DNA from: Fidelibacterota bacterium | Lineage (GTDB): Bacteria > Pseudomonadota > Alphaproteobacteria > Rhodospirillales > Rhodospirillaceae | Length of the DNA stretch: 64,000 bases | Direction: 5' to 3' | Assembly (NCBI GenBank): GCA_947476895.1 | Contig: CANJRX010000001.1 | Span: forward strand, 1-64,000 | Shown: in pieces, positions 1 through 64,000 of the stretch | Numbering within the stretch: the stretch's first letter is position 1 | Layout of the letters: each line of letters begins with the position of its first letter | Notes under the pieces: model-generated | What the model was told of the DNA's origin: nothing | The model's database searches: none | The model's input: the letters and a program-made list of their open reading frames with translations, nothing else | Made by a program: the position numbers and the translations under genes

Positions 1-79
1 ACTTGCCCTGCGCCATCAGCACCTCGATCTGCCTTAACTTGGAAACAATCTGCTCCGCGCCTAATCCACGTCTCGCCAT
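1..79 (-). CDS. IS3-family transposase OrfA, N-terminal fragment at window edge
   Basis: Only the first 26 residues lie in the window (MARRGLGAEQIVSKLRQIEV and following). This resembles the start of IS3-family OrfA, the helix-turn-helix protein (HTH_Tnp_1) that binds the element's ends and is joined to OrfB by programmed frameshifting. An AGGAGG Shine-Dalgarno lies 8 bases upstream of the ATG at 79, so the start is well supported. The rest of the gene, and whether OrfB is intact, cannot be seen. Confidence 0.8.
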   Translation of the reverse strand, partial: MARRGLGAEQIVSKLRQIEVLMAQGK

Positions 80-144
80 GTTCAGCTCCTCCTGTTGGGG
101 TCAATTCTCTCAAATCAACCGGTACAAAAAAAGCCGTCAGGTCA
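1..144 (-). mobile_element. End of an IS3-family insertion sequence (partial, runs off the left edge)
   Basis: The minus strand begins 5'-TGACCTGACGGC at position 144. IS3-family elements typically start with TGA. The first transposase gene begins about 65 bases inside. Immediately beyond 144 the plus strand reads as the interior of a permease gene (L-V-A-T-I-N-F), so 144/145 is taken as the insertion junction. The other IS end and any target duplication lie outside the window. Family placement rests on the OrfA N-terminus and the terminal TGA; the exact boundary is inferred. Confidence 0.75.
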
Positions 145-1653
145 CTGGTAGCGACCATCAACTTTGTGAACCTGATGACGGCCCGCTCCGCGCGCCGCGC
201 GATCGAGGTGGGTGTGCGCAAGGTTTCAGGTGCCGAACGCCTTCATCTGGCGGTGCAGTTTATCGGCGAAGCCTTGATTTATGCGGCTTGCGGACTTCTT
301 GCGGCTCTTGGCGCTGTTCATTTCGCTTTGCCAGCACTTGATGCGTCCCTTGCGCCGGGCATTACCGAGCAATGGCTAACGCCTCAGATTCTGGCCTGGA
401 GCGCCGCACTTGCATGTGCTGTCGGCGTTCTTGGAGGAGCTTACCCCGCAGCTGTTCTTTCCGCCTTCCGCCCGGCGGCAGTTTTGAAGGGCAGAGCACA
501 ATCTGGCGGCTCAACGGTGCTGCGTGGCGGTTTGGTCACGCTGCAATTCGGTTTGTTGATCGCCATTATTCTCACGACGCTTGTCATCAGCCGCCAAACG
601 GCTTTTGGCTTGCGCGACGGTTTGCGCTATGCCCAAGACCAGATGCTTCTGGTTTATGGACCATGCAAGGGCACATTTGTCGACGAGGTCGAGGCCTTGC
701 CTGGCGTGGTCGCCGCCGCCTGTTCGAACCGTGATCCGCTGAATACACCATCGTCCTTTACCCAAGGAATTCTCGCTGATGGCTCCAAAATCCCACTCGG
801 CATAGGCAGCGTCGGTTATGGATATTTCCGGACCTACGGAATCCCTCTATCGGCTGGTCGCGAGTTTGATGCCAGCCGCGATGCGGGGCGGGCCGGCGAC
901 GAGCGTGCACCAATTGTTATTCTTAATGAGGCCGCCGCGCGAGCTTTTGGCTTTGCGTTACCTCAGGATGCCATAGGACAGTACGTGGCCAATGTGCAAA
1001 ACAACGGCGGGCCGCCATCTGAAGTCGTTGGTGTGGTGCCGGACTTTACGTTCGATACTATGGCCCAGCGTACGCCTTCGATGATTCTGAGGCTCGGGGA
1101 CGCCTATACCTCCGACTACGCGGTGCTAAACGTGAAGCTCTCGGGCCAGACGATCCCTGAAACGGTGGAAGCCATCGACGCCTTATGGAAGCGCATTGGT
1201 TCCCCGCGTCCCATACACCGCATGTTCGTTGATCAAACGCTTCAGGATTACTACCTGCAAACCATTCGCCAGGCCCGACTAATGGCTGGGCTGGCCGCGG
1301 CCGCGGTCATCATCGCCTGCCTTGGCCTGTTTGGCCTGGCGGCATTCACCGCCGAGCAGCGCACCAAGGAAATCGGAATTCGCAAGAGCATGGGCGCCGA
1401 CACGGGCGATGTGCTGCGGCTGTTGCTGTGGCAATTCGTAAAGCCTGTGTTGTGGGCGAACCTGATTGCCTGGCCGCTCGGATACTTTGCTATGCGCCGC
1501 TGGCTCGAAGGCTTCGCTTATCACATTGATCTGTCGCCGTGGATGTTTTTGGGCGCTTCGGCCCTGGCGCTTGGGATCGCCATTCTCACCGTCGCTGGGC
1601 ACGCATTCCTGGTGGCGCGTGCCCAGCCTGTGACGGCGTTACGTTACGAGTAG
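145..1653 (+). pseudogene. MacB/FtsX-type ABC transporter permease, 5'-truncated by the IS element
   Basis: The frame opens directly at the IS junction with L-V-A-T-I-N-F-V-N-L and continues through E-V-G-V-R-K-V-S-G-A. That is the core of the first FtsX domain of MacB-like permeases. A MacB_PCD-like periplasmic region follows (about residues 130-360), then a second FtsX domain with EQRTKEIGIRKSMGA near residue 405. Intact members are about 800 residues; only about 500 remain. The membrane segments and periplasmic domain before the first FtsX core are missing. The GTG at 166 gives an open frame, but it lies inside a conserved motif and is not a native start. These permeases normally export small molecules or lipoproteins with a separate ATPase; none is present here. 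The stop lies 2 bases from the convergent creatininase-like gene. Confidence 0.85.
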
Positions 1654-1655
1654 GC

Positions 1656-2525
1656 CTACTTCTTCGCGGCCAACATCGCTTGGATGTCTTTCACCGCGCC
1701 ATTTACCTTCATCTCGTGGCGGAGTTTGCCGAGTTCTACGCTCGCCATGCGAGCGTCGCCGGTGATGCCGATGTGGGGATAGTTGGCGGCGTCTGCGCCT
1801 CTGCCTTTGCCCAGCGGAGTGCCTTCCGTGTTGGGCAGCTGGTCTTTACGCACCCAGTTGGAATTGCCGGGCAGGGTTTCGAGGTACATCATCTCGGAGG
1901 TGTCCTCGAGGCCGCCGTGCGAGCCATTGGGCAGGCCTTTGGCCGCAATGATCTTGGCGTAGGCTTCGCGCGCGGAGATATAAGGCGCGCTGACATAAAT
2001 GACGTGCACGCCCTTGGGCGCCCATTTCGCTTCGAGTTTCTTCGCGAGCTTGTCGTACATGCCGTCAGGACCCTGTCCGCCGCCGCTGTCGCCCATCAGC
2101 ACCACGTTCTTGAAGCCGTTGGCGATGGCTTGTTCGGAGACGTACTCCATCACTTCGCCCAGGATATCGACACTCAGGCCGATGTTGCCGGGGTTCTCAG
2201 GGTCGGCATTGGTGGGCGAGAAGGGCATCACCGGCATGGCGATGGCGTTGCCGAGTTTTTCGGCGATGTGCTTGGACATTTCGCGGCCGATGTAGTTGTG
2301 GCCGGCGATGATGTTCTGCGGGCCGCGTTGCTCGGTACCGCCCGTGTAGAAAAGCGCGGTGGTCTTGCCAGCCGCCAGCGCCGCCTTCAGTTCGGGCCAG
2401 GTCATTTCCTGGATGTCGACGGTTTTTGGCACTGCGGCTTTAATTTCGGCGGCGTAAGCCACGCTGGCGCCCATCAATCCGGTCGCCAAGGCTGCCACCA
2501 GCCCAACTGTTTGAGCAAAGCGCAT
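1656..2525 (-). CDS. Exported creatininase-family protein with altered metal-site residues
   Basis: This is a 289-residue protein with a Sec signal peptide (about residues 1-25, cleavage after A-Y-A-A). The ATG at 2525 follows a GGGGGAAG ribosome site; a more upstream ATG would spoil the signal peptide. The body has the creatininase fold signatures: F-Y-T-G-G-T-E-Q-R-G-P-Q near residue 58 and G-I-T-G-D-A near the C-terminus. Creatininases are metal-dependent amidohydrolases. Related proteins read GGTEQ.GPH and GDHGG here, whereas this one reads GPQ and GDSGG, so two histidines expected near the metals are replaced. It ends operon A, 79 bases after the GIDN gene and beyond a hairpin terminator, so read-through or its own promoter is needed. 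Catalytic activity is uncertain. Confidence 0.8.
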   Translation of the reverse strand: MRFAQTVGLVAALATGLMGASVAYAAEIKAAVPKTVDIQEMTWPELKAALAAGKTTALFYTGGTEQRGPQNIIAGHNYIGREMSKHIAEKLGNAIAMPVMPFSPTNADPENPGNIGLSVDILGEVMEYVSEQAIANGFKNVVLMGDSGGGQGPDGMYDKLAKKLEAKWAPKGVHVIYVSAPYISAREAYAKIIAAKGLPNGSHGGLEDTSEMMYLETLPGNSNWVRKDQLPNTEGTPLGKGRGADAANYPHIGITGDARMASVELGKLRHEMKVNGAVKDIQAMLAAKK

Positions 2526-2568
2526 AGGTATCTTCCCCCTTAATGAGATGTATGTTCCGGCCAAAAGT

Positions 2569-2603
2569 AAAAGGCGGTCAGTTCTGCTGACCGCCTTTTG
2601 TTA
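2569..2603 (-). terminator. Rho-independent terminator after the operon A GIDN gene
   Basis: A perfect 12-base stem (AAAAGGCGGTCA against TGACCGCCTTTT) surrounds a 7-base loop. The minus-strand transcript runs into CCTTTTACTTTT. It sits just past the stop of the gene at 2605-3690 and before the creatininase-like gene, so it may attenuate expression of the latter. Confidence 0.85.
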
Positions 2604-2604
2604 T

Positions 2605-3690
2605 TTAGTCCGCCTTCTTCGCCGACGAATTCTCGCTCACCGACTTTTCGGGATGCTGGATGAACGCCTGGGTCAAACGGACGCGTAAGGCCGTCGAAAT
2701 GGCCCGGTTTTCGCCGTCGATAGCATCGGGCTTTGCATCGGCCATTTTGCGCATGGCGCGATAGATCGAGGCCGTAGAAGCGGCGCCGTAAGCCTGATGG
2801 TGCGTAGAGCGCGTGGAGTTGCTGGATATCTGCCAGTCATCGACATCCATGTAGCCGCCCATGAAGCCTTCGGCGTGATCCGGCGTCAGCGCCAGTTGCC
2901 AGCGGCTCTTGTAATAACGCACGTCGATCACGCTGCTGCTGCCAGAGGCAGACGGCAAGAAGTAATCGGCGCTTTCCGTGGTGAGCATGCCGTTCTTGAT
3001 CTTGCCCTTGAACTTCGAGATGAAGCGCTTGCCCCAACGCTCATCAGTGCGCTGGGTGGTGCCGACAAGATACTGCTTGCCGGTGGCGTCGTTCATGGTG
3101 CGGTCGAGGCCGCGGTAGGTGGTCAGCGTGACGTCGTCGTCGTTCTCAAGGCTATCAACGTCGGTGATCTCAATCAGCACGATGTTGTAGAGGTATTTGC
3201 GCCAGTTGTTGAAGGCGCCGAGGTTATAAGACCCTGAACGATAGTTCGGCACGCAGCCCCAGGCGCGCTGCAGCTGGTTGTCGATGCCCTTTTCGCCTTC
3301 CGGGCTGGTCATGTCATTGGGGCCGACTTTGTCGTCGAGGTTGATGCCGATCGACGTATTGGCGATCGAGTACTGATAAGGAATGCGTTCTTCCTTCTTC
3401 GGCCACCAGATGTCGCCTTCGCGCTCAAGCTGGGTGTCGACGATGGAATATTTTACGCCGGGCTTTTCAGGGTACAGAACCTTGAACTGCTCACGCGGAC
3501 CTTCGTTGAGGCCGCCCGGGCATTCTTTCTTGCCGTCCGGGGTATCCCAGATGGCGCGGTATTCGGTGGTCATCACGTAACCGATGGAACGGTTCCGGAT
3601 CGGGCTGTCTGCAGCCTTGGCCGCCGACACGACTGAGAGGCAGGTCGCGCTCAGCAGAGCCGCACCGAACACGCTATAACGAATGGTCAT
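2605..3690 (-). CDS. Exported protein of an uncharacterised 'GIDN' family, copy A
   Basis: This 361-residue protein has a Sec signal peptide (about 1-27, ending A-K-A-A-D). I do not recognise a named family. It is a paralogue of the 397-residue protein at 14961-16154. Both share C-P-x-G-L-N near the N-terminus, an acidic loop N-L-D-[DG]-K-[VI]-G-P-N-D followed by G-I-D-N (about residues 115-138), K-I-K-N-G, a G-G-Y segment and a C-terminal helix ending A-F-I. The acidic loop resembles a calcium-binding loop, but this is inference. The gene lies 37 bases downstream of the Lipoprotein_15 gene in operon A and ends at a strong terminator. Its constant company with DUF1592, DUF1552 and Lipoprotein_15 genes suggests a partner in the same extracytoplasmic system. 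Confidence 0.75.
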   Translation of the reverse strand: MTIRYSVFGAALLSATCLSVVSAAKAADSPIRNRSIGYVMTTEYRAIWDTPDGKKECPGGLNEGPREQFKVLYPEKPGVKYSIVDTQLEREGDIWWPKKEERIPYQYSIANTSIGINLDDKVGPNDMTSPEGEKGIDNQLQRAWGCVPNYRSGSYNLGAFNNWRKYLYNIVLIEITDVDSLENDDDVTLTTYRGLDRTMNDATGKQYLVGTTQRTDERWGKRFISKFKGKIKNGMLTTESADYFLPSASGSSSVIDVRYYKSRWQLALTPDHAEGFMGGYMDVDDWQISSNSTRSTHHQAYGAASTASIYRAMRKMADAKPDAIDGENRAISTALRVRLTQAFIQHPEKSVSENSSAKKAD

Positions 3691-3727
3691 GTGTATTCTC
3701 CGAATAATGATCTGTTAGCGGCCGCGC

Positions 3728-5089
3728 TTAACGTCCATTGAACTCTTGGCGGATCCAGAAGGAACGGTAGCCGTTACGGGCGCCGTAGAATTCACCCCAA
3801 GCGCCGGCCAGAACCGTGCCCGGCTCATCCTTGTAGAAGGTGTAGACCGGGCGGTCGCGGAACGCCCAAACGCGCAACGACTGCGAACCGGCCGTCGGAT
3901 ATTTTCCGGTGGCGGGGTCGATCTCTACGATCGTCCAGGTCTTGTTAGGCGCCTTGTCGTCTTTGGTGGCGACGATATAGGGGAAGTTCTTGGCGCAACG
4001 GAGCGGGTCGCCGCCGCCGCAGACAGCGTAGCGATACTGTTGCGGGGTATCGGGGTGGTCGCAGGACAGCTGATCCATGGCGTCGTCGCCGCAGTTATAG
4101 GCGTAGACCGCATGGCCCTTGGCATCCGCCAGCACAACGCCGGCCGGCGTATCCTGATAGGTGAAGCTTTTCGGCGGGGCAGGCGCTTTCTGGGTGAACA
4201 CGATGTTCCAACCCTTCACATCCACGCCTTCCTGATAACCCGGACCTGGATCTTCGGCGTAGGTGTAAAGCGGCTTCTTGCGGTAAGCCCATTGTTTCAC
4301 ACCGGGCGAGCGTTCGATGATCGACCAGTCTTCACGGGCCTGCACGCCGATCTGGGGTGCGAGCACCGGATGGAATTCCAGCTCGCAAACCGCATCACAG
4401 TTGGATTTATTCGGACCGTCTTTGTCGAAGGTATAGACAAACACGCCGCCGACCAGCGCCAGCTGATGTCCGGCGTCGCCGCGGTCGATGATGAACTGGC
4501 CGGGGATATCCGCCGGGGGGCCAATCGGAATGCGCGCAACCGGACCGTCGCCGCCGCGGCCAGCGCCGCGTGTGCCGCCCAGCGGGACGCCGGGTTCGCG
4601 GCCGACGTCGATCTTGGCGGTGTACAGCACGAAGCCGTCGTAGGCCCACTGCTTGGATTTGTCGCGGCGGGGGATCAGCGTCCACTTGCCGACTGGTTTG
4701 GCATCGGCCGGCGCCATCACCGGCGGCCAGGATTCAATGCAGGTCGGACGCCTATCAAGATCTGGAAGCTCCAGGCCCGCAGGATAGGGGCTCATGAAAC
4801 CTTCGTTCAGGGTGTTCTTGGTATCTTCGCAAGCCGACATGCTGGTGCGCACATCGCCGCTGCCGCCGTTGCGGAGTTCCTTGCGCGGCCATTGATACAC
4901 GGGCCGGCCATCGGTGAGGGTGTAGATCGGACCTTCAAGTTCCGAGATCATCACCTTGAAGCCTGGCGGCACCGCCTCTTTTACATGAGCGGTCGTCAGT
5001 TCGGCGGCCGTCACAACGGTAGGAGTTGTTGTACCAGCGACCATGAAGGCCGCGGCGGCAAAAGCAGTCATCAATCGCACATTTTTCAT
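3728..5089 (-). CDS. Secreted protein with Lipoprotein_15-like (Y-x4-D) repeats, copy A
   Basis: The protein has 453 residues and a signal peptide (about 1-29). The mature part holds three imperfect repeats resembling Pfam Lipoprotein_15/COG4315: an aromatic 'P-V-Y-x-W' or 'x-V-Y-x-F-D-K-D' strand, a Cys-containing segment (S-A-C, N-C-D-A-V-C), a W-x-x-x-x-R-x-D/P...W-A-Y hairpin, and 'P-L-Y-T-Y' or 'P-V-Y-T-F'. The last repeat is expanded and rich in cysteine (about residues 320-375). A glycine/arginine-rich linker lies near residue 170. The biochemical role of these repeats is unknown. The gene sits between DUF1552 (26 bases upstream) and the GIDN gene, the same core order as operon B. A 457-codon open frame on the opposite strand is a shadow. 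Confidence 0.8.
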   Translation of the reverse strand: MKNVRLMTAFAAAAFMVAGTTTPTVVTAAELTTAHVKEAVPPGFKVMISELEGPIYTLTDGRPVYQWPRKELRNGGSGDVRTSMSACEDTKNTLNEGFMSPYPAGLELPDLDRRPTCIESWPPVMAPADAKPVGKWTLIPRRDKSKQWAYDGFVLYTAKIDVGREPGVPLGGTRGAGRGGDGPVARIPIGPPADIPGQFIIDRGDAGHQLALVGGVFVYTFDKDGPNKSNCDAVCELEFHPVLAPQIGVQAREDWSIIERSPGVKQWAYRKKPLYTYAEDPGPGYQEGVDVKGWNIVFTQKAPAPPKSFTYQDTPAGVVLADAKGHAVYAYNCGDDAMDQLSCDHPDTPQQYRYAVCGGGDPLRCAKNFPYIVATKDDKAPNKTWTIVEIDPATGKYPTAGSQSLRVWAFRDRPVYTFYKDEPGTVLAGAWGEFYGARNGYRSFWIRQEFNGR

Positions 5090-5115
5090 CGTCGTTTCCT
5101 AATAGCGAGAGATCG

Positions 5116-6447
5116 CTAGGCCATGATCTCGCCGAGTTCCTTGTCGGTGGCGTTGCTGCGGCTACCCCAGCCTTTGATATCGATGCCCATCAGGCGCTGC
5201 ACGGTGTAGCCAAGGCGCGCGGTCGTAGCGCCTTCCATCTTGAGGTGCAGACCGGTCTTGATCTTGCCGCCAGCGCGGCCCGCGATCATGCCGGCCATGT
5301 TGTCCAGAGCATGCACGCGGGCGAAGCCGTGGTCGGTGAAGGCATAGATCAAGCTGTTGTCGAGCAAAGTGCCGTCGCCTTCCTTTACTTTCGAGAAGGC
5401 TTCAACGTGATAGGCCCAGGCTTCCATGGCGCGCGTCGCGAACCACGAGCACTGTTCCTGATAACCATTGGGGCCCACGGGCTCTTCGTGTGTGGTGGTG
5501 TGGTGCGGCTTTTCGAAGCCGGCGCGCACCGTGTTCGCCTGGGCGCTGGAATAGTTCATGGTGAAGACGCGGGTTTGGTCGCAGGCCGCGGCCATGACCA
5601 GAAGGTCGGTCATCATCTTGTGACGCACGGCCATCAGGTCGACTTCCGCGCCGGGCGCCGGATCGTCGCTAATTTCCTTTGGCAGCACGCACGCCGGGAT
5701 TGGCTCGGGCTTGGTGAGCTGCTGGTCGAATTGCTTTTCGAGCTGACGCAGGCCGGTCATGTATTGATCGAGGCGCTGCTTATCTGTTGCGCCGATTTCC
5801 TTCTCCAAGCCCTTCACTTCGTCGATCACGCCCGAGAGCACGCTCTTACGGACCATCAGACGCGGATTGGGCTTGAACTCCGGCGCATTCGGATCTTGGA
5901 AGGCCGGTCCGAACAAGCGCGTGTAGAAGTTGAGCGGCGAGGCATCAGGCGGCGTCGGCGAATTGGCGTTTTCGTAGGACACCGTCGAGCGCGCATCACC
6001 TGTGCAGCATACCGTCAGATTCTGGAAGCGCGTGGTGCGGCCGATCTGGTTTGAGATCGTGTGATCCAAGGTCCGGCCAGGCTTATCGCCGCCGGCGGCG
6101 GGCGATTGACCGGTCGCGTTGATGACCCAGCCTGTGTAGTGACAGAGGTTGGGATCGCCGTCGCGAAACGCGTTCATGCCCGTGAACAGATTGACGTGTT
6201 GGCTGATGTTCTTCCAGGACGCGATTTCCGGCGGCAGGTCGTAGCCGATGCCGGCCTTCTTCGGCACGAAGATGGGTGCGTCGATGCCCAAGCCCCAGAA
6301 CCAGCTGCCGAACCGCACCGGCATTTTGCGGCCATCGGCGAGTGCGGTGCCGTTGGTGTTCAAGAAGCAATCCAACAAGGGGAGCGCCAAGGTGACGGCG
6401 CTACCGCCGAGCATACCGCGCAAAGCACGACGTCTGGTGATGGTCAT
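5116..6447 (-). CDS. DUF1552 protein with Tat signal, copy A
   Basis: The protein has 443 residues and begins with a twin-arginine signal (T-R-R-R-A-L-R-G followed by a hydrophobic stretch to about residue 30), so it is probably exported folded. The body matches DUF1552 (PF07586): W-F-W-G-L-G-I near residue 50, H-x-x-T-H-E-E near residue 305 (the family's HxxSHH position), and a C-terminal sulfatase-like 'L-I-Y-A-F-T-D-H-G-F' segment near residue 370. The fold is thought to relate to alkaline phosphatase-like proteins, but no activity is established. It is the second gene of operon A, 14 bases after DUF1592. DUF1552 and DUF1592 genes are commonly neighbours in bacteria. Copy B is at 11929-13251. 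Confidence 0.9.
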   Translation of the reverse strand: MTITRRRALRGMLGGSAVTLALPLLDCFLNTNGTALADGRKMPVRFGSWFWGLGIDAPIFVPKKAGIGYDLPPEIASWKNISQHVNLFTGMNAFRDGDPNLCHYTGWVINATGQSPAAGGDKPGRTLDHTISNQIGRTTRFQNLTVCCTGDARSTVSYENANSPTPPDASPLNFYTRLFGPAFQDPNAPEFKPNPRLMVRKSVLSGVIDEVKGLEKEIGATDKQRLDQYMTGLRQLEKQFDQQLTKPEPIPACVLPKEISDDPAPGAEVDLMAVRHKMMTDLLVMAAACDQTRVFTMNYSSAQANTVRAGFEKPHHTTTHEEPVGPNGYQEQCSWFATRAMEAWAYHVEAFSKVKEGDGTLLDNSLIYAFTDHGFARVHALDNMAGMIAGRAGGKIKTGLHLKMEGATTARLGYTVQRLMGIDIKGWGSRSNATDKELGEIMA

Positions 6448-6461
6448 CTTAGAGTCCTTCC

Positions 6462-8216
6462 TTATTGAACGCTTGCGGCCGCCGGCGAAACACTCGCGGC
6501 AGCCGTTTTAGTCGGGGCCTGCTCTTCGCGGACGGTCGAGAAAGCCTTGCTCAAGGTGATGGTGCGCAGTAACGGGCGCAGGCGATAACCGCCCGCTTCG
6601 AACTGCTTATAAAGCGCGGCCATTTCGGTCCGTGGGACGATGTTAGACGGGCTGCCGGTGCCGTAGGAATAAACACGGCGCGCCAGGCACTGCGTTACCG
6701 CCGGATGGTCGTGCAGCACGAGCGCCAGCTGGCGGATGTCGGTGAAGTCTTTGCCGTCCATGCTGCCGCTGGCGTCGATCTTGGCGCCTTTTTCGGTTTC
6801 GCGGTATTGCCCGGCGGCATCGAAGTTTTCCAAAGCGAGACCCATCGGGTCGGTCACCTTGTGGCAACCGGCACAGACCGGGTTCTTCAAGTGGAAAGAA
6901 ACACGTTCGCGCTGCGTGCGGATGTTGGGATCCGGGTTTTCCAAGGCCGAGAAATCGACGTTGGCCGGCGGACGTGGAACGGGCTGGCACAACAGAATTT
7001 CGCGCAAGGCTTTACCTCGCAGAGTCGGCGAACTGCGACCCGGATGCGAGTGCGCGGCCAGGAACGCGGCTTGCGTGAGAATGCCCATGCGTGGGCTGCC
7101 TTCAGGAAACTCATAGGCCACCCAACCAGGCGTGCTCGGCAGGCGGTAGAGCGCCGCAAGCGACGGCGACAGGAAAGTTTCGCGCGTCGTGAAAATATCG
7201 CGGTAGTCTTTGTTCTTCGTGACCAGCTGATCGACGACCATGCGCAAAGTTTGCTCGCGCGCATCCACAACGGCAACGCCGGTGAATTGCGGATAAATCT
7301 GCGCGTCTTTGGACAGGTTGTTAAAGTCTTCGAGCATCAGCATATCGTCGAAGAACGCGCGCACGCCAGACGCGATACGGTCGCTGGCCAGCATGCGATC
7401 AACCGTGCGGGCAAGACCCTTCTGCGTATGCAGTTCGCCCGAAGCTGCGGCCTTGAGCAGCAGATCATCGGGGGCGGCATTCCATAAGAAGAAGCTCAAG
7501 CGTGACGCCAACGAATAGGCATCCAGCCGCTCTTTTCCAGGGTTGGCCGGATCCGGCTCAGACCGTTCAGAGACCATCATGACGCGGGGGCTGAGCAGCA
7601 TGCCTTCAAGAGCGATGCCGAGACCGGCGTAGAAATCCTTCAGGCGCGCGGACGCGTCACGCGCTTCGCCGACATATTGCGCCAGGCGGTCGGCCTCAAG
7701 CGGGCGGCGGTAAACCAGACGGCCTACGGACGCGAGGAATGTCGACGCACAGGCATCATCCGACGCTTCTTCCGACTTCGGTGTGCACGGCACCAGGAAG
7801 TGGCGGTTGCTTTCATTGACGACTTCGAGCGCCGCCGTCGCCGCGGTCTTTTGATAAAGCTCCAGCTGGCTTGGAGTCACGCCGGCAAAAGATCTGCCGA
7901 CCCCCAACAAGCCATCCGTGCGGGTCACCGGCGCAAAAGCGACCGGCGGGCTGATGTTCGGGCCAAATATATAAGCGAGCGTGTTGTGAAGCTGCTCGGC
8001 GGTCACCAAGCGCAAGCGCAAGGGCGATCCATCGGTCTCTGCCGTGTCAGTTGCCGGGCTCACAGCCGCAGCGCTGGTTTTCGATGGGGCGGTAGGCGCA
8101 GTGGTGTCTGAGCAACTTACCAATACGGCCGCTGTGGCGATGGCGATGGCGAACTTTGAAACGCTGTTCGTGGCACGCGACGCAAAATGAATCTTATTCG
8201 TCTGAAACAAACGCAC
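6462..8216 (-). CDS. DUF1592/DUF1588/DUF1585 c-type haem lipoprotein, copy A
   Basis: The protein has 584 residues. A GTG start at 8216 follows GGGAGGAAA. The N-terminus carries a lipobox, L-V-S-C near residue 35, predicting a lipoprotein. Domains in order: DUF1587-like (about 68-95), DUF1595 around L-V-Y-R-R-P-L (about 165-190), DUF1592 (about 235-365), DUF1588 around G-I-L-T-Q-A-A-F-L-A...H-P-G-R-S-S-P-T-x-R-G-K (about 380-470) and DUF1585 (about 510-575). A C-A-G-C-H motif at about residue 446, followed by D-P-M-G-L-A-L-E-N-F-D, fits covalent haem c. The family is known mainly from planctomycetes and environmental proteobacteria; its reaction is unknown. It is the first gene of operon A. 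Confidence 0.9.
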   Translation of the reverse strand: MRLFQTNKIHFASRATNSVSKFAIAIATAAVLVSCSDTTAPTAPSKTSAAAVSPATDTAETDGSPLRLRLVTAEQLHNTLAYIFGPNISPPVAFAPVTRTDGLLGVGRSFAGVTPSQLELYQKTAATAALEVVNESNRHFLVPCTPKSEEASDDACASTFLASVGRLVYRRPLEADRLAQYVGEARDASARLKDFYAGLGIALEGMLLSPRVMMVSERSEPDPANPGKERLDAYSLASRLSFFLWNAAPDDLLLKAAASGELHTQKGLARTVDRMLASDRIASGVRAFFDDMLMLEDFNNLSKDAQIYPQFTGVAVVDAREQTLRMVVDQLVTKNKDYRDIFTTRETFLSPSLAALYRLPSTPGWVAYEFPEGSPRMGILTQAAFLAAHSHPGRSSPTLRGKALREILLCQPVPRPPANVDFSALENPDPNIRTQRERVSFHLKNPVCAGCHKVTDPMGLALENFDAAGQYRETEKGAKIDASGSMDGKDFTDIRQLALVLHDHPAVTQCLARRVYSYGTGSPSNIVPRTEMAALYKQFEAGGYRLRPLLRTITLSKAFSTVREEQAPTKTAAASVSPAAASVQ

Positions 8217-8291
8217 GACTTTCCTCCCGGCGACTTGTCTGAACTCAACGGCACGCTGCCGCGATTCCTGAACCTTTCCTAACTTTGCTCT

Positions 8292-8462
8292 TTATGTACG
8301 CTGAGTCGTCGACCTCCTCCCCGAGGTGGCGACTCGCTTTAACGCGAGAATTCCCAAAATTCCCGTCAAGGCCGCAACGGCACTCAAGCCGTTGTAAACA
8401 CTCACAAAATCACTACTGGCCTTGTCCAAAGTAATTTCGACTACGTACGCTGAATATGGCAT
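8292..8462 (-). CDS. Possible small single-span membrane protein, 56 residues
   Basis: An ATG at 8462 opens a 56-codon frame to a TAA at 8292. The product begins MPYSAYVVEITLDKASS and has one predicted membrane helix (G-L-S-A-V-A-A-L-T-G-I-L-G-I-L-A-L) followed by a basic tail (K-R-V...G-R-R). This resembles a short C-terminal sorting helix. The ribosome site is weak: GAGGTGG lies about 20 bases upstream. It is the only coding signal I see in the 376-base gap 8217-8592 ahead of operon A; the rest of the gap (8463-8592) holds nothing recognisable. It could be a small protein of the system or the remnant of a larger gene. Confidence 0.35.
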   Translation of the reverse strand: MPYSAYVVEITLDKASSDFVSVYNGLSAVAALTGILGILALKRVATSGRRSTTQRT

Positions 8463-8592
8463 TCAGCACTATTTATGTCCACCTCGTTGACTGCTGAGAT
8501 TTACGGCAGCTATCTGAGGAGCACCTGAGATTGCTTCAATTATACGCAGATTTGGGTCGTTTCGGCAGGGGATTAGGGGCCGACGGCTGTAT

Positions 8593-9490
8593 TTAAGGGG
8601 TGTGCTCGCGTGGAAGGATTATGGTGGCTCTGAGGCCGCCTTCCGGGCGATTGCTGAGTTTCAGCTCGCCGCCGTGGTTCAGCACGATGGACCGCGTGAT
8701 GGCCAGTCCCAAACCCGAGCCGCCGGTCTCGCGGCTGCGCGAGCCTTCCAGGCGCACGAACGGCTGAAATGCCTTTTCCATTTGGTCTTCTGGAATTCCC
8801 GGACCTTCATCGTCAATCATGATGCGGAGCGCCTGATCGTCGTTGATCAGATGAATACGTGAGCGCTTGCCGTATTTGGCGCCGTTCTCCGCAAGGTTGC
8901 GAATGGCGCGGCGCAGAGAATGGCGGCCGGCACTTCAAAGTAACGCCGCGCTCTACGTCGGCTGTGGCGTCGATCCCGGCGTCACTCAGGTCGTCGCAGA
9001 TGCCTTCGATCAGCGCGGAAATATCGACCCTGTCGGTTTTCTCGGTGAAGGACTCATCCTTCGCCAAGGTCAGCGTCGCTTCCGTCAAATGCTGCATGTC
9101 GGTGATCAAGGCTTGCATGCGCTCGCGATTTTCGTCGTCGTCCACCAGATCGGCCCGCAAGCGCAAAGCGGTGATGGGCGTGCGCAAATCGTGGCTGATA
9201 CCGGCCAGCATTTCCGTGCGCCCTTGAACAAAGCGGCGTAAACGCAGGCTCATGTTGTTGAAGGCTTGCGTGAGCTGGCGCACTTCCGATGTGCCGGACT
9301 CAGGCAAGGGGTCGCTGTTCTCGCCGCGCCCCAAACGGTCTGCAGCACGCGCCAGCAAATTGAGCCGCTGCGTTGCAAAGACGACGACCGGAATAACGAA
9401 GGCCAATATCAACAGCAGAATAAGGCCGTTTTGGTACAGCACCGTTTCCAGCCACGGCGGCAAGCCATTGGTGTAGAGCTGTTCGACATC
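8593..9490 (-). pseudogene. Sensor histidine kinase, 5'-truncated and frameshifted
   Basis: Reading leftward, the frame contains the end of a periplasmic region (V-E-Q-L-Y-T-N-G-L-P-P-W), a membrane helix (L-I-L-L-L-I-L-A-F-V-I-P-V-V), a HAMP domain, and the H-box G-I-S-H-D-L-R-T-P-I-T. After residues L-K-C-R-P, near 8910-8930, the frame shifts by one base. The N-box (R-R-A-I-R-N-L-A-E-N) and G-boxes (D-E-G-P-G-I-P, G-S-G-L-G-L-A-I) continue in another frame to the TAA at 8593. The 5' end, including the first membrane helix, is missing: upstream of V the frame hits TGA at 9491-9493, where an ArsR remnant begins on the other strand. No response regulator is adjacent. The two independent lesions argue for a true pseudogene; the frameshift alone could be an assembly error. 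Confidence 0.85.
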
Positions 9491-9766
9491 TCATTGCAAG
9501 GTGTCTCGCGCCATATTCAGGTGCTTGTGCGCGCCGGGTTGGTGCAACAGGAACGCAGTGGCCGGATCAGCCGCTGCAGTCTCGATATCGGCCCGCTGTT
9601 CGACGCCGCGCTCTGGCTCAACCGCTACAGCAAATACTGGCAAGAGCAGTTCGGTGTGATGGCGGCGATGCTCAGCGAGATCGACGCCAGGCCCCAAACC
9701 AAAAAAATCAAAAAGGCCGCAACGCCCAAGAAAAGGCGCGCCACAAGAATCACGCCCCCGAAATGA
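9482..9766 (+). pseudogene. ArsR-family regulator, C-terminal remnant
   Basis: The frame F-D-I-S-L-Q-G-V-S-R-H-I-Q-V-L-V and following is the recognition helix and wing of an ArsR repressor. It continues through L-F-D-A-A-L-W-L-N-R-Y to a lysine/arginine-rich tail and a TGA at 9766. The N-terminal part of the winged helix (normally about 25-30 residues before F-D-I-S) is absent. The open frame that extends leftward to 9266 is antisense to the kinase remnant, not ArsR sequence. The stop overlaps the DUF899 start (ATGA). ArsR regulators of this type commonly precede DUF899 genes, so this is the former regulator of its neighbour. Confidence 0.8.
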
Positions 9767-10374
9767 ATTCGCAATCATCACACGCGGCTGGAGACATCGG
9801 CATGAATTACCAAATCGGCACAAAAAGAATGCAGGCCTATCGCACGGAAATCGCGGACATCCGCAAGAAAATGCGAGAGGCTCTGGCGGACACCGAGCCG
9901 CAGGAAGTCGACGATTATGTTTTCACCACCCAGACCGGCACAGTCCGTCTATCAGAGTTGTTCGGCGCGCATGACAATTTGATTGTCGTACACAACATGG
10001 GTTCCAGTTGCCCGGCATGTACGATGTGGGCAGACGGCTACAACGGCGTACATCAGCACGTCGTAGACCGGGCCAGCTTCGTCGTCTCTAGCCCAGATGC
10101 GCCGGAGGTTCAGAAAGCCTTCGCTGAAAGCCGCGGCTGGAAATTCTCCATGGTGAGCCACCAAGGCAGCACCTTCGCCGCCGATATGGGCTACCGCTCG
10201 CCGGAAGGAAAGTGGTGGCCCGGGCTATCCACCTTCAAACGCGACGGCAGCCGTATTTTGCGGGTCTCGGATACGCAATTGGGCCCCTACGACGACTTCT
10301 GTTCCGTCTTTCACCTCTTCGACATGCTGCCCGGTGGCGCCACCGGATGGCGTCCGAAATTCAGCTATCCTTAA
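9763..10374 (+). CDS. DUF899 family thioredoxin-like protein
   Basis: The protein has 203 residues and belongs to DUF899 (thioredoxin/AhpC-like fold, function uncertain). The core reads V-V-H-N-M-G-S-S-C-P-A-C-T-M-W-A-D-G near residues 75-92, with two cysteines in the position of a thiol redox pair, and ends F-H-L-F-D-M-L-P-G-G. The ATG at 9763 overlaps the TGA of the ArsR remnant; an alternative ATG at 9802 has GGAG 11 bases upstream and gives a 190-residue protein closer to the usual family start. The gene is intact although its regulator is broken, so it may be unregulated or silent. Confidence 0.85.
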   Translation: MNSQSSHAAGDIGMNYQIGTKRMQAYRTEIADIRKKMREALADTEPQEVDDYVFTTQTGTVRLSELFGAHDNLIVVHNMGSSCPACTMWADGYNGVHQHVVDRASFVVSSPDAPEVQKAFAESRGWKFSMVSHQGSTFAADMGYRSPEGKWWPGLSTFKRDGSRILRVSDTQLGPYDDFCSVFHLFDMLPGGATGWRPKFSYP

Positions 10375-10388
10375 AAAAGGCCCATGCC

Positions 10389-10526
10389 ATGTGCCCGATG
10401 TGTATCGGAACAACTGCAATGATACTGTCCTGCGCAAGCTCGGGCGCAGGCAGCATCATGGCGCTTGGATTTTGGGCGCGGAAGAAACGCTTGTTCCGCG
10501 CGTTACTGGCACGCGCGGAACAATGA
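10389..10526 (+). CDS. Small cysteine-containing membrane protein, 45 residues
   Basis: A 45-codon frame lies 14 bases after DUF899 with an AAGG ribosome site. The product begins M-C-P-M-C-I-G-T-T-A-M-I-L and forms one hydrophobic segment rich in small residues (to about residue 28), followed by a basic tail (A-R-K-K-R-L-F-R). Tiny proteins of this MCPxC type often follow DUF899 genes in proteobacteria, so it probably belongs to the same two-gene unit. Its function is unknown. It ends 14 bases from the convergent Lipoprotein_15 gene. Confidence 0.55.
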   Translation: MCPMCIGTTAMILSCASSGAGSIMALGFWARKKRLFRALLARAEQ

Positions 10527-10539
10527 CGCTCTTTGGCAG

Positions 10540-11913
10540 CTACGGTTCGATATAGGCCGAATAGCTCGCCGGGGCATTCGTTCCCCGAATCAAGGGTCGG
10601 CCATATTCGCTGGTGTCATCATAGACGTCGTGGGTGATGTCCTCACTCACGCGCACCTGATAGTTGTCGGCACCCGAACGATCGAGGGGCGTTTTGTCGC
10701 CCGAATAGGTGTATGTGGCAAAGCCGCGGTAGGTCCATTGCCGCAAGCCATTCTTACGCGTCACGATTTCCCAGTGACCCGTGGGCACAGCCGCAGCCGG
10801 CGCTACATAGGGGTGCCATAACTTCAGACACTCCTCATCGCAGGCTCCGGTCCCCAGCGTCTTACCGATCAGGGGCGAGCCTGGCGTTGAACCCGGAATG
10901 CCATGGCCCGTCTGGGCATGGAAACTCACATCGAAGCGATAGAGCGTGAATTTGTTCTTGGTGACGATAGGACCACGCGCAAGATCGAGCTTTATGTCAG
11001 CTTCTGGCGGCATCCAGTGACTGGCCAGCATGGTGGCTTGAATGTCGGCGGTTTTGCCAATGCCGAAGACATCACCCTCCATGAGATCGCCCGTGAAGGT
11101 ATACAAGGGCTTGCCCTTATAGACCCATTGCATGACGCCATCGGTACGGTTGACCACAGTGAAATCACCAATCGCACTGGCCGCGGCCGGCGCAACGACC
11201 GGTTTCCACTGATCCAGGCAATCGTTGGTCACGCAGGCTTTGATAGCCTTAGCTTTCTCATTGGCCGCATATAGTGTGAAACCTTCGCGGTCGGTCAGCA
11301 CATATCCGCCGCCGAAACGCGCTTCTGTCACGCCAATGCCCGGCGGCCGCTTGATGTCTTCCTCAAGGTTCAGTCTGACCGTCTTCCACTTCGGGCCGCT
11401 TTTGAGGCCATTGAGTTGGCCGGGCACGTCGCCCGTGAAGCGGTACAGGGGCTTGCCGCGATAGGCCCATTGTTTGGTCTTGTCGGGGCGCGTGATGATC
11501 GTCCACTGGCCGCCTGCCACAGCATTCTTTTGCGACGGTTGCGCCGCCACCCATTCCTTAGCACAGGCGTCAACGCAAGCCGACTTGCCCGGCGTTACGT
11601 CGTCTTCAAAAACATACAAAGGGCGCGCCTGGTCATCTGCCAAATACAACGTTGAACCGCGATCCATTCCGCCGCCTCTGAAAAACCCCGGCGTCTTCGG
11701 CAACTCACTTGGACTTGCCGCAGCACCGCGGCCACCGCGACCCTGCCCGCCGCCCGGCTGCGGGAAAACTTCGGAGTCTTGCAAGGTAATGCCCACAGGG
11801 GCCACCAGCGGCACGCTTTCCGCGCCGGCAGCATGGCTTTGGCCTGCACTCATGCTCGCGATGGCAAAGGCGCTCGCGAAACATACCCGATTGAAAATAG
11901 ACATGGTTGTCAT
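10540..11913 (-). CDS. Secreted protein with Lipoprotein_15-like repeats, copy B
   Basis: The protein has 457 residues and a signal peptide (about 1-28). It contains three repeats of the Lipoprotein_15/COG4315 kind. Each has an L-Y strand (P-L-Y-V-F-E-D-D, F-T-L-Y-A-A-N, F-T-L-Y-R-F-D), a two-cysteine segment (C-V-D-A-C, C-V-T-N-D-C, C-D-E-E-C) before a W-x-P/A motif, and a W-x-x-x-x-R-x-D/N-G...W-x-Y-[RK]-G hairpin ending Y-[RT]-[FY]-[TS]-G-D. Repeats start near residues 90, 205 and 325. A glycine-rich linker (about 50-62) precedes them. The paired cysteines probably form disulphides in the periplasm or outside. It is the last gene of operon B, 15 bases after DUF1552, and is more regular than copy A. 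Confidence 0.85.
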   Translation of the reverse strand: MTTMSIFNRVCFASAFAIASMSAGQSHAAGAESVPLVAPVGITLQDSEVFPQPGGGQGRGGRGAAASPSELPKTPGFFRGGGMDRGSTLYLADDQARPLYVFEDDVTPGKSACVDACAKEWVAAQPSQKNAVAGGQWTIITRPDKTKQWAYRGKPLYRFTGDVPGQLNGLKSGPKWKTVRLNLEEDIKRPPGIGVTEARFGGGYVLTDREGFTLYAANEKAKAIKACVTNDCLDQWKPVVAPAAASAIGDFTVVNRTDGVMQWVYKGKPLYTFTGDLMEGDVFGIGKTADIQATMLASHWMPPEADIKLDLARGPIVTKNKFTLYRFDVSFHAQTGHGIPGSTPGSPLIGKTLGTGACDEECLKLWHPYVAPAAAVPTGHWEIVTRKNGLRQWTYRGFATYTYSGDKTPLDRSGADNYQVRVSEDITHDVYDDTSEYGRPLIRGTNAPASYSAYIEP

Positions 11914-11928
11914 CTCACTAGGTCAGGG

Positions 11929-13251
11929 TTACGCGAGAAACTCGGTGATCGTCTTGGACGTGTTATTCGATTCAACACCCCACGAGCCGACCGGAACGCC
12001 CAAGGCCTGCATGGCCGTCAGACCGACGCGGGTAATTGAATCGCCGGACGCCTTCACATGGACACCGGTCTTGAATGCACCCCCGGCGTTGCCAATCATG
12101 ATCAAAGGTAAATTTTCCAACGAGTGCGTACGGGAATAGCCGGTGTCGGTCGAATACAAGATCAGTGAACGGTCAAGCAGCGTGCCCTTGCCTTCTTTGA
12201 TGGATTCGAAAGCGCGCACAAACTCGACCAAAGTCTCGGCCACCTGGTTGCTGAACCACTCCACATCCTTCTGATATCCGAGCACGGGATCGAGCTGTTC
12301 TTCGTGCGTATACATGTGGAAGGTCTGCTGGGCGCCCGGACGGCGCATGTTCGAAAGCGATCCTGCGAGGTTCACGCTCGCCACGTTGGTCTGTCCGCAG
12401 CTCATGGCATGCGCTAACAGCTGCGCGAACAAACGATGGGTTTGGCGCACTTCCTCAACCAGAAGGCCTTGAGGGGTTTCGAAACTATTGCCCTTCGGAT
12501 TAGAGCACGACGGCATAGGCGCCGGCTTTTCCAGCTGGACCTGCAGGTTGTTTTCCATCGAGCGCAAGGCGGTGAAGTACTCATCAAGACGGGCGCGGTC
12601 CGAAGCGCCGACGCGCTTCATATATGTTTCGCGGTCGTCCTTAACGCCGGAGAGAACGCTGGCACGCGCCATCGTCCAGGGGTCCGGCGTGAATTCGGCG
12701 GCATTCGGATCTTTGAACCCGCCGCCAAACATATCCGCGTACAACGCTGCCGGCGAAGGCTGGCCGGGATTGACGGCCGTGGCGCTACGGCGGCTGAAAG
12801 CCTGCTGCGAGCCGTCGCAAGAAACTTCGATTGAGCGGTAGCGTGTGCGGGTCCCGATGCTATCGGCGACAATCTGGTCGATGGTCGGCAAGTTGGGATG
12901 CTCTAAGCCACCCTGCAAACATCCTTGGGGACCTGATATGTGCGCATTGGCCGCATGAGAGTCCACGAACACCTTCAAGCCGCTCACGATGTTCACTTTG
13001 CTCTGAATGGGCTGCAAAGCCCTTAGCTCACGGCCAAATGTGTAATTTGCGCCTACGGTCTTGGGCTCCCAGAAGGTCGGCTGAAAGCCGAGGCCCTGAA
13101 ACCATGACACAAAGGTTTTCGGCAAGGGCGTGCCATCCGCAAGCGCGTCGCCGTTGCTGTCTAAAAAGCAATCGAGCAGCGGAAGTGCGACTGAAATCGC
13201 TGATCCACCAAGCATACCGCGCAGGACTGTTCTGCGATTGAAAGTTGACAT
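11929..13251 (-). CDS. DUF1552 protein with Tat signal, copy B
   Basis: The protein has 440 residues; the ATG at 13251 follows GGGAGG at an ideal distance. The N-terminus N-R-R-T-V-L-R-G plus a hydrophobic stretch is a twin-arginine signal, nearly the same as in copy A, including L-P-L-L-D-C-F-L. DUF1552 signatures are W-F-Q-G-L-G-F near residue 49, F-H-M-Y-T-H-E-E near residue 310, and I-L-Y-S-T-D-T-G-Y-S-R-T-H-S near residue 368. It follows DUF1592 by 38 bases in operon B. The two DUF1552 copies are clearly paralogous but well diverged, so the duplication is not recent. Enzymatic role unknown. Confidence 0.9.
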   Translation of the reverse strand: MSTFNRRTVLRGMLGGSAISVALPLLDCFLDSNGDALADGTPLPKTFVSWFQGLGFQPTFWEPKTVGANYTFGRELRALQPIQSKVNIVSGLKVFVDSHAANAHISGPQGCLQGGLEHPNLPTIDQIVADSIGTRTRYRSIEVSCDGSQQAFSRRSATAVNPGQPSPAALYADMFGGGFKDPNAAEFTPDPWTMARASVLSGVKDDRETYMKRVGASDRARLDEYFTALRSMENNLQVQLEKPAPMPSCSNPKGNSFETPQGLLVEEVRQTHRLFAQLLAHAMSCGQTNVASVNLAGSLSNMRRPGAQQTFHMYTHEEQLDPVLGYQKDVEWFSNQVAETLVEFVRAFESIKEGKGTLLDRSLILYSTDTGYSRTHSLENLPLIMIGNAGGAFKTGVHVKASGDSITRVGLTAMQALGVPVGSWGVESNNTSKTITEFLA

Positions 13252-13289
13252 ATTAGCCTCCCGGTTAGGTCCCGTTGGGACCTTTGTGT

Positions 13290-14960
13290 CTAGTTCGCCG
13301 CGCTCTGAAAAAACTCAGGGCTGCCAGCAATGGTCTTCATGAGATCGGTGACGCGATATCCGTTTTGTGCGAACGAACCTTGCAGTTGCTTTGTCCATCC
13401 TGCCTGCGACCGGCTCGCGTCGCGACCCAAGCCGTAGGCGGTCAAACGATTGACGAGACATGAGGTCGCCGCGGGCAGCTGCCCGACAACCTGGCCCAGG
13501 CTTGAGGAATTGCTGAAGGCCTTGCCATCAATCATCCCGTTCGTGTCGATCGACGCACCGTTTTCGGATTGGCGGTAACTTCCGTCGGTATCAAAGTGCT
13601 CCAGTGCCAGCCCGATCGGATCGGTAATCTTGTGACAGCCCGTGCACATGGCTTCGGTGGCGTGCGCGTTCAAACGTTCACGCGCCGTTTTGTACAAGGG
13701 ATTGGTTGTGTCCTGCAGAACAGTGAAGTTCACGTTCGGCGGCGGATCCGGCACGCGCTGGCAAAGGATCACTTCGCGCATGGCCTTGCCGCGAAGCGTT
13801 GGCGACGTGCGGCCGGGATGCGAATGCAAGGATACAAAACTGGCGTGCGTCAGAATGCCTACGCGCTGATCACCTTCCGGGTATTCGTAGGCTGACCATT
13901 TTTGCGGATAGCCGTTGGGTTTGTCATTGACCACAGCCACCCGATACAACGACCCCAGCATGGGCGTCAGAAACGTTTTGCGGGTCGTAAACAGCTCGCG
14001 GTAATCGCCGTTCTGATTGACAAGGTGATGCGAGATCGTACGCAGAGTCTGCTCACGCGCATCATCCGACGCTTCGCGCGTGAAGTTCGGATAGAGCGTC
14101 GCGTCTTTCGCTACCAAATCCAATTGGTCAAAGTTGAGCATGTCGGTAAAAAACGCGCGCATGCCATCTTCAAGGCGCGGCGAAGCGACGAGTCGATCGA
14201 CCTGCTTCTTTAGGCCCGCAGGCGTATCAAGGCTGCCATCGCGTGCCGCTTCGAACAAAAGGCGATCCGGCGTCGAGTCCCAGAAAAAGAAGCTTAAACG
14301 CGTCGCTTTGGAATAAGCGTCCAATTCGGAAGTGCCCGGCATCGTCTTCGAAGCCACTACCGTCTCTTGGCGATACAGGAACTGGGGCTGAACCAGCATC
14401 GATTCCAAACTCAGCGTCAGACCGGCATAAAAGTCCTTCATGCTGGTTGCGGCCTTGGTGGCGATGTCCATTTGTTTCGCAAGCTCATCCGGGAATAGCG
14501 GCCGGCGGTAAAGAAGCTCGCCGATTTTGGACAGGAACTGCTGTGCACAGGCGGCGTCCGCGCCCGTTGGCGTAGCGGGTTTGCACGGCACCAGAATGTC
14601 GCGGTGTGTTGCGTCTAGGGCCTGGGCTGCGACACCTTGCGCAATTGAGTAATACTGCCGGAAACCTGCTGCAGTCAGGGCGACCTGTCCTGATCCCACT
14701 TCCAATAAGCCCGAGACGCGCGGTATCGGCTCAAAACGCCCTCTGATCTCGATATCGCCACCGAAGACATCGTTCACGATCCGTTGATACTGCTCCGGCG
14801 TGAGCCGGCGCATACGTGCGTTATCGCCGGCAGCAGCCGAGGTCACTTCCTGTGCCGCATTAACGGAGGGAAAATTTGCCACGGCAAAAGCTGTTGTCGC
14901 GGCAATCACGGCCGCGCCTGCCAACAGCGCCGCGCGGCGCGGGGAGCGGAAAGACTTCAT
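13290..14960 (-). CDS. DUF1592/DUF1588/DUF1585 c-type haem protein, copy B
   Basis: The protein has 556 residues with a Sec signal (about 1-36) and, unlike copy A, no obvious lipobox. Domains: DUF1587-like around R-R-L-T-P-E-Q-Y-Q-R-I-V-N-D-V-F-G (about 50-68), DUF1595 around L-L-Y-R-R-P-L-F (about 145), DUF1592 around R-L-S-F-F-F-W-D-S-T-P-D (about 215-345), DUF1588 with H-P-G-R-T-S-P-T-L-R-G-K (about 385), haem motif C-T-G-C-H followed by D-P-I-G-L-A-L-E-H-F-D (about 437-455), and DUF1585 at the end. The start codon directly abuts the stop of the GIDN gene (TAA then ATG), which implies translational coupling. Localisation is probably periplasmic. Confidence 0.9.
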   Translation of the reverse strand: MKSFRSPRRAALLAGAAVIAATTAFAVANFPSVNAAQEVTSAAAGDNARMRRLTPEQYQRIVNDVFGGDIEIRGRFEPIPRVSGLLEVGSGQVALTAAGFRQYYSIAQGVAAQALDATHRDILVPCKPATPTGADAACAQQFLSKIGELLYRRPLFPDELAKQMDIATKAATSMKDFYAGLTLSLESMLVQPQFLYRQETVVASKTMPGTSELDAYSKATRLSFFFWDSTPDRLLFEAARDGSLDTPAGLKKQVDRLVASPRLEDGMRAFFTDMLNFDQLDLVAKDATLYPNFTREASDDAREQTLRTISHHLVNQNGDYRELFTTRKTFLTPMLGSLYRVAVVNDKPNGYPQKWSAYEYPEGDQRVGILTHASFVSLHSHPGRTSPTLRGKAMREVILCQRVPDPPPNVNFTVLQDTTNPLYKTARERLNAHATEAMCTGCHKITDPIGLALEHFDTDGSYRQSENGASIDTNGMIDGKAFSNSSSLGQVVGQLPAATSCLVNRLTAYGLGRDASRSQAGWTKQLQGSFAQNGYRVTDLMKTIAGSPEFFQSAAN

Positions 14961-16154
14961 TTATTTGCTCCGAGAATTTGAAGTATTGGAAAATTGTACG
15001 TTCGCAGGCGCGGTGACTTGCTCGCTTTCCCGGATAAACGCAGGGATAGCGTTGATACGCCACGTCGTCGAAATTTCCGTGTTCTGCCCCGTCTGAGGAT
15101 CCGGCGATGCGTCGGCGGCCTGCTTTAAGGAATAATACAACGCCGGAATATTCGTGCCGGACATGAATTCATAGTTGGGCCCGCCGTTTGAGCCTTCCAT
15201 GTACAGAACCTTCCAGGGAAGGTAGCCGCCCAGAACGGCTTCAAGCGAGCCGTCCTTTTCAAAATATCCTCTGAACTTAGGGACGCGCAGTTTGAGATTT
15301 GTCACGCCGTACGGGTCGCCAAGCATTTCAAAGCGCTCACCTTCGGCAAAGATAACGCCGTTTTTGATCGTGCCTTTAAAAGTGTTTTGCCACCGCGCAT
15401 CTGGGTCGCGTCTAAAGGTCCAATAGCGGCGCGGAACACCTGTCGCGTCGCGCACAGCACGTTCCATGGCGCGGAAGATGTGTACAGTCACATCGCCGTC
15501 CTTGCTGAAGTCGGCAGCTTCCAGCCGCACCAGCCATGCCGCCTGTTTATCGCGTGCGATGTCCCAGTGGCGCGAGCCGTACGTGGGCGGCTCGGTCCGC
15601 GACCCGCGTTGATTTACTTGACATCCGGAAGACCGCCAATAAGCGTTGTCGATCCCTTTCTCGTTTGTATCGGGATCAATAAAATCATTCGGACCAATTT
15701 TGCCGTCGAGGTTAAAGCCGTAAGCATAGGGTCCTGTATTCGACTTCATCGCCTTAACATCGGGAACCGATACGGGATAAGCATAGGCATGCATGGGCCT
15801 GCCTTCCAAATCGCGGCCGCGATAAATGATGGCTTCTTGAATGGCTGGTCCGCCGGTTCCGCCGGTAATATTCGTAACCAAATTTTCGGTTACTTCTTTC
15901 GAGAGACCCACCGCGCGAAGTTGCGCCGTCACCATCTCTTCTGGCGAACCGTTCAGACCTTGCGGACAATCGGTATCGTTCGGCAGCGCGTTGGATGCCT
16001 CGATAAACCAGTTCATCATGTATTCGCGTGTCTCGGCTTGCGCCGGCGCGGTCGCGCCCACAGCCAAGATGCCAAGACCTAAGGCCAACCCGAGTTGGCG
16101 GCCCCGCTCAGTTCGCGAAACTGTTTTGATAGACGTATGATTTTGTGAACCCAC
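14961..16154 (-). CDS. Exported protein of an uncharacterised 'GIDN' family, copy B
   Basis: The protein has 397 residues. The GTG at 16154 follows AGGGAGAG, and an extended signal peptide reaches about residue 41 (A-P-A-Q-A). It shares with the 361-residue protein of operon A the motifs C-P-Q-G-L-N, N-L-D-G-K-I-G-P-N-D, K-G-I-D-N, G-T-I-K-N-G, and a C-terminal G-G-Y-L-P-W...L-Y-Y-S-L-K-Q-A-A-D segment. Here it is the first gene of the operon, whereas in A it follows Lipoprotein_15. That shows the pairing is kept despite rearrangement. Family name and function are unknown to me. The promoter region upstream carries three dyad sequences. Confidence 0.75.
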   Translation of the reverse strand: MGSQNHTSIKTVSRTERGRQLGLALGLGILAVGATAPAQAETREYMMNWFIEASNALPNDTDCPQGLNGSPEEMVTAQLRAVGLSKEVTENLVTNITGGTGGPAIQEAIIYRGRDLEGRPMHAYAYPVSVPDVKAMKSNTGPYAYGFNLDGKIGPNDFIDPDTNEKGIDNAYWRSSGCQVNQRGSRTEPPTYGSRHWDIARDKQAAWLVRLEAADFSKDGDVTVHIFRAMERAVRDATGVPRRYWTFRRDPDARWQNTFKGTIKNGVIFAEGERFEMLGDPYGVTNLKLRVPKFRGYFEKDGSLEAVLGGYLPWKVLYMEGSNGGPNYEFMSGTNIPALYYSLKQAADASPDPQTGQNTEISTTWRINAIPAFIRESEQVTAPANVQFSNTSNSRSK

Positions 16155-16214
16155 TCGACACTCTCCCTATTGCTCTTCCGACGCTCGATCGTAAGCGTTG
16201 GCCATCCCATGCCG

Positions 16215-16288
16215 CGCTTGCGCATTATAATGCGAATCTGGGGCATGTCCCAGCATTGCGCACGCGAAACGTTGTTACATTGTGTAAC
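16215..16288 (-). promoter_or_regulatory. Operon B promoter region with a TATAAT box and three dyads
   Basis: On the minus strand a perfect TATAAT lies inside the 14-base palindrome CGCATTATAATGCG (16222-16235). It would start transcription about 60 bases before the GTG at 16154. Upstream are the dyads CTGGG-N6-CCCAG (16239-16254) and GTTACA-TTG-TGTAAC (16274-16288), candidate regulator sites. The -35 hexamer (TGGGAC, 17-base spacing) is poor, which suits an activator-dependent promoter. Single palindromes of 12-14 bases occur by chance in a window this size; the cluster is what is notable. Confidence 0.5.
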
Positions 16289-16422
16289 CACGGACCGTGA
16301 CTGTGACACCGAGCGCAGCCAATTGCTGCAGCTGCTAGCTAGGTGAGTGTCTGTAACCCGCCATGGAACTTTTATTGCGCGTGGCGGGGTCCTGAGCTTG
16401 TATTTAAGCGTTGTTTCGCGGC

Positions 16423-18705
16423 TCAGTGCGCCAAGGGATCGGGCCGCACTTGGAACTTCACGATCTGAGGTCCAGACACACCGTCGTCCCCACCTTCCTG
16501 ATGCCACACAGGTTGGGACGCGTAGGTGGCGAACACACCTTTGCCTTTCCAATCGGCTTTGGCGTCGTCGATCCGCCCTTCCATCCCGCGCGTGTGGAAA
16601 TCCATCGGATAAGGCACGCGCAGAACCGTCCATTTCTCGACGGTAGGATCAAAGGCGAGAAGCGAGTCGGAGTTTGAGCCGGCTAGCACCGGAACGTCTT
16701 TGCCTAAACCCAAGGTGTTATGAAGATCGACCCACATTAAATAGTGAAAGTCTGCCGAACCATTTTTCACGCCCTCGTAGTTGGGGCCGGGCGTATTGAA
16801 ATAGCTCCATCCTTCGGGACAGTGCTGTCCGGTTGCTGTGGGACCGCTCAGCACTTTGCATTTGGTACGATCAAGCTTGCCCAACCGCCCTTGCCCAAAG
16901 GCCGCCCACGCGACGCCGTTCGAACCAACCGACATGCCGCGCACATTGTAACCCTCGTAGCTGCCATCCGGTAACTTCGCTGGTTCGTAGACTTCAGTCC
17001 GGCACGTTTCGGGGGGATTGGTGCCCGGGCTGAACTTCACGAGTTGGCTCGGCCACGGGCCGGTTTTTCCGTACCACATTGACGCATCGGTAAGGTCAAC
17101 GTCTTGGCCATATAAAAAGCCAGTGATGCGCGTATCTTTCTTCGGATCAATCGCAGCTTCGCCTGTTTTAGATCCGCTAATCGCATTGCCTTCATCCGCA
17201 GCTGTCGCGCCGTTGGCAGGATTGTTCCACTGCTTGCGGTCCGGCGTGATAGGTGAAGCGTTGAGCGCGGCGACCTTTGACGGCGTGGTCGAATTGGTAT
17301 CGACAACCAGCGGGCACCAGCCGGCGGATTTTGCCGGATCATGGGTTTTGTCCCACTCAGCAACCTCAACCCAGCCGGCAACGTTGTCGCCGCCGCTGTG
17401 ATACATTTTGCCGTCGGTTGACGGCATCAGATGCTGAAGGTTGCTGCACATCGGCACACCTTCGATTTTATTGGTCTTCGGATCCCAAATTACAAACGTG
17501 GAAACGGCCTTGCCCGGCTGAGGCCAATACTTTGCGTACTTACTCACGGCGGCATCCGCGCAGTACGGCAACTTCTGTGGCGCGCGCGCATAGTCTTTCG
17601 GATCACGAAAACCACGATCAGTGATCCAGAGACGCCCTTTACTATCGAGGATCGGGTTGTGCGGAACGCCGACCTTCTGAGGATCGGGAGTCGTGAGAAG
17701 CTCGACGCCATCTGTTCCGTTTACTTTGTACGCGAACTCCGTCTGCGAGTGCGTAACAGGGTTCAAGACTTCGATGTGGCCCGTTCCACTGATCACGCCA
17801 TAAACAGGACCGTTCGCGTTTACAGTCGGGTCATTGCGATATGTCGCCGTAAGGTCGTGATTGTAGCGCCCGTTGGCCCAGTCCCACGAGGTGAGGACGA
17901 TATTACGTTCCGCACCTTGCGGACGTGGCGGCGCTTCTTTCGGAAGTTCGCCCTTCGCGACTCTTTGTGTGAAGTCGACGAACATGTTTAAACCGCGCAC
18001 ACGCCCAAATTGCGTCATCCGGTTTTGCATGGCCGCGGCATGTTCTGGTCCAGTGTTGCCGAGCGCCTGGTCGCCAGCTTCGCGCGCTTTGGTAATGCGC
18101 TCGGCCCAACCCTCCGGCGTGTTATCCGACAATGTGCGTGTCAGCTTGTCTCCTTGCTGATGACACTGATGACAACCATCCTTCAGCAGTTGCAGCCATT
18201 GCTGCTGCGTCTGCATATTGGCCGCGATACCATTGCCTTTAGGTCCGGTGCCGGGAAATTCGCTCGCGGCCGGAATCTTAAACATCGCTTCCCAGTAGTT
18301 GGCCGGATAATAGTCCGCAGCCGCTTTGGCGTTGGGCGCCTGGACTGATTTGAGCGCGATATTTTTGCCCGGGGCGCCGTCGACGTGCGGTGAATCCACC
18401 AGACCGTATCCGCGCACCCAAATTTCATATTTTGCTTTCGGCAGTTCCGGGATCATGAAACGGCCTTGGTCGTCGGTGACGACCACTTTTATATAGCGTG
18501 TGGGAAGATCACTTGTTTGGGCGATCACCCAAACCCCGGCTTCGGGACCTTTAGCGCCCATGACGACACCGCCGATGCCGTCAGCCACAGTCGGCATATC
18601 CGCCGCCATACTCGCTGGGACGTAAGCCGCTCCCGAAATCAGCAGCCCCGATACCAACGTCCATGTAGTCGACAACAACGCACTGCGAAATTTGAGTTTC
18701 ATCAT
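16423..18705 (-). CDS. CxxCH cytochrome/beta-propeller protein with carboxypeptidase-regulatory-like domain, copy 1
   Basis: The protein has about 760 residues. Paired ATGs at 18705/18702 follow GGGAGGG; the upstream frame lacks a ribosome site. After a signal peptide comes a CarboxypepD_reg-like domain (G-G-V-V-M-G-A-K-G-P-E-A-G-V-W-V, about 42-125). A C-H-Q-C-H haem c site follows near residue 177. The C-terminal 450 residues show beta-propeller repeats (G-V-P-H-N-P-I-L-D, L-W-I-T-D-R-G-F, G-M-S-V-G-S-N-G-V-A-W-A) like virginiamycin B lyase or SMP-30 folds. Six further cysteines are conserved with copies 2 and 3. It lies between the hydrolase gene and operon B, each boundary carrying a terminator or promoter signal. 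Probably periplasmic; the reaction is unknown. Confidence 0.85.
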   Translation of the reverse strand: MMKLKFRSALLSTTWTLVSGLLISGAAYVPASMAADMPTVADGIGGVVMGAKGPEAGVWVIAQTSDLPTRYIKVVVTDDQGRFMIPELPKAKYEIWVRGYGLVDSPHVDGAPGKNIALKSVQAPNAKAAADYYPANYWEAMFKIPAASEFPGTGPKGNGIAANMQTQQQWLQLLKDGCHQCHQQGDKLTRTLSDNTPEGWAERITKAREAGDQALGNTGPEHAAAMQNRMTQFGRVRGLNMFVDFTQRVAKGELPKEAPPRPQGAERNIVLTSWDWANGRYNHDLTATYRNDPTVNANGPVYGVISGTGHIEVLNPVTHSQTEFAYKVNGTDGVELLTTPDPQKVGVPHNPILDSKGRLWITDRGFRDPKDYARAPQKLPYCADAAVSKYAKYWPQPGKAVSTFVIWDPKTNKIEGVPMCSNLQHLMPSTDGKMYHSGGDNVAGWVEVAEWDKTHDPAKSAGWCPLVVDTNSTTPSKVAALNASPITPDRKQWNNPANGATAADEGNAISGSKTGEAAIDPKKDTRITGFLYGQDVDLTDASMWYGKTGPWPSQLVKFSPGTNPPETCRTEVYEPAKLPDGSYEGYNVRGMSVGSNGVAWAAFGQGRLGKLDRTKCKVLSGPTATGQHCPEGWSYFNTPGPNYEGVKNGSADFHYLMWVDLHNTLGLGKDVPVLAGSNSDSLLAFDPTVEKWTVLRVPYPMDFHTRGMEGRIDDAKADWKGKGVFATYASQPVWHQEGGDDGVSGPQIVKFQVRPDPLAH

Positions 18706-18818
18706 CTCACCCTCCCAGGATATCGACCGAAACAAACTCCACTCCGCGTACTCTACAATAAAGGCCGGTCGACCGGTACGCTTGCTTTCAATGTGCGATG
18801 CGACTTCACATAAGGAAA

Positions 18819-18845
18819 CGCTCCCGTCGGGGTCCGACGGGAGCG
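18819..18845 (-). terminator. Rho-independent terminator after the secreted hydrolase
   Basis: A perfect 12-base stem (CGCTCCCGTCGG against CCGACGGGAGCG) has a 3-base loop and is followed on the minus strand by TTTCCTTATG. It lies 34 bases past the hydrolase stop, separating it from the cytochrome gene at 18705. Confidence 0.8.
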
Positions 18846-18878
18846 CTTAACGCCACGTATCCTGCTGAAGTGAAACGG

Positions 18879-20303
18879 TTAGAAGGGGTGCGCGAGCCCC
18901 GGCCAGTACGCCCGGTCAAACGGCGTAACAAAATCGTGGCTGACAAATCGCGGTTGCTTGGGATCGACGGCGCTTGCACGCGCCGCAAGCGCGGCCGGGG
19001 CCGTATCTGGCCAAGCGCCCTTGTCGAGCCGCTGGACCATGGTTTCCAGCGCGGCCACTGTCTCGGCCACCGACTGCGAACAATGGCCGGTCGCATCGAT
19101 GAAGCCCGTGCGGTAGTTAGCCTCTTGTCCCTTTTTCTTCACTTCGTTCGCGTAGCCGAGAAGAAGATGCGGCGGCAAAAGCGCGTCGCCCAAACCGTGG
19201 ATGTGAAGCACCGGCACTTTGATATCACCGGACAGCAAACGTCCCGGCGTGAGCCAGTAATTAACGCCTTCGCGTGATCCCTCGATACGCGGCTGCGCAT
19301 TAATCTTCGCGAGGTCCGCGTCCACGCCCTTAGCGCCGCCAAGGCCGGCACGTTCATAAAGCTTCGCGATAATCTCTTTCTGCTCGGGCATAGAGCCTTG
19401 TGCATAGAAACGTGCATAGTCGATGCCGGTGTTCCACGACGCAACGCCGGCGACATTGTCATAGAGCTGCCGACGCGTGACCGCATTTTTGAGGCCGTCC
19501 ATCGCGGACTCAAACATGGCTGTCTCCATTGAATCCAAATTGCCTGCCGTAGGCCGTGCCGGTTTCCCGCCGATCGCACCCCACATCGGATACTGCGAGA
19601 GAACCACAGCCAGGGCCACGCGCGCGCGGCCCTCAGGTGTTTTCTTGGCCTGCTCAAGCACGACTGCCCATTCGTCGTAAGCCGCCGGCAATTGGCTTTC
19701 CATCACAGGCGCGATCTTGAGGTTAGACGTCGGCGCCAGCAGCCCTTTGAGGGCGAACGGCAGATCAAGCCAGGTGTTGGCAACCGCGAGGCCACCAGTT
19801 CCGCGTGCGTTGAAAGCAACCGCGCCATTGATGATCTCGGGATGTTTCTCAGCCATGGCAAGGGCAGTGAAGCCGCCACCCGAGCAACCCATTTGAATGG
19901 TGTGCTTTCCCTTCCCGTGCTTTGCGATCACCTTTTGAATGACGGCGACCTGCGCATCCAGTTCGGAAATGGGATCATTCTTATTCATACGCTCAGGATG
20001 ACGCCCCGTGCCCACGTAAGCATAGCCATGCGAGAGCAAATAGGTGGCGAGGGGACCGTCCTCGCGACCATCGGCGTCAAGGTCACTGACAATGATGCCG
20101 TTCCAGGTTTTGGGAACAGAGATCTTATAAGGGTAGCCCGAAGGCAACGTCCCCGTTTCCCGATCTATACCTGCTAATGGCGCAGCTGCCGGCGCGCTTG
20201 CAGCTTCGGCCGTAAACACGGGCGCTAAGGTGGGCGCTGACGTGAGCGCCGAGAAAAGAAGTAGAGCGCCCGTATACCGAGCCAACCGTTTATTCACCGA
20301 CAT
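18879..20303 (-). CDS. Secreted alpha/beta hydrolase
   Basis: The protein has 474 residues with a Sec signal (about 1-35); the ATG follows GGGGAGG. The alpha/beta hydrolase core has nucleophile elbow G-C-S-G-G-G near residue 144, a likely acid in H-G-L-G-D-A near 372 and a likely histidine in A-T-G-H-C-S near 408. The catalytic triad therefore appears complete. A large lid region (about 170-330) separates the elbow from the acid. I cannot assign a substrate; esters or oligomers are possible. It heads the operon B neighbourhood with its own promoter and terminator, so co-regulation with the cytochrome module is plausible but not shown. Confidence 0.8.
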   Translation of the reverse strand: MSVNKRLARYTGALLLFSALTSAPTLAPVFTAEAASAPAAAPLAGIDRETGTLPSGYPYKISVPKTWNGIIVSDLDADGREDGPLATYLLSHGYAYVGTGRHPERMNKNDPISELDAQVAVIQKVIAKHGKGKHTIQMGCSGGGFTALAMAEKHPEIINGAVAFNARGTGGLAVANTWLDLPFALKGLLAPTSNLKIAPVMESQLPAAYDEWAVVLEQAKKTPEGRARVALAVVLSQYPMWGAIGGKPARPTAGNLDSMETAMFESAMDGLKNAVTRRQLYDNVAGVASWNTGIDYARFYAQGSMPEQKEIIAKLYERAGLGGAKGVDADLAKINAQPRIEGSREGVNYWLTPGRLLSGDIKVPVLHIHGLGDALLPPHLLLGYANEVKKKGQEANYRTGFIDATGHCSQSVAETVAALETMVQRLDKGAWPDTAPAALAARASAVDPKQPRFVSHDFVTPFDRAYWPGLAHPF

Positions 20304-20379
20304 CTAAGCCTCCCCGCTAAGTGATGCGGATGAATGTTAGTTGAAGGGTCGTAGTTCGACTAGCGCTGTGATGCGGCGG

Positions 20380-20407
20380 TTTATATCGTTTATTGTGGGA
20401 ATTGAAA
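20380..20407 (-). promoter_or_regulatory. Candidate promoter for the secreted hydrolase
   Basis: On the minus strand TTTCAA (20402-20407) and TATAAA (20380-20385) are spaced by 16 bases, about 75 bases upstream of the ATG at 20303. The segment is AT-rich compared with its surroundings. Prediction by eye only. Confidence 0.4.
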
Positions 20408-20461
20408 GGTTTCTGAAAGGAATAACGGAGCGGTGGCCCACTGCGCACTCACAACACCCCC

Positions 20462-22036
20462 TTAAGAGCAAACCTTCGGTTTGCAATAGTATTGCCTGGT
20501 ATCTTTGATGCGCACTAAATCTTTCCTATTCGGGACGGGAAATTTAGCGGCAAGGGCTTCTGCGTAGTCCCAATTTTTTTGCGACGGCGCGCGTTGTGCT
20601 TTTTCTTCATAAAACTCAATGAGCTGAGATCGCGCGTAACTATTTCCATCTTGAGCTGCTGCCGTGACCGCCGCCTCTACTTCATTCAGGTTTAACGTGC
20701 CAAATGCATCTATGAGAGTTCGCCACCCTGCAAAATCCTGGCGCGCTGCATTTGCCATTTCTGGATCGGCGGCAAACTTCACAAATAGGTCCATTGCTTT
20801 GACTTCAGCTTTTTTCATGTCGTAGATGAAAATCGCGGCCGCCGCACTTCCTTGCCTATATTGCGTAACCACCTGAGATGCTAACCGCGGATCTATCGGA
20901 GTTTTTTCTTCCAAGGCCATACTAAGCGTACCAATCGCACTATCGCTCGCCGCCAAAAGACGGGTTCGTTCAGAGCGTTGCGCCATAAAATCTTCAAGCA
21001 CTATGCGATCAGCGCCGGGCGGCAACAATGTGCGGGCTTGAGTTCGCGCATTGTCTTCATAAACGCCCATTTCTTGCTGAATAAGAGCCGCGCTATTCGC
21101 GGTCGGTACGGGGTTGGGATTTAAGTTGAGCAATGTTGTCTGTTGTTCTGGCAGCTTGTTCGCTTGTGCCTTCAGAGCTTCCATTTCTGCACGAAGGCGC
21201 GTGAGCTCATCGTTGCTCCCCGCGCCGGATGACCCAGCGCCGCCTTGATTAGTTAAGCCTGCAAAATAAAATTGACCTTCGATTGGCGAGGTGGCGAGCC
21301 ACGGCTGCTGCTGGCCACTGGTGGATTGCTTTACCTTCAAACCGACGGTGTTAAATGTTGCAAATACATCGAGCGAAGGCATACGGATGGCCGCCGCAAG
21401 AGCAGTGGTGTACGGCGAATTCCCGCCCGTACCGTCACTAGCTACATTTCCCGGCTGTGTCGCATAGCTGATTACTGTACCTGCTGGGGCGCTGACTTGC
21501 GCGAGGCCTGAAGAGACCGCCCGCAAGCCTCGTCCGCCGAATGGATTGTTGCGGCACGCATCGAGAATAACGATGTTCAGCCGGTTGCCGGCATTCGCCA
21601 TTTCATCCAATACAAATCCCACATCCACCAGTTCGTATTTAATGTCCGATTCCTGAGTGATGTTGGCGGTAACGGGGATGATGTAATTGGCTCCATTCAC
21701 TTGGACGCCGTGACCTGAATAGTAAAACAGCCCCACTGCGCCGCCGCGCAGAGCATTGCCGAAGTCGCGGATGGCGCGCTCGATAGCGGGCCGATCAGCA
21801 TCGATGAGCGGTTTGCCGCCTATTAATTGAAAGCCCACGCCCGCAAGCGTTTTGGCCATGAGCCGCGCGTCATTCGTGGGGTTCACCAGAGGCGTAGCGT
21901 TTTTGTATGCAGCGTTGCCGATGATCAGCGCCACGCGCTTCTCGGTTTGACCCGTGATCACCACGTCGCGGGTTTGGGCGACGGCAGGCATCGCCGTTAG
22001 TAACAAGATGAAGAGAAAAATCCCCCGCCTTATCAT
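20462..22036 (-). CDS. Exported caspase-like (peptidase C14) protein
   Basis: The protein has 524 residues. The ATG at 22036 sits after GGGGGACGG; a further ATG at 22051 is possible but lacks a site. A signal peptide (to about residue 20, A-V-A-Q) suggests a periplasmic location. The p20-like domain starts R-V-A-L-I-I-G-N-A-A-Y near residue 33. The catalytic His is in Y-Y-S-G-H-G (about 109) and the catalytic Cys in I-L-D-A-C-R-N-N-P (about 160), so the dyad is intact. The C-terminal half is helical with a short coiled-coil segment (L-R-A-E-M-E-A-L-K-A-Q) near 285 and no recognised domain. Such metacaspase-like proteins cleave after basic residues; targets are unknown. Confidence 0.9.
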   Translation of the reverse strand: MIRRGIFLFILLLTAMPAVAQTRDVVITGQTEKRVALIIGNAAYKNATPLVNPTNDARLMAKTLAGVGFQLIGGKPLIDADRPAIERAIRDFGNALRGGAVGLFYYSGHGVQVNGANYIIPVTANITQESDIKYELVDVGFVLDEMANAGNRLNIVILDACRNNPFGGRGLRAVSSGLAQVSAPAGTVISYATQPGNVASDGTGGNSPYTTALAAAIRMPSLDVFATFNTVGLKVKQSTSGQQQPWLATSPIEGQFYFAGLTNQGGAGSSGAGSNDELTRLRAEMEALKAQANKLPEQQTTLLNLNPNPVPTANSAALIQQEMGVYEDNARTQARTLLPPGADRIVLEDFMAQRSERTRLLAASDSAIGTLSMALEEKTPIDPRLASQVVTQYRQGSAAAAIFIYDMKKAEVKAMDLFVKFAADPEMANAARQDFAGWRTLIDAFGTLNLNEVEAAVTAAAQDGNSYARSQLIEFYEEKAQRAPSQKNWDYAEALAAKFPVPNRKDLVRIKDTRQYYCKPKVCS

Positions 22037-22151
22037 GGCGCCGTCCCCCATTTGACCCGTGCCAGCCTAGCTTATCAGCCGAACGGTCATCAATCATCGC
22101 GGGCGAATCCGCCCAAAAAGTGGCAGGTCGTTTAGGGAGCGGAAATGCGAA

Positions 22152-22241
<90 letters not shown>

Positions 22242-22257
22242 GATCGCAAGGAGGATC

Positions 22258-22285
22258 GTCACTTATATATAGTCACTCATATATA
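22258..22285. repeat. Tandem 14-base repeat upstream of tRNA-Ser(CGA)
   Basis: GTCACTTATATATA is followed directly by GTCACTCATATATA, differing at one base. It lies 17 bases upstream of the tRNA on its promoter side. The TATATA cores are the most AT-rich bases nearby, so one probably supplies the -10 element. Confidence 0.7.
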
Positions 22286-22390
22286 GGTGTGCCGATCCCA
22301 TAGGCGCGCGGAAACTAACCTAAGGCGCTGCCGGCTGCAACTGCCCCTTCCGGCCTTATTTTTCCAACGTATTCAGAGAACTAGGACGAT

Positions 22391-23782
22391 TTACTCGTCG
22401 GCGTGGGTGCCCATGAGGTCCACGGACCCATCGCCCGGGGGTACGGCCTGGGGCGACATCATCGGCGGGGCACAGCGGTCCAGCATGTCCTTATAGTGAT
22501 CGCGCACCCGTTCCAGGTTCATGCGGTTCAGGAACGACGAATAGGCGATGTAGGACAAAACGAAGCGCAAATCCCGCGCCCACGGCGGTAGGAAGCGCGG
22601 GAATGTGCAGAGGCCATGGGCCGCCAGTGTGGTGATGGCCGGCATGTCGTCGATGTCCATCTTTCCGGCGAACAGCAGGCGGATACAATCCACCCGCGTT
22701 TCCTGCACGGCGATGCGCAGGAAATTGTGCACGCGCACGAGGCCTTCCAGATAAACCGAATCCTTCGTGAACGGTCCACCGCCCTCCACCAACCCACCAC
22801 GCGTGATGCGCCGCGCGTTTTCAAAAGCCGAGAAATCATTCTGCGTGCGCTCGCGAAAGAACCGATAGAGCTCGAGAAAATTTGCGCCGTCCATCGACAT
22901 TTGAATCGCGAGCACGCGGTCGGCCAGGCGCAACAGACGCGACGGATCCATGGCGCCGGAGATCAATTCAGCAAATACCGCAAGGCCTTCTTGTGTGCGC
23001 GTGGTGCCAGGATGACCGGCTGCCAAGATCGGAAAGGCGCTTTGCGCCGCGCCATTTAATGACGTTGCGATATGCACAAATGCCTCGTGTTGCACGAGTT
23101 GTGCGAGGTCGCGGTCCGAGAACACGGCGTCTTTGCGAATGCGGATATAGCGTGCGCCGGCCAGTGCGTTCGAGGAAAGATGATCGACGATTTCAATTTT
23201 CGGCGCGGCTTCGGCGAAGTGGCGCGCCAGAATCTTGGCCATGCGTAGCGCGAGTTCCTGCGACGTTGTTGTCGCTTCGGTCTTTGCATCGAGATTGATT
23301 TCGAGATTGTGGAAAGACCCCAGCACGTAATCGAGCATGCGCGCGAGGTCGAGCGGCCGCACATCGCAGTTCAACAAATCCGACTGCGGCGAGCCGTAGA
23401 GTTTCACCGACTGACGATGAAATTCTTTGGTGCCGATGCCGGCCAACATATCGGCGCCGACGCCGATGACGTCGGCGATGCGCAACAGCCAAGCCTGTAC
23501 GGGTCCATCGCCATCAATAAGCGCGCGGGCGGCACGCAAGCCTTCGTGCACCGGTGCGGCATCAAGGGGCGTGTAGGTAACTTTGGGCAATTCCTTGGCG
23601 CCGGCGTCGAAAAACGCCTTGGCCACTTCCGGTCCCCAGGCCACGGCCCGGAGCACCCGGACGGGCTTTTCGGCCTTCCGGAGCAGGACGGCGGCGGCCT
23701 GCAGGCGCTCGATAGATTGGGGCGAAAGCCGGTCGGAAGGGGGGAGCGGAGCTGTTAAATCGGGGGTGGCGGAGCCTTCCAT
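22391..23782 (-). CDS. DUF1704 / QEGLA-motif metallopeptidase-like protein
   Basis: The protein has 463 residues. The ATG at 23782 is chosen over a TTG 15 bases upstream; AGG lies about 10 bases before it. It matches the 'flavohemoglobin expression-modulating QEGLA motif' family (DUF1704, TIGR02421-like). Q-H-E-A-F-V-H near residue 225 followed by T-Q-E-G-L-A-V-F-A-E near 258 forms an H-E-x-x-x-H...E zinc site like that of the family's eukaryotic relatives, which are tyrosine carboxypeptidases. The bacterial substrate is not known. It is divergent from rplU, with a CtrA-type box in between. Likely cytoplasmic: no signal peptide. Confidence 0.88.
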   Translation of the reverse strand: MEGSATPDLTAPLPPSDRLSPQSIERLQAAAVLLRKAEKPVRVLRAVAWGPEVAKAFFDAGAKELPKVTYTPLDAAPVHEGLRAARALIDGDGPVQAWLLRIADVIGVGADMLAGIGTKEFHRQSVKLYGSPQSDLLNCDVRPLDLARMLDYVLGSFHNLEINLDAKTEATTTSQELALRMAKILARHFAEAAPKIEIVDHLSSNALAGARYIRIRKDAVFSDRDLAQLVQHEAFVHIATSLNGAAQSAFPILAAGHPGTTRTQEGLAVFAELISGAMDPSRLLRLADRVLAIQMSMDGANFLELYRFFRERTQNDFSAFENARRITRGGLVEGGGPFTKDSVYLEGLVRVHNFLRIAVQETRVDCIRLLFAGKMDIDDMPAITTLAAHGLCTFPRFLPPWARDLRFVLSYIAYSSFLNRMNLERVRDHYKDMLDRCAPPMMSPQAVPPGDGSVDLMGTHADE

Positions 23783-23863
23783 GGATTTACCTAACAACCG
23801 CCCGAGTGTTTTGGCTTTGTTCCGGGTTTTGATCCATAGGTCTAAGTCTTTGTAAAGTAATAG

Positions 23864-23878
23864 TTAATGCGCTATTAA
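23864..23878. promoter_or_regulatory. CtrA-type box TTAA-N7-TTAA
   Basis: TTAATGCGCTATTAA matches the full alphaproteobacterial CtrA consensus TTAA-N7-TTAA. It forms part of a perfect dyad GTTAAT-GCGCT-ATTAAC (23863-23879). It lies about 80 bases upstream of the QEGLA gene start and 40 bases upstream of the rplU -35 element, so it could act on either. Functional binding is inference. Confidence 0.5.
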
Positions 23879-23917
23879 CGCGCGGGTGGCGATATCCCCT
23901 TGGCCTGCCACGCGCCA

Positions 23918-23945
23918 TTGACTCAAGGGTGCCCCTCAGTATATT
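23918..23945 (+). promoter_or_regulatory. rplU-rpmA promoter
   Basis: TTGACT (23918-23923) and TATATT (23940-23945) are spaced by 16 bases, giving a predicted start near 23952 and an 80-base leader before rplU. It is the best sigma-70-like match in this intergenic region. Confidence 0.65.
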
Positions 23946-24033
23946 CACGCCGCTTCCGCGCGGGACCCATGAGCATTTCGTGATCAACCCGGTCACGACC
24001 CGCCGATATTTGCTTCATCAGGATTTCGAGACC

Positions 24034-24444
24034 ATGTTCGCAGTAATCAAGACGGGCGGCAAACAGTATCGCGTCAGCAAAGACGACGTTATCGCCATTG
24101 AAAAATTCGAAGCTGACGCCGGCTCCACCATCGTGTTCGACGAGGTGTTGATGCTGGGCGATCAAGTCGGCGCGCCGCGCGTCGTGAACGCTCAAGTGAC
24201 CGCCGAAGTCGTGCGCCAGTTCCGCGACGATAAGGTCATCATCTTCAAGAAGCGCCGCCGTAAGCACTATCGCCGCCGCAACGGCCATCGTCAGCACCTC
24301 ACCCTGGTGAAGATCACCGATATGGGCGTGGACCTGGCCACTGTTGCTGCGAAGCCGGCGAAGGCCGTCGCTGCTCCCAAGGCAGAAGGCGCCGCCAAGA
24401 AACCCGCCGCCAAAAAAGCGGCTAAGAAGACCACCGAAGCTTAA
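24034..24444 (+). CDS. rplU: Ribosomal protein bL21
   Basis: The protein has 136 residues starting [14 protein letters not shown] at the ATG at 24034. The open frame upstream to 23929 crosses the promoter and is not coding. The core 100 residues are typical bL21, which binds 23S rRNA in the large subunit. The C-terminal 35 residues form an Ala/Lys-rich tail ([13 protein letters not shown]), an extension frequent in alphaproteobacteria. rpmA follows after 25 bases. Confidence 0.97.
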
Positions 24445-24469
24445 GCTTCGGCATTAGGAGTACTTACGT

Positions 24470-24745
24470 ATGGCACATAAGAAATCAGGCGGCTCGTCAT
24501 CCAACGGCCGCGATACCATTGGCAAACGCCTTGGCATCAAAAAGTTCGGCGGTGAGCATGTCATCCCCGGCAACATTCTGGTCCGCCAGCGCGGCACCAA
24601 GTGGCATCCCGGCAAAGGCGTCGGCATGGGCCGCGACTACACCATTTTCGCCATCCTCGAAGGTCAGGTCACTTTCCAGACGTCTTCGAAGGGCCGCGTT
24701 TATGTTTCAGTGAAGCCGGAACCGGTACCGCAGGCTGCGGAATAA
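24470..24745 (+). CDS. rpmA: Ribosomal protein bL27
   Basis: The protein has 91 residues starting [15 protein letters not shown], the standard bL27 N-terminus that reaches toward the peptidyl-transferase centre. No cleavable N-terminal extension of the Firmicutes type is present. A G-T-K-W-H-P-G core and C-terminal strand region are intact. It forms the rplU-rpmA operon, closed by a terminator before obgE. Confidence 0.97.
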
Positions 24746-24794
24746 TAACGGCGGTTTTTCATCGCCGGCTTCCACGCTGGCGATCCCGTGGTTG

Positions 24795-25941
<1,147 letters not shown>

Positions 25942-25943
25942 GC

Positions 25944-27068
25944 ATGGCCGCGCCCGCATATCTTGCAAACGCCAAGCGCCTGGTCGTGAAGATCGGGTCG
26001 TCCCTGCTTGTGGACGAGGAAAGCGGCAAGCTGCATCAGGCTTGGCTTGATGCATTGTGCGACGATGTCGCGACCGCACACAAACGCGGCCAGGAAGTTT
26101 TAATCGTCACCTCGGGTGCTGTGGCGATTGGCCGCGGTCCGCTCGGTATGACAGGACGTAAATTGCGTCTGGAAGAAAAGCAGGCCGCCGCCGCCACGGG
26201 TCAGATGCGCCTGACGCAGGCATATCAGAATTCGCTCGATCGTCACGGCATTACCGTGGCGCAAGTTCTGTTGACGCTGGACGATACCGAAAACCGCCGC
26301 CGCTATATCAATGCCCGGAACACGCTGGAAACCTTGCTGCGCTTGCGCGCGGTTCCGGTCATCAATGAAAACGATTCCGTAGCCACTGCGGAAATCCGCT
26401 TCGGCGACAACGACCGCCTTGCCGCACGCGTCACGCAAATGGTCAGCGCCGATACCTGCGTCCTGTTTTCCGACATCGATGGCCTTTATACCGCTGATCC
26501 TCGCACCAATCCGGCCGCAACCTTGGTTCCGGAAGTCCGCGAGATCACGCCCGAAATCGAAAGCATGGCCGGCGTCGCTGTCAGCGGTGTCGGCTCCGGC
26601 GGCATGGTGACAAAAATCATGGCCGCTAAAATCTGCGTTGGCGCCGGTTGCCGCATGGCCATCGCGCCCGGTAAGCCCATGAACCCCTTGCAAGTGCTGG
26701 AGCGCGACGGCCGCAGCACGTGGTTCCTACCCGTCGCCGAACCCCGCGCCGCGCGCAAACGTTGGATCGCCGGCAGCGTGCAAACGCTCGGTGTTCTTGT
26801 CGTGGACGACGGCGCCGTCACTGCGCTGTTCAGCGGCAAGAGCTTGCTGCCGGCGGGCGTGACGGATGTTTCGGGCGAGTTCGAGCGCGGCGATGCTGTC
26901 GAAGTGCGCGGCGCGGACGGGCGCGTGATCGCCAAGGGTTTGTCGGCCTATGCTGCCGCCGATATCCGCGCCATCCGGGGCCGCAAGTCTGAAGACATCG
27001 AAACTATCCTTGGATTCCGCGGCCGCAGCGAGGTCATCCACCGTGATGATCTCGTGGTTGGAAACTAG
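25944..27068 (+). CDS. proB: Glutamate 5-kinase
   Basis: The protein has 374 residues and catalyses ATP-dependent phosphorylation of glutamate, the first step of proline synthesis. The amino-acid kinase domain (about 1-255) has V-K-I-G-S-S-L, S-G-A-V-A-I-G, N-E-N-D-S-V-A and F-G-D-N-D-R-L-A. The C-terminal PUA domain (about 280-365) ends near R-G-R-K-S-E-D-I. The start lies 2 bases after the obgE stop, so translation is probably coupled. proA follows after 36 bases. Confidence 0.97.
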   Translation: MAAPAYLANAKRLVVKIGSSLLVDEESGKLHQAWLDALCDDVATAHKRGQEVLIVTSGAVAIGRGPLGMTGRKLRLEEKQAAAATGQMRLTQAYQNSLDRHGITVAQVLLTLDDTENRRRYINARNTLETLLRLRAVPVINENDSVATAEIRFGDNDRLAARVTQMVSADTCVLFSDIDGLYTADPRTNPAATLVPEVREITPEIESMAGVAVSGVGSGGMVTKIMAAKICVGAGCRMAIAPGKPMNPLQVLERDGRSTWFLPVAEPRAARKRWIAGSVQTLGVLVVDDGAVTALFSGKSLLPAGVTDVSGEFERGDAVEVRGADGRVIAKGLSAYAAADIRAIRGRKSEDIETILGFRGRSEVIHRDDLVVGN

Positions 27069-27104
27069 AGACGTGTTAAGTTAACGAAACGGCGGAGAGA
27101 CGTG

Positions 27105-28385
27105 ATGGACGGCGCAATGGAAAACACTGGCGATATCGTCGCTGTGATGGAGGAGCTGGGCAAAAAAGCCCGCGCCGCCGCGCGCCTGCTCGCCAAGACA
27201 TCTACCATGGTGAAGAACGCCGCGTTGATGGCGGCAGCTGAATCCATCGGCAACAACGGCGCTTTGATCAAAGCTGCCAATGCCAAAGATATGGAAGCCG
27301 CGCGCGCGAAAAATCTTTCAGCCGCGCTGCTGGATCGCTTGGAACTGACCGACAGCCGCATCGCCGGCATGGCCAAAGGCTTGGTGGACATCGCCACCCT
27401 CGCCGATCCGGTCGGCCAGGTGATGAATGAATGGAACCGTCCCAACGGTCTTGAGATTCAACGCGTGCGCACACCGCTGGGCGTCATCGGCATCATTTAT
27501 GAATCACGTCCCAACGTAACGGCAGATGCCGGCGCGTTGTGCTTGAAGGCCGGCAACGCCTGCATCTTGCGCGGCGGCTCCGAGAGCTTTCATTCGTCCC
27601 GCGCGATTTTCGTCTGCTTGCAGGAAGGCCTGCGCGCGGCGCGTTTGCCGGAAGCTTGCATTCAGATGGTGCCCGTCACCGACCGCGCTGCCGTCGGCGA
27701 AATGCTGACCATGACCAAATACATCGATGTAATCATCCCGCGCGGTGGCCAATCGCTGGTCGAGCGCGTGACACGCGATTCACGCGTGCCGACGTTCCAA
27801 CATCTGATGGGCCTGTGTCACACCTACATTCACAGCGACGCCGATCCTGCCAAGGCGCGCAAAGTCGTGCTCAACGCCAAGATGCGCCGCACGGGCGTTT
27901 GCGGCGCGACCGAAACGTTGCTGATAGACGAAGCTATCGTTGAAAAGATTCTGCCGCCCATCCTGAACGACCTCATTAAAGCCGGCTGCGAAATCCGCGG
28001 CGATGAGATTGTGCAGAAACTGGACGCGCGCGTGAAAGCTGCTGACGCCGCCGATTGGGATACCGAATATCTCGACTCCATTCTCGCGGTGAAAACTGTG
28101 AAGGGCCTGGACGACGCCATGGCGCATATCGTCGCCCATGGCTCAGAGCATACGGAAGCCATCATCACCGAAGATGAAGTGGCCGCCGAACGCTTCATGG
28201 CCGGGCTCGACAGCGCCATCGTCATGCACAATGCCTCGACCCAGTTCGCCGACGGCGGCGAGTTCGGCATGGGAGCCGAAATCGGCATCGCCACCGGCAA
28301 GCTTCATGCCCGTGGACCCGTGGGCGTGGAACAGCTCACCACCTTCAAATACAAGGTGCGCGGTGATGGCCAAATCAGGCCCTAA
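27105..28385 (+). CDS. proA: Glutamate-5-semialdehyde dehydrogenase (gamma-glutamyl phosphate reductase)
   Basis: The protein has 426 residues and reduces the ProB product with NADPH in proline synthesis. GGAGAG precedes GTG-ATG; the ATG at 27105 has the better spacing. The catalytic Cys is in [11 protein letters not shown] (about residue 266). N-V-T-A-D-A and L-R-G-G-S-E are typical aldehyde-dehydrogenase-fold segments. It ends [13 protein letters not shown]. The last 20 bases overlap nadD in another frame, indicating one operon. Confidence 0.97.
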
Positions 28386-28995
28386 GCCCGTGGCCTTTAC
28401 GCCCGCAACGCCAACCTTCGGTGACCGCTGCAAAAGGCGCATCGGCCTTCTGGGCGGATCGTTCAATCCGGCCCACGAAGGGCATCTGCATATCAGCCTG
28501 GAAGCCCTCAAAACCCTGCAATTGCATCAGGTTTGGTGGCTGGTCAGTCCGCAAAACCCGTTGAAGTCGAAAAACGGCATGGCGTCCCTGGCCGCGCGCC
28601 TCAAAAAGGCGCGCGCGGTCGCCGTACATCGCCGCATTGTCGTGACCGACCTGGAAAAGCAGCTGGGCGTGAACCGTACCGCCCTCACCCTCGACCGCCT
28701 GAAGCAGCGCTACCCCGGCACTGAATTTGTCTGGCTCATGGGCGCGGACAATCTCGCGCAAATAGACCAGTGGTGGCATTGGACACGCATCTTTGATGCC
28801 ACGCGCGTTGCGATTTTCGACCGTAGCCCTTATTCTTACAAATCGCTTGCCGGTACTGCGGCGCAGCGGTTTGCGCAGGTTCGAACGAGGAGGCCGTCCG
28901 CCATCTGGTTTCGTCTTCCCCCGGTTTGGACCTATGTCGCCATCCGCCGCCATCCGGCCTCCGCGACAGAATTGCGTGCCAAAGCACGTAGCTAG
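28366..28995 (+). CDS. nadD: Nicotinate-nucleotide adenylyltransferase
   Basis: The protein has 209 residues and joins nicotinate mononucleotide to AMP in NAD synthesis. The ATG at 28366 lies inside proA. Nucleotidyltransferase motif [11 protein letters not shown] is near residue 28. W-L-M-G-A-D-N-L near 123 and the C-terminal S-A-T-E-L-R (family I-S-S-T-x-[IL]-R) complete the site. The gene order proA-nadD-rsfS-rlmH is the usual alphaproteobacterial one. Confidence 0.95.
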
Positions 28996-29014
28996 ACACC
29001 AACAGGAGACGACC

Positions 29015-29527
29015 ATCCCCAAAGCTTCCAAAGGCGCAAGCGCCCTCGACAAACTCGTTGATACGATCCTCAAATCCCTCGACGATGATAAGGCGCAAGA
29101 CGTGCTTGCCATCGACCTTGTTGGTAAGACCAGCATCGCCGACCGCATGGTCATCGCCTCCGGTACCTCGGGCCGCATGGTCTCGGCCATGGCGCAGCAT
29201 TTGGTGACGAAGTTAAAGACCGACGGATACACACCGATGACCGAAGGCGAAAAGTTCGGCGATTGGGTGTTGGTCGATGCGGGTGACGTGATCGTGCATC
29301 TGTTCCGCCCCGAAGTGCGCTCGTTCTACAACATCGAACGCATCTGGCAGGCCCCGGCTGCGCCCGCCAATGCGCCGGTGAAAACAGGTTTGAAAACCGG
29401 AATGGCGGCTCTGCCGAAAAAAGCACCGGCGAAGAAGCCCGTTAAAAAAGATTCGTACAAAAAAGAGTCGGGCAAAAAAGATTCCGCGAAAAAAGCTCCG
29501 CCGCGCAAAGCCGCGCGCCGCGCTTAA
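29015..29527 (+). CDS. rsfS: Ribosome silencing factor RsfS, apparent AUC start
   Basis: The protein has about 170 residues. The family core runs A-L-D-K-L-V-D-T-I-L to D-V-I-V-H-L-F-R-P-E-V-R-S-F-Y-N (about 10-105). RsfS binds uL14 and blocks subunit joining in starvation. No ATG, GTG or TTG stands at the expected place. A strong AGGAG (29004-29008) is followed after 6 bases by ATC, giving I/M-P-K-A-S-K-G. The nearest in-frame alternative is a GTG at 28976, inside nadD and without a site. A Lys/Ala-rich tail of about 45 residues follows the core. Confidence 0.88.
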   Translation: MPKASKGASALDKLVDTILKSLDDDKAQDVLAIDLVGKTSIADRMVIASGTSGRMVSAMAQHLVTKLKTDGYTPMTEGEKFGDWVLVDAGDVIVHLFRPEVRSFYNIERIWQAPAAPANAPVKTGLKTGMAALPKKAPAKKPVKKDSYKKESGKKDSAKKAPPRKAARRA

Positions 29528-29542
29528 TTCTAAAACACCTTC

Positions 29543-30001
29543 GTGAACATCACCCTCGCCGCCGTCGGCAAAGCCAAGCCCGGCGCCGAGCGTGAGTTGT
29601 TCGCGTCTTATGTCGCTCGCCTGCCCTGGCGCGTCGACGTCAAAGAAATCGAAATCAAAAAAGAAATGGCCGTCGATGTGCGCCGTGCCCGCGAGGGCGA
29701 GGCGCTCCTCGCCGCCGTCCCGGACGGCGCACGCATTGTGGCCCTCGACGAACGCGGCCGCGCAGAGGGCAGCGAAGCTTTTGCAAAGCGCTTAGGCGCA
29801 TGGCGCGACGACGGCGTGCGCGGCGTTGCGTTTTTGATCGGCGGCGCAGATGGGCTTGATGAAGCTTTGCGCAAACGCGCCGACTTGGTCTTAAGCTTCG
29901 GCGCGCTCACCTGGCCGCACATGCTGGTCCGTGCATTGCTCGCGGAGCAACTCTACCGCGCGCACACGATTCTCACGGGACATCCGTATCATCGAGCGTG
30001 A
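29543..30001 (+). CDS. rlmH: 23S rRNA (pseudouridine1915-N3)-methyltransferase
   Basis: The protein has 152 residues, the full length of the RlmH/YbeA SPOUT family. It methylates pseudouridine 1915 in helix 69 of 23S rRNA using SAM. The GTG start gives M-N-I-T-L-A-A-V-G-K. The trefoil-knot SAM site is visible as L-I-G-G-A-D-G-L and the C-terminal L-A-E-Q-L-Y-R-A-H-T-I-L-T-G-H-P-Y-H-R. The gene follows rsfS by 15 bases and ends the obgE-to-rlmH run; a REP-like pair lies downstream. Confidence 0.96.
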   Translation: MNITLAAVGKAKPGAERELFASYVARLPWRVDVKEIEIKKEMAVDVRRAREGEALLAAVPDGARIVALDERGRAEGSEAFAKRLGAWRDDGVRGVAFLIGGADGLDEALRKRADLVLSFGALTWPHMLVRALLAEQLYRAHTILTGHPYHRA

Positions 30002-30007
30002 TTGCCA

Positions 30008-30117
30008 ACGACCCCTCCCTAACCCTCCCCTTTTAGGGGGGGGGATTAAAAAGCGTTCGATAAGCTTTTTCTTACTCCTCCCCCTGAAAGGGGGAGGTTG
30101 GGTGGGGGTCGTTTTCG
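30008..30117. repeat. REP-like inverted repeat pair, copy 1
   Basis: Two units face outward. The first starts AACGACCCCTCCCTAACCC (30008) and folds through CCTCCCCTTTTAGGGGGGGG. The second is its reverse complement, ending GGGTGGGGGTCGTTTT (to 30115). Each unit also contains a small internal hairpin. The pair fills the gap between convergent rlmH and pheA and could act as a two-way terminator. A related pair is at 40969-41066. Confidence 0.8.
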
Positions 30118-30118
30118 C

Positions 30119-30976
30119 TTACTTCTTCCGGAACGGATGCGCCGGATAGGTGCCGAGGATCGTCACTTCCTTGGAATAGAAGCGCAAGTCTTCCAAGGCC
30201 ATCGCCAACGCCGGATCATCGGGATGGCCGTCAACATCGGCGTAAAACTGGGCGGCCGAGAAGTGACCACCGACCATATAGCTTTCCAGCTTGGTCATGT
30301 TGACGCCATTGGTGGCGAAACCGCCTAAAGCCTTATAGAGCGCGGCCGGAACGCTGCGCACACGGAAGACAAAGGACGTCACAAACGGGCCGTCCTTGGG
30401 CTTTCTCTTGATAGGCTCGCGCGCCATTATCAAGAAGCGTGTGGTGTTGTGGTCGGCGTCTTCGATGTTTGAGGCCAGCGACTTCAGTCCATAAATCTCT
30501 GCGGCGAGTTTCGACGCGATCGCGGCGACGGTTTTATCGCCGCGCTCGGCCACATCTTTCGCCGAACCCGCGGTGTCGGCGGCAACAATCGGCGTGAGTT
30601 TATTCTTGCGGATGAACTTGCGGCACTGGCCCAACGCGTGCACATGGCTTTCCACGCGCTTCAACGTTTTCAGTGAAGCGCCCGGCACAGCCAGCAGGTG
30701 ATGGTTCACGCGCTCGAAGTGTTCACCGATGATGTGTAAACCCGATCCCGGCAGGATGTGATGGATGTCCGCCACGCGGCCCGCGACAGAGTTGTCGACA
30801 GGAATCATCGCAAGCTGCGCTTTACCTTTTTTCACGGCCGCGAAAGCATCATCGAATTGCGCACAAGGCAGCGGCGTCATCTTTGGAAAACGCGCGCGGC
30901 ACGCGATATGCGAATAGGCGCCGAGCATGCCTTGAAAAGCGATGATGTTAGATGGTTTTGAACTGGTTTTTGCCAT
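30119..30976 (-). CDS. pheA: Prephenate dehydratase
   Basis: The protein has 285 residues and converts prephenate to phenylpyruvate in phenylalanine synthesis. The catalytic domain starts I-A-F-Q-G-M-L-G-A-Y-S-H; the T-R-F signature appears as N-T-T-R-F-L-I-M near residue 178. A C-terminal ACT domain (about 195-280) with N-G-V-N-M-T-K-L-E-S-Y suggests feedback control by phenylalanine. No chorismate mutase domain is fused, as usual in alphaproteobacteria. The start overlaps the kdsB stop by one base (TAATG), so it is translated from the kdsB transcript. Confidence 0.96.
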   Translation of the reverse strand: MAKTSSKPSNIIAFQGMLGAYSHIACRARFPKMTPLPCAQFDDAFAAVKKGKAQLAMIPVDNSVAGRVADIHHILPGSGLHIIGEHFERVNHHLLAVPGASLKTLKRVESHVHALGQCRKFIRKNKLTPIVAADTAGSAKDVAERGDKTVAAIASKLAAEIYGLKSLASNIEDADHNTTRFLIMAREPIKRKPKDGPFVTSFVFRVRSVPAALYKALGGFATNGVNMTKLESYMVGGHFSAAQFYADVDGHPDDPALAMALEDLRFYSKEVTILGTYPAHPFRKK

Positions 30977-31710
30977 TAGCCGAATCCCAGCAGTTTACGT
31001 GCGCGATCCAGATCCGCGGGTGTATCGACGCCCAGCGGAATCGTGTCGACCAATGCCGCCGCCATGCGCATACCGTTCTCAAGTGCGCGCAGCTGCTCAA
31101 GCCGCTCGCGCAATTCCAGAACTGTCGGCTTCAAGGTGACGAAGCGGCGCAAGGCCGCACGGCGGAACGCGTAAATGCCGATGTGGTGATAGTGATCACC
31201 CGCGCCTGACGGAATCAGGTTGCGGCTAAAATAAAGCGCGGGACCAACTTTTGCGCCGGGCTGCAACGACAGCGCCGCTTTGACGACCGCATTGTCGTTC
31301 AGTTCTTCTTCAAGCGTGATGCGCGCGACCACAGTGGCAATATCCACAGACGGATCGGCGAGCGGCGTCACAGAGGCAGCAACCAAAACCGGTTCTAGCG
31401 TCGGCAAGTCGCCTTGCACATTCACAATGATGTCGAACTTGCCGGCGGGGTCATAAGCTTCGGCAGCGGCGTGCACGCGGTCTGAACCGGACGGCAGCGC
31501 CGGGTCGGTCAGAATCGCCATGCCGCCGGCGGCAGTAATAGCATCGGCAATCGACTGGTCCCCGGCCGCGACGATGACGGGCCCGGCATTGGCCTGCACG
31601 GCTCGGCGCCAGACATGAACGATCATGGGCGCGTCGCCGATCATGGCGAGGGGCTTGTTGGGCAGGCGGGTCGCCGCCAGGCGGGCCGGAATAACGATAA
31701 GCGCGGGCAT
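30976..31710 (-). CDS. kdsB: CMP-KDO synthetase (3-deoxy-manno-octulosonate cytidylyltransferase)
   Basis: The protein has 244 residues and activates KDO with CTP for lipid A core assembly in the cytoplasm. The start at 31710 gives M-P-A-L-I-V-I-P-A-R-L-A-A-T-R-L-P-N-K-P-L, the standard N-terminus; upstream open frame is not coding. N-V-Q-G-D-L-P near residue 97 binds nucleotide and metal. It overlaps pheA and is divergent from the cytochrome c gene, an arrangement common in alphaproteobacteria. It implies a KDO-containing LPS, consistent with the glycosyltransferases at 42.7-44.8 kb. Confidence 0.96.
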   Translation of the reverse strand: MPALIVIPARLAATRLPNKPLAMIGDAPMIVHVWRRAVQANAGPVIVAAGDQSIADAITAAGGMAILTDPALPSGSDRVHAAAEAYDPAGKFDIIVNVQGDLPTLEPVLVAASVTPLADPSVDIATVVARITLEEELNDNAVVKAALSLQPGAKVGPALYFSRNLIPSGAGDHYHHIGIYAFRRAALRRFVTLKPTVLELRERLEQLRALENGMRMAAALVDTIPLGVDTPADLDRARKLLGFG

Positions 31711-31983
31711 GCTGAGCCTTGTTGGAGTCCCCGGACTGCCCCCTAAGACCGTTTTTTTAGGCAATTTCGGCGCGAACAGGGCAGGTCCGGACACATACAG
31801 GACTCGGCAGCACCTTTCCAGGGCATATGAGGCCCAACTGGGGCTTTCGCCTCAAGGCCTTAGGCCAAAGCCGCACGGGGCCTGGATTGGGCCGAGAGGC
31901 CTTGATTCATATTGAGATTTAGGGTCAAACCACGTATTCAAAATGCGTCCCTGGTTGCGGGGCACAAAAACGGGGCATGGGGC

Positions 31984-32583
31984 ATGTCGAAGTCACTTCT
32001 GTGGGAAACTGTTGTCGCCGCCTTCTGGCTGGCTTTTTTGACGATCCTGGGGGTGAACCTGGTCGGCAACTACGTCATGTACGGCAGCCCGGTTGAGAGC
32101 GAGCACGGCAAGCTCGAGAAATTCGGCTATCCCATCGAAGTCGTCGAAGCCGCCCCGGAAGCCGCAGCCGGCGGTGGTGGTGGTCTCGTGAGCAGCCTGC
32201 CTTTAGTGGCCGCCGCGAGCGCTGAAGAAGGCGCGGGCGTTTTCAAGAAGTGCGGCTCCTGCCACACGGCGGAAGCCGGCGGCGCCAACAAGACCGGCCC
32301 GAACCTGCACAACATCATCGGCGCCGAGATCGCCAATCATAACGGCTTCAAGACCACCGAATCCTTGAACGGCATCGGCGGCAACTGGACCTATGAAAAG
32401 ATCGATGACTACATCGAAAACCCGAAGCGTTTGGCGCCCAAAGGCTCCATGTCCTTCGCCGGTTTGAAGAAGCCGCAAGACCGCGCGGCCGTGATCAAGT
32501 TCCTGATGTCGCAAAGCGAGAACCCGCCGCCGATCCCGGCTGCGGCGGAAACGCCCGCGGCTGCGCCTGCCGCGCCGAACTGA
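31984..32583 (+). CDS. Membrane-anchored cytochrome c (CycM-like)
   Basis: The protein has 199 residues. An uncleaved N-terminal helix (W-E-T-V-V-A-A-F-W-L-A-F-L-T-I-L, about 7-30) anchors it. A proline/alanine-poor, glycine-rich linker precedes the cytochrome domain with haem site C-G-S-C-H near residue 85 and axial methionine in G-S-M-S-F-A-G near 155. An Ala/Pro tail ends the protein. Homologues carry electrons between the bc1 complex and aa3 oxidase in the inner membrane of alphaproteobacteria. The gene is divergent from kdsB; the 273-base gap between them shows no clear further feature. Confidence 0.92.
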   Translation: MSKSLLWETVVAAFWLAFLTILGVNLVGNYVMYGSPVESEHGKLEKFGYPIEVVEAAPEAAAGGGGGLVSSLPLVAAASAEEGAGVFKKCGSCHTAEAGGANKTGPNLHNIIGAEIANHNGFKTTESLNGIGGNWTYEKIDDYIENPKRLAPKGSMSFAGLKKPQDRAAVIKFLMSQSENPPPIPAAAETPAAAPAAPN

Positions 32584-32594
32584 TTTTTCATGTA

Positions 32595-33413
32595 ATGGCC
32601 GACGCCGGTTTCTCAAAAGCCTGCGTATCTCTGATTCATCGCCTCGCGGATTTGAGCGGCGTCATCGCCCTCAAGCATTTCCGCACGCCCTTAGCGATAG
32701 ACGCGAAATCCGACGCCTCACCCGTCACGATTGCTGATCGCGACGCCGAAGCCGCCATGCGCGACGCCATTCGCGCAGCCTTTCCCGATCACGGCATTAT
32801 CGGCGAAGAGCACGGCCGCGAGCGCACCGATGCCGAATACCTGTGGATTCTCGATCCCATCGACGGCACGCAGTCGTTCATCAACGGCGTCCCGCTGTTC
32901 GGCACCCTGATCGGCCTGTGGCGCAAAGATGCCGGTGGTGTGAGCCGGCCGTGGTTGGGCTGCATCAATCACCCGGCCTTGGGCGAACGCTGGATCGGCG
33001 GCCAGGATCTGCCCACGACGATGAACGGAAAGGCCGCCCGCGTGCGCGCCTGCGCCACACTTGGCGAGGCAACCGTTTACCTGACCGCGCCCGATTACTT
33101 CACCGCGCAACAAAAGCAGCAATTTGAGGCCTTGGAGCGTGGTGTTCACAAACGCCGTTACGGCGGCACGGACTGTTACCATTACGGCATGGTGGCCTCC
33201 GGCTGGACGGATATAGCCTGTGAAGCCGGCCTGAAATTGCACGATTACGCCGCCGTTGTCCCGGTGCTACGCGCGGCGGGCGCGACTGTGACGGATTGGA
33301 ACGGCGCTGAGTTGACACTGGAGTCCGAAACCACCGTGAACGGCCAAGCACTCGTCTGCGGCGACGCCCGCGTCCACAAGGCGGCGGTAGAACTTTTGAG
33401 CCGCCCAATCTAA
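32595..33413 (+). CDS. hisN: Inositol-monophosphatase-family phosphatase, probably histidinol-phosphatase
   Basis: The protein has 272 residues. The IMPase metal site reads G-E-E-H-G near residue 69 and I-L-D-P-I-D-G-T-Q-S-F near 88, with a later metal Asp in K-L-H-D-Y-A-A near 216. The phrase F-I-N-G-V-P-L-F-G-T-L-I-G-L is typical of the HisN branch that dephosphorylates histidinol phosphate. The paralogous inositol and PAP phosphatases cannot be excluded from sequence alone. It starts 11 bases after the cytochrome c stop. Confidence 0.85.
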   Translation: MADAGFSKACVSLIHRLADLSGVIALKHFRTPLAIDAKSDASPVTIADRDAEAAMRDAIRAAFPDHGIIGEEHGRERTDAEYLWILDPIDGTQSFINGVPLFGTLIGLWRKDAGGVSRPWLGCINHPALGERWIGGQDLPTTMNGKAARVRACATLGEATVYLTAPDYFTAQQKQQFEALERGVHKRRYGGTDCYHYGMVASGWTDIACEAGLKLHDYAAVVPVLRAAGATVTDWNGAELTLESETTVNGQALVCGDARVHKAAVELLSRPI

Positions 33414-33475
33414 AGACTCGTCATCGCCTATCGCTTGAGTAAAATCGCATGCGGTTAGGCAGGAGCACCCTCTAA

Positions 33476-34513
33476 GTGAAATCACGCGGCCAAGCTTTGC
33501 GCGATTATGTGCTGCGACGGTTTCTGCTCATGATTCCGACCTTCATCGGAATCACTTTCTTCACATTCCTGTTGTGCCAATTTGTCCCCGGCGGACAGAT
33601 TGATCAGTTGCGCTTGCAGTTGGCAGGTGCCGGCGGACCCGGCGCAGGCGGCGGCGCGCGCGTTCAGTTGGTCATTCCCGACGATCAACTACAGCTTCTC
33701 AAAGAATATTACGGCTTCGATAAACCAATTCCTGTTGCGTATGGGTTGTGGCTGAAAAAGACCGTGCAACTCGATCTTGGCAAGTCCTTCCGCTACAACG
33801 AGCCTGTATCGACTGTTATTGCCGACCGCCTGCCCGTTTCGATCTATTACGGCTTGATCACCGCGTTCTTCGTCTACGCCATCTGCATCCCGCTCGGCAT
33901 TCTGAAGGCAATTAAACATCGAACGTTCATCGACAACGCGACTTCGGTCTTAGTCTTTATCGGTTACGCAGTGCCGGGATTTGCGTTAGGCGCCGTCATG
34001 GTCAACTTACTGGCCGTGCAATTTCCCATATTTCCGCTTGGCGGTTTCCAGTCTCAGGGAGCGGCAGCGCTGCCGCTAGGACAGAAAGTTCTCGACATTG
34101 TCTGGCATTCCATTCTGCCGCTGATCGCGTACCTCGTCGGATCTTTCGCAGTTCAGACCATGCTGGTCAAAAACAGCCTCATGGAAAACATGAGCGCGGA
34201 TTACGTAAGAACCGCACTGGCCAAGGGTCTTACATGGAAGCGCGCGGTCTTCGTACACGCCCTGCGCAACTCGCTCATTCCTATCGCCACCAGCATTGGC
34301 GGTCTTCTCGGGATTTTCCTGACCGGTAGCTTTTTGATCGAGCGCGTGTTCAACATTCAAGGCTTGGGCCTCCTAGGCTTTGAGGCGATTCAGACGCGCG
34401 ACTTTCCGGTGGTGATGGGCATCCTCGTCATTTCGAGTGTGGCGCTGATGATTGGAAACTTGGTCTCCGATCTGGCTGTAGCCTTGGTCGATCCGCGCGT
34501 GAGGTTCGAATAA
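33476..34513 (+). CDS. yejB: Peptide/microcin C-type ABC importer permease (YejB-like)
   Basis: The protein has 345 residues. The GTG at 33476 follows AGGAG about 12 bases upstream. It is a BPD_transp_1 permease with six predicted helices, the first at about 14-35. The EAA loop, which contacts the ATPase, is A-L-A-K-G-L-T-W-K-R-A-V-F-V-H-A-L-R-N near residue 245. It is the first gene of a five-gene importer (permease, permease, binding protein, two ATPases). The binding protein is fourth-from-last rather than first, unlike the E. coli yejABEF order. Confidence 0.9.
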   Translation: MKSRGQALRDYVLRRFLLMIPTFIGITFFTFLLCQFVPGGQIDQLRLQLAGAGGPGAGGGARVQLVIPDDQLQLLKEYYGFDKPIPVAYGLWLKKTVQLDLGKSFRYNEPVSTVIADRLPVSIYYGLITAFFVYAICIPLGILKAIKHRTFIDNATSVLVFIGYAVPGFALGAVMVNLLAVQFPIFPLGGFQSQGAAALPLGQKVLDIVWHSILPLIAYLVGSFAVQTMLVKNSLMENMSADYVRTALAKGLTWKRAVFVHALRNSLIPIATSIGGLLGIFLTGSFLIERVFNIQGLGLLGFEAIQTRDFPVVMGILVISSVALMIGNLVSDLAVALVDPRVRFE

Positions 34514-34515
34514 CC

Positions 34516-35871
34516 ATGGCATGGATCAATTTCGATCCCATTACCCGCCGGCGTATCGCGCGCTTTCGTAATATTAAACGCGGCTACTACTCGCTTATCA
34601 TTCTTCTCGCCGCTATGGCGCTATCGATCTTCGCTCCGTACCTTGCTGAGAGCCGCGCGCTCCTGGTCGTGCATCGCGGCGACGTTTTCTTTCCAACATT
34701 CTCCTACGTGACGATGGCAACCTTTGAACAAACTCCACCGCCGGGCTGGCAAGCGGATGATGTGGAAGCCGACTATCTACGACTGCAAAGTGAATGGCAT
34801 CTGCAACGCACCCTTTTCGATCAGGAAAGCAAACAAGCGGGTGCAGATATTGCGGCCTTGGAGCAAAAATATCCAAACCGCAAGAGCTTCGTACTTATGC
34901 CGCTAATTCCCTGGGATCCTTATTCAAGCGACTTTTGGTACAACGAAGTCCTCAACGATCTGCAAGCGCTTTTGAAAAGTGGCGAACGTGAACAAGCGGT
35001 GACTCTTGCGCGTCAAGGGCGCCTGGACGAATTGGCCGACCTCATTCAAAGCGGCGAAATCGAAAACGTTCTCAAGGACACCAAACGCGCGCCGGTTGGC
35101 GACCTTGCAAGCCTCGCGCGCGCTGGCACCATGAAATCCGTTGCGCACCTCGCCAAGGTCGCACCCAATGCACCGGACGCACAGCGAGCGCACTATCTCG
35201 GTACCGATGCGCAAGGCCGGGATGTGGCATCGCGCCTGCTTTATGGTTTCCGCATCTCGATTTTCTTCTCGCTGTTCCTGGTGTTCAGCGGCCAAGTGAT
35301 CGGCACCTTCATCGGCAGCATGCAGGGTTATTTCGGCGGAGCATTCGACATCGCCAGCCAGCGCATCATCGAAATTCTGGTGTCGATCCCCTTCCTCTAT
35401 GTAGTGATTATTTTGGCCGCACTGATGGTACCGAGCTTCTGGATGCTTCTGGGCATCATGGCCATTTTCCAATGGGTCGATATCACCTTCTATATGCGGA
35501 CAGAAATGTACCGCGAGAAGACAAAAGAATATTGCCTGGCCGCCAAATCCTACGGCGCATCGCACCTTCGCATCATCTTCCGACACCTTTTGCCTAACTG
35601 TTTGACTCCGCTGGTGACCTTCACGCCGTTCCTGGTGGTGGGCGCGATCTTCTCGCTGACGGCCCTCGACTATCTTGGCTACGGCCTACCCGCGCCGACG
35701 CCCAGCTGGGGCGAGTTGATTGATCAGGCGCTGGACGCCGAAAACCGCGACAAACTATGGCTCACGTTCGCGCCGTTTACCGCCATCACCATCACTTTGG
35801 TGCTCGTCACATTTATCGGTGAGTCGGTGCGCGAAGCCTTCGACCCCAAGCAATACGCGAAGTACGAATGA
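34516..35871 (+). CDS. yejE: Peptide ABC importer permease (YejE-like) with a large periplasmic insert
   Basis: The protein has 451 residues; usual family members have about 340-380. After the first helix (about 22-42) the region to the conserved Y-L-G-T-D-A-Q-G-R-D-V motif (about residue 232) is expanded. It holds a charged, helix-prone stretch (L-L-K-S-G-E-R-E-Q-A-V-T-L-A-R, and a repeated 'L-A-x-L-x-x-x-G' pattern) absent from typical YejE. The membrane core and EAA loop (A-A-K-S-Y-G-A-S-H-L-R-I-I-F-R-H-L-L-P) are normal. It partners YejB. The stop overlaps the next start (ATGA). Confidence 0.88.
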   Translation: MAWINFDPITRRRIARFRNIKRGYYSLIILLAAMALSIFAPYLAESRALLVVHRGDVFFPTFSYVTMATFEQTPPPGWQADDVEADYLRLQSEWHLQRTLFDQESKQAGADIAALEQKYPNRKSFVLMPLIPWDPYSSDFWYNEVLNDLQALLKSGEREQAVTLARQGRLDELADLIQSGEIENVLKDTKRAPVGDLASLARAGTMKSVAHLAKVAPNAPDAQRAHYLGTDAQGRDVASRLLYGFRISIFFSLFLVFSGQVIGTFIGSMQGYFGGAFDIASQRIIEILVSIPFLYVVIILAALMVPSFWMLLGIMAIFQWVDITFYMRTEMYREKTKEYCLAAKSYGASHLRIIFRHLLPNCLTPLVTFTPFLVVGAIFSLTALDYLGYGLPAPTPSWGELIDQALDAENRDKLWLTFAPFTAITITLVLVTFIGESVREAFDPKQYAKYE

Positions 35872-37820
35872 CAACTTGGATCACCAAAATAAGAATTTGC
35901 TTTGGCCTCGTGATGGCCCTTGGACTGATTCACAACGCGAGCTTTGCCGGCGAGAGCGCACCAGCCGCCACTGAGCCGACGGTCGATGCCGTAGCGCTGG
36001 TAAAAAACGCTGCGCCCGTCGCATTACCGGCGGACATTGTCTGGGAAACTAACGACACCGATCCACCAATTGGGTCGCCGAACGCCATCAGAGGCGGCCG
36101 TTTCAATACATCCGTCCCATCATTTCCCGTGACATACCGGCTGATGGGACCCAACAACAATGACTCCTTTGCGACGTGGGGTCGCATGTTCGCGCTTATG
36201 GACAAACAGGGCGGTTTGGTCACGAGGCATCCGAACACCGACAACTTCATCCCTATCTTGGCAACGCATTGGTCGGTTCAGAAAGATCAGCAGACGATTT
36301 ATTTTAAACTGGATCGCGATGCCAAGTGGTCGGACGGCGAGCCCGTCACCGCTAACGACTACGTCTTTACCTGGCGAATGATGCAGTCGAAGTTCATCGT
36401 CGATCCGTTTTTCAACACCTATGTCGAGCGAGAAGTCAAATCGGTCGATAGGATCGACGACTACACATTGCGTATTGTTGGGATGCGGCCCAGCTGGCGG
36501 CCGTTGGCCGACTACGGCGGCTTTTGGCCAATGCCCATGCACTCAACTGTGCTCGACAAAGATTGGGTCGACCGCACCAACAACGAGCCACTGATCGTGC
36601 CCGGCCCTTACGTCCTTTCAAATAGTGTACTCGGAGAGTCCGTTACCTTTAAGCGTGTTCCCAACTGGTGGGGCGACAAGAAACGGTATTTCGTCGGCCT
36701 TTATAATTTCGATGAAATCCACATCCGCGTCATTCAGCCCGATCGCGAACTTGATTATCTACGCCAAGGCGAACTCGACACGGTTCTCGTGCCTGGAAAA
36801 ATTTGGAAAGAGGGGCTCGACTTTCCGGCCGTGCAAAATGGTTGGTTGAAACGCGCGCGTCCCTTTGTCGAGATGCCCTCCGGCATCGTCGGTTTGCAGA
36901 TGAATCTTGAAGCGCCGATTTTTCAGAACAAAGAGTTCCGCATCGCCCTGCAATATTTGCTCAACTTCGATCGCATCAATCTCAATCTTTTGTACGGCGA
37001 GGCTTACCGTGTGAACTCCTTCTTCGAAGGCACAGAGTTTGCCAATCCCGCGGTCAAGTCGCGGTCATTTGATCCGGCCAAGGCGCACGAGTATCTGGAG
37101 CGGGCCGGTTATCACCGGCCTGCGCACGATGAAAGCTTCTTGGGCAGACTCACGAGTAGTTTGCGCGGTTTGATATTCCCCCGCACCGATACCGACGACA
37201 TCTTTGTCAACGATAAAGGCGAGAAAGCCCAGTTCACCCTCACCTACTATTATAAGTCGTTGGAACGACACTTGACCCTCATCCAGCAGGATTTCCGGCG
37301 CGCTGGTGTAGATATGCGCCTACAACAACTAGAGCCTGGCGCAGCCTTCCAACGCGCGTTGGAACGCAAATTCGAAATGATGCTGTTGGCTATGCAGTCG
37401 AATTTTTATCCCGACCCGCGTCAGTATCTACATACCGACTTCAAGAACTCGAAAAACAACAACGACTTTTGGGGCTATGGCACCCAAGAGGTTGACGACC
37501 TGGTCAAAGTTTATGAAGAGAACCTGGATGCCAATGCGCGGCGCGATGCCATGTATCGCATAGATCAAATTGTTCACGACGAAGCCTTCTATATCCCATT
37601 TTGGACCGCTTCTTTTTTCCGAATGCTCAGTTGGGACTATCTTCAATTCCCCGACTTTTATTTACCGAAGCGCACTGACCAAACGGTGGACTGGCTTGTT
37701 TATTGGATCGATCCCGCGAAAAAAGCCGCGCTTGAAAAAGCCATGAAAGACAACACGCCCTACCCCGTCGAAGCTGATTTCGACAAAGACTACTTCGGCG
37801 TTAAGCAGAAAAAGCAGTAG
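35868..37820 (+). CDS. yejA: Extracellular solute-binding protein of the peptide importer (YejA-like)
   Basis: The protein has 650 residues with a signal peptide (about 1-26, S-F-A-G-E). It is an SBP_bac_5-type oligopeptide-binding protein: F-K-L-D-R-D-A-K-W-S-D-G-E-P-V-T-A-N-D-Y-V-F-T-W near residue 150 is the hallmark, and N-P-A...Y-L-E-R-A-G-Y is near 400. It captures ligand in the periplasm and delivers it to YejB/YejE. It overlaps yejE by four bases. The E. coli homologue imports short peptides and the antibiotic microcin C; the ligand here is unproven. Confidence 0.9.
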   Translation: MTTWITKIRICFGLVMALGLIHNASFAGESAPAATEPTVDAVALVKNAAPVALPADIVWETNDTDPPIGSPNAIRGGRFNTSVPSFPVTYRLMGPNNNDSFATWGRMFALMDKQGGLVTRHPNTDNFIPILATHWSVQKDQQTIYFKLDRDAKWSDGEPVTANDYVFTWRMMQSKFIVDPFFNTYVEREVKSVDRIDDYTLRIVGMRPSWRPLADYGGFWPMPMHSTVLDKDWVDRTNNEPLIVPGPYVLSNSVLGESVTFKRVPNWWGDKKRYFVGLYNFDEIHIRVIQPDRELDYLRQGELDTVLVPGKIWKEGLDFPAVQNGWLKRARPFVEMPSGIVGLQMNLEAPIFQNKEFRIALQYLLNFDRINLNLLYGEAYRVNSFFEGTEFANPAVKSRSFDPAKAHEYLERAGYHRPAHDESFLGRLTSSLRGLIFPRTDTDDIFVNDKGEKAQFTLTYYYKSLERHLTLIQQDFRRAGVDMRLQQLEPGAAFQRALERKFEMMLLAMQSNFYPDPRQYLHTDFKNSKNNNDFWGYGTQEVDDLVKVYEENLDANARRDAMYRIDQIVHDEAFYIPFWTASFFRMLSWDYLQFPDFYLPKRTDQTVDWLVYWIDPAKKAALEKAMKDNTPYPVEADFDKDYFGVKQKKQ

Positions 37821-37828
37821 GCACACCT

Positions 37829-38827
37829 TTGGCGCTCCTCGAAATCGACAATCTGCAAGTTGGCTTTGATACCGAAGCAGGGTTTGTGCATGCGGTGGAC
37901 GGCGTGTCTTTGCATGTCGAAAAGGGGCGCACGCTGGGGCTCGTGGGGGAGTCTGGCTGCGGAAAAAGTGTGACCGCGCTTTCCATTCTGCGGCTGATCC
38001 CGACGCCGCCCGGACGCATTTTGGGCGGGGAGATTCGCCTTGAAGGCACTGACATTCTTAAGCTGCCGGCTTCGAAGTTGCCCGACGTGCGCGGCAAAGA
38101 CATCGCCATGGTGTTCCAGGACCCCATGACTTCGCTGAACCCGGTGTTCACCGTGGAAAAGCAGATGGGCGAGATTCTAACCCGCCGCTTTGGCATGGAC
38201 CGTAAAGCCGCGCGCGAACGCTCTATCGAAATGCTGACAACGGTGGGCATCGCGGACCCCGCATCGCGCCTTTCGAATTATCCGCACGAACTCTCAGGCG
38301 GTATGAAGCAACGCGTGATGATTGCCATGGCGCTGCTGTGCGAGCCGAAGCTGCTCATCGCCGACGAGCCCACCACCGCGCTGGATGTCACCATTCAGGC
38401 GCAGATTCTTGACCTCATCCGCAATCTTCAGGAACGCACCGGCGCGGGTGTGCTGTTCATCACCCACGACATGGGCGTGGTCGCCGAGATGTGCGACGAG
38501 GTCGCCGTCATGTACGCCGGTCGTGTTGTCGAGCAGGGCGAAGTTGTCGGCGTCTTTAAGCGTAGCCGTCACCCTTACACTAAAGGCCTCCTCCGCAGCC
38601 TAGCGCAAAAAGGTCAGGCGAAAAAAGCTGAACTCCCGACCATCGAAGGCGTGGTGCCGTCACTTTTAAACCCGCCCACCCATTGCCGCTTTGCAAACCG
38701 CTGTTGGAAACGCCAGCGCCTGAGCGAAGAGCAACAAAAACGCTGCTGGACCGAAGACCCGCAACTGCAGCCTTGTGAGGGCGGCCTAGTGGCGTGCCAT
38801 TACCCGGTGCCGGGAGAAGACCTGTGA
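37829..38827 (+). CDS. Peptide ABC importer ATPase 1 (DppD/OppD-like)
   Basis: The protein has 332 residues. The TTG start at 37829 follows AGG at 6 bases. Walker A is G-E-S-G-C-G-K-S (about 41), signature L-S-G-G-M-K-Q-R (about 155) and Walker [13 protein letters not shown] (about 175). The C-terminal oligo/dipeptide extension has several cysteines (C-R-F-A-N-R-C-W...C-W...C...C-H-Y-P), as in DppD where such a cluster can bind an iron-sulphur centre. In E. coli this and the next gene are fused as yejF. It overlaps its successor by GTGA. Confidence 0.92.
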
Positions 38828-39816
38828 GCACAGAGCAAACACCGCTTTTGGTCGCCGAGGGCGTGAAGAAATACTACCCCGTGCGCGGTGGTATTTTTGG
38901 CGGCAAGGTCGCCGACGTGCGGGCCGTGGACGGCGTCGATCTTTCTGTGGCCAAAGGCGAGACCTTGGGCCTGGTGGGCGAGTCCGGTTGCGGCAAGTCA
39001 ACCTTCGGCCGCGCCATCATGCATCTTGAGGCCCTCACCGCAGGTCGCGTGTTTTTTGAAGGCCGCGATATCGCCAATATTTCCGGCGACGCGCTGTTTC
39101 AGCTGCGCCGGGAAATTCAGTGCATCTTCCAGGACCCCTACTCCTCGCTCAACCCGCGTATGACCGTGGGCGAGATTGTGCGCGAGCCGCTGCTCATTCA
39201 CAAAATTGGCACCAAGGCCGAGCAAATCGAGAAAGTGCGCGCGCTGTTGGAGGCTGTGGGTCTCACGGGCGAAATGCTTGATCGCTATCCGCACGAATTC
39301 TCTGGCGGCCAGCGCCAGCGCATCAGTGTCGCCCGCGCCCTCGCCCTTGATCCCAAGCTGGTGATCGCCGACGAGCCGGTGTCGGCACTTGATGTCTCCG
39401 TGCGCAGCCAGGTTTTGAACCTGATGGTGCGCCTGCAACGCGAACGCAATCTGACCTATATCTTCATCAGCCACGATCTCTCGGTCGTCGAACACATCAG
39501 CGACAGCGTCGCCATCATGTATTTGGGCCGCATTGTCGAAAAAGGCCCTACCGAGCAGGTCTTCGCCAAACCCGCGCATCCTTATACCCGCGCCCTTTTG
39601 AAAGCGGTGCCGGTGGCCGATCCGGAAGCGCGCCACGTGTCCGAACCCGTGCGCGGCGAAGCGCCAAGTCCCATCGCGCCGCCGCCGGGTTGCCCGTTCC
39701 ATCCGCGCTGCGCTTTCGCCATCGACGCGTGCCGGACGATTGTGCCGCCCCTGGAACCGGTCACGGCTGGATCAAACGCACATGTGGCGGCCTGTATCCG
39801 CAAGCATGAGATCTGA
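38824..39816 (+). CDS. Peptide ABC importer ATPase 2 (DppF/OppF-like)
   Basis: The protein has 330 residues. The GTG at 38824 overlaps the preceding stop. Walker [10 protein letters not shown] (about 55), signature F-S-G-G-Q-R-Q-R (about 160), Walker [13 protein letters not shown] (about 180) and the H-D-L-S-V-V-E switch are intact. The C-terminal C-P-F-H-P-R-C...A-C motif is typical of peptide-importer ATPases. It completes the operon; no clear terminator is visible in the next 140 bases. Confidence 0.92.
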
Positions 39817-39957
39817 GACTCGCGTTAAATACGCCCTTCTTAACCTGTGGCTATTACGGTAAATTCAGGGAGATGGGGGTGGCCTTGCCGCCTTGGACTC
39901 CCTGGCTCATAGTGCATGAACGCCGCCGAAATCAACCGGCGGCCCGGAACGGATACG

Positions 39958-40236
39958 ATGGCGAGAGACGACGACGACGAAAAGTCTAAACAGGCGGTTT
40001 ATGGCGTCGATGTCGACATTTCCGTCGTGCTCGGCCAGGCCAGCCTGCGCGTCAACCAGCTTCTGAAACTCGGCCGCGGCGCCGTGGTGGAACTGGAACA
40101 AAAGACCTCGGACCCGGTTGAGATTTTCGCCAATGAGGTGCTGATTGCGCGCGGTGAAGTCGTCATCACCTCCGGCGATAAGATCGGCGTCACACTCACC
40201 GAGCTGGTGAAATCAATCTACAATCAGGGCGACTGA
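39958..40236 (+). CDS. fliN: Orphan FliN-family flagellar motor switch protein
   Basis: The protein has 92 residues from the ATG at 39958, which gives M-A-R-D-D-D-D-E-K-S-K-Q-A-V-Y-G-V-D-V, a familiar FliN start; an ATG at 39916 would add 14 residues. The SPOA domain contains V-D-I-S-V-V-L-G-Q-A-S-L-R-V-N-Q-L-L-K-L-G-R-G and D-P-V-E-I-F-A-N-E-V-L-I-A-R-G-E-V. FliN forms the lower C-ring that binds CheY-P and export factors. No other flagellar gene lies in the window, so this copy stands alone and may be a second switch protein or serve another SPOA role. Confidence 0.9.
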   Translation: MARDDDDEKSKQAVYGVDVDISVVLGQASLRVNQLLKLGRGAVVELEQKTSDPVEIFANEVLIARGEVVITSGDKIGVTLTELVKSIYNQGD

Positions 40237-40252
40237 TTCAGTTTGCCTCTAG

Positions 40253-40275
40253 AAGATCGCGCTGCGATCTTTTAA
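40253..40275 (+). terminator. Terminator after fliN
   Basis: AAGATCGC pairs perfectly with GCGATCTT around a GCT loop, followed by TTAAAC. The U-tract is short, so efficiency is uncertain. It lies 17 bases past the fliN stop. Confidence 0.6.
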
Positions 40276-40287
40276 ACACGTCGCAGC

Positions 40288-40956
40288 ATGCGCACGCTCT
40301 ACCATCACACGCTTCTCGCCACAGCCCGCAAGGTGCGCCTCGCGCTTCATGAAAAGCGTTTGGAATTCACTGAGCACTCTATTGAGCCGTGGCGGCGCGA
40401 CGACGATCTGCTGGCGCTCAATCCCGCCGGTGAACTGCCGGTGTTGGTGGATGACGATGAAACCGTGGTCTGCGGGCACGCAGCAATTTGTGAATATCTC
40501 GACGAAGTTTATCCCGAAGCGCCGCTTTTCGGACGCGAACCTTCTACAAGGGCCGAAGCGCGCCGGCTGGCCGCCTGGTTCGACGACAAATTTCAACGCG
40601 AGGTCACGCAGCATCTGGCCGGCGAAAAATTGAACCGCCGCATCAGCGCAAACGCCGCGCCGGATTCCCGCGCGCTGAAGGCCGGCCGCGATAACATCCA
40701 CACGCATCTGCAATACATCGCCTGGCTTACCGAACGGCGCAGCTGGCTTGCGGGCGATCACATCAGCGTGGCGGACCTGAGCGCCGCCGCCAATCTTTCA
40801 CTGGTGGATTATTCCGGCGATGTGCCGTGGGACGATCATCCTTTGACCAAAGAATGGTACGTGCGCGTGAAGTCGCGGCCCAGCTTTCGGTGCTTGTTGA
40901 AAGACGTGCTGCACGGCATTCAGCCGGCGCAGGTTTACGCCGACCTGGATTTTTAA
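40288..40956 (+). CDS. Glutathione S-transferase family protein
   Basis: The protein has 222 residues. The N-terminal thioredoxin-like domain has L-Y-H-H-T-L-L-A-T-A-R-K-V-R-L-A-L, then G-E-L-P-V-L-V-D-D (cis-proline loop) and C-G-H-A-A-I-C-E-Y-L-D-E near residues 55-75. The C-terminal helical domain has the N-capping D-x-x-x-A-D pattern (H-I-S-V-A-D-L-S-A-A-A-N-L-S) near 160. The substrate is unknown. It is a single gene between the fliN terminator and a REP-like pair. Confidence 0.9.
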   Translation: MRTLYHHTLLATARKVRLALHEKRLEFTEHSIEPWRRDDDLLALNPAGELPVLVDDDETVVCGHAAICEYLDEVYPEAPLFGREPSTRAEARRLAAWFDDKFQREVTQHLAGEKLNRRISANAAPDSRALKAGRDNIHTHLQYIAWLTERRSWLAGDHISVADLSAAANLSLVDYSGDVPWDDHPLTKEWYVRVKSRPSFRCLLKDVLHGIQPAQVYADLDF

Positions 40957-40968
40957 GACCGCCTTTAT

Positions 40969-41066
40969 CCCCTCCCCTGAAAGGGGAGGGAAAGGGAGGG
41001 GTCGTTTTCTCGCAGCGCGCTTGTCGCTCAACGACCCCCACCTGACCTCCCCCTTTTAGAGGGAGG
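40969..41066. repeat. REP-like inverted repeat pair, copy 2
   Basis: The same unit as at 30008-30117, but in the opposite arrangement: first the reverse unit (CCCTCCCCTGAAAGGGGAGG ... GGGGTCGTTTT, to about 41008), then the forward unit (AACGACCCCCACC ... CTCCCCCTTTTAGAGGGAGG, from 41030). It again fills a gap between convergent genes (GST and the TPR gene) and probably ends both transcripts. Confidence 0.8.
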
Positions 41067-41076
41067 AATAATCTCT

Positions 41077-41865
41077 CTAACGTTTCCGCGTATCCACATC
41101 CAAACGTTCGATATTTGTACGCGCGGCATCGGCAGCCGCCGAGGCCGGTTCTAATTCCAGAATGCGCAGCCAATCTTTGCGGGCCTCCGGCACGCGCTTT
41201 TTGATGCGATAAAGATTGCCGCGCTCCAGCAAGGCTGAAACGTTGTCGGAGCCCACAGATACAGCATGTTCGGCGTCTTTTAGGGCGTCATCGGTCTCGC
41301 CCTTGGCCCGCAACGCGCTGGCGCGATAGGCCCAGGCTTGAGCGTTGAATTCGTCAATTTTCAAAGCCACGTCAATGTCGGCGATCACTTCATCGAACTT
41401 TCCGGCCTCGGCCAGCGTGCCTGCGCGGTCGATGAGTATTTCCACGTGCTGTTTGGTGCCTTGCGGGATCATCTTGAGCGCCGCCGTTTGGGCCGCATAA
41501 GCACGTGTCAGATCGTCCTGCATCATCCAGGCCTGACCGGCTTGCGCGAGCATATTTGCGCGCACGCCCGCAGGCTGGCGTGACACTTCCACGAGTGCTT
41601 CAAGGCGCGTTGCGCCCTCGCCGTATTCACCAACGCCGACCAGCGCCAGCGCCTGACAATGTTTGGCAGCTTCACCACCGCCAAGGCCGATCCACTGGCC
41701 GGCAAGCTCAACTGCCTTTTCGGGGTTCTTGCGCGAGAGTTCCAAACACGTCTGATACGTCCAGCCGGGATGCTGCAAATCTAACTCGGGCTGACTCGCG
41801 GGCGGCGGGTCGGCGGCAAGCGCAGCGCCAGATACCAACATTGCGATCAGAAAAATCTTCCGCAT
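41077..41865 (-). CDS. Exported TPR-repeat protein
   Basis: The protein has 262 residues. The ATG at 41865 shares its A with the upstream TGA. A signal peptide (about 1-18, G-A-A-L-A-A-D) exports it. The mature part consists of TPR-like helical pairs, clearest as A-L-K-I-D-E-F-N-A-Q-A-W-A-Y-R-A-S-A-L and A-V-S-V-G-S-D-N-V-S-A-L-L-E-R-G-N-L. TPRs bind other proteins; no partner can be named. It is translationally coupled to the alpha/beta hydrolase upstream. Confidence 0.8.
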   Translation of the reverse strand: MRKIFLIAMLVSGAALAADPPPASQPELDLQHPGWTYQTCLELSRKNPEKAVELAGQWIGLGGGEAAKHCQALALVGVGEYGEGATRLEALVEVSRQPAGVRANMLAQAGQAWMMQDDLTRAYAAQTAALKMIPQGTKQHVEILIDRAGTLAEAGKFDEVIADIDVALKIDEFNAQAWAYRASALRAKGETDDALKDAEHAVSVGSDNVSALLERGNLYRIKKRVPEARKDWLRILELEPASAAADAARTNIERLDVDTRKR

Positions 41866-42632
41866 CAACCATTCACCTTCGTCATCAATTCATCCAGTGT
41901 CGCGCAAAGCCGCTCAAGATCTTGCGGCCGCGACAGCCGATGATCGCCGTCCTTGATCAGAATGATCTCAACAGCATCGCCGGATATTTTGTCTGCAAGG
42001 CGCAACGACGTTTCCCACGGCACACTTTCGTCACGTTGGCCCTGCAGCAGACGCATGGGGCATGTCAGCGCGATCTCGCCGCCCATGACTAAATTCTTCC
42101 GGCCATCCTCAATCAAACCCAAACTAATGCGATAGGGTTGATCGTCATATTCACTGGGCAGTTCCAGCACGCCCTTTTCCCTGAGCGTTGCCTGTTGATC
42201 CGCCGAAAAGCTGGCCCACATGCCTTCGGTGAAATCGGGCGCAGGTGCTATGCCGATCAGGCCTTTGATGCGCTCCGTCCGCGCCAAGGCAGCCTTGATC
42301 ATAACCCAGCCGCCCATGCTGGAACCGATCAGAATTTGGGGGCCGCTGGCAACGGTATCCAAAATGGCCAACGCGTCTTCGGTCCACTGCGAAACGCTGC
42401 CGTCTTCAAAACGCCCTGATGAGTCGCCGTGGCCGAACATATCGAAGCGCACAAAGCCGTAGCCTTTCGCGCGGCAATGCTCCCACAACACCTTGGCCTT
42501 GGTGCCGGTCCGGTCCGACATCAGCCCATGCAGAAACACCACGCGGGGTGCATCAGCGCCCGCGCCCGCTAAACGGTCGTAGGCCAGCGTGGAGCCGTCG
42601 GAGCGCTTTAACAATTTGGGGCTAGAAACCAT
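41865..42632 (-). CDS. Cytoplasmic alpha/beta hydrolase
   Basis: The protein has 255 residues with no signal peptide. The oxyanion region is V-F-L-H-G-L-M-S-D-R-T-G-T-K-A, the nucleophile elbow G-S-S-M-G-G (about 103), the acid in G-Q-R-D-E-S-V-P (about 200) and the histidine in K-D-G-D-H-R-L-S (about 229). The pattern resembles the ABHD10/acyl-protein thioesterase-like branch, but the substrate is not certain. The stop overlaps the TPR start (TGATG). It is divergent from the glycosyltransferase pair. Confidence 0.85.
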   Translation of the reverse strand: MVSSPKLLKRSDGSTLAYDRLAGAGADAPRVVFLHGLMSDRTGTKAKVLWEHCRAKGYGFVRFDMFGHGDSSGRFEDGSVSQWTEDALAILDTVASGPQILIGSSMGGWVMIKAALARTERIKGLIGIAPAPDFTEGMWASFSADQQATLREKGVLELPSEYDDQPYRISLGLIEDGRKNLVMGGEIALTCPMRLLQGQRDESVPWETSLRLADKISGDAVEIILIKDGDHRLSRPQDLERLCATLDELMTKVNG

Positions 42633-42690
42633 GGTAAAATCACTACACTTCTAAGGCGATTCTGGGATCATTCTGGGCTACAACCCCGGC

Positions 42691-43878
42691 ATGTCTATGG
42701 CAAACACAAAACCCAAGACCGTTTTGCAGATCGTCCCCAACCTGATTTCAGGTGGGGTCGAGCGCGGCACGGTCGACGTGGCCAGCGCTCTGGTCCAGAC
42801 CGGCTGGCGGGCCCTTGTGGTCTCGGCCGGTGGCCCCATGGTGCGCGAGCTGGAACGCGCCGGCGCTGAACATATCAAGCTGCCGCTCGCGACCAAGAAT
42901 CCCTTCGCCATGCGCAAGAATGTCGATGCGTTGGTCGACGTCATCCGCGCGCAAGGCGTCGACCTTGTGCACGCCCGCAGCCGCGCCCCGGCCTGGAGTG
43001 CGCGCGAAGCCGCGAAGCTGACGCACGTGCCCTTCATGACGACCTTTCACGGCGTCTATGGCCTCGGGCCTTTCGGAGTCAAAAAACTTTATAACCGCGT
43101 CATGGCCGATGGTGTTTTGATAATCGCGGTTTCAGAATTCATCCGCGATCATTTGATTCAAGAGTACCATGTGCCGGCGGAGCGCATCCGCGTGATCCAC
43201 CGCGGCGTCGATGTGAACCTGTTCGATTCTGCCCGCGTCTCACCAACACGTCTCATTCAGCTGACGACAAAATGGCGTCTGCAAGAATCCGCCCACGTCG
43301 TCATGCTGCCTGGCCGTTTGACCAGCTGGAAAGGCCACGATGTTCTGATCGACGCCATCGCCGAATTGAAGCGCCGCAACGGCGGACAATCGGACGTGCG
43401 CTGCATCATGGTGGGACAAGATCACGGCCGTCCCAACCACCGCAACCACATCACGCGCTATGCCGCCGCACGCGGCGTCGATGTGCATATCGTCGATGAC
43501 TGCAACGATCTGCCTGCGGCCTATATGGCGACGGATGTTGTTGTGTCAGCCTCAACACGCCCCGAAGCCTTCGGACGCGTGGTGGCTGAAGCGCAAGCCA
43601 TGGGCCGGCCCGTCGTTGCGCCCTCGCATGGCGGCGCGCAAGAAATCATTGTGCCCGGCGTCACCGGCTGGCTATTCACGCCCAGCGATCCGGTCTCACT
43701 AGCCGACGCGCTTGATCGTTCGCTCAACCTCAGCCAAGACGAACGCATCCGTGTTGCCAATGCCTCTATTGATCGCGCGCGTGAACTTTTCAGCAAAACC
43801 GAAATGTGCGCAAAGACCCTCGGCGTTTACGACGAGGTCTTGGAAAAATTCGCGGCTGCGCATGCGGCGAAGCCATGA
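42691..43878 (+). CDS. GT4-family glycosyltransferase
   Basis: The protein has 395 residues (a second ATG at 42697 is also possible). The GT-B fold is shown by an N-terminal V-P-N-L-I-S-G-G-V-E-R-G-T and C-terminal donor site S-A-S-T-R-P-E-A-F-G-R-V-V-A-E-A-Q-A-M-G (E-x7-E, about 287-305) with V-V-A-P-S-H-G-G. It transfers a sugar from a nucleotide donor in the cytoplasm, most likely to LPS core or another surface glycan. It overlaps the GT9 gene by ATGA. Confidence 0.9.
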   Translation: MSMANTKPKTVLQIVPNLISGGVERGTVDVASALVQTGWRALVVSAGGPMVRELERAGAEHIKLPLATKNPFAMRKNVDALVDVIRAQGVDLVHARSRAPAWSAREAAKLTHVPFMTTFHGVYGLGPFGVKKLYNRVMADGVLIIAVSEFIRDHLIQEYHVPAERIRVIHRGVDVNLFDSARVSPTRLIQLTTKWRLQESAHVVMLPGRLTSWKGHDVLIDAIAELKRRNGGQSDVRCIMVGQDHGRPNHRNHITRYAAARGVDVHIVDDCNDLPAAYMATDVVVSASTRPEAFGRVVAEAQAMGRPVVAPSHGGAQEIIVPGVTGWLFTPSDPVSLADALDRSLNLSQDERIRVANASIDRARELFSKTEMCAKTLGVYDEVLEKFAAAHAAKP

Positions 43879-44843
43879 GCGAAATGCCGGCGGGGATTAA
43901 GCCGCGCATTTTGGTTATTTCCACATTGGGGTTAGAGCGCTTCGTTCCGGCCTTGGGCGCACTGGGCGCCATTCGCGCCTGCCATCCCGAGGCCGAGATT
44001 ATTCTGCTGACGACGCAGGCTGTAGCAGCTTTCGCACAAACCGCGCCTTACTTCGACACGGTTTGGATCGACGACACCAACCAACAGATCAATCCAGCTC
44101 TGTGGCATCTGGGCAAACGCCTGGAGGCTGCCACCTTCGTGCGCGTTTATGATCTGGATGCCACGCCCCATACCAAACGTCTGTTCTGGGTGATGTATGG
44201 CCTGCGCGCACTGCCGCTGTCTCGCCGCAGCATTGAATGGTCGGGCGCGATTCCCGGCACGCTCCTCAATCACGACGACCCGCGCCGCGAGGCCATGCAC
44301 TTGGTCGATCGCTGGGCCGCGCAGTTGAAGCTGGCCGACATTGGCTTGCTTCATCGCCCCGATCTCTCGTGGGTCGCGCGGCAGGTGCAGTCCTTCAATG
44401 TGCCGTTCCGCATGAATGCGCCTTTCACGCTGATCTCGGCCACACCGGGTCCTGGTTCGTCCTGGCCGGCGGATCGCTACGGTGAATTAGCAGTCGCTTT
44501 GGCCGCGAGTGGACAAATACCCGTGCTGGTGGGCACCGACACCCCACCCGAAGTTTGCGAAACCGTCGCCAATTTCTGCCCCAGCGCCGTGGACCTGACC
44601 GGTCAGGCGACGATCAACGAACTCGTCTTCCTGGCCTGGGCGGCCACCGCCGCGGTGGGTCCCGATAACGGCGTAATGCACCTGACCGCCGCCGGCGGCT
44701 GCCGCACGGTTGTGCTTTATAATGGCGCGTCGGATCCGGCCTTGGTGGGCCAGCGCGGTCCAAAAGTCTCGATTCTGAGGCGGGGGCAGCTTTCGGAAAT
44801 TCCCGTGGGCGAAGTGGTCGCGACCCTTGAAGCCCGGAAATGA
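43875..44843 (+). CDS. GT9-family glycosyltransferase (heptosyltransferase-like)
   Basis: The protein has 322 residues. The ATG at 43875 overlaps the preceding stop and has coupling context. Family 9 features are the N-terminal L-V-I-S-T-L-G-L-E-R-F-V-P-A-L-G-A and the C-terminal G-P-D-N-G-V-M-H-L-T-A-A (about 275), where family 9 enzymes bind ADP-heptose. With the GT4 gene it suggests LPS inner-core synthesis. The acceptor is not determinable. Confidence 0.88.
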   Translation: MSEMPAGIKPRILVISTLGLERFVPALGALGAIRACHPEAEIILLTTQAVAAFAQTAPYFDTVWIDDTNQQINPALWHLGKRLEAATFVRVYDLDATPHTKRLFWVMYGLRALPLSRRSIEWSGAIPGTLLNHDDPRREAMHLVDRWAAQLKLADIGLLHRPDLSWVARQVQSFNVPFRMNAPFTLISATPGPGSSWPADRYGELAVALAASGQIPVLVGTDTPPEVCETVANFCPSAVDLTGQATINELVFLAWAATAAVGPDNGVMHLTAAGGCRTVVLYNGASDPALVGQRGPKVSILRRGQLSEIPVGEVVATLEARK

Positions 44844-44852
44844 CCGCTTTGC

Positions 44853-44880
44853 TTGACAAGCCCGGCCATGGCCCTAGATT
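44853..44880 (+). promoter_or_regulatory. thrS promoter
   Basis: TTGACA (44853-44858) and TAGATT (44875-44880) are spaced by 16 bases. An inverted repeat (AAGCCCG ... CGGGCTT followed by TTTGG, about 44857-44892) overlaps it and could terminate the GT9 transcript. Confidence 0.55.
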
Positions 44881-44916
44881 CCGCGGGCTTTTTGGCCTTT
44901 AGAGAATAAGAATTCC

Positions 44917-46890
44917 ATGGTTGCGATCACCCTTCCCGACGGCAGCGTCCGCCAATACGACAGACCCATTACCGGCGCCGATGTGGCCGCCGATATCGGC
45001 CCCGGCCTCGCCAAAGCGGCGCTGGCTGTGCGCATCAATGGCGAGATGAAAGACCTTCTGCTGCCGCTGACCGAAGACACGAACCTCGCCATCGTCACCA
45101 AGAAGGATGCCGACGCGCTTGATCTGCTGCGTCACGACGCTGCCCACGTGTTGGCCGAAGCGGTGCAGGAATTGTTTCCGGGCACGCAAGTCACCATCGG
45201 CCCGTCCATCGAAAATGGTTTTTATTACGACTTCGCGCGCGCGACCCCTTTCACCTTGGACGATCTCCCGAAGATCGAAGCCAAGATGCGCGAGATCGTC
45301 GACCGCGACGAACCCATCGTGCGTGAAGTGTGGGAACGCGACAAAGCCGTCGCGCATTTCAAAAGCATCGGTGAACATTATAAGGCGGAGTTGATCGAAG
45401 GCTTTCCCGCGGGCGAGCCGATTTCAATTTATCGCCAGGGCGAGAAGTGGCTCGATCTCTGCCGCGGCCCGCATCTGTCCTCCACCAGCAAACTCGGCAA
45501 GGCTTTCAAGCTGACCAAAGTGGCCGGCGCCTATTGGCGCGGCGATTCCAACAACGCCATGCTGACGCGCATTTACGGCACCGCCTGGGCCGATGAGAAG
45601 CAGCTTGCAGGCTATCTCACCATGCTGGAAGAAGCCGAGAAGCGCGATCACCGTAAGATCGGCCAGGAGATGGACTTGTTCCATCTGCAGTCAGAAGCGC
45701 AAGGCAGCGTGTTCTGGCATCCGAAGGGTTACGTGTTGTGGCGCCAGCTGGAAGCCTACATGCGCCGCCGCCTGGATTTCGCCGACTATAAAGAAGTTAA
45801 AACCCCGCAGTTGATGGACTCCAAGCAGTGGGAAGCCTCCGGCCACTGGGGTAAGTACCGCGAGAACATGTTCGTCGTTCCCGACGAAATTCCGAACGCG
45901 GAAGAAGAAGGTCCGGTGCTGTCGGGTAAAGGCGATCTCATGGCGCTGAAGCCCATGAACTGCCCGGCGCACGTTTTAATTTTCCGGCAGGGCATCAAAA
46001 GCTACCGCGATTTGCCGTTGCGCTTGGCCGAGTTCGGCTGCTGTCACCGGAACGAACCGCACGGCGCGCTGCACGGCATCATGCGTCTGCGTCAATTCAC
46101 GCAAGACGACGCGCATATTTTCTGCCGCGAAGATCAGATCGTCGATGAAGTGCGCAAATTCTGCGAACTGCTGGACGTGGTTTACAAAGACCTGGGCTTC
46201 GAGCGCTACGCGATCAAACTGGCGTTGCGTCCTGAAAAGCGCTTTGGCACCGATGAGATGTGGGACCGCGCTGAAAACAACCTGCGCGAGGCCGTGCGTT
46301 TGGCTGGCCGCCAAGGCCCCGAATACGGCTGGCAGGAACTGCCGGGCGAAGGCGCTTTCTACTCGCCCAAGCTTGAATTCCACCTGACCGACGCCATCGG
46401 GCGCACCTGGCAATGCGGCACGATACAGCTGGATTACGTGCTGCCCGAACGCCTCGACGCTTCATATATCGGTGAGGACGGCAACAAACACCGTCCCGTC
46501 ATGCTGCACCGGGCCATCCTGGGCGCTTTCGAGCGCTTCATTGGGATTCTGATCGAACACCATGCTGGCAAGTTCCCGCTGTGGCTGGCGCCGGTTCAGG
46601 CCACCGTTTGCACAATCACCAGCGATGCCGATGATTATGCTCACGAAGTTGCCGCAACCTTGCGCGCGAATGGTCTTCGAGTCGAAGTCGATTTGCGCAA
46701 TGAAAAGATCAATTACAAGGTGCGGGAACACTCGTTAGCCAAGGTCCCGGTCCTCGTGGTTGTGGGTAAAAAAGAGGCGGAAACACGCGGTGTTGCGCTC
46801 CGCCGCCTCGGTGGCGCAAACCAAGAAATCCTTGCGCTTGATGAGGCAACCGATAGACTTGCCAAGGAAGCTGCAGTTCCCGGCACATGA
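44917..46890 (+). CDS. thrS: Threonyl-tRNA synthetase
   Basis: The protein has 657 residues, full length. Domains: TGS (about 1-62), second N-terminal editing domain with H-D-A-A-H-V-L (about 73) and C-R-G-P-H (about 185), class II catalytic core with P-K-G-Y-V-L-W-R (about 270), zinc-site region M-N-C-P-A-H (about 348), [13 protein letters not shown] motif 2 (about 375), motif 3 [11 protein letters not shown] (about 530), and the anticodon-binding domain to the end. It charges tRNA-Thr and edits Ser-tRNA-Thr. infC follows after 62 bases, as in the conserved thrS-infC-rpmI-rplT-pheST order. Confidence 0.98.
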
Positions 46891-46952
46891 TATTGATATC
46901 GTTGGTTTAGAACGCGCGGACTTTACGAAAAACAACAACAGGAGATTGATAC

Positions 46953-47492
46953 ATAGCTAGGTTCGAGCAACAAGCGCCTGCGTCCAAGAACGATGGACCG
47001 CGCATGAATCATCAGATCGACAATCGCACCGTACGACTGATCGACGCCGATGGCGTCAACGTAGGGGTCACCGACCGCGAAGTAGCCTTGCGCATGGCAG
47101 AAGAGGCTGGATTGGACTTGGTTGAGATTTCTCCCAATGCCGATCCGCCGGTCTGCAAAATCCTCGACATCGGTAAGTACAAGTACGAGGAACAGAAGCG
47201 AAAGAACGAAGCGCGCAAAAAGCAGAAGGTCATCGAAGTTAAAGAGATCAAGCTGCGCCCGAACATCGACGACCACGATTACGAAACGAAGATGAAGGCG
47301 ATGCGCCGTTTCCTTGAGGAAGGCGATAAGGTGAAAGTCACTTTGCGCTTCCGCGGTCGTGAAATGGCGCACGTCGAGTTGGGTCACCAGCTTCTGCAGC
47401 GCGTGAAGAGCGATTTCGAAGCCGACGCCAAAGTCGAACAAGAGCCGCGCTCGGAAGGCCGTCAGATCGTCATGGTCGTGGCTCCCAAGTAG
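46953..47492 (+). CDS. infC: Translation initiation factor IF-3, apparent AUA start
   Basis: The protein has 179 residues. Standard starts give only M-N-H-Q-I-D-N from the ATG at 47004. Upstream, in frame, AGGAG (46940-46944) is followed after 8 bases by ATA (46953), giving [10 protein letters not shown] and the usual alphaproteobacterial N-terminus. infC in many bacteria starts with AUU, AUC or AUA because IF-3 rejects such codons and so limits its own synthesis. N- and C-terminal domains ([12 protein letters not shown] near 60; R-F-R-G-R-E-M-A-H near 130) are intact. A terminator follows. Confidence 0.92.
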
Positions 47493-47526
47493 GCGCCTGA
47501 ATAGCGCTGCAGCACCGAACCACTCA

Positions 47527-47562
47527 AGAGCGCGATCTTTCACAAGGTCGCGCTCTCGTTAT
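47527..47562 (+). terminator. Terminator after infC
   Basis: AGAGCGCGA pairs perfectly with TCGCGCTCT around a 12-base loop, followed by CGTTATTT. It separates infC from the accessory genes, so rpmI is not on the infC transcript. Confidence 0.75.
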
Positions 47563-47635
47563 TTGTGAGACAGCTCCAACTTAAGCCAAAATGGCGGCTC
47601 GTCTGGCGATAGCTGTTACAAACGGGAAAACCAAT

Positions 47636-48061
47636 ATGTCGAAGCTTGAGCAATCTCTAACCGCCTGGGCGCCGCGAATCTTAAGCGTTCTGCGCATCGT
47701 GGCGGCGCTGCTCTACATGCAGCATGGCCTGCAAAAACTTATCAATTTTCCGGAAGCCACACGCCCGATGGGTGGCCCGGACGGAAGCCTGCCGCCCCTG
47801 ATGCTCATCGGCGGAATTTTGGAAGCTGGCGGCGGCGGCCTGTTCTTGTTGGGACTCTTCACGCGGCCCGTCGCCTTCATTCTCTGCGGCATGATGGCGG
47901 TGGCTTACTTCATGGCCCACGCCCCGCGCGGCTTCTTCCCCATTAACAATGGCGGCGATCTCGCGGTGCTGTTCTGCTTTGTTTATCTGTATTTTGTTTT
48001 CGCAGGCGCTGGCTCATGGGGCCTCGACGCGATGCTCGCGCGGAAAAAATCCGCCGTCTAA
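47636..48061 (+). CDS. DoxX-family membrane protein
   Basis: The protein has 141 residues from the ATG at 47636 (GGGAAAA upstream). Four predicted helices: I-L-S-V-L-R-I-V-A-A-L-L-Y, L-M-L-I-G-G-I-L-E-A-G-G, A-F-I-L-C-G-M-M-A-V-A-Y-F, and L-A-V-L-F-C-F-V-Y-L-Y-F-V-F. It fits DoxX/DoxD-like proteins of the inner membrane, whose roles include links to thiol and redox stress. It is a single gene bounded by terminators. Confidence 0.88.
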   Translation: MSKLEQSLTAWAPRILSVLRIVAALLYMQHGLQKLINFPEATRPMGGPDGSLPPLMLIGGILEAGGGGLFLLGLFTRPVAFILCGMMAVAYFMAHAPRGFFPINNGGDLAVLFCFVYLYFVFAGAGSWGLDAMLARKKSAV

Positions 48062-48081
48062 AAATTGCACGCCACAAAGCA

Positions 48082-48122
48082 AAAAGCGCAGTCCGCGAAA
48101 ATCGGACTGCGCTTTTCTTTTT
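48082..48122. terminator. Bidirectional terminator between doxX and the DUF3016 gene
   Basis: AAAAGCGCAGTCCG (48082-48095) pairs perfectly with CGGACTGCGCTTTT (48103-48116). It is followed by CTTTTT on the plus strand and preceded by an A-run that gives U's on the minus strand. It serves the convergent genes on both sides. Confidence 0.88.
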
Positions 48123-48137
48123 GATCAAAATTACGAT

Positions 48138-48665
48138 TTAGTCGGCGGAGCCGCCGAACTTAGCAAAGCGCTTACGGAACCAGTCCGTGAGCATGGCTTT
48201 GTCGTACTTAAGCGGGTCGTTGCTCGAGGCGGTCCCCGTAATATTCTGCAAGTAACCCAGATCCGAGATGCGTTCTTCGCCGCTCGCGAGCACCGCACCG
48301 TTTTCCGTAAGCGTGTACCGCACCTTCATGGAGGGCGAGTCGATATCGCGCATGACGCGGATATCGTAGGCCTGCGGATTCCACCAATCGACGCGGCCGG
48401 CCAGATCGATATCGAGGACTTCGATCTGCAGCTTCTGATCCGGCTTCAGGAAACGTGCGCTCTGCTTTTCCAGGTGCTGACGCAATTTCACAAGGGCTGC
48501 GTCACGCTCTTTGGTGCCCCTCTCGTGGGGTTTGGCATCGATGTATTTGTCCGGATCGGTGAAGGTCACATCGACCGAAGCGCCGGTGGACTCCGGAGCA
48601 GCCGTAGCAACGGCGCAGGGAGAGACCAATAGACCCAAAGCGAAGAGCTGTTTAACAACACTCAT
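48138..48665 (-). CDS. Exported DUF3016 protein
   Basis: The protein has 175 residues and a signal peptide (about 1-23, A-T-A-A-P). It matches DUF3016: V-T-F-T-D-P-D-K-Y near residue 33, a L-x-x-L-R-Q-H-L-E helix, and V-L-D-I-D-L-A-G near 85, with the conserved arginine-rich end. Function unknown; probably periplasmic. It stands alone, with 100 bases of undistinguished sequence to the next gene. Confidence 0.82.
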   Translation of the reverse strand: MSVVKQLFALGLLVSPCAVATAAPESTGASVDVTFTDPDKYIDAKPHERGTKERDAALVKLRQHLEKQSARFLKPDQKLQIEVLDIDLAGRVDWWNPQAYDIRVMRDIDSPSMKVRYTLTENGAVLASGEERISDLGYLQNITGTASSNDPLKYDKAMLTDWFRKRFAKFGGSAD

Positions 48666-48765
48666 GTCAGCACCTTATCAAAAATACGTTATGGTCTTTC
48701 GTAAGGGCAATTTGTGGTGGGATTATGGCCTTCACCACCGTTTGACGTGCGGTTTCGCAAAGTTG

Positions 48766-49068
48766 TCATGCCGACTCTTCAACGCCTTCAAGCACTTCGC
48801 GCAAGTATGCTACATGGCGCAGAAAGGCAGCGCGGCCAGCCTTGGTCATTGAAATGCGCGTGCGCGGTTTCTTGCCGACAAAGTCTTTTTCGATTGTGAC
48901 GTAGCCAGCGTTTTCAAGCGTCGCTAAGTGGCTGCCGAGATTTCCGTCCGTCGCTTCAACAATGGCTTTGAGGCGTGTGAAGTCCAGCGGTTCCGCATCT
49001 CCGCTGCCGCGCAGGGCAGACATGATTTTCAAGCGCAGCGTTTGATGAATAATTTCGTCGGGTTGCAT
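48766..49068 (-). CDS. Winged-helix transcriptional regulator (HTH_27-like)
   Basis: The protein has 100 residues. A compact winged helix reads L-R-L-K-I-M-S-A-L-R-G, F-T-R-L-K-A-I-V-E-A-T-D-G-N-L-G-S-H-L-A-T-L-E-N-A-G-Y (recognition helix) and a wing K-K-P-R-T-R-I-S-M-T-K-A-G. It lies 3 bases after the membrane gene at 49072-49629, in the same operon. The paired ACTCTG-N5-CAGAGT sites upstream of that operon are the likely operators for this protein, acting as an autorepressor. That link is inference from position. Confidence 0.82.
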   Translation of the reverse strand: MQPDEIIHQTLRLKIMSALRGSGDAEPLDFTRLKAIVEATDGNLGSHLATLENAGYVTIEKDFVGKKPRTRISMTKAGRAAFLRHVAYLREVLEGVEESA

Positions 49069-49071
49069 GAA

Positions 49072-49629
49072 CTATGCCTTCCGCAGCCAGAGGCCGCCAA
49101 GCATGAGCGCCCCGCCACCGACAACGGCCATCCAATAATTGTATCCGTCGGCCACATAGAAGAACCCGGTCAGGGTCAAAGCAAAAACCGCTATGCCAAG
49201 CCATAGATAGCGCGGCAGGAATAACGCGCCCGCAATGCCGTAGCTGAAGGCCACCATCAGCGCGGGGAATGCGGCGAACACATTAGGGTTGTGCGGTTGC
49301 ATGACCGCGTAGACCGAGCTGATGAATGCGAAAATCACCACCCAACTGAGGCCAAATTTGCGGCCTCGGACTTTCCAATCTGCAGGCGTGTAATGGTGGC
49401 GGAATTTTCGACTGAGCATGAACGTCGCAAGCATGCCGATGACGCTTAGGGGAATCCAGATGAGGGCTTTGTGGCTATACCCCGTGACGCCGTAACCGAT
49501 CATCCAGATGACGCCCCACAAAAATAGGATCGAACTGCCGGACTGGTACTGATGCAGCTGTCGGCTATGGCTTTCGGTCAGCTCGATATCGCGCAAGGCG
49601 TCGGCGGCCTGTTGTGGTGAGATGTTCAT
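49072..49629 (-). CDS. Multi-pass membrane protein of unknown function
   Basis: The protein has 185 residues. The ATG at 49629 follows AAGGAAG; the open frame upstream to 49683 crosses the operators. A short cytoplasmic N-terminus (M-N-I-S-P-Q-Q-A-A-D-A-L-R-D-I-E) precedes about six hydrophobic segments (I-L-F-L-W-G-V-I-W-M-I, L-I-W-I-P-L-S-V-I-G-M-L, W-V-V-I-F-A-F-I, A-L-M-V-A-F-S-Y, Y-L-W-L-G-I-A-V-F-A, M-A-V-V-G-G-G-A-L). I do not recognise a named family. It is co-transcribed with the winged-helix regulator, a pairing in which the regulator commonly controls the membrane protein. Confidence 0.75.
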   Translation of the reverse strand: MNISPQQAADALRDIELTESHSRQLHQYQSGSSILFLWGVIWMIGYGVTGYSHKALIWIPLSVIGMLATFMLSRKFRHHYTPADWKVRGRKFGLSWVVIFAFISSVYAVMQPHNPNVFAAFPALMVAFSYGIAGALFLPRYLWLGIAVFALTLTGFFYVADGYNYWMAVVGGGALMLGGLWLRKA

Positions 49630-49645
49630 GCTGGCTTCCTTGTTC

Positions 49646-49698
49646 ACTCTGTAATGCAGAGTATGTAAATTACTACGGAGCACTCTGTTAAGCAGAGT
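49646..49698. promoter_or_regulatory. Paired operators ACTCTG-N5-CAGAGT
   Basis: Two dyads with identical arms, ACTCTGTAATGCAGAGT (49646-49662) and ACTCTGTTAAGCAGAGT (49682-49698), lie 36 bases apart start to start. On the minus strand a promoter-like TTAACA in the distal site and TACATA before the proximal site fall between them. Repression by binding both sites is the natural reading, with the winged-helix protein as the candidate. Confidence 0.75.
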
Positions 49699-49729
49699 TA
49701 CTGGAGCCCCGGCAAAAGGCCGCCTCGCC

Positions 49730-49758
49730 TTGCAAATCCTGGGTCTTGCAGCTATAAG
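49730..49758 (+). promoter_or_regulatory. rpmI-rplT promoter
   Basis: TTGCAA (49730-49735) and TATAAG (49753-49758) are spaced by 17 bases. The predicted start near 49765 leaves a leader of about 158 bases before rpmI. Confidence 0.6.
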
Positions 49759-49763
49759 CCAGC

Positions 49764-49922
49764 CTCCTGATGGCGGGACTCGTTCCCGCCGTTAGGCTTA
49801 TAGGGGCCGGATGATTATCCGGGTCCACCAGCCAAAGGGCTAAAAAGTCAGAGAAATCAGACTTTTAGGGCATGCCTCAGGCCGGGTCTTTAAAACCGTC
49901 AAGCTTACGAAAGGACGCCAAA
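49764..49922 (+). promoter_or_regulatory. Structured rpmI leader, candidate ribosomal-protein control element
   Basis: The leader holds successive hairpins: GGCGGGA-CTCGT-TCCCGCC (49772-49790), CCGGAT-GATT-ATCCGG (49807-49822), and AAAAGTC ... GACTTTT (49843-49866). At DNA level CTATAAGCC (49752-49760) and GGCTTATAG (49795-49803) would close a longer stem around the first hairpin, but the first arm overlaps the predicted -10. In other bacteria L20 or L35 leaders regulate this operon; whether this one binds L20 is unknown. Confidence 0.5.
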
Positions 49923-50123
49923 ATGCCCAAGATGAAGACCAAAAGCTCCGCCAAAAAGCGGTTCAAGGTTACTGCGACAGGTAAAGTGATGGCCGGCGCC
50001 GCCCACAAGCGCCACCGCCTGATCTCGAAGTCGAAGAAAGCGAAACGTCAGAACCGTCGCACCAGCGCCCTGTGCAAGGCCGACGGCATCATCGTTAAGC
50101 GCAACTTCCTGCCTTACGCCTAA
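49923..50123 (+). CDS. rpmI: Ribosomal protein bL35
   Basis: The protein has 66 residues, starting [15 protein letters not shown], with the [16 protein letters not shown] core of bL35. It is a basic large-subunit protein. The upstream frame to 49872 belongs to the leader. rplT follows after 21 bases. Confidence 0.97.
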
Positions 50124-50144
50124 CCGCGATCACGGAGCACACAC

Positions 50145-50501
50145 ATGTCACGCGTTAAACGCGGCGTTACCAAACACGCCCGCCACAAAAAAGTTCTCAA
50201 GCAGGCCAAAGGCTATCGCGGCCGTCATTCCAAGGCTTACAAGGTCGCAAGCCACCGCCTCCAAGCGGGCCTACAACACGCCTACAACGACCGCCGCTTG
50301 AAGAAGCGCGATTATCGTTCGTTGTGGATCCAGCGTATCAATGCCGGCGCGCGCGAGTTCGGCCTGACCTATTCGCGATTTATCGACGGGCTCAAGAAGG
50401 CCGGCGTCGAGTTGGATCGTAAGGTCCTGGCCGATATCGCCTTGAAGGAGCCCGATACCTTCGCCGCTCTGGTGAAGCAGGCCCAAGCCGCGCTCGGTTA
50501 A
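50145..50501 (+). CDS. rplT: Ribosomal protein bL20
   Basis: The protein has 118 residues, full length: [16 protein letters not shown] with the long basic N-terminal helix and globular C-terminal domain ([20 protein letters not shown]). It is an early assembly protein of the 50S subunit and, in other bacteria, a translational repressor of this operon. A hairpin terminator follows before pheS. Confidence 0.98.
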
Positions 50502-50541
50502 GTTCTCGTCGTCAATTCTGATCGCACCCGATAGCACAGGC

Positions 50542-50576
50542 AAAGGGGCCGCCTCTTCAGGCAGCCCCTTTGTTTT
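50542..50576 (+). terminator. Terminator or attenuator between rplT and pheS
   Basis: AAAGGGGC (50542-50549) pairs with GCCCCTTT (50564-50571), with an inner GCC-TCTTCA-GGC hairpin, followed by GTTTTGCC. Partial read-through into pheS is likely because pheS starts 30 bases later without an obvious promoter. Confidence 0.75.
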
Positions 50577-50606
50577 GCCTAGACGACAGAGAGAATTGAG
50601 ATCGCA

Positions 50607-51686
50607 ATGACCGACAATATTGATCAGCTTCGCGGCGAACTCCTTGCCGCAGTGTCAGCCGCCCAGGATGCAGCGGCTATCGAAGACGTGCGCGTAGGCG
50701 CCCTTGGCAAAAAGGGCCAGATCACCGGCCTGATGGCGACGCTCGGCAAAATGGCGCCCGACGAGCGCAAGGCCTTCGGCCAGCGCCTCAATGTGCTCAA
50801 AGACGAAATCGCAGCGGCCCTTGATGGCCGTAAGCGCGAATTCGAAAGCGCGGCGCTAAACGCGCGTCTCGCCAGCGAACATATGGACGTGACGCTGCCG
50901 ATCCGCCCTGAAGCAAAGGGCACGCTGCATCCCATCACCCAGACCATGGATGAAGTCGCTGCCATCTTCGGCCAAATGGGTTTTGAAGTGGCCGATGGCC
51001 CCGACATTGAAGACGACTTCCACAATTTCACGGCGCTGAATTTCCCGCCCGGCCACCCGGCGCGCGAAATGCACGACACTTTCTTCCTGCCGCCCGGCGA
51101 AGATGGGAACCGCTATTTGCTGCGCACGCATACATCGCCGGTGCAGATCCGCACCATGATGACCCAGAAGCCGCCGATTCGCGTGATCATCCCGGGCCGC
51201 ACCTACCGCTGCGACTACGACATGACGCATACGCCCATGTTCCATCAGGTCGAGCTCTTGGTGATCGACACCGAAACCAACATGAGCCACCTGCGCGGCT
51301 GCTTGCAGGAATTCGTGCGCACCTATTTCGGCGTGGACGATTTGACCACGCGCTTCCGCCCGTCGTTCTTCCCGTTCACGGAACCCTCGGCGGAAATGGA
51401 CATCGGCTGTTCACGCAAAGGCGGCGAGTTGAAAATCGGCAACCACGGTGATTGGCTGGAAATTCTTGGCTGCGGCATGGTGCATCCCAATGTGTTGCGC
51501 GCCTGCGGCCTTGATCCCGACGTCTACCAAGGTTTCGCCGCCGGCATGGGCATCGAGCGTATCGCGATGCTGAAGTACGGCATCCCTGATCTGCGCACGT
51601 TCTTTGAATCCGATCTGCGTTGGCTGCGCCATTACGGTTTCGCGGCCCTTGATATTCCCAGCATCACTGGAGGCCTCACGCGATGA
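50607..51686 (+). CDS. pheS: Phenylalanyl-tRNA synthetase alpha subunit
   Basis: The protein has 359 residues. An N-terminal coiled coil (about 1-95) precedes the class II catalytic core. Motif 2 is seen as [12 protein letters not shown] near residue 195 and motif 3 as [13 protein letters not shown] near 316. F-T-E-P-S-A-E-M-D contributes to the phenylalanine pocket. It pairs with PheT as an alpha2-beta2 enzyme. The stop overlaps the ASCH gene start (ATGA). Confidence 0.98.
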
Positions 51687-52120
51687 ACAAAGTTCCGCCC
51701 AAAGCTCCGGTTCCGCCGGTCTATTCGCATCTGCCGCAATACGCCTTTGGCCACACCAAAGAAGCGGCGGAAGCCCTGTGTGCGCTTGTGCTCGACGGCA
51801 AGAAGACCGCGACCTCGAGCGCGCTGTTTCACTATGAAGACGACCCGGTGCCGGAACCCGGCGATTGCAGCGTTTTGCTTGATGGATCAGGCCGTCCGCG
51901 CTGTGTGATCGAATGCGTGTCAGCGGACGTTATGCCCTTTGACGAAGTGGATGCAGCATTCGCTGCTGCCGAAGGCGAAGGTGACAAGTCCCTCGCCCAG
52001 TGGCGCAAGGCGCATGAAGAAGCCTTCAAGCGCGAAGGCTATTTCGCACCCGACATGATGGTGGTCTGCGAACACTTCCGCATTGTCGAGCGGCTGGATT
52101 TCAAGAGAGTGATGAAATGA
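51683..52120 (+). CDS. ASCH-domain protein between pheS and pheT
   Basis: The protein has 145 residues. It overlaps both neighbours by ATGA, so all three are translated together. The ASCH fold, a PUA-like beta-barrel, shows [21 protein letters not shown] near residue 35, P-G-D-C-S-V-L-L-D near 58, and the C-terminal [13 protein letters not shown] proteins bind RNA or nucleosides, and some are N4-acetylcytidine amidohydrolases or nucleases. Its place inside the pheST operon suggests an RNA-related role, but this is inference. Confidence 0.88.
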
Positions 52121-54525
52121 AGTTCACGCTTTCCTGGCTTAAGGAACATCTTGATACCAACGCGTCAGTCGATGAGATCAGCGCCAAGCTGACGTCGACC
52201 GGGCTTGAAGTTGAGAACCTCGTCAATCCGGCGGCTGGGTTAGTGTCGTTCATTGTCGCGCACATTGCCGAAGCCGCGCAGCACCCCAACGCCGACCGCT
52301 TGCGTGTGTGCACGGTCGAGACCGGCACCGAGACTTTGCAAGTCGTCTGCGGCGCACCCAATGCGCGTGCTGGTTTGAAAGTCGTGCTCGCCCGTCCTGG
52401 CGTGACAATTCCCGCCACCGGCGACGTGCTCAAGAAGGGCGCGATCCGCGGCGTCGAAAGCCAAGGCATGCTGTGTTCCCTGAGCGAGCTGAAACTTCCG
52501 GGCGATAGCGCCGGCATCATCGAACTGCCCGCCGATGCGCCCGTTGGCGTGACGGTCACGCAAGTTCTGAGCCTTGATCCGATCATTGAAATTAACCTCA
52601 CACCTAACCGCGTCGATGCGTTGGGCGTGCGCGGTATCGCGCGCGACTTGGCCGCCGCCGGCCTGGGCAAGTTGAAGCCAATCAAAGACAGCGCCGTTAC
52701 CGGCACCTTCGACAGCGCGCGCAAAATCAAAATGCGCCTTGCGGCTGATGATACAAAACTCTGCCCGCAGTTTGTCGGCCGCACCATTCGCGGCGTCAAA
52801 AATACTGAAAGCCCTGCGTGGCTCAAAGAACGTCTCAACGCCATTGGTTTGCGCCCGGTGTCAGCCATCGTCGACATCACGCAATACCTGACCATCGATC
52901 TTGGTCGCCCGTTGCACGCTTTCGACGACGCCAAGCTGAACGGCGATGTCGGTCCGCGCTTGGCGCTTCCGAGCGAAAGCCTGGCCGCCCTGAACGGCGA
53001 AGCCTACACGCTTGATCCCACCATGGTCGTGATCGCCGATGACAGCGCTGCCCTTGGCATCGCCGGTATCATGGGCGGCGAACCGTCCAGCGTCACCGAA
53101 GCCACGACAACTGTATTCTTGGAATCGGCTTTATTCGATCCGATGAATATCGCTTCGACCGGTCGCAAGCTTCTGATCAATTCCGATGCGCGCTATGCTT
53201 TCGAGCGCGGCGTCGATCCGGAGTCCGCCATTACCGGGGCAGAAGTTGCCACGCGCATGATTCAAGATATTTGCGGCGGCGAAGCTTCGCATCTCGTCGA
53301 AGGTGGCGCTGCGCCCGCATGGAAACGCGAGATTGCATTTAATCCGGCGCGCGTGAAATCTTTGGGCGGTGTGGACCTTCCCTCTGCCGATATCAAAGCG
53401 ATCCTGGAACGCCTCGGCTTTGTCGTCGCCGGTAACGGCGATGATTGGAAAGTAACGCCGCCATCCTGGCGCGCCGATGTCGAAGGCTGGCAGGACCTGG
53501 TCGAAGAAGTCTTGCGCATCCACGGCTACGACAACATTCCGCCGACGCCATTGCCGCGTGCCCCCATGCCGAAAGTCATGTTGACGGCGGGACAGCGTCA
53601 GTCTGCCTTCACCCGCCGCAGCTTGGCGGCACGCGGGCTGAACGAGACCACCACCTGGTCGTTCCTGCCCGGCGCGCAAGCCGACCTGTTCCGGGGCGAT
53701 CTGCCGGTCGTGGCCCTCGCCAATCCCATCAGCTCGGACCTGGACGTGCTGCGTCCCTCTCTGATCCCGAATTTGGCCGCCGCCGCCGGACGCAATGCCG
53801 CCCGCGGCATGAACGACTGCGCGCTGTTTGAAGTCGGCCCCCGATTCGAAGGCCCCAAACCCGGCCAGCAAACCCTGATCGCAGCTGCTTTGAGGTCGGG
53901 CCATACCAATGCCCGCCATTGGGCCGGCGCCCGCCGTCCCGTGGATGCCCTGGACGCCAAGGCCGATGCCCTGGCCGCCCTGGAAGCCGCCGGAGCCCCC
54001 GTTTCCAGCCTTCAGGCCTGGACCGGCGCCAATAACGGCGTGCCAGCTTGGTATCACCCAGGCCGCTCGGGCGTGCTGAAGCTGGGTAACCAGGTTCTTG
54101 CCGCCTTCGGCGAGCTGCACCCGGGCGTTCTGACCAGCCTGGACGTCAAAGGCCCCATGGTCGCCTGCGAAGTGTTCCTGGAGCGGATCACGCCCTCCAA
54201 GAAGAAGGCTGGCTCCGCCCGCCCGCTTCTGAAGGCCTCGAACTTCCAGCCGGTCGAGCGCGATTTCGCCTTTGTGGTCGACTCGGGCGTGACCGCCGAG
54301 GCGCTGCTGCGCGCGGTGCGCAACGCCGATAAGGACCTCATCACCGATGTGGGCTTGTTCGACGTTTACGTCGGCGCTCACGTTGGCGAAGGCAAAAAAT
54401 CTCTCGCGGTGTCGGTGACGCTGCAGCCCAAAGATGCAACGCTGACAGACGAACAAATTGATGCTGTGGCGAAGAAGATCATCGCCGCCGTTGAAAAGGC
54501 TTGCGGCGGAGTCTTACGCAGCTGA
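52117..54525 (+). CDS. pheT: Phenylalanyl-tRNA synthetase beta subunit
   Basis: The protein has 802 residues, full length. Order: N-terminal domain, EMAP-like tRNA-binding domain (about 40-150, H-P-N-A-D-R-L-R-V-C), B3/B4 editing domain (about 215-375), B5 (about 400-475), catalytic-like core, and the C-terminal ferredoxin-fold anticodon-binding domain (about 708-801, F-Q-P-V-E-R-D-F-A-F-V-V-D). It recognises tRNA-Phe and hydrolyses mischarged Tyr. The start overlaps the ASCH stop. Confidence 0.98.
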   Translation: MKFTLSWLKEHLDTNASVDEISAKLTSTGLEVENLVNPAAGLVSFIVAHIAEAAQHPNADRLRVCTVETGTETLQVVCGAPNARAGLKVVLARPGVTIPATGDVLKKGAIRGVESQGMLCSLSELKLPGDSAGIIELPADAPVGVTVTQVLSLDPIIEINLTPNRVDALGVRGIARDLAAAGLGKLKPIKDSAVTGTFDSARKIKMRLAADDTKLCPQFVGRTIRGVKNTESPAWLKERLNAIGLRPVSAIVDITQYLTIDLGRPLHAFDDAKLNGDVGPRLALPSESLAALNGEAYTLDPTMVVIADDSAALGIAGIMGGEPSSVTEATTTVFLESALFDPMNIASTGRKLLINSDARYAFERGVDPESAITGAEVATRMIQDICGGEASHLVEGGAAPAWKREIAFNPARVKSLGGVDLPSADIKAILERLGFVVAGNGDDWKVTPPSWRADVEGWQDLVEEVLRIHGYDNIPPTPLPRAPMPKVMLTAGQRQSAFTRRSLAARGLNETTTWSFLPGAQADLFRGDLPVVALANPISSDLDVLRPSLIPNLAAAAGRNAARGMNDCALFEVGPRFEGPKPGQQTLIAAALRSGHTNARHWAGARRPVDALDAKADALAALEAAGAPVSSLQAWTGANNGVPAWYHPGRSGVLKLGNQVLAAFGELHPGVLTSLDVKGPMVACEVFLERITPSKKKAGSARPLLKASNFQPVERDFAFVVDSGVTAEALLRAVRNADKDLITDVGLFDVYVGAHVGEGKKSLAVSVTLQPKDATLTDEQIDAVAKKIIAAVEKACGGVLRS

Positions 54526-54561
54526 TATATCGCCGCTTAAAGGTTTAGTGATTTAAATTTA

Positions 54562-56364
54562 ATGACCGATCTTTCTCACATCCGCAATTTTGCGATCATC
54601 GCGCACATCGACCACGGCAAGTCGACGCTGGCGGATCGTTTGATTCAATATTGCGGCGGCCTGACCGCGCGCGAGATGACCGAGCAAGTGCTCGACAATA
54701 TGGATATCGAGAAAGAGCGCGGCATCACCATCAAAGCGCAGACCGTGCGCCTTGAGTACAAAGCCGACGACGGCAAAACCTATAAACTCAACCTGGTTGA
54801 CACACCCGGCCACGTCGATTTCGCCTACGAAGTCAGCCGCTCGCTCGCCGCTTGCGAAGGCTCGCTTCTGGTGGTCGATGCGAGCCAAGGTGTCGAAGCG
54901 CAGACGCTCGCCAACGTTTACCAAGCCATCAACGCTAATCACGAAATTGTGCCGGTCCTCAACAAGATCGATCTGCCTGCCGCCGAACCCGAGCGTGTGC
55001 GCCAACAAATCGAAGACGTCATCGGCATTGATGCCTCTGATGCGGTGCTGGCCTCAGCCAAGTCCGGCTTGGGAATCAAAGAAGTTCTGGAAGCCATCGT
55101 GACTCGGCTGCCGCCGCCGAAGGGCGAGCAGGACGAGCCGCTGACTGCGCTCTTGGTGGATTCCTGGTACGACGCTTATCTCGGTGTCGTCATTCTGGTG
55201 CGCGTGAAAAACGGCAGCATCAAAAAAGGCACTAAGATTCAGTTCATGTCCTCCGGCACTGTCTATCCGGTGGAACGCGTCGGCGTGTTCACGCCCAAGC
55301 GTTTGGAAATTCCCGAATTGAAGCCGGGCGAGTTGGGTTTCATCACCGCCGGCATCAAGGCCGTGGCCGATTGCTCGGTCGGCGACACCATCACCGACGA
55401 AGCGCGCCCTGCTGCCGAACCGTTGCCGGGGTTCAAGCCCAGCATCCCAGTGGTGTGGTGCGGTCTGTTCCCCGTGGACGCGGCGCTGTTTGAAGTATTG
55501 CGCGAAAGCCTAGCTAGATTGCGGCTTAATGACGCGAGCTTCCATTTCCAAATGGAAAGCAGCGCGGCCCTGGGCTTCGGTTTCCGCTGCGGATTCCTCG
55601 GCCTTCTGCACATGGAAATCATTCAGGAACGCCTGGAGCGCGAGTTCGATCTCGATCTCATCACCACGGCGCCCAGCGTCGTCTATCGCCTTCACACGTC
55701 CGATGGAAATATCGAAGAGATGCACAATCCGGCCGACATGCCGGATGTGACACGAATCGTCAAAATTGAAGAGCCGTGGGTGAAGGCGACCGTTCTCGTG
55801 CCCGACGAGTATTTGGGTTCGATCCTGAAGCTCTGCAATGATCGCCGCGGCGAACAGATCGACCTCACTTACGTCGGCAACCGCGCCATGGTGGTCTATC
55901 ACTTGCCGCTCAATGAAATTGTGTTCGATTTTTACGACCGCCTGAAATCGTTGTCGCGCGGCTATGCCAGCTTCGATTACGAAGTCGACGACTACCGCGA
56001 ATCAGACTTGGTGAAAGTCACCATTCTGGTGAACGGCGATCTGGTCGATGCACTGTCGTTCATGGCGCACCGCAGCCAAGCCGAAAATCGCGGCCGTCAG
56101 ATTTGCGAACGCCTGAAGGATTTGATTCCGCGCCACTTGTTCAAAATTCCAATTCAAGCGGCTATCGGCGGCAAAGTCATCGCGCGCGAAACCATCAGCG
56201 CCATGCGCAAAGACGTGACGGCCAAGTGCTACGGCGGCGACATCAGCCGCAAAAAGAAACTTCTGGATAAGCAGAAGGAAGGCAAAAAGCGCATGCGCCA
56301 ATTCGGCAAAGTGGAAATCCCACAGTCGGCGTTTATCAACGCGCTGCGCATGAGTGACGAGTAA
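54562..56364 (+). CDS. lepA: Elongation factor 4 (LepA)
   Basis: The protein has 600 residues. GTPase motifs are [10 protein letters not shown] (about 13), D-T-P-G-H-V-D-F (about 80) and N-K-I-D-L (about 134). EF-G-like domains II, III and V follow, with the LepA-specific C-terminal domain ending [11 protein letters not shown]. It acts on stalled or maturing ribosomes at the membrane. It lies 36 bases after pheT. A GCGACGA/TCGTCGC hairpin lies downstream, but without a U-tract on this strand. Confidence 0.98.
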
Positions 56365-56409
56365 GAGCGCGACGAATAGCGCGCTATGCCTCGTCGCTAA
56401 AAAATCCGA

Positions 56410-56718
56410 TTAGGAAAAGTTGGAGCGGAAAACGCGGCGTCTCGCGCGCTTGCGGCAGACGTGCAGCAGCAAAATGCCGGTCAGCAGGAATACGACCCAT
56501 GCGGGCATACCCATAACGCCTACTGCGACTGCTGCGAGTAAGTCTGTGGATTCCGCCGTGGCGGCGAAGGTCGGCGATTGGCCGACCAGGAGTGTCCACA
56601 CATCGACCGTGGCCAATCCGTTATAAGCACCTGTTCCTAAGGCCATAACGGCCTCGGCTGAGGCCATAATCATGGCTAGAACGACCAGCGCCCCCCCTGC
56701 TGTGCGGCCGAATATCAC
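56410..56718 (-). CDS. Small membrane protein of unknown function
   Basis: The protein has 102 residues from a GTG at 56718. Two predicted helices, A-G-G-A-L-V-V-L-A-M-I-M-A-S-A (about 8-25) and V-V-F-L-L-T-G-I-L-L-L-H-V (about 75-90), flank a loop with W-T-L-L-V-G-Q-S-P-T-F. A basic tail (C-R-K-R-A-R-R-R-V-F-R) ends it, placing the C-terminus in the cytoplasm. No family recognised. It is convergent with lepA. Confidence 0.55.
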   Translation of the reverse strand: MIFGRTAGGALVVLAMIMASAEAVMALGTGAYNGLATVDVWTLLVGQSPTFAATAESTDLLAAVAVGVMGMPAWVVFLLTGILLLHVCRKRARRRVFRSNFS

Positions 56719-56849
56719 TGTAACCCCACGTCTTGACTCAGTTTTTTACCCCGTTGGGTGAGATATAGTCGATAAATTGCTTAAATTACAGTGGATTTGG
56801 GCGCGGCCTTCGCGGGCGAATACGACCCACGGGCGATTGTGACAGGGAC

Positions 56850-56871
56850 TTATCCACAACCCTGTGGAAAA
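56850..56871. promoter_or_regulatory. Pair of inverted DnaA boxes
   Basis: TTATCCACA (56850-56858), an exact DnaA consensus, is followed 4 bases later by TGTGGAAAA (56863-56871), the inverse of TTTTCCACA. An AT-rich stretch (about 56761-56795) lies upstream. GANTC methylation sites occur at 56735, 56906, 56975 and 56988. This could be part of an origin or of a DnaA-controlled promoter. Confidence 0.6.
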
Positions 56872-56972
56872 TGTGAAGAATCTGCCGCTTTGCGGGATTT
56901 GGGGTGACTCGATTTGTTGCAGGGGGGTGCAGCCTCAGTTAGGTTCTGCGCCTTCCAGAAAGACGGGTCCGT

Positions 56973-56994
56973 CCGAGTCGCGCGCGCGACTCGG
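56973..56994. repeat. Perfect 22-base palindrome ahead of tRNA-Ser(GGA)
   Basis: The arms CCGAGTCGCGC and GCGCGACTCGG meet without a loop, each carrying a GANTC site. It lies 10 bases before the tRNA 5' end. As DNA it is a symmetric protein site; as RNA it would be a stem in the tRNA precursor. Confidence 0.8.
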
Positions 56995-57004
56995 GAGCTG
57001 AACC

Positions 57005-57095
57005 GGAGGGGTGGCCGAGTGGTTGAAGGCGCACGCCTGGAAAGTGTGTATACGTCAAAAGCGTATCGCGGGTTCGAATCCCGCCCCCTCCGCCA
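57005..57095 (+). tRNA. tRNA-Ser(GGA)
   Basis: GGAGGGG pairs with CCCCTCC in the acceptor, and CCA is encoded. The anticodon arm CACGC-CTGGAAA-GTGTG presents GGA, reading UCC and UCU serine codons. A long variable arm (GTATACGTCAAAAGCGTAT region) and T-arm GCGGGTTCGAATCCCGC complete a class II tRNA of 91 nt. Confidence 0.97.
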
Positions 57096-57100
57096 GCCCT

Positions 57101-57225
57101 AGTTTTCGTTACGCTTAGCTACCGTTAGCGAGTGCAACGAGCTTACGGTAGCTTGCGCCCGGCGAAGCCGGGGCGAGCCTAGCGAGCTTAAGAAAACTTG
57201 GCCCCCGCGAGCGAAGCGAGACGGG
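57101..57225. repeat. Nested inverted repeats after tRNA-Ser(GGA)
   Basis: AGCTACCGT (57117-57125) pairs with ACGGTAGCT (57145-57153); GCCCGGC-GAA-GCCGGGGC follows; and outer arms AGTTTTC (57101-57107) and GAAAACT (57192-57198) could enclose both. GCGAG/GAGC motifs recur. No coding frame is convincing between 57096 and 57284. It may be a REP-like element or the tRNA transcript's structured tail. Confidence 0.55.
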
Positions 57226-57284
57226 GTGGGGCAAACCGCACAACTGCCCAGCCTTTACTGAACCCGCGTTAGCCGAGAATACCC

Positions 57285-57836
57285 ATGCCCCACGACCTCC
57301 ACGGACTCCTCCGGGCCCTCGGCATAACTTTGCTGGTGGCCTTCATCCTTTACCGCCGTATCCGGCGTGTTATCGGCCGCCAACGCGTGCGCACGACACG
57401 ACTTTGGATCCGCGTCGGCATTTTCACGATCCTCGGCGGTGTGATTCTCTTTTTTGGGGCGGGCAGCCTTAACAACTGGATCGGCGCAGGTCTAGGCGGT
57501 GTGCTGGGCGTGGCCATTGCGTACTACGCGCTGCGGCACACAGCTTTTGAAAGCACGCCCGACGGGTTTTTCTACGTGCCGAATTTATACATTGGCCTCG
57601 GATTGTCGGCGCTGCTCATTGGCCGCTTGGCGTATCGCTTTTTAGGCGCAACCCTTTTGCAGAGCGCAGCTGCGCCCGATCAGCCGCCGCCGCGAAATCC
57701 CTTTGCGCATACGTTCGACAATCCCTTCACGATCGGACTCTTCTTCGTCACGGCCGGTTATTACGTTTGCTACTACGTGGGCATTCTCCGCCACTTCCAA
57801 AAGTTGGACGCGCCAACTCATCCCGACGTGAGCTGA
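57285..57836 (+). CDS. Multi-pass membrane protein (possibly DUF1453-like)
   Basis: The protein has 183 residues with about five hydrophobic segments (L-G-I-T-L-L-V-A-F-I-L-Y, V-G-I-F-T-I-L-G-G-V-I-L-F-F, I-G-A-G-L-G-G-V-L-G-V-A-I-A-Y, L-Y-I-G-L-G-L-S-A-L-L-I, and F-T-I-G-L-F-F-V-T-A-G-Y-Y). The basic Y-R-R-I-R-R-V-I-G-R-Q-R-V-R motif after the first helix recalls the DUF1453/CcdC-like family, but I am not sure. It precedes the methyltransferase by 4 bases and may share its transcript. Confidence 0.6.
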   Translation: MPHDLHGLLRALGITLLVAFILYRRIRRVIGRQRVRTTRLWIRVGIFTILGGVILFFGAGSLNNWIGAGLGGVLGVAIAYYALRHTAFESTPDGFFYVPNLYIGLGLSALLIGRLAYRFLGATLLQSAAAPDQPPPRNPFAHTFDNPFTIGLFFVTAGYYVCYYVGILRHFQKLDAPTHPDVS

Positions 57837-57840
57837 CGCT

Positions 57841-58749
57841 TTGACTGTGACGTCTTCATTCGCCGTTTACGGCACGCCGCTTCCCGACCTCGCCACAGTT
57901 CCGGCGGGCGCAGTGCAAGTGTCGCCGCTCATCCCAAATTCCATCGCGCTGGAAGACGTGCCGCCCGCAAGCCTTGCCGGCATGATCATGGCTGCACCAC
58001 CGGGAACGCTGGAACGGCGCTATGTCCTGGCACTCAGTTTGCGCGCGCTGAAAAGCGGCGCAGCGTTCACCGTCATGGCGCCAAAGGAAAAAGGCGGCAA
58101 CCGCCTTGCCAAAGAACTCGAGAGCTTCGGCTGCACGGTCGAGACTTCCAGCCGCCGTCATCAACGCATCTGCCAAACCGTGTGCCCCGAAACCCTCGAG
58201 ATCGACACCGCTCTCACTGAAGGTGCTCCGCGTTTCGTTGATGGCCTCGCGCTCTGGAGTCAGCCCGGCATTTTTAGTTGGGACCGCATTGATCCCGGCA
58301 CCGCGCTTTTGCTTTCCGTTCTGCCGTCATTCATAGGCCGTGGTGCTGACTTAGGCTGTGGCCTTGGCGTTATCGCCGGCGCCGCGCTTAAAAACCCAAC
58401 TGTTGCGCAACTCGCTTTGGTCGATATCGACCGGCGCGCCATCGCTGCCGCCCGTAAAAACATCACGGACGACCGCGCGACGTTTCACTGGGCCGACGTG
58501 CGGAGACTAACTCTCACGGACTTGGATTTTGTCGTGATGAACCCGCCGTTCCATGACGGCGGCGTCGAAGACAAAGCTTTGGGGCTGGCCTTCGTTGAGC
58601 AATGCCACCGCGTACTGCGCGATGGCGGCGCGGCCTGGCTGGTGGCCAACCGTCATCTGCCCTATGAGTCCCTGCTCGCCTCCAGCTTCGCGCGCGTTGA
58701 ACTGCGGGCCGAGCGCGACGGATTTAAAGTTTATGAGGCGATAAAATGA
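57841..58749 (+). CDS. Class I SAM methyltransferase, RsmC-like
   Basis: The protein has 302 residues from a TTG at 57841. It has two related halves, as in RsmC. The C-terminal half holds the SAM site G-A-D-L-G-C-G-L-G-V-I (about 160-172) and the catalytic N-P-P-F-H-D-G-G (about 236), typical of N2-guanine rRNA methyltransferases. RsmC modifies G1207 of 16S rRNA. The overlap with rsuA (ATGA) strengthens an rRNA role. The precise target is inferred. Confidence 0.85.
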   Translation: MTVTSSFAVYGTPLPDLATVPAGAVQVSPLIPNSIALEDVPPASLAGMIMAAPPGTLERRYVLALSLRALKSGAAFTVMAPKEKGGNRLAKELESFGCTVETSSRRHQRICQTVCPETLEIDTALTEGAPRFVDGLALWSQPGIFSWDRIDPGTALLLSVLPSFIGRGADLGCGLGVIAGAALKNPTVAQLALVDIDRRAIAAARKNITDDRATFHWADVRRLTLTDLDFVVMNPPFHDGGVEDKALGLAFVEQCHRVLRDGGAAWLVANRHLPYESLLASSFARVELRAERDGFKVYEAIK

Positions 58750-59474
58750 GTGGCTCCGTCAGACTAGATCGCCTGCTTGCAAATATGGGCTACGGCTCGC
58801 GCAATGAAGTGCAGCAGCTTGCCCGCATTGGTGCGGTGATGTTGGACGGCGCCCCTGTGCGCGATGCGAGCCAGAAGATCGCGATCACCGCAGATTTGCC
58901 CACGCGGCTCACGGTGCAAGGCGAAGCCCTCGATCCGTTGGCCGGCCTGGCCCTGATGCTGCATAAGCCGCTGGGCGTTACCTGTTCGCACAAGGAAGCG
59001 GGGCCGTTGGTCTATAACCTGCTGCCGGATCGGTGGCGCAGGCGCGAGCCGGCGCTCTCCACGGTCGGGCGGCTTGATAAAGAGACTTCGGGCTTGCTGC
59101 TCCTGACCGACGACGGTGCTTTGTTGCACCGGATCATTTCACCCAAGCTGCATGTCACGAAGCACTACGTGGCCACCTTGGCGCGGCCCCTGAAGGGCGA
59201 CGAAGCCGCACTGTTTGCCGCCGGGACATTGATGCTGGAAGGCGAGACCAAACCCCTCGCCCCGGCCGTCATGGAAACCCTATCGCCAACCTCGGCGCGC
59301 GTGATTGTCACCGAAGGGCGCTATCACCAAGTGCGCCGCATGTTTGCCGCCACAGGCAATCACGTGGACGCCCTGCACCGCGAACGCATTGGGGCGCTGA
59401 CGCTTCCGGCAGATCTCGCCGCGGGTGAATACCGCCAGCTCAGCCCCGCCGATATCGCGGCCATCTTCGCCTAA
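58746..59474 (+). CDS. rsuA: 16S rRNA pseudouridine synthase (RsuA family)
   Basis: The protein has 242 residues. An N-terminal S4 RNA-binding domain (about 1-60, R-L-D-R-L-L-A-N-M-G-Y-G-S-R) precedes the catalytic domain with G-R-L-D-K-E-T-S-G-L-L-L-L-T (about 103) carrying the catalytic Asp, and E-G-R-Y-H-Q-V-R-R-M-F (about 195). RsuA isomerises U516 of 16S rRNA; RluB/E/F relatives act on 23S, so the site is not certain. It is translationally coupled to the RsmC-like gene. Confidence 0.9.
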   Translation: MSGSVRLDRLLANMGYGSRNEVQQLARIGAVMLDGAPVRDASQKIAITADLPTRLTVQGEALDPLAGLALMLHKPLGVTCSHKEAGPLVYNLLPDRWRRREPALSTVGRLDKETSGLLLLTDDGALLHRIISPKLHVTKHYVATLARPLKGDEAALFAAGTLMLEGETKPLAPAVMETLSPTSARVIVTEGRYHQVRRMFAATGNHVDALHRERIGALTLPADLAAGEYRQLSPADIAAIFA

Positions 59475-59493
59475 AACAAAACCCCCCGCTTAA

Positions 59494-59527
59494 AACAAAA
59501 CCCGCGGTGTGGGGGCCACACCGCGGG
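59494..59527 (-). terminator. Terminator after cytochrome/beta-propeller copy 2
   Basis: CCCGCGGTGTGG (59501-59512) pairs perfectly with CCACACCGCGGG (59516-59527). On the minus strand it is followed by TTTTGTTTT. It also separates this gene from the convergent rsuA. Confidence 0.9.
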
Positions 59528-59555
59528 TCGTTGCTTTAGTTAGAAGGGCGCCGAA

Positions 59556-61808
59556 TTAGTAAGCGAGCGGATCCGGACGCACTTGGAACTTCACGATGTT
59601 CGGGCCTGAAGCACCGTCTTCCGCACCTTCCTGGTGCCAGACGGTCTGCATGGCGTAGGTCGCGTAGACGCCGCGGCCTTTCCAACCAGCCTTCGCATCA
59701 TCGATACGGCCATCCATACCACGCGTGTGGAAGTCCATCGGGTACGGTACGCGCATCACGGCCCATTTCTCGGCCTTCGCATCGAAGGCGAGCAGCGAGT
59801 CGGAGTTCGAACCCGCGAGGATCGGGATGTCTTTACCCATGCCCAAGGTGTCGTGGATATCGACCCACATCAGATAGTGGAAGTCGGTCGAGCCGTTCTT
59901 CACACCGGCGTACTTCGGACCGGGGCTATCCCAATAGGTCCAACCTTCGGGGCAATGCTGACCCGTGGCCGTGGGGCCGCTGAGAACTTTGCACTTGGTA
60001 CGATCGAGACGGCCCAAGCGGCCTTGCGCGAAGCCGGCGTAAGCGATGCCCTTCGAGTCCACGCTCATGCCGCGGATGTTGAAGCCTTCGTAGTCGCCGT
60101 TCGGAAGCTTGGCGGCTTCATAGACTTCGGCGCGGCAGGTTTCCGGCGGATTGGTGCCGGGGTGGAACTTCGCGATCTGGGACGGCCACGGACCGGTCTT
60201 GGCGTACCACATGGAACCATCGCTCGGGTCCACGTCTTGGCCATAGGTGCCGCCGGTCAGACGCGTGTCCTTCGTCGGATCGCCTTCCGTGGTGTTGGCA
60301 GCCAAACCACCGCCTTCCGGATCGGCGTTGTTCGCGCCGCGCGCGGGCTTGTTCCAAGCTTCGCGGTCCGGGGTGATGACGACTTCGCTCAAGCCACCGA
60401 CCTTAGACGGCGTCTTGGAGTTGGTGTCGGCAACCATCGGGCACCAGCCCATGGCTTTGGTCGGATCCTTGGTGGCATCCCACACGTCGACGTCAACCCA
60501 GCTCGCGATATCGGTGCCGGAGAAGTACATCTTCTTGTCGGTGGACTGCATCAGATGGTGCAAGTTGTTGCACATCGGCACGCCAGAGATTTGCTTGGTC
60601 TTCGGGTCGTACTGGACGGCCGTCGACGTTGCTTTACCGGGCTGCGGCCAATACTTCGCATACTTGCTGATGTTTGCATCGGTGCAGTACGCGGGCTTTG
60701 CCACGGATTCAGCGGCCTTCTTACGATCGCGGAAACCACGGTCGGTGATCCACAGCTTGCCCTTGTGATCGAACATCGGGTTGTGCGGAACGCCCTGTTG
60801 GTTTTCATCCGGATGCTCGAGCAGCGTCACGCTCTTGGTCTGATCGACCTTGTAAGCGAATTCCGATTGCTCGTTCGTGGCCGGGTTCAAAACTTCGATG
60901 TAGCCGTGCATGGCGGTGATGCCATAGATCGGGCCATTCGAATTGACGGTGGGGTTGTTACGGTCCGACGAGGTCAGATCGTGGATGTAGCGGCCGTTGC
61001 CCCAATCCCACGAGGTCAGAACGATGTTGCGTTCCATGCCAGCCGGACGCGGCGGGGCTTCCGTCGGGGTGTCGCCGTTTTCAACGCGCTTGGTGAAGTC
61101 GGCGAACATCTGCAAGCCACGCGCGCGACCGAACTGGGTCATGCTGTTGACCATGGTGGCGGCGTGCTCGGGACCGGTGTTGCCAACGGCTTGGTCGCCA
61201 TCGGCGCGGGCTTTGGTGATGCGCTCGGCCCAGCCTTCCGGCGTGTTGTTCAGAAGTGTGCGCGTCGTCTTGTCGCCCTGCTGGTGACACTGGATGCAAC
61301 CATGCTTCAAGTGATGCAGCCACATCTGCTGGGTCTGCATTGTCATCGCGATGCCGTTGCCCTTCGGACCCGAACCCGGGAACTCGGAGGCATCAGGAAT
61401 CTTCATCAGAGTCTGCCAATAGTTGGCCGGATAATATTCGGCTGCCGCTTTCGCGTTCGGCGCCACAACGGCCTTCAGTTGAAGGTTCTTGCCGGGCACA
61501 GCGTCTTTCACATGTTCCGAGTCGACCAGGCCGTAGCCACGGACCCAAACTTCGTATTTGTGCTTGGGCAGTTCCGGCAGCATGAAGCGGCCTTGATCGT
61601 CGGTGACGACAATCTTGATGAACTTGGTCTTGGATTCGTTGGTCTCAGCGATGACCCAGACGCCGGCTTCTGGACCCTTGGGGCCCATCACAACGCCGCC
61701 GATGCCATTCGGATTGACGGGAACCGCCGGCGCGGCCGCATTGGCAGCACCGCTGATCGCGATCAAACACGTGGACGCAAACAGCGTCCGGACGAATTGT
61801 TTATTCAT
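59556..61808 (-). CDS. CxxCH cytochrome/beta-propeller protein, copy 2
   Basis: The protein has 750 residues; the ATG at 61808 follows AGGAGG. It has the same plan as copy 1: signal peptide (about 1-26), CarboxypepD_reg-like domain (G-G-V-V-M-G-P-K-G-P-E-A-G-V-W-V, about 36-120), haem site C-I-Q-C-H (about 173) and a C-terminal beta-propeller. It is much closer to copy 3 than to copy 1. Six conserved cysteines (Y-C-T-D, P-M-C-N, W-C-P-M, E-T-C-R, T-K-C-K, H-C-P-E) probably form three disulphides, fitting an exported protein. No DUF1592/DUF1552 partner is adjacent here. Confidence 0.87.
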   Translation of the reverse strand: MNKQFVRTLFASTCLIAISGAANAAAPAVPVNPNGIGGVVMGPKGPEAGVWVIAETNESKTKFIKIVVTDDQGRFMLPELPKHKYEVWVRGYGLVDSEHVKDAVPGKNLQLKAVVAPNAKAAAEYYPANYWQTLMKIPDASEFPGSGPKGNGIAMTMQTQQMWLHHLKHGCIQCHQQGDKTTRTLLNNTPEGWAERITKARADGDQAVGNTGPEHAATMVNSMTQFGRARGLQMFADFTKRVENGDTPTEAPPRPAGMERNIVLTSWDWGNGRYIHDLTSSDRNNPTVNSNGPIYGITAMHGYIEVLNPATNEQSEFAYKVDQTKSVTLLEHPDENQQGVPHNPMFDHKGKLWITDRGFRDRKKAAESVAKPAYCTDANISKYAKYWPQPGKATSTAVQYDPKTKQISGVPMCNNLHHLMQSTDKKMYFSGTDIASWVDVDVWDATKDPTKAMGWCPMVADTNSKTPSKVGGLSEVVITPDREAWNKPARGANNADPEGGGLAANTTEGDPTKDTRLTGGTYGQDVDPSDGSMWYAKTGPWPSQIAKFHPGTNPPETCRAEVYEAAKLPNGDYEGFNIRGMSVDSKGIAYAGFAQGRLGRLDRTKCKVLSGPTATGQHCPEGWTYWDSPGPKYAGVKNGSTDFHYLMWVDIHDTLGMGKDIPILAGSNSDSLLAFDAKAEKWAVMRVPYPMDFHTRGMDGRIDDAKAGWKGRGVYATYAMQTVWHQEGAEDGASGPNIVKFQVRPDPLAY

Positions 61809-62142
61809 AGCCTGTCTATCCTCCTCATATGACCGCCCGGCCGGATGGCCGTGCGCGGCGCTCCAAAGTCTCCCGAAGGCGGGCGGCTGATGCTTAGCCT
61901 GCCAATGCCATCTAATGCTTTCTTACGCGAAACTTAAGCGAAATGAATATTAAAATGATGTTTAGCGTGGGCGGAGGGGTGTTACACGCGGGCGCTGAAA
62001 GCGCGGCGGAAGGCCTTGATCTAGGCCAATAAAAGGTCTGCTAGACCCCAAAAGAAAACCGCGGCGCTGAGGTTTCCCTCGGCACCGCGGTCATCGACTT
62101 CTACTCTGGCCTTTCGGCCTATTCTATAGACTTATCAGTAGC
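61809..62142. other. Intergenic region between cytochrome copies 2 and 3
   Basis: A 334-base gap with no coding signal. It contains the AGGAGG of copy 2, an AT-rich stretch (about 61915-61965, including AATATTAAAATGATG) that is the likely copy 2 promoter, and the copy 3 terminator at 62059-62092. Confidence 0.6.
62055..62092 (-). terminator. Terminator after cytochrome/beta-propeller copy 3
   Basis: CCGCGG at 62059-62064 pairs with CCGCGG at 62087-62092, with an inner GAGG/CCTC stem. On the minus strand it runs into TTTTCTTTTGGGG. It resembles the terminator of copy 2 in placement. Confidence 0.75.
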
Positions 62143-64000
62143 TTAGAACGCGAGCGGATCCGGACGAACCTGGAACTTAACCATGGTCGGACCCGACGAA
62201 CCGTCTTCGCCACCTTCTTCGTGCCACACGGGCTGCATGGCGTAGGTCGCGTAAACGCCGCGGCCTTTCCAACCAGCTTTCGCGTCATCGATACGGCCGT
62301 CCATACCGCGGGTATGGAAGTCCATCGGATACGGCACGCGCATCACGGTCCACTTCTCGGCCTTCGTATCGAAAGCGAGCAGCGAGTCGGAGTTGGAGCC
62401 GGTCAGGATCGGCACGTCTTTGCCGAGGCCCAAGGTGTCGTGGATATCAACCCACATCAGATAGTGGAAGTCGGTCGAGCCGGTCTTCACGCCCGGGTAT
62501 TTCGGACCCGGCGAATCCCAGTACGTCCAACCTTCGGGGCACTGTTGACCAGTGGCCTGCGGGCCGCTCAAGATTTTGCACTTGCTGCGGTCGAGGCGAC
62601 CCAAGCGGCCTTGCGCGAAGCCGGCGTAAGCAACGCCCTTCGAGTCAACGCTCATGCCGCGGATGTTGAAGCCTTCGTAGTTCACGCCGTCAGCCAACTT
62701 GGCCGCTTCGTAAACTTCCGCACGGCAGGTTTCCGGCGGATTGGTGCCGGGGTTGAACTTCACGATCTGCGACGGCCACGGACCGGTCTTGGCGTACCAC
62801 ATGCTGTGATCCGTCATGTCGACGTCCATGCCGTAGGTGCCGCCGGTGAGACGCGTGTCCTTCTTCGGATCGCTTTCGCCCATGTTACCCATGGCCAAAC
62901 CGCCGCCTTCCGGATCAGCATTGTTCGCAGCGCGTGCGGGCTTGTTCCATTTTTCACGATCGGCATCGATCACCACTTCGTTCAAAGCACCCGCTTTGGA
63001 CGGCGTGGTCGAGTTGGTGTCGGCAACCATCGGGCACCAGCCCATGGCTTGCTTAGCATCGTGAGTCTTGTCCCACACATCAACGTCAGCCCAGCTCGCG
63101 ATATCGGTGCCGGAAGCGTACATCTTGTGATCGGTCGCCTGCATCAAGTGGTGCAGGTTGTTGCACATCGGAACGCCCGAGATCGCTTTGGTCTTGGGAT
63201 CGTATTCAACCAAAGTCGCCGTGGCTTTGCCGGGCTGCGGCCAGTACTTGGCATACTTGCTGACGTTGGCGTCCGAGCAATAAGCCGGCTTCGCTTCAGC
63301 TTCAGCGGCCTTCTTGCGATCGCGGAAACCACGGTCGGTGATCCACAGCTTGCCGTTGTGATCGAACATCGGGTTATGCGGAACGCCGTTACGGGCGGGA
63401 TCCGGCTCTTCGAGGAGCGTGACGCCCTTGGTGCCATCGACGCGATAACCGAATTCCGACTGCGCGTTGGTGTTCGGGTTCAGCACTTCGATGAAGCCGT
63501 GCATGGCGGTGATGCCGTAGATCGAGCCATTCGCGTTCTTGGTCGGGTCGTTACGATCGGACGAGGTCAGATCGTGGATGTAGCGACCGTTGCCCCAATC
63601 CCACGAGGTCAGAACGATGTTGCGTTCCATACCAGCCGGACGCGGCGGAGCTTCGGTCGGTGTGTCACCGTTTTCGACGCGCTTGGTGAAGTCAGCGAAC
63701 ATCTGCAGACCGCGAGCGCGACCGAACTGAGTCATGCCGTTGACCATGGTGGCAGCGTGTTCAGGACCGGTGTTGCCGATCGCCTGGTCGCCTTCAGCGC
63801 GCGACTTGGTGATACGTTCGGCCCAACCTTCCGGGGTGTTGTTCAGGAGCGTACGTGTCGTCTTGTCGCCCTGCTGGTGACACTGGATGCAACCGTTCTT
63901 CAGGTGCTGCAGCCACATCTGCTGCGTCTGCATCGTCATCGCAATGCCGTTGCCCTTCGGACCCGTGCCCGGGAATTCCGAGGCGTCCGGGAGCTTCATC
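62143..64000 (-). CDS. CxxCH cytochrome/beta-propeller protein, copy 3 (N-terminus beyond window)
   Basis: About 619 residues are visible; alignment to copy 2 shows that roughly the first 130 (signal peptide and CarboxypepD_reg-like domain) lie past the right edge. The ATG near 63999 is internal (K-L-P-D-A-S-E-F-P matches copy 2 K-I-P-D-A-S-E-F-P). The haem site C-I-Q-C-H and all six propeller cysteines are present. Similarity to copy 2 is high along the whole length, apart from small loops (G-P-I-Y versus G-S-I-Y; A-N-T-T-E-G versus G-N-M-G-E). This looks like a fairly recent tandem duplication. Confidence 0.87.
   Translation of the reverse strand, partial: MKLPDASEFPGTGPKGNGIAMTMQTQQMWLQHLKNGCIQCHQQGDKTTRTLLNNTPEGWAERITKSRAEGDQAIGNTGPEHAATMVNGMTQFGRARGLQMFADFTKRVENGDTPTEAPPRPAGMERNIVLTSWDWGNGRYIHDLTSSDRNDPTKNANGSIYGITAMHGFIEVLNPNTNAQSEFGYRVDGTKGVTLLEEPDPARNGVPHNPMFDHNGKLWITDRGFRDRKKAAEAEAKPAYCSDANVSKYAKYWPQPGKATATLVEYDPKTKAISGVPMCNNLHHLMQATDHKMYASGTDIASWADVDVWDKTHDAKQAMGWCPMVADTNSTTPSKAGALNEVVIDADREKWNKPARAANNADPEGGGLAMGNMGESDPKKDTRLTGGTYGMDVDMTDHSMWYAKTGPWPSQIVKFNPGTNPPETCRAEVYEAAKLADGVNYEGFNIRGMSVDSKGVAYAGFAQGRLGRLDRSKCKILSGPQATGQQCPEGWTYWDSPGPKYPGVKTGSTDFHYLMWVDIHDTLGLGKDVPILTGSNSDSLLAFDTKAEKWTVMRVPYPMDFHTRGMDGRIDDAKAGWKGRGVYATYAMQPVWHEEGGEDGSSGPTMVKFQVRPDPLAF

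Follow-up and report, generated by a model that had tools for sequence, protein, structure and literature searches.

The results of this study support that the four proteins encoded by each of operons A and B in the window (the whole 64,000-nucleotide stretch of DNA that was analysed) form an exported, co-inherited unit. They are a single-haem c-type cytochrome (PSD), a DUF1552 protein, a Lipoprotein_15 repeat protein (L15) and an orphan exported protein (GIDN). The same genome encodes six such four-gene sets, including A and B, and this six-fold gene set suggests an undescribed machine that oxidises molecules outside the inner membrane.

Composition and gene order of the four-gene sets

All window genes described here are on the minus strand. 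Operon A is transcribed in the order PSD, DUF1552, L15 and GIDN, with gaps of 14, 26 and 37 bp. PSD_A (6462–8216) is a DUF1595-DUF1592-DUF1588-DUF1585 cytochrome, in which Pfam PSD5, PSD4, PSCyt3 and PSD2 were above cut-off and one CXXCH motif and a lipobox-type signal were recognised by eye. It is followed by DUF1552_A (5116–6447) of the HXXSHH family (PF07586, 162 bits versus a gathering cut-off of 30), whose twin-arginine signal has an RRR start by eye, by L15_A (3728–5089; PF03640, 69.1 bits versus a cut-off of 24.4), which has a Sec-like start, and by GIDN_A (2605–3690), which is homologous to GIDN_B. The fifth gene encodes an exported creatininase-like protein (1656–2564; PF02633, 96.8 bits), the start codon of which is uncertain. 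Operon B is transcribed in the order GIDN, PSD, DUF1552 and L15, with gaps of 0, 38 and 15 bp, and comprises GIDN_B (14961–16154; predicted structure with a pLDDT of 85), PSD_B (13290–14960; DUF1587-1595-1592-1588-1585), DUF1552_B (11929–13251; PF07586, 154 bits), which carries a twin-arginine signal, and L15_B (10540–11913; PF03640, 129.7 bits in 4 stretches). The domain order PSD3-PSD5-PSD4-PSCyt3-PSD2 was complete above cut-off in PSD_B, and four of the five domains were reported for PSD_A, PSD3 being the exception. Coordinates, open reading frames and Pfam family calls all agree with an earlier note on this DNA, which had described two operons with four families each; both lie where that note placed them, but the genome total is six sets rather than two.

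Trees were built on the 37 complete sets out of 70 groups, with genes shorter than 250 residues excluded from grouping. One cyclic gene order was found in 36 of these 37 sets (the L045 set was read from its gene list). The order had been called partly rearranged; that of A does differ from that of B, but the difference is a cyclic permutation within this common cycle. In all 47 adjacent PSD-DUF1552 pairs, the two genes were less than 100 bp apart.

Export signals had been proposed for all members. An RRx motif was found in 33 of the 37 DUF1552 proteins of complete sets, PSD_A has its lipobox, and the starts of L15 and GIDN are Sec-like by eye. However, a simple pattern detected a lipobox-like motif in only 1 of the 37 L15 proteins, and by this test L15 does not appear to be a lipoprotein.

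Co-inheritance and flexible membership

The four family trees agree, including among paralogous sets inside single genomes, and show no sign of independent origins of the members. Pairwise distance correlations were 0.89–0.96 across the 37 sets, 0.83–0.92 for the 10 sets of one genome minus its outlier and 0.85–0.99 for the six sets of the window's own genome. In the L045 genome, where sets were paired by transcription order, r between PSD and the other families was 0.91–0.94. Moreover, 17 of 34 splits were common to all four trees. In each tree, B pairs with the C36 set, and the partner of A, L059, comes from a different genome. A groups with L059, L066 and L067 in all four trees, and a creatininase-like gene follows GIDN in each of these loci as well. 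These pairings rule out a recent tandem duplication, and the earlier description of A and B as duplicates of each other is not supported.

Co-occurrence and tree congruence had both been named beforehand as tests by which a joint unit could be refuted, and neither refuted it. Among 65 GIDN genes, drawn from 52 loci of other genomes and the own genome, the full complement of three partners lay on the same strand and no more than 6 kb away for 41, at least one partner for 59 and none for 6; by family, PSD was found near 47, DUF1552 near 46 and L15 near 54. Of the 24 incomplete neighbourhoods, 16 have less than 6 kb of sequence on one side. At L041, the PSD-DUF1552 pair is divergent from GIDN-L15 and was hence scored as missing under the same-strand rule. 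In a draw of 289 genomes of the class, GIDN was found in five and DUF1552 above cut-off in the identical five genomes, a coincidence with p ~6e-11 under the assumption of independent genomes, which does not hold in full. In a draw of 398 genomes of the phylum, DUF1552 was found in 8 and GIDN in only 2; thus, the four families are not always together. At most six candidates per genome were scored in the class draw and four in the phylum draw, which makes absence of GIDN weak there; for seven distant DUF1552 genes, its absence was checked by reading 12–18 kb around each.

The four-gene unit is not rigid, and its core is the PSD-DUF1552 pair, which also exists without L15 and GIDN, as in the distant relatives. 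The sets at L061 (from the cultured Sphingobium vermicomposti DSM 21299), L064 and L074 had no L15 next to them, and genomes G140 and G183 were without it; the set at L037, from the cultured Steroidobacter gossypii, is complete. Conversely, L15 and GIDN occurred without PSD-DUF1552, most clearly in L071 and also in L053, where an arginase-family gene lies between the two.

Predicted properties of the proteins and their neighbours

A CXXCH haem motif was present in the PSDs of all 37 complete sets, and there was usually one haem motif per set. PSD_A and PSD_B have a single CXXCH, and neither a CBM nor a second haem domain. The seven distant PSD proteins range from 830 to 2369 residues, and two of them are fusions that also contain a GSDH dehydrogenase and CBM26 domains scoring above cut-off. 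Sequence searches of solved structures with PSD, DUF1552, L15, GIDN and the cytochrome/propeller protein described below returned no credible relative.

An alkaline-phosphatase fold is predicted for DUF1552, in which His and Asp residues are conserved. Foldseek searches with the predicted model of DUF1552_B gave 37 matches at E<=0.001 (best E 1.1e-5), which, by title or known family, belong to the alkaline phosphatase superfamily, and VIA matched a predicted DUF1552 model to this superfamily with a Z of 17.2 and an rmsd of 3.2 over 244 aligned residues. All 37 module-type DUF1552 proteins have H104, H312, H316, H376 and D360; among the seven distant ones, each of these residues is kept in six or all seven. 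The literal HXXSHH was absent from the module-type proteins, which had HxxTHE (35/37) or HxxTHT (2/37) and retained H312 and H316; only 2 of the 7 distant ones had it. D369 (33/37) with H370 (28/37), and the invariant H398, presumably resemble the late metal ligands of the superfamily. The sequence comparison revealed no conserved Asp/Glu after the first strand, a stretch in which the superfamily commonly has such a residue, and an HxxxH in place of the usual DxxxH. These features suggest that the hydrolytic metal site and the nucleophile may be changed. We know of no redox use of the alkaline-phosphatase fold.

GIDN matched no Pfam or NCBIfam family, and its predicted structure had no Foldseek match at E<=0.001. 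When it was compared with calycin or lipocalin-like barrels, its best VIA match had a Z of 8.3 and an rmsd of 4.3 over 100 residues, but barrel families unrelated to one another scored similarly. The VIA rows, at Z ~5 to 8, were small barrels such as Cap15, avidins, TbpB and lipocalin-type proteins, and matches in this range may, according to the tool, reflect a common arrangement. Family and literature searches found no described function for GIDN or Lipoprotein_15.

Flanking enzymes varied widely from locus to locus. Two genes next to operon B had, like the creatininase-like gene, been noted earlier as lying nearby. The first, an optional neighbour, encodes the cytochrome/propeller protein (16423–18735), which has a single CXXCH and a carboxypeptidase-regulatory-like N-terminus (CarboxypepD_reg, below cut-off). 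L025, L026 and the contig that L027 and L028 have in common carry relatives next to sets or close to them; as the latter two loci overlap, the seven cluster members amount to five distinct genes. Only one of its six copies in the own genome adjoins a set and five lie apart, so it was rejected as an obligate member. The second encodes a secreted, tannase-like alpha/beta hydrolase (18879–20303; Abhydrolase_1 and DUF6351 above cut-off) of uncertain membership, for which the clustering applied revealed no relative at any other locus retrieved.

Electron-carrier genes were found at several loci: HiPIP at L071 and L074, small cytochromes c at L027, L028 and L032, and cytochrome c' with cytochrome b561 at L061 and L064. 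A PQQ dehydrogenase was identified by scanning at L028 and by clustering at L027, L037 and L047. TonB receptors lay within 2.5 kb of 3 of the 6 own sets (p ~0.018 in a rough simulation), operons A and B had none alongside, and the receptor cluster c4 was found at 16 of 56 loci; a receptor with every set thus does not hold as a rule. Besides TonB receptors, some sets adjoin genes for FecR and for ECF sigma factors. The scan of 19 window proteins turned up no glycoside hydrolase, and that of a portion of the flanking proteins no LPMO.

Possible function and relation to known systems

The best reading, which we hold with somewhat less than even confidence, is a cytochrome-coupled envelope oxidation module, whose substrate and chemistry we infer. 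DUF1552 would be loaded with metal in the cytoplasm, exported folded via Tat and act in the periplasm on a small organic molecule, with the PSD cytochrome as its dedicated redox partner. Small cytochromes c, HiPIP or cytochrome b561 would accept the electrons from PSD and so link it to respiration. L15 and GIDN would be a second, separable pair that binds substrate or relays electrons; a TonB receptor, where it adjoins a set, might import the substrate, and the divergent sets, of which a genome has several, might serve different substrates. Of the envelope oxidation system proposed earlier, the redox role is thus indirectly supported by the haem, the electron-carrier genes and the dehydrogenase fusions of the distant PSDs. 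Counting against this reading are the fold of DUF1552, which is that of hydrolases and not oxidases, the absence of an assigned activity for L15 and GIDN, the inconstant TonB receptors, the varied neighbouring enzymes and the incomplete co-occurrence in the phylum draw. Also counted against it are published results on related proteins, in which isolated X183 haem domains lost electrons to O2 and fed no LPMO, and a dehydrogenase-like pf08450-X173 pair was inactive (PMC10916295). Rather unlikely is the bolder form of this reading, a new type of envelope oxidoreductase in which a Tat-exported alkaline-phosphatase fold with a His-rich metal site would provide the catalysis alongside a dedicated cytochrome, with help from L15-GIDN, and would have been multiplied into parallel sets for different substrates.

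It is unlikely that DUF1552 is instead a sulfatase- or phosphatase-like hydrolase, with the cytochrome in an accessory role, protecting or activating it, and no substrate oxidised. The predicted fold matches sulfatases and phosphodiesterases, and the presumed late metal ligands D369/H370 and H398 fit as well, but the missing Asp/Glu and the HxxxH do not, and a single-haem cytochrome in every complete set would be odd for a pure hydrolase. Sulfatase genes do occur near PSCyt genes in some Verrucomicrobia, according to He et al. (2017; PMC5615132). Quite unlikely is an electron donor module, in which PSD would take electrons from the quinone pool and deliver them to an oxygenase, with copper or iron, for attack on the substrate; such a route has been proposed for Cellvibrio Cbp2D. 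An X183 domain of Cbp2D is reported to be able to reduce an LPMO (PMC8981238; PMC12542752; PMC10916295), and deletion of cbp2D or cbp2E, added to a quadruple mutant, abolishes growth on insoluble cellulose (PMC12542752). By described layout the PSD unit appears to resemble X132 of Cbp2D (PMC8981238; PMC10916295), but the window PSDs lack the CBM and second haem domain, and no LPMO was seen among the flanking proteins scanned. We consider very doubtful a respiratory or extracellular electron-transfer relay without a substrate of its own, in which L15 would carry electrons at the outer surface; the cytochrome b561, c', HiPIP and cytochrome neighbours would suit it at some loci, but one haem motif per set would not, and many divergent paralogous sets per genome better match substrate diversity. 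Chance clustering of unrelated exported genes is practically inconceivable, as it is contradicted by within-genome tree congruence, co-occurrence and the fixed cyclic order, and nothing was found in its favour.

No paper that treats all four genes jointly, and none with both DUF1592 and DUF1552, turned up in the literature search. Periplasmic sugar and alcohol dehydrogenases pair a Tat-exported folded enzyme with the gene of a dedicated cytochrome c. The gene pairing of the proposed oxidation module is similar, but its catalytic fold is predicted to be of the alkaline-phosphatase type and not of a flavin or PQQ type. Polysaccharide utilisation loci have TonB receptors and several divergent paralogous sets per genome. 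The sets of this study are likewise divergent paralogs, and TonB receptors, FecR and ECF sigma factors accompany some of them; different from those loci, however, receptors adjoin only half of the own sets, and the window proteins scanned include no glycoside hydrolase.

X132 of Cbp2D of Cellvibrio japonicus and of Teredinibacter TERTU_3803 and TERTU_2913 begins, like the window PSDs, with a small Pfam DUF and contains a CXXCH motif (PMC8981238; PMC10916295). That DUF is named DUF1587 in the 2021 paper (PMC8981238) and printed as DUF1687 in the 2024 paper (PMC10916295), which we took as the same, and X132 may correspond to the PSD unit. In a style reminiscent of Cbp2D, domains of the CBM26, GSDH and cytochrome types occur at two distant PSD-DUF1552 loci, whereas the window PSDs have no CBM, second haem domain or fused dehydrogenase, and their partners are separate genes. 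Cbp2D is reported to be required for growth on insoluble cellulose (PMC12542752). The small version with fixed partners offers four ordinary-sized genes for testing the chemistry, compared with the large distant PSDs.

The PSCyt3/PSD proteins of Planctomycetes and Verrucomicrobia share the PSD and PSCyt3 Pfam domains of the window PSDs; they include CBM fusions, whereas the window PSDs are short, with one haem and two extra partner genes (He et al., 2017; PMC5615132). According to the same paper, PSCyt3 genes usually adjoin a family of unknown genes, and their function has no description. This neighbour may be DUF1552, since "DUF1552" is counted three times for that paper in the literature index, although the accessible main text does not name it. 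The sets of this study point to GIDN and Lipoprotein_15 as two partner families of the PSD/PSCyt3 cytochromes, which had been noted without known function (PMC5615132).

Operons A and B and the distribution of their genes

Two operons on the minus strand occupied the first 20 kb of the window. In operon A, the genes for PSD, a DUF1587/1595/1592/1588/1585 cytochrome (8216-6462), the Tat-type HXXSHH protein DUF1552 (6447-5116), the Lipoprotein_15 repeat protein L15 (5089-3728), the orphan exported protein GIDN (3690-2605) and a creatininase-like protein (2564-1656) were separated by 14, 26, 37 and 40 bp. In operon B, GIDN (16154-14961) preceded PSD (14960-13290), DUF1552 (13251-11929) and L15 (11913-10540), with gaps of 0, 38 and 15 bp. 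GIDN had no family match in Pfam or NCBIfam. Between the operons was a histidine kinase gene (about 8217-9463, minus strand) whose HAMP and HisKA domains were in one frame and whose ATPase-like part, recognized by eye, was in another; this split is attributed to a frameshift or an assembly error. Upstream of operon B, a propeller-type protein with one haem (16423-18735) and a secreted hydrolase (18879-20303) were followed by a caspase-like, exported-looking protein (20462-22051, minus strand) and a MATCAP-family protein (22391-23797, minus strand). The propeller-type protein had six copies in the genome, including two on contig C21, one on C14 near a TonB receptor and two in tandem on the minus strand, at 59556-61808 in the window and at 62143-64533 of the same contig, the latter extending beyond the window end.

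In this genome (2.7 Mb, 46 contigs), PSD4 matched at six places, DUF1552 at eight and GIDN at six. Because the six GIDN places coincided with the six PSD places, and complete four-gene sets were also read on contigs C14, C29 (twice) and C36, the system is present in six copies, not only in the two of the earlier note. The C36 set was followed by two further DUF1552 copies. Short Lipoprotein_15 proteins (open frames of 144-175 aa) were found on C12 and C20, distant from all sets. At L009:9835-12672, two extra DUF1552 genes and then a solute-binding protein followed a complete set, which points to duplication of the Tat protein alone.

Among 289 genomes drawn from the class, the same five, from five different families, possessed GIDN and DUF1552 above the cut-off (G130, with a DUF1552 match under it, was left out), and three of them also had L15. 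Among 398 genomes drawn from the phylum, DUF1552 was found in eight and GIDN in two; as at most six and four candidates per genome were scored in the class and phylum draws, respectively, absence of GIDN is weakly established by these counts. A profile of six GIDN proteins identified 52 loci in a named genome collection, with record labels of Alphaproteobacteria, Gammaproteobacteria, Rhodospirillaceae, Steroidobacter, Sphingobium, Sphingomonas, Novosphingobium, Haliea, a Deltaproteobacteria MAG and others. Some were labelled Candidatus Marinimicrobia, which is doubtful.

Gene order, co-inheritance and separable pairs

The neighbourhood sample comprised 65 GIDN genes, from these 52 loci and the genome's own loci, and partners were counted on the same strand within 6 kb. 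PSD was found near 47, DUF1552 near 46 and L15 near 54; all three partners were present at 41 and none at 6. When at least 6 kb of sequence was available on both sides (25 GIDN genes), 17 had all three and two had none. Adjacent genes were no more than 100 bp apart in 47 of 47 PSD-DUF1552, 35 of 38 GIDN-PSD, 35 of 36 DUF1552-L15 and 21 of 27 L15-GIDN pairs. Moreover, the distance matrices of the four families correlated at 0.89-0.96 over 37 sets, values that none of 2000 permutations reached, and 17 of 34 splits were common to all four trees. Paralogous sets inside one genome provide a test less open to species history alone. For the six sets of the window's genome, the correlations were 0.85-0.99 (values reached in 3 to 27 of 2000 permutations). 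For ten sets of the CANJBL genome, with its outlier left out, they were 0.83-0.92 (0 of 2000), although this result depends strongly on correct pairing, as one mispaired PSD dropped the PSD correlation to 0.01-0.13. The neighbourhood counts and tree congruence bear out the earlier proposal that the four proteins form a unit, which from its sequences is a co-inherited, predicted exported unit with one haem. It is almost certain that the four proteins, or the two pairs described below, function together.

The order GIDN>PSD>DUF1552>L15 was found in 25 of 37 complete sets, including operon B, PSD>DUF1552>L15>GIDN in five, including operon A, plus L045 by reading of its gene list, and L15>GIDN>PSD>DUF1552 in five. 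These orders are three cuts of one circle, with L033 as the sole exception. Thus, the orders of operons A and B do differ, but both are cuts of this circle rather than partial rearrangements. Cyclic orders would fit tandem arrays losing their ends; two sets each were in tandem at L031 and L042. Both sets described as tandem paralogous operons are present, but in all four trees operon A grouped with L059, L066 and L067 and operon B with the C36 set, L024 and L026. The GIDN distance was 3.9 substitutions per site between A and B and 0.59 between B and C36. As a creatininase relative was also found 3' of GIDN in L059, L066 and L067, operon A is of a five-gene type.

The unit consists of two separable pairs, PSD-DUF1552 and L15-GIDN, of which PSD-DUF1552 is the wider. 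PSD was directly upstream of DUF1552 in 17 of 19 short loci fetched outside the window's genome, the two misses being weak DUF1552 matches. Seven of the 17 were of a distant type, whose PSD proteins had 830-2369 residues and 2 to 4 haem motifs, and GIDN and L15 were absent from the 12-18 kb read around them. L15-GIDN without PSD-DUF1552 was clearest at L071 and at L053, where an arginase-family gene lay between the two; both loci extended for 10 kb on each side. At L043, L046, L050, L051, L057, L062 and L063 the pair was apparently alone, but contig ends cut these loci. At L041, the PSD-DUF1552 and GIDN-L15 pairs were divergent.

Predicted proteins and their surroundings

The model of DUF1552 of operon B, built from a 40-sequence alignment (pLDDT 84), had 37 Foldseek matches at E<=0.001, all assigned by title or known family to the alkaline phosphatase superfamily (sulfatases, LtaS/LtaP, PbgA/YejM, PH0037 and others). 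In the VIA structure comparison, a nucleotide pyrophosphatase/phosphodiesterase matched with Z of 17.2 and rmsd of 3.2 over 244 residues. H104, H312, T315, H316, E318, E353, D360, H376 and H398 were invariant in the 40 sequences; in the distant DUF1552 proteins, H312, H316 and D360 were kept in all seven and H104 and H376 in six. The literal HXXSHH was replaced by HxxTHE in 35 of 37 module-type proteins. The lack of a conserved acidic residue past the first strand in the alignment suggests that the metal site may be changed. Within the first 45 residues, 32 of 40 proteins had a twin-arginine-like motif; over the first 60, one was present in 33 of 37.

The model of GIDN of operon B (54 sequences, pLDDT 85) had no Foldseek match at E<=0.001. 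Its VIA matches were small barrels (Cap15, avidins, TbpB, lipocalins, YceI and others; Z up to 8.3), and GIDN may be a small ligand-binding barrel. It possessed two invariant cysteines, C63 and C178, and lacked a haem motif. In L15, the CxxxC pair C113 and C117 was kept in 37 of 37.

Many of the surrounding genes were directly beside the sets. They included genes for HiPIPs (L071, L074), small cytochromes c (L027, L028, L032), cytochrome c' and b561 (L061, L064), PQQ dehydrogenases (L028 by scanning; L027, L037 and L047 by clustering) and NHL/Vgb/SGL propellers (L045, L068), as well as amidases, an aldehyde dehydrogenase, an aminotransferase, an FAA hydrolase, the arginase family and a TPP enzyme. 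Some sets were accompanied by TonB receptors, FecR and ECF sigma factors; the window's genome had 17 plug domains, and a TonB receptor was within 2.5 kb of three of its six sets (p about 0.018 by rough simulation). Tandem arrays of up to six small exported proteins, cupin-like by eye, were found at three loci (L036:9234-12452, with 143-178 aa; L007:9036-10251; L034:3-1686). The one relative scanned, at L049, had no Pfam match.

Functional reading and known relatives

Two of the seven distant PSD proteins, each with four CXXCH motifs and DUF1552 as the next gene, were very large single chains of CBM26, glucose/sorbosone dehydrogenase (GSDH), cytochrome domains and the PSD unit (L101:1720-8190 and L103:9383-16489), with CBM26 and GSDH above the cut-off. 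L102 had a GSDH match below the cut-off only, L104 had PKD-type domains and a cellulose-binding-protein C-terminal match, and L098, L099 and L100 had a cytochrome match near or under the cut-off ahead of the PSD unit. The unit probably has a redox role, in view of its haem, of the electron-carrier genes found at several of the loci and of the fusion to a dehydrogenase domain in two of the distant proteins. The whole mechanism, a cytochrome-coupled envelope oxidation module in which DUF1552 would act on a substrate and PSD would pass electrons on, is more tentative, with a chance slightly short of even; we infer its order of electron flow, metal, substrate and parts for L15 and GIDN.

According to He et al. 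(PMC5615132), PSCyt3 genes usually adjoin a family of unknown genes, with no function known. The distant PSD proteins share their domain style with the X132-bearing proteins Cbp2D of Cellvibrio japonicus and TERTU_3803 of Teredinibacter (PMC8981238; PMC10916295). According to these papers, X132 has no characterised homologue, contains a CXXCH motif and begins with a small Pfam DUF, given as DUF1587 in 2021 (PMC8981238) and printed as DUF1687 in 2024 (PMC10916295). X132 may be the PSD unit. In Cellvibrio, deletion of cbp2D or cbp2E on top of a quadruple mutant is reported to have stopped growth on insoluble cellulose (PMC12542752).
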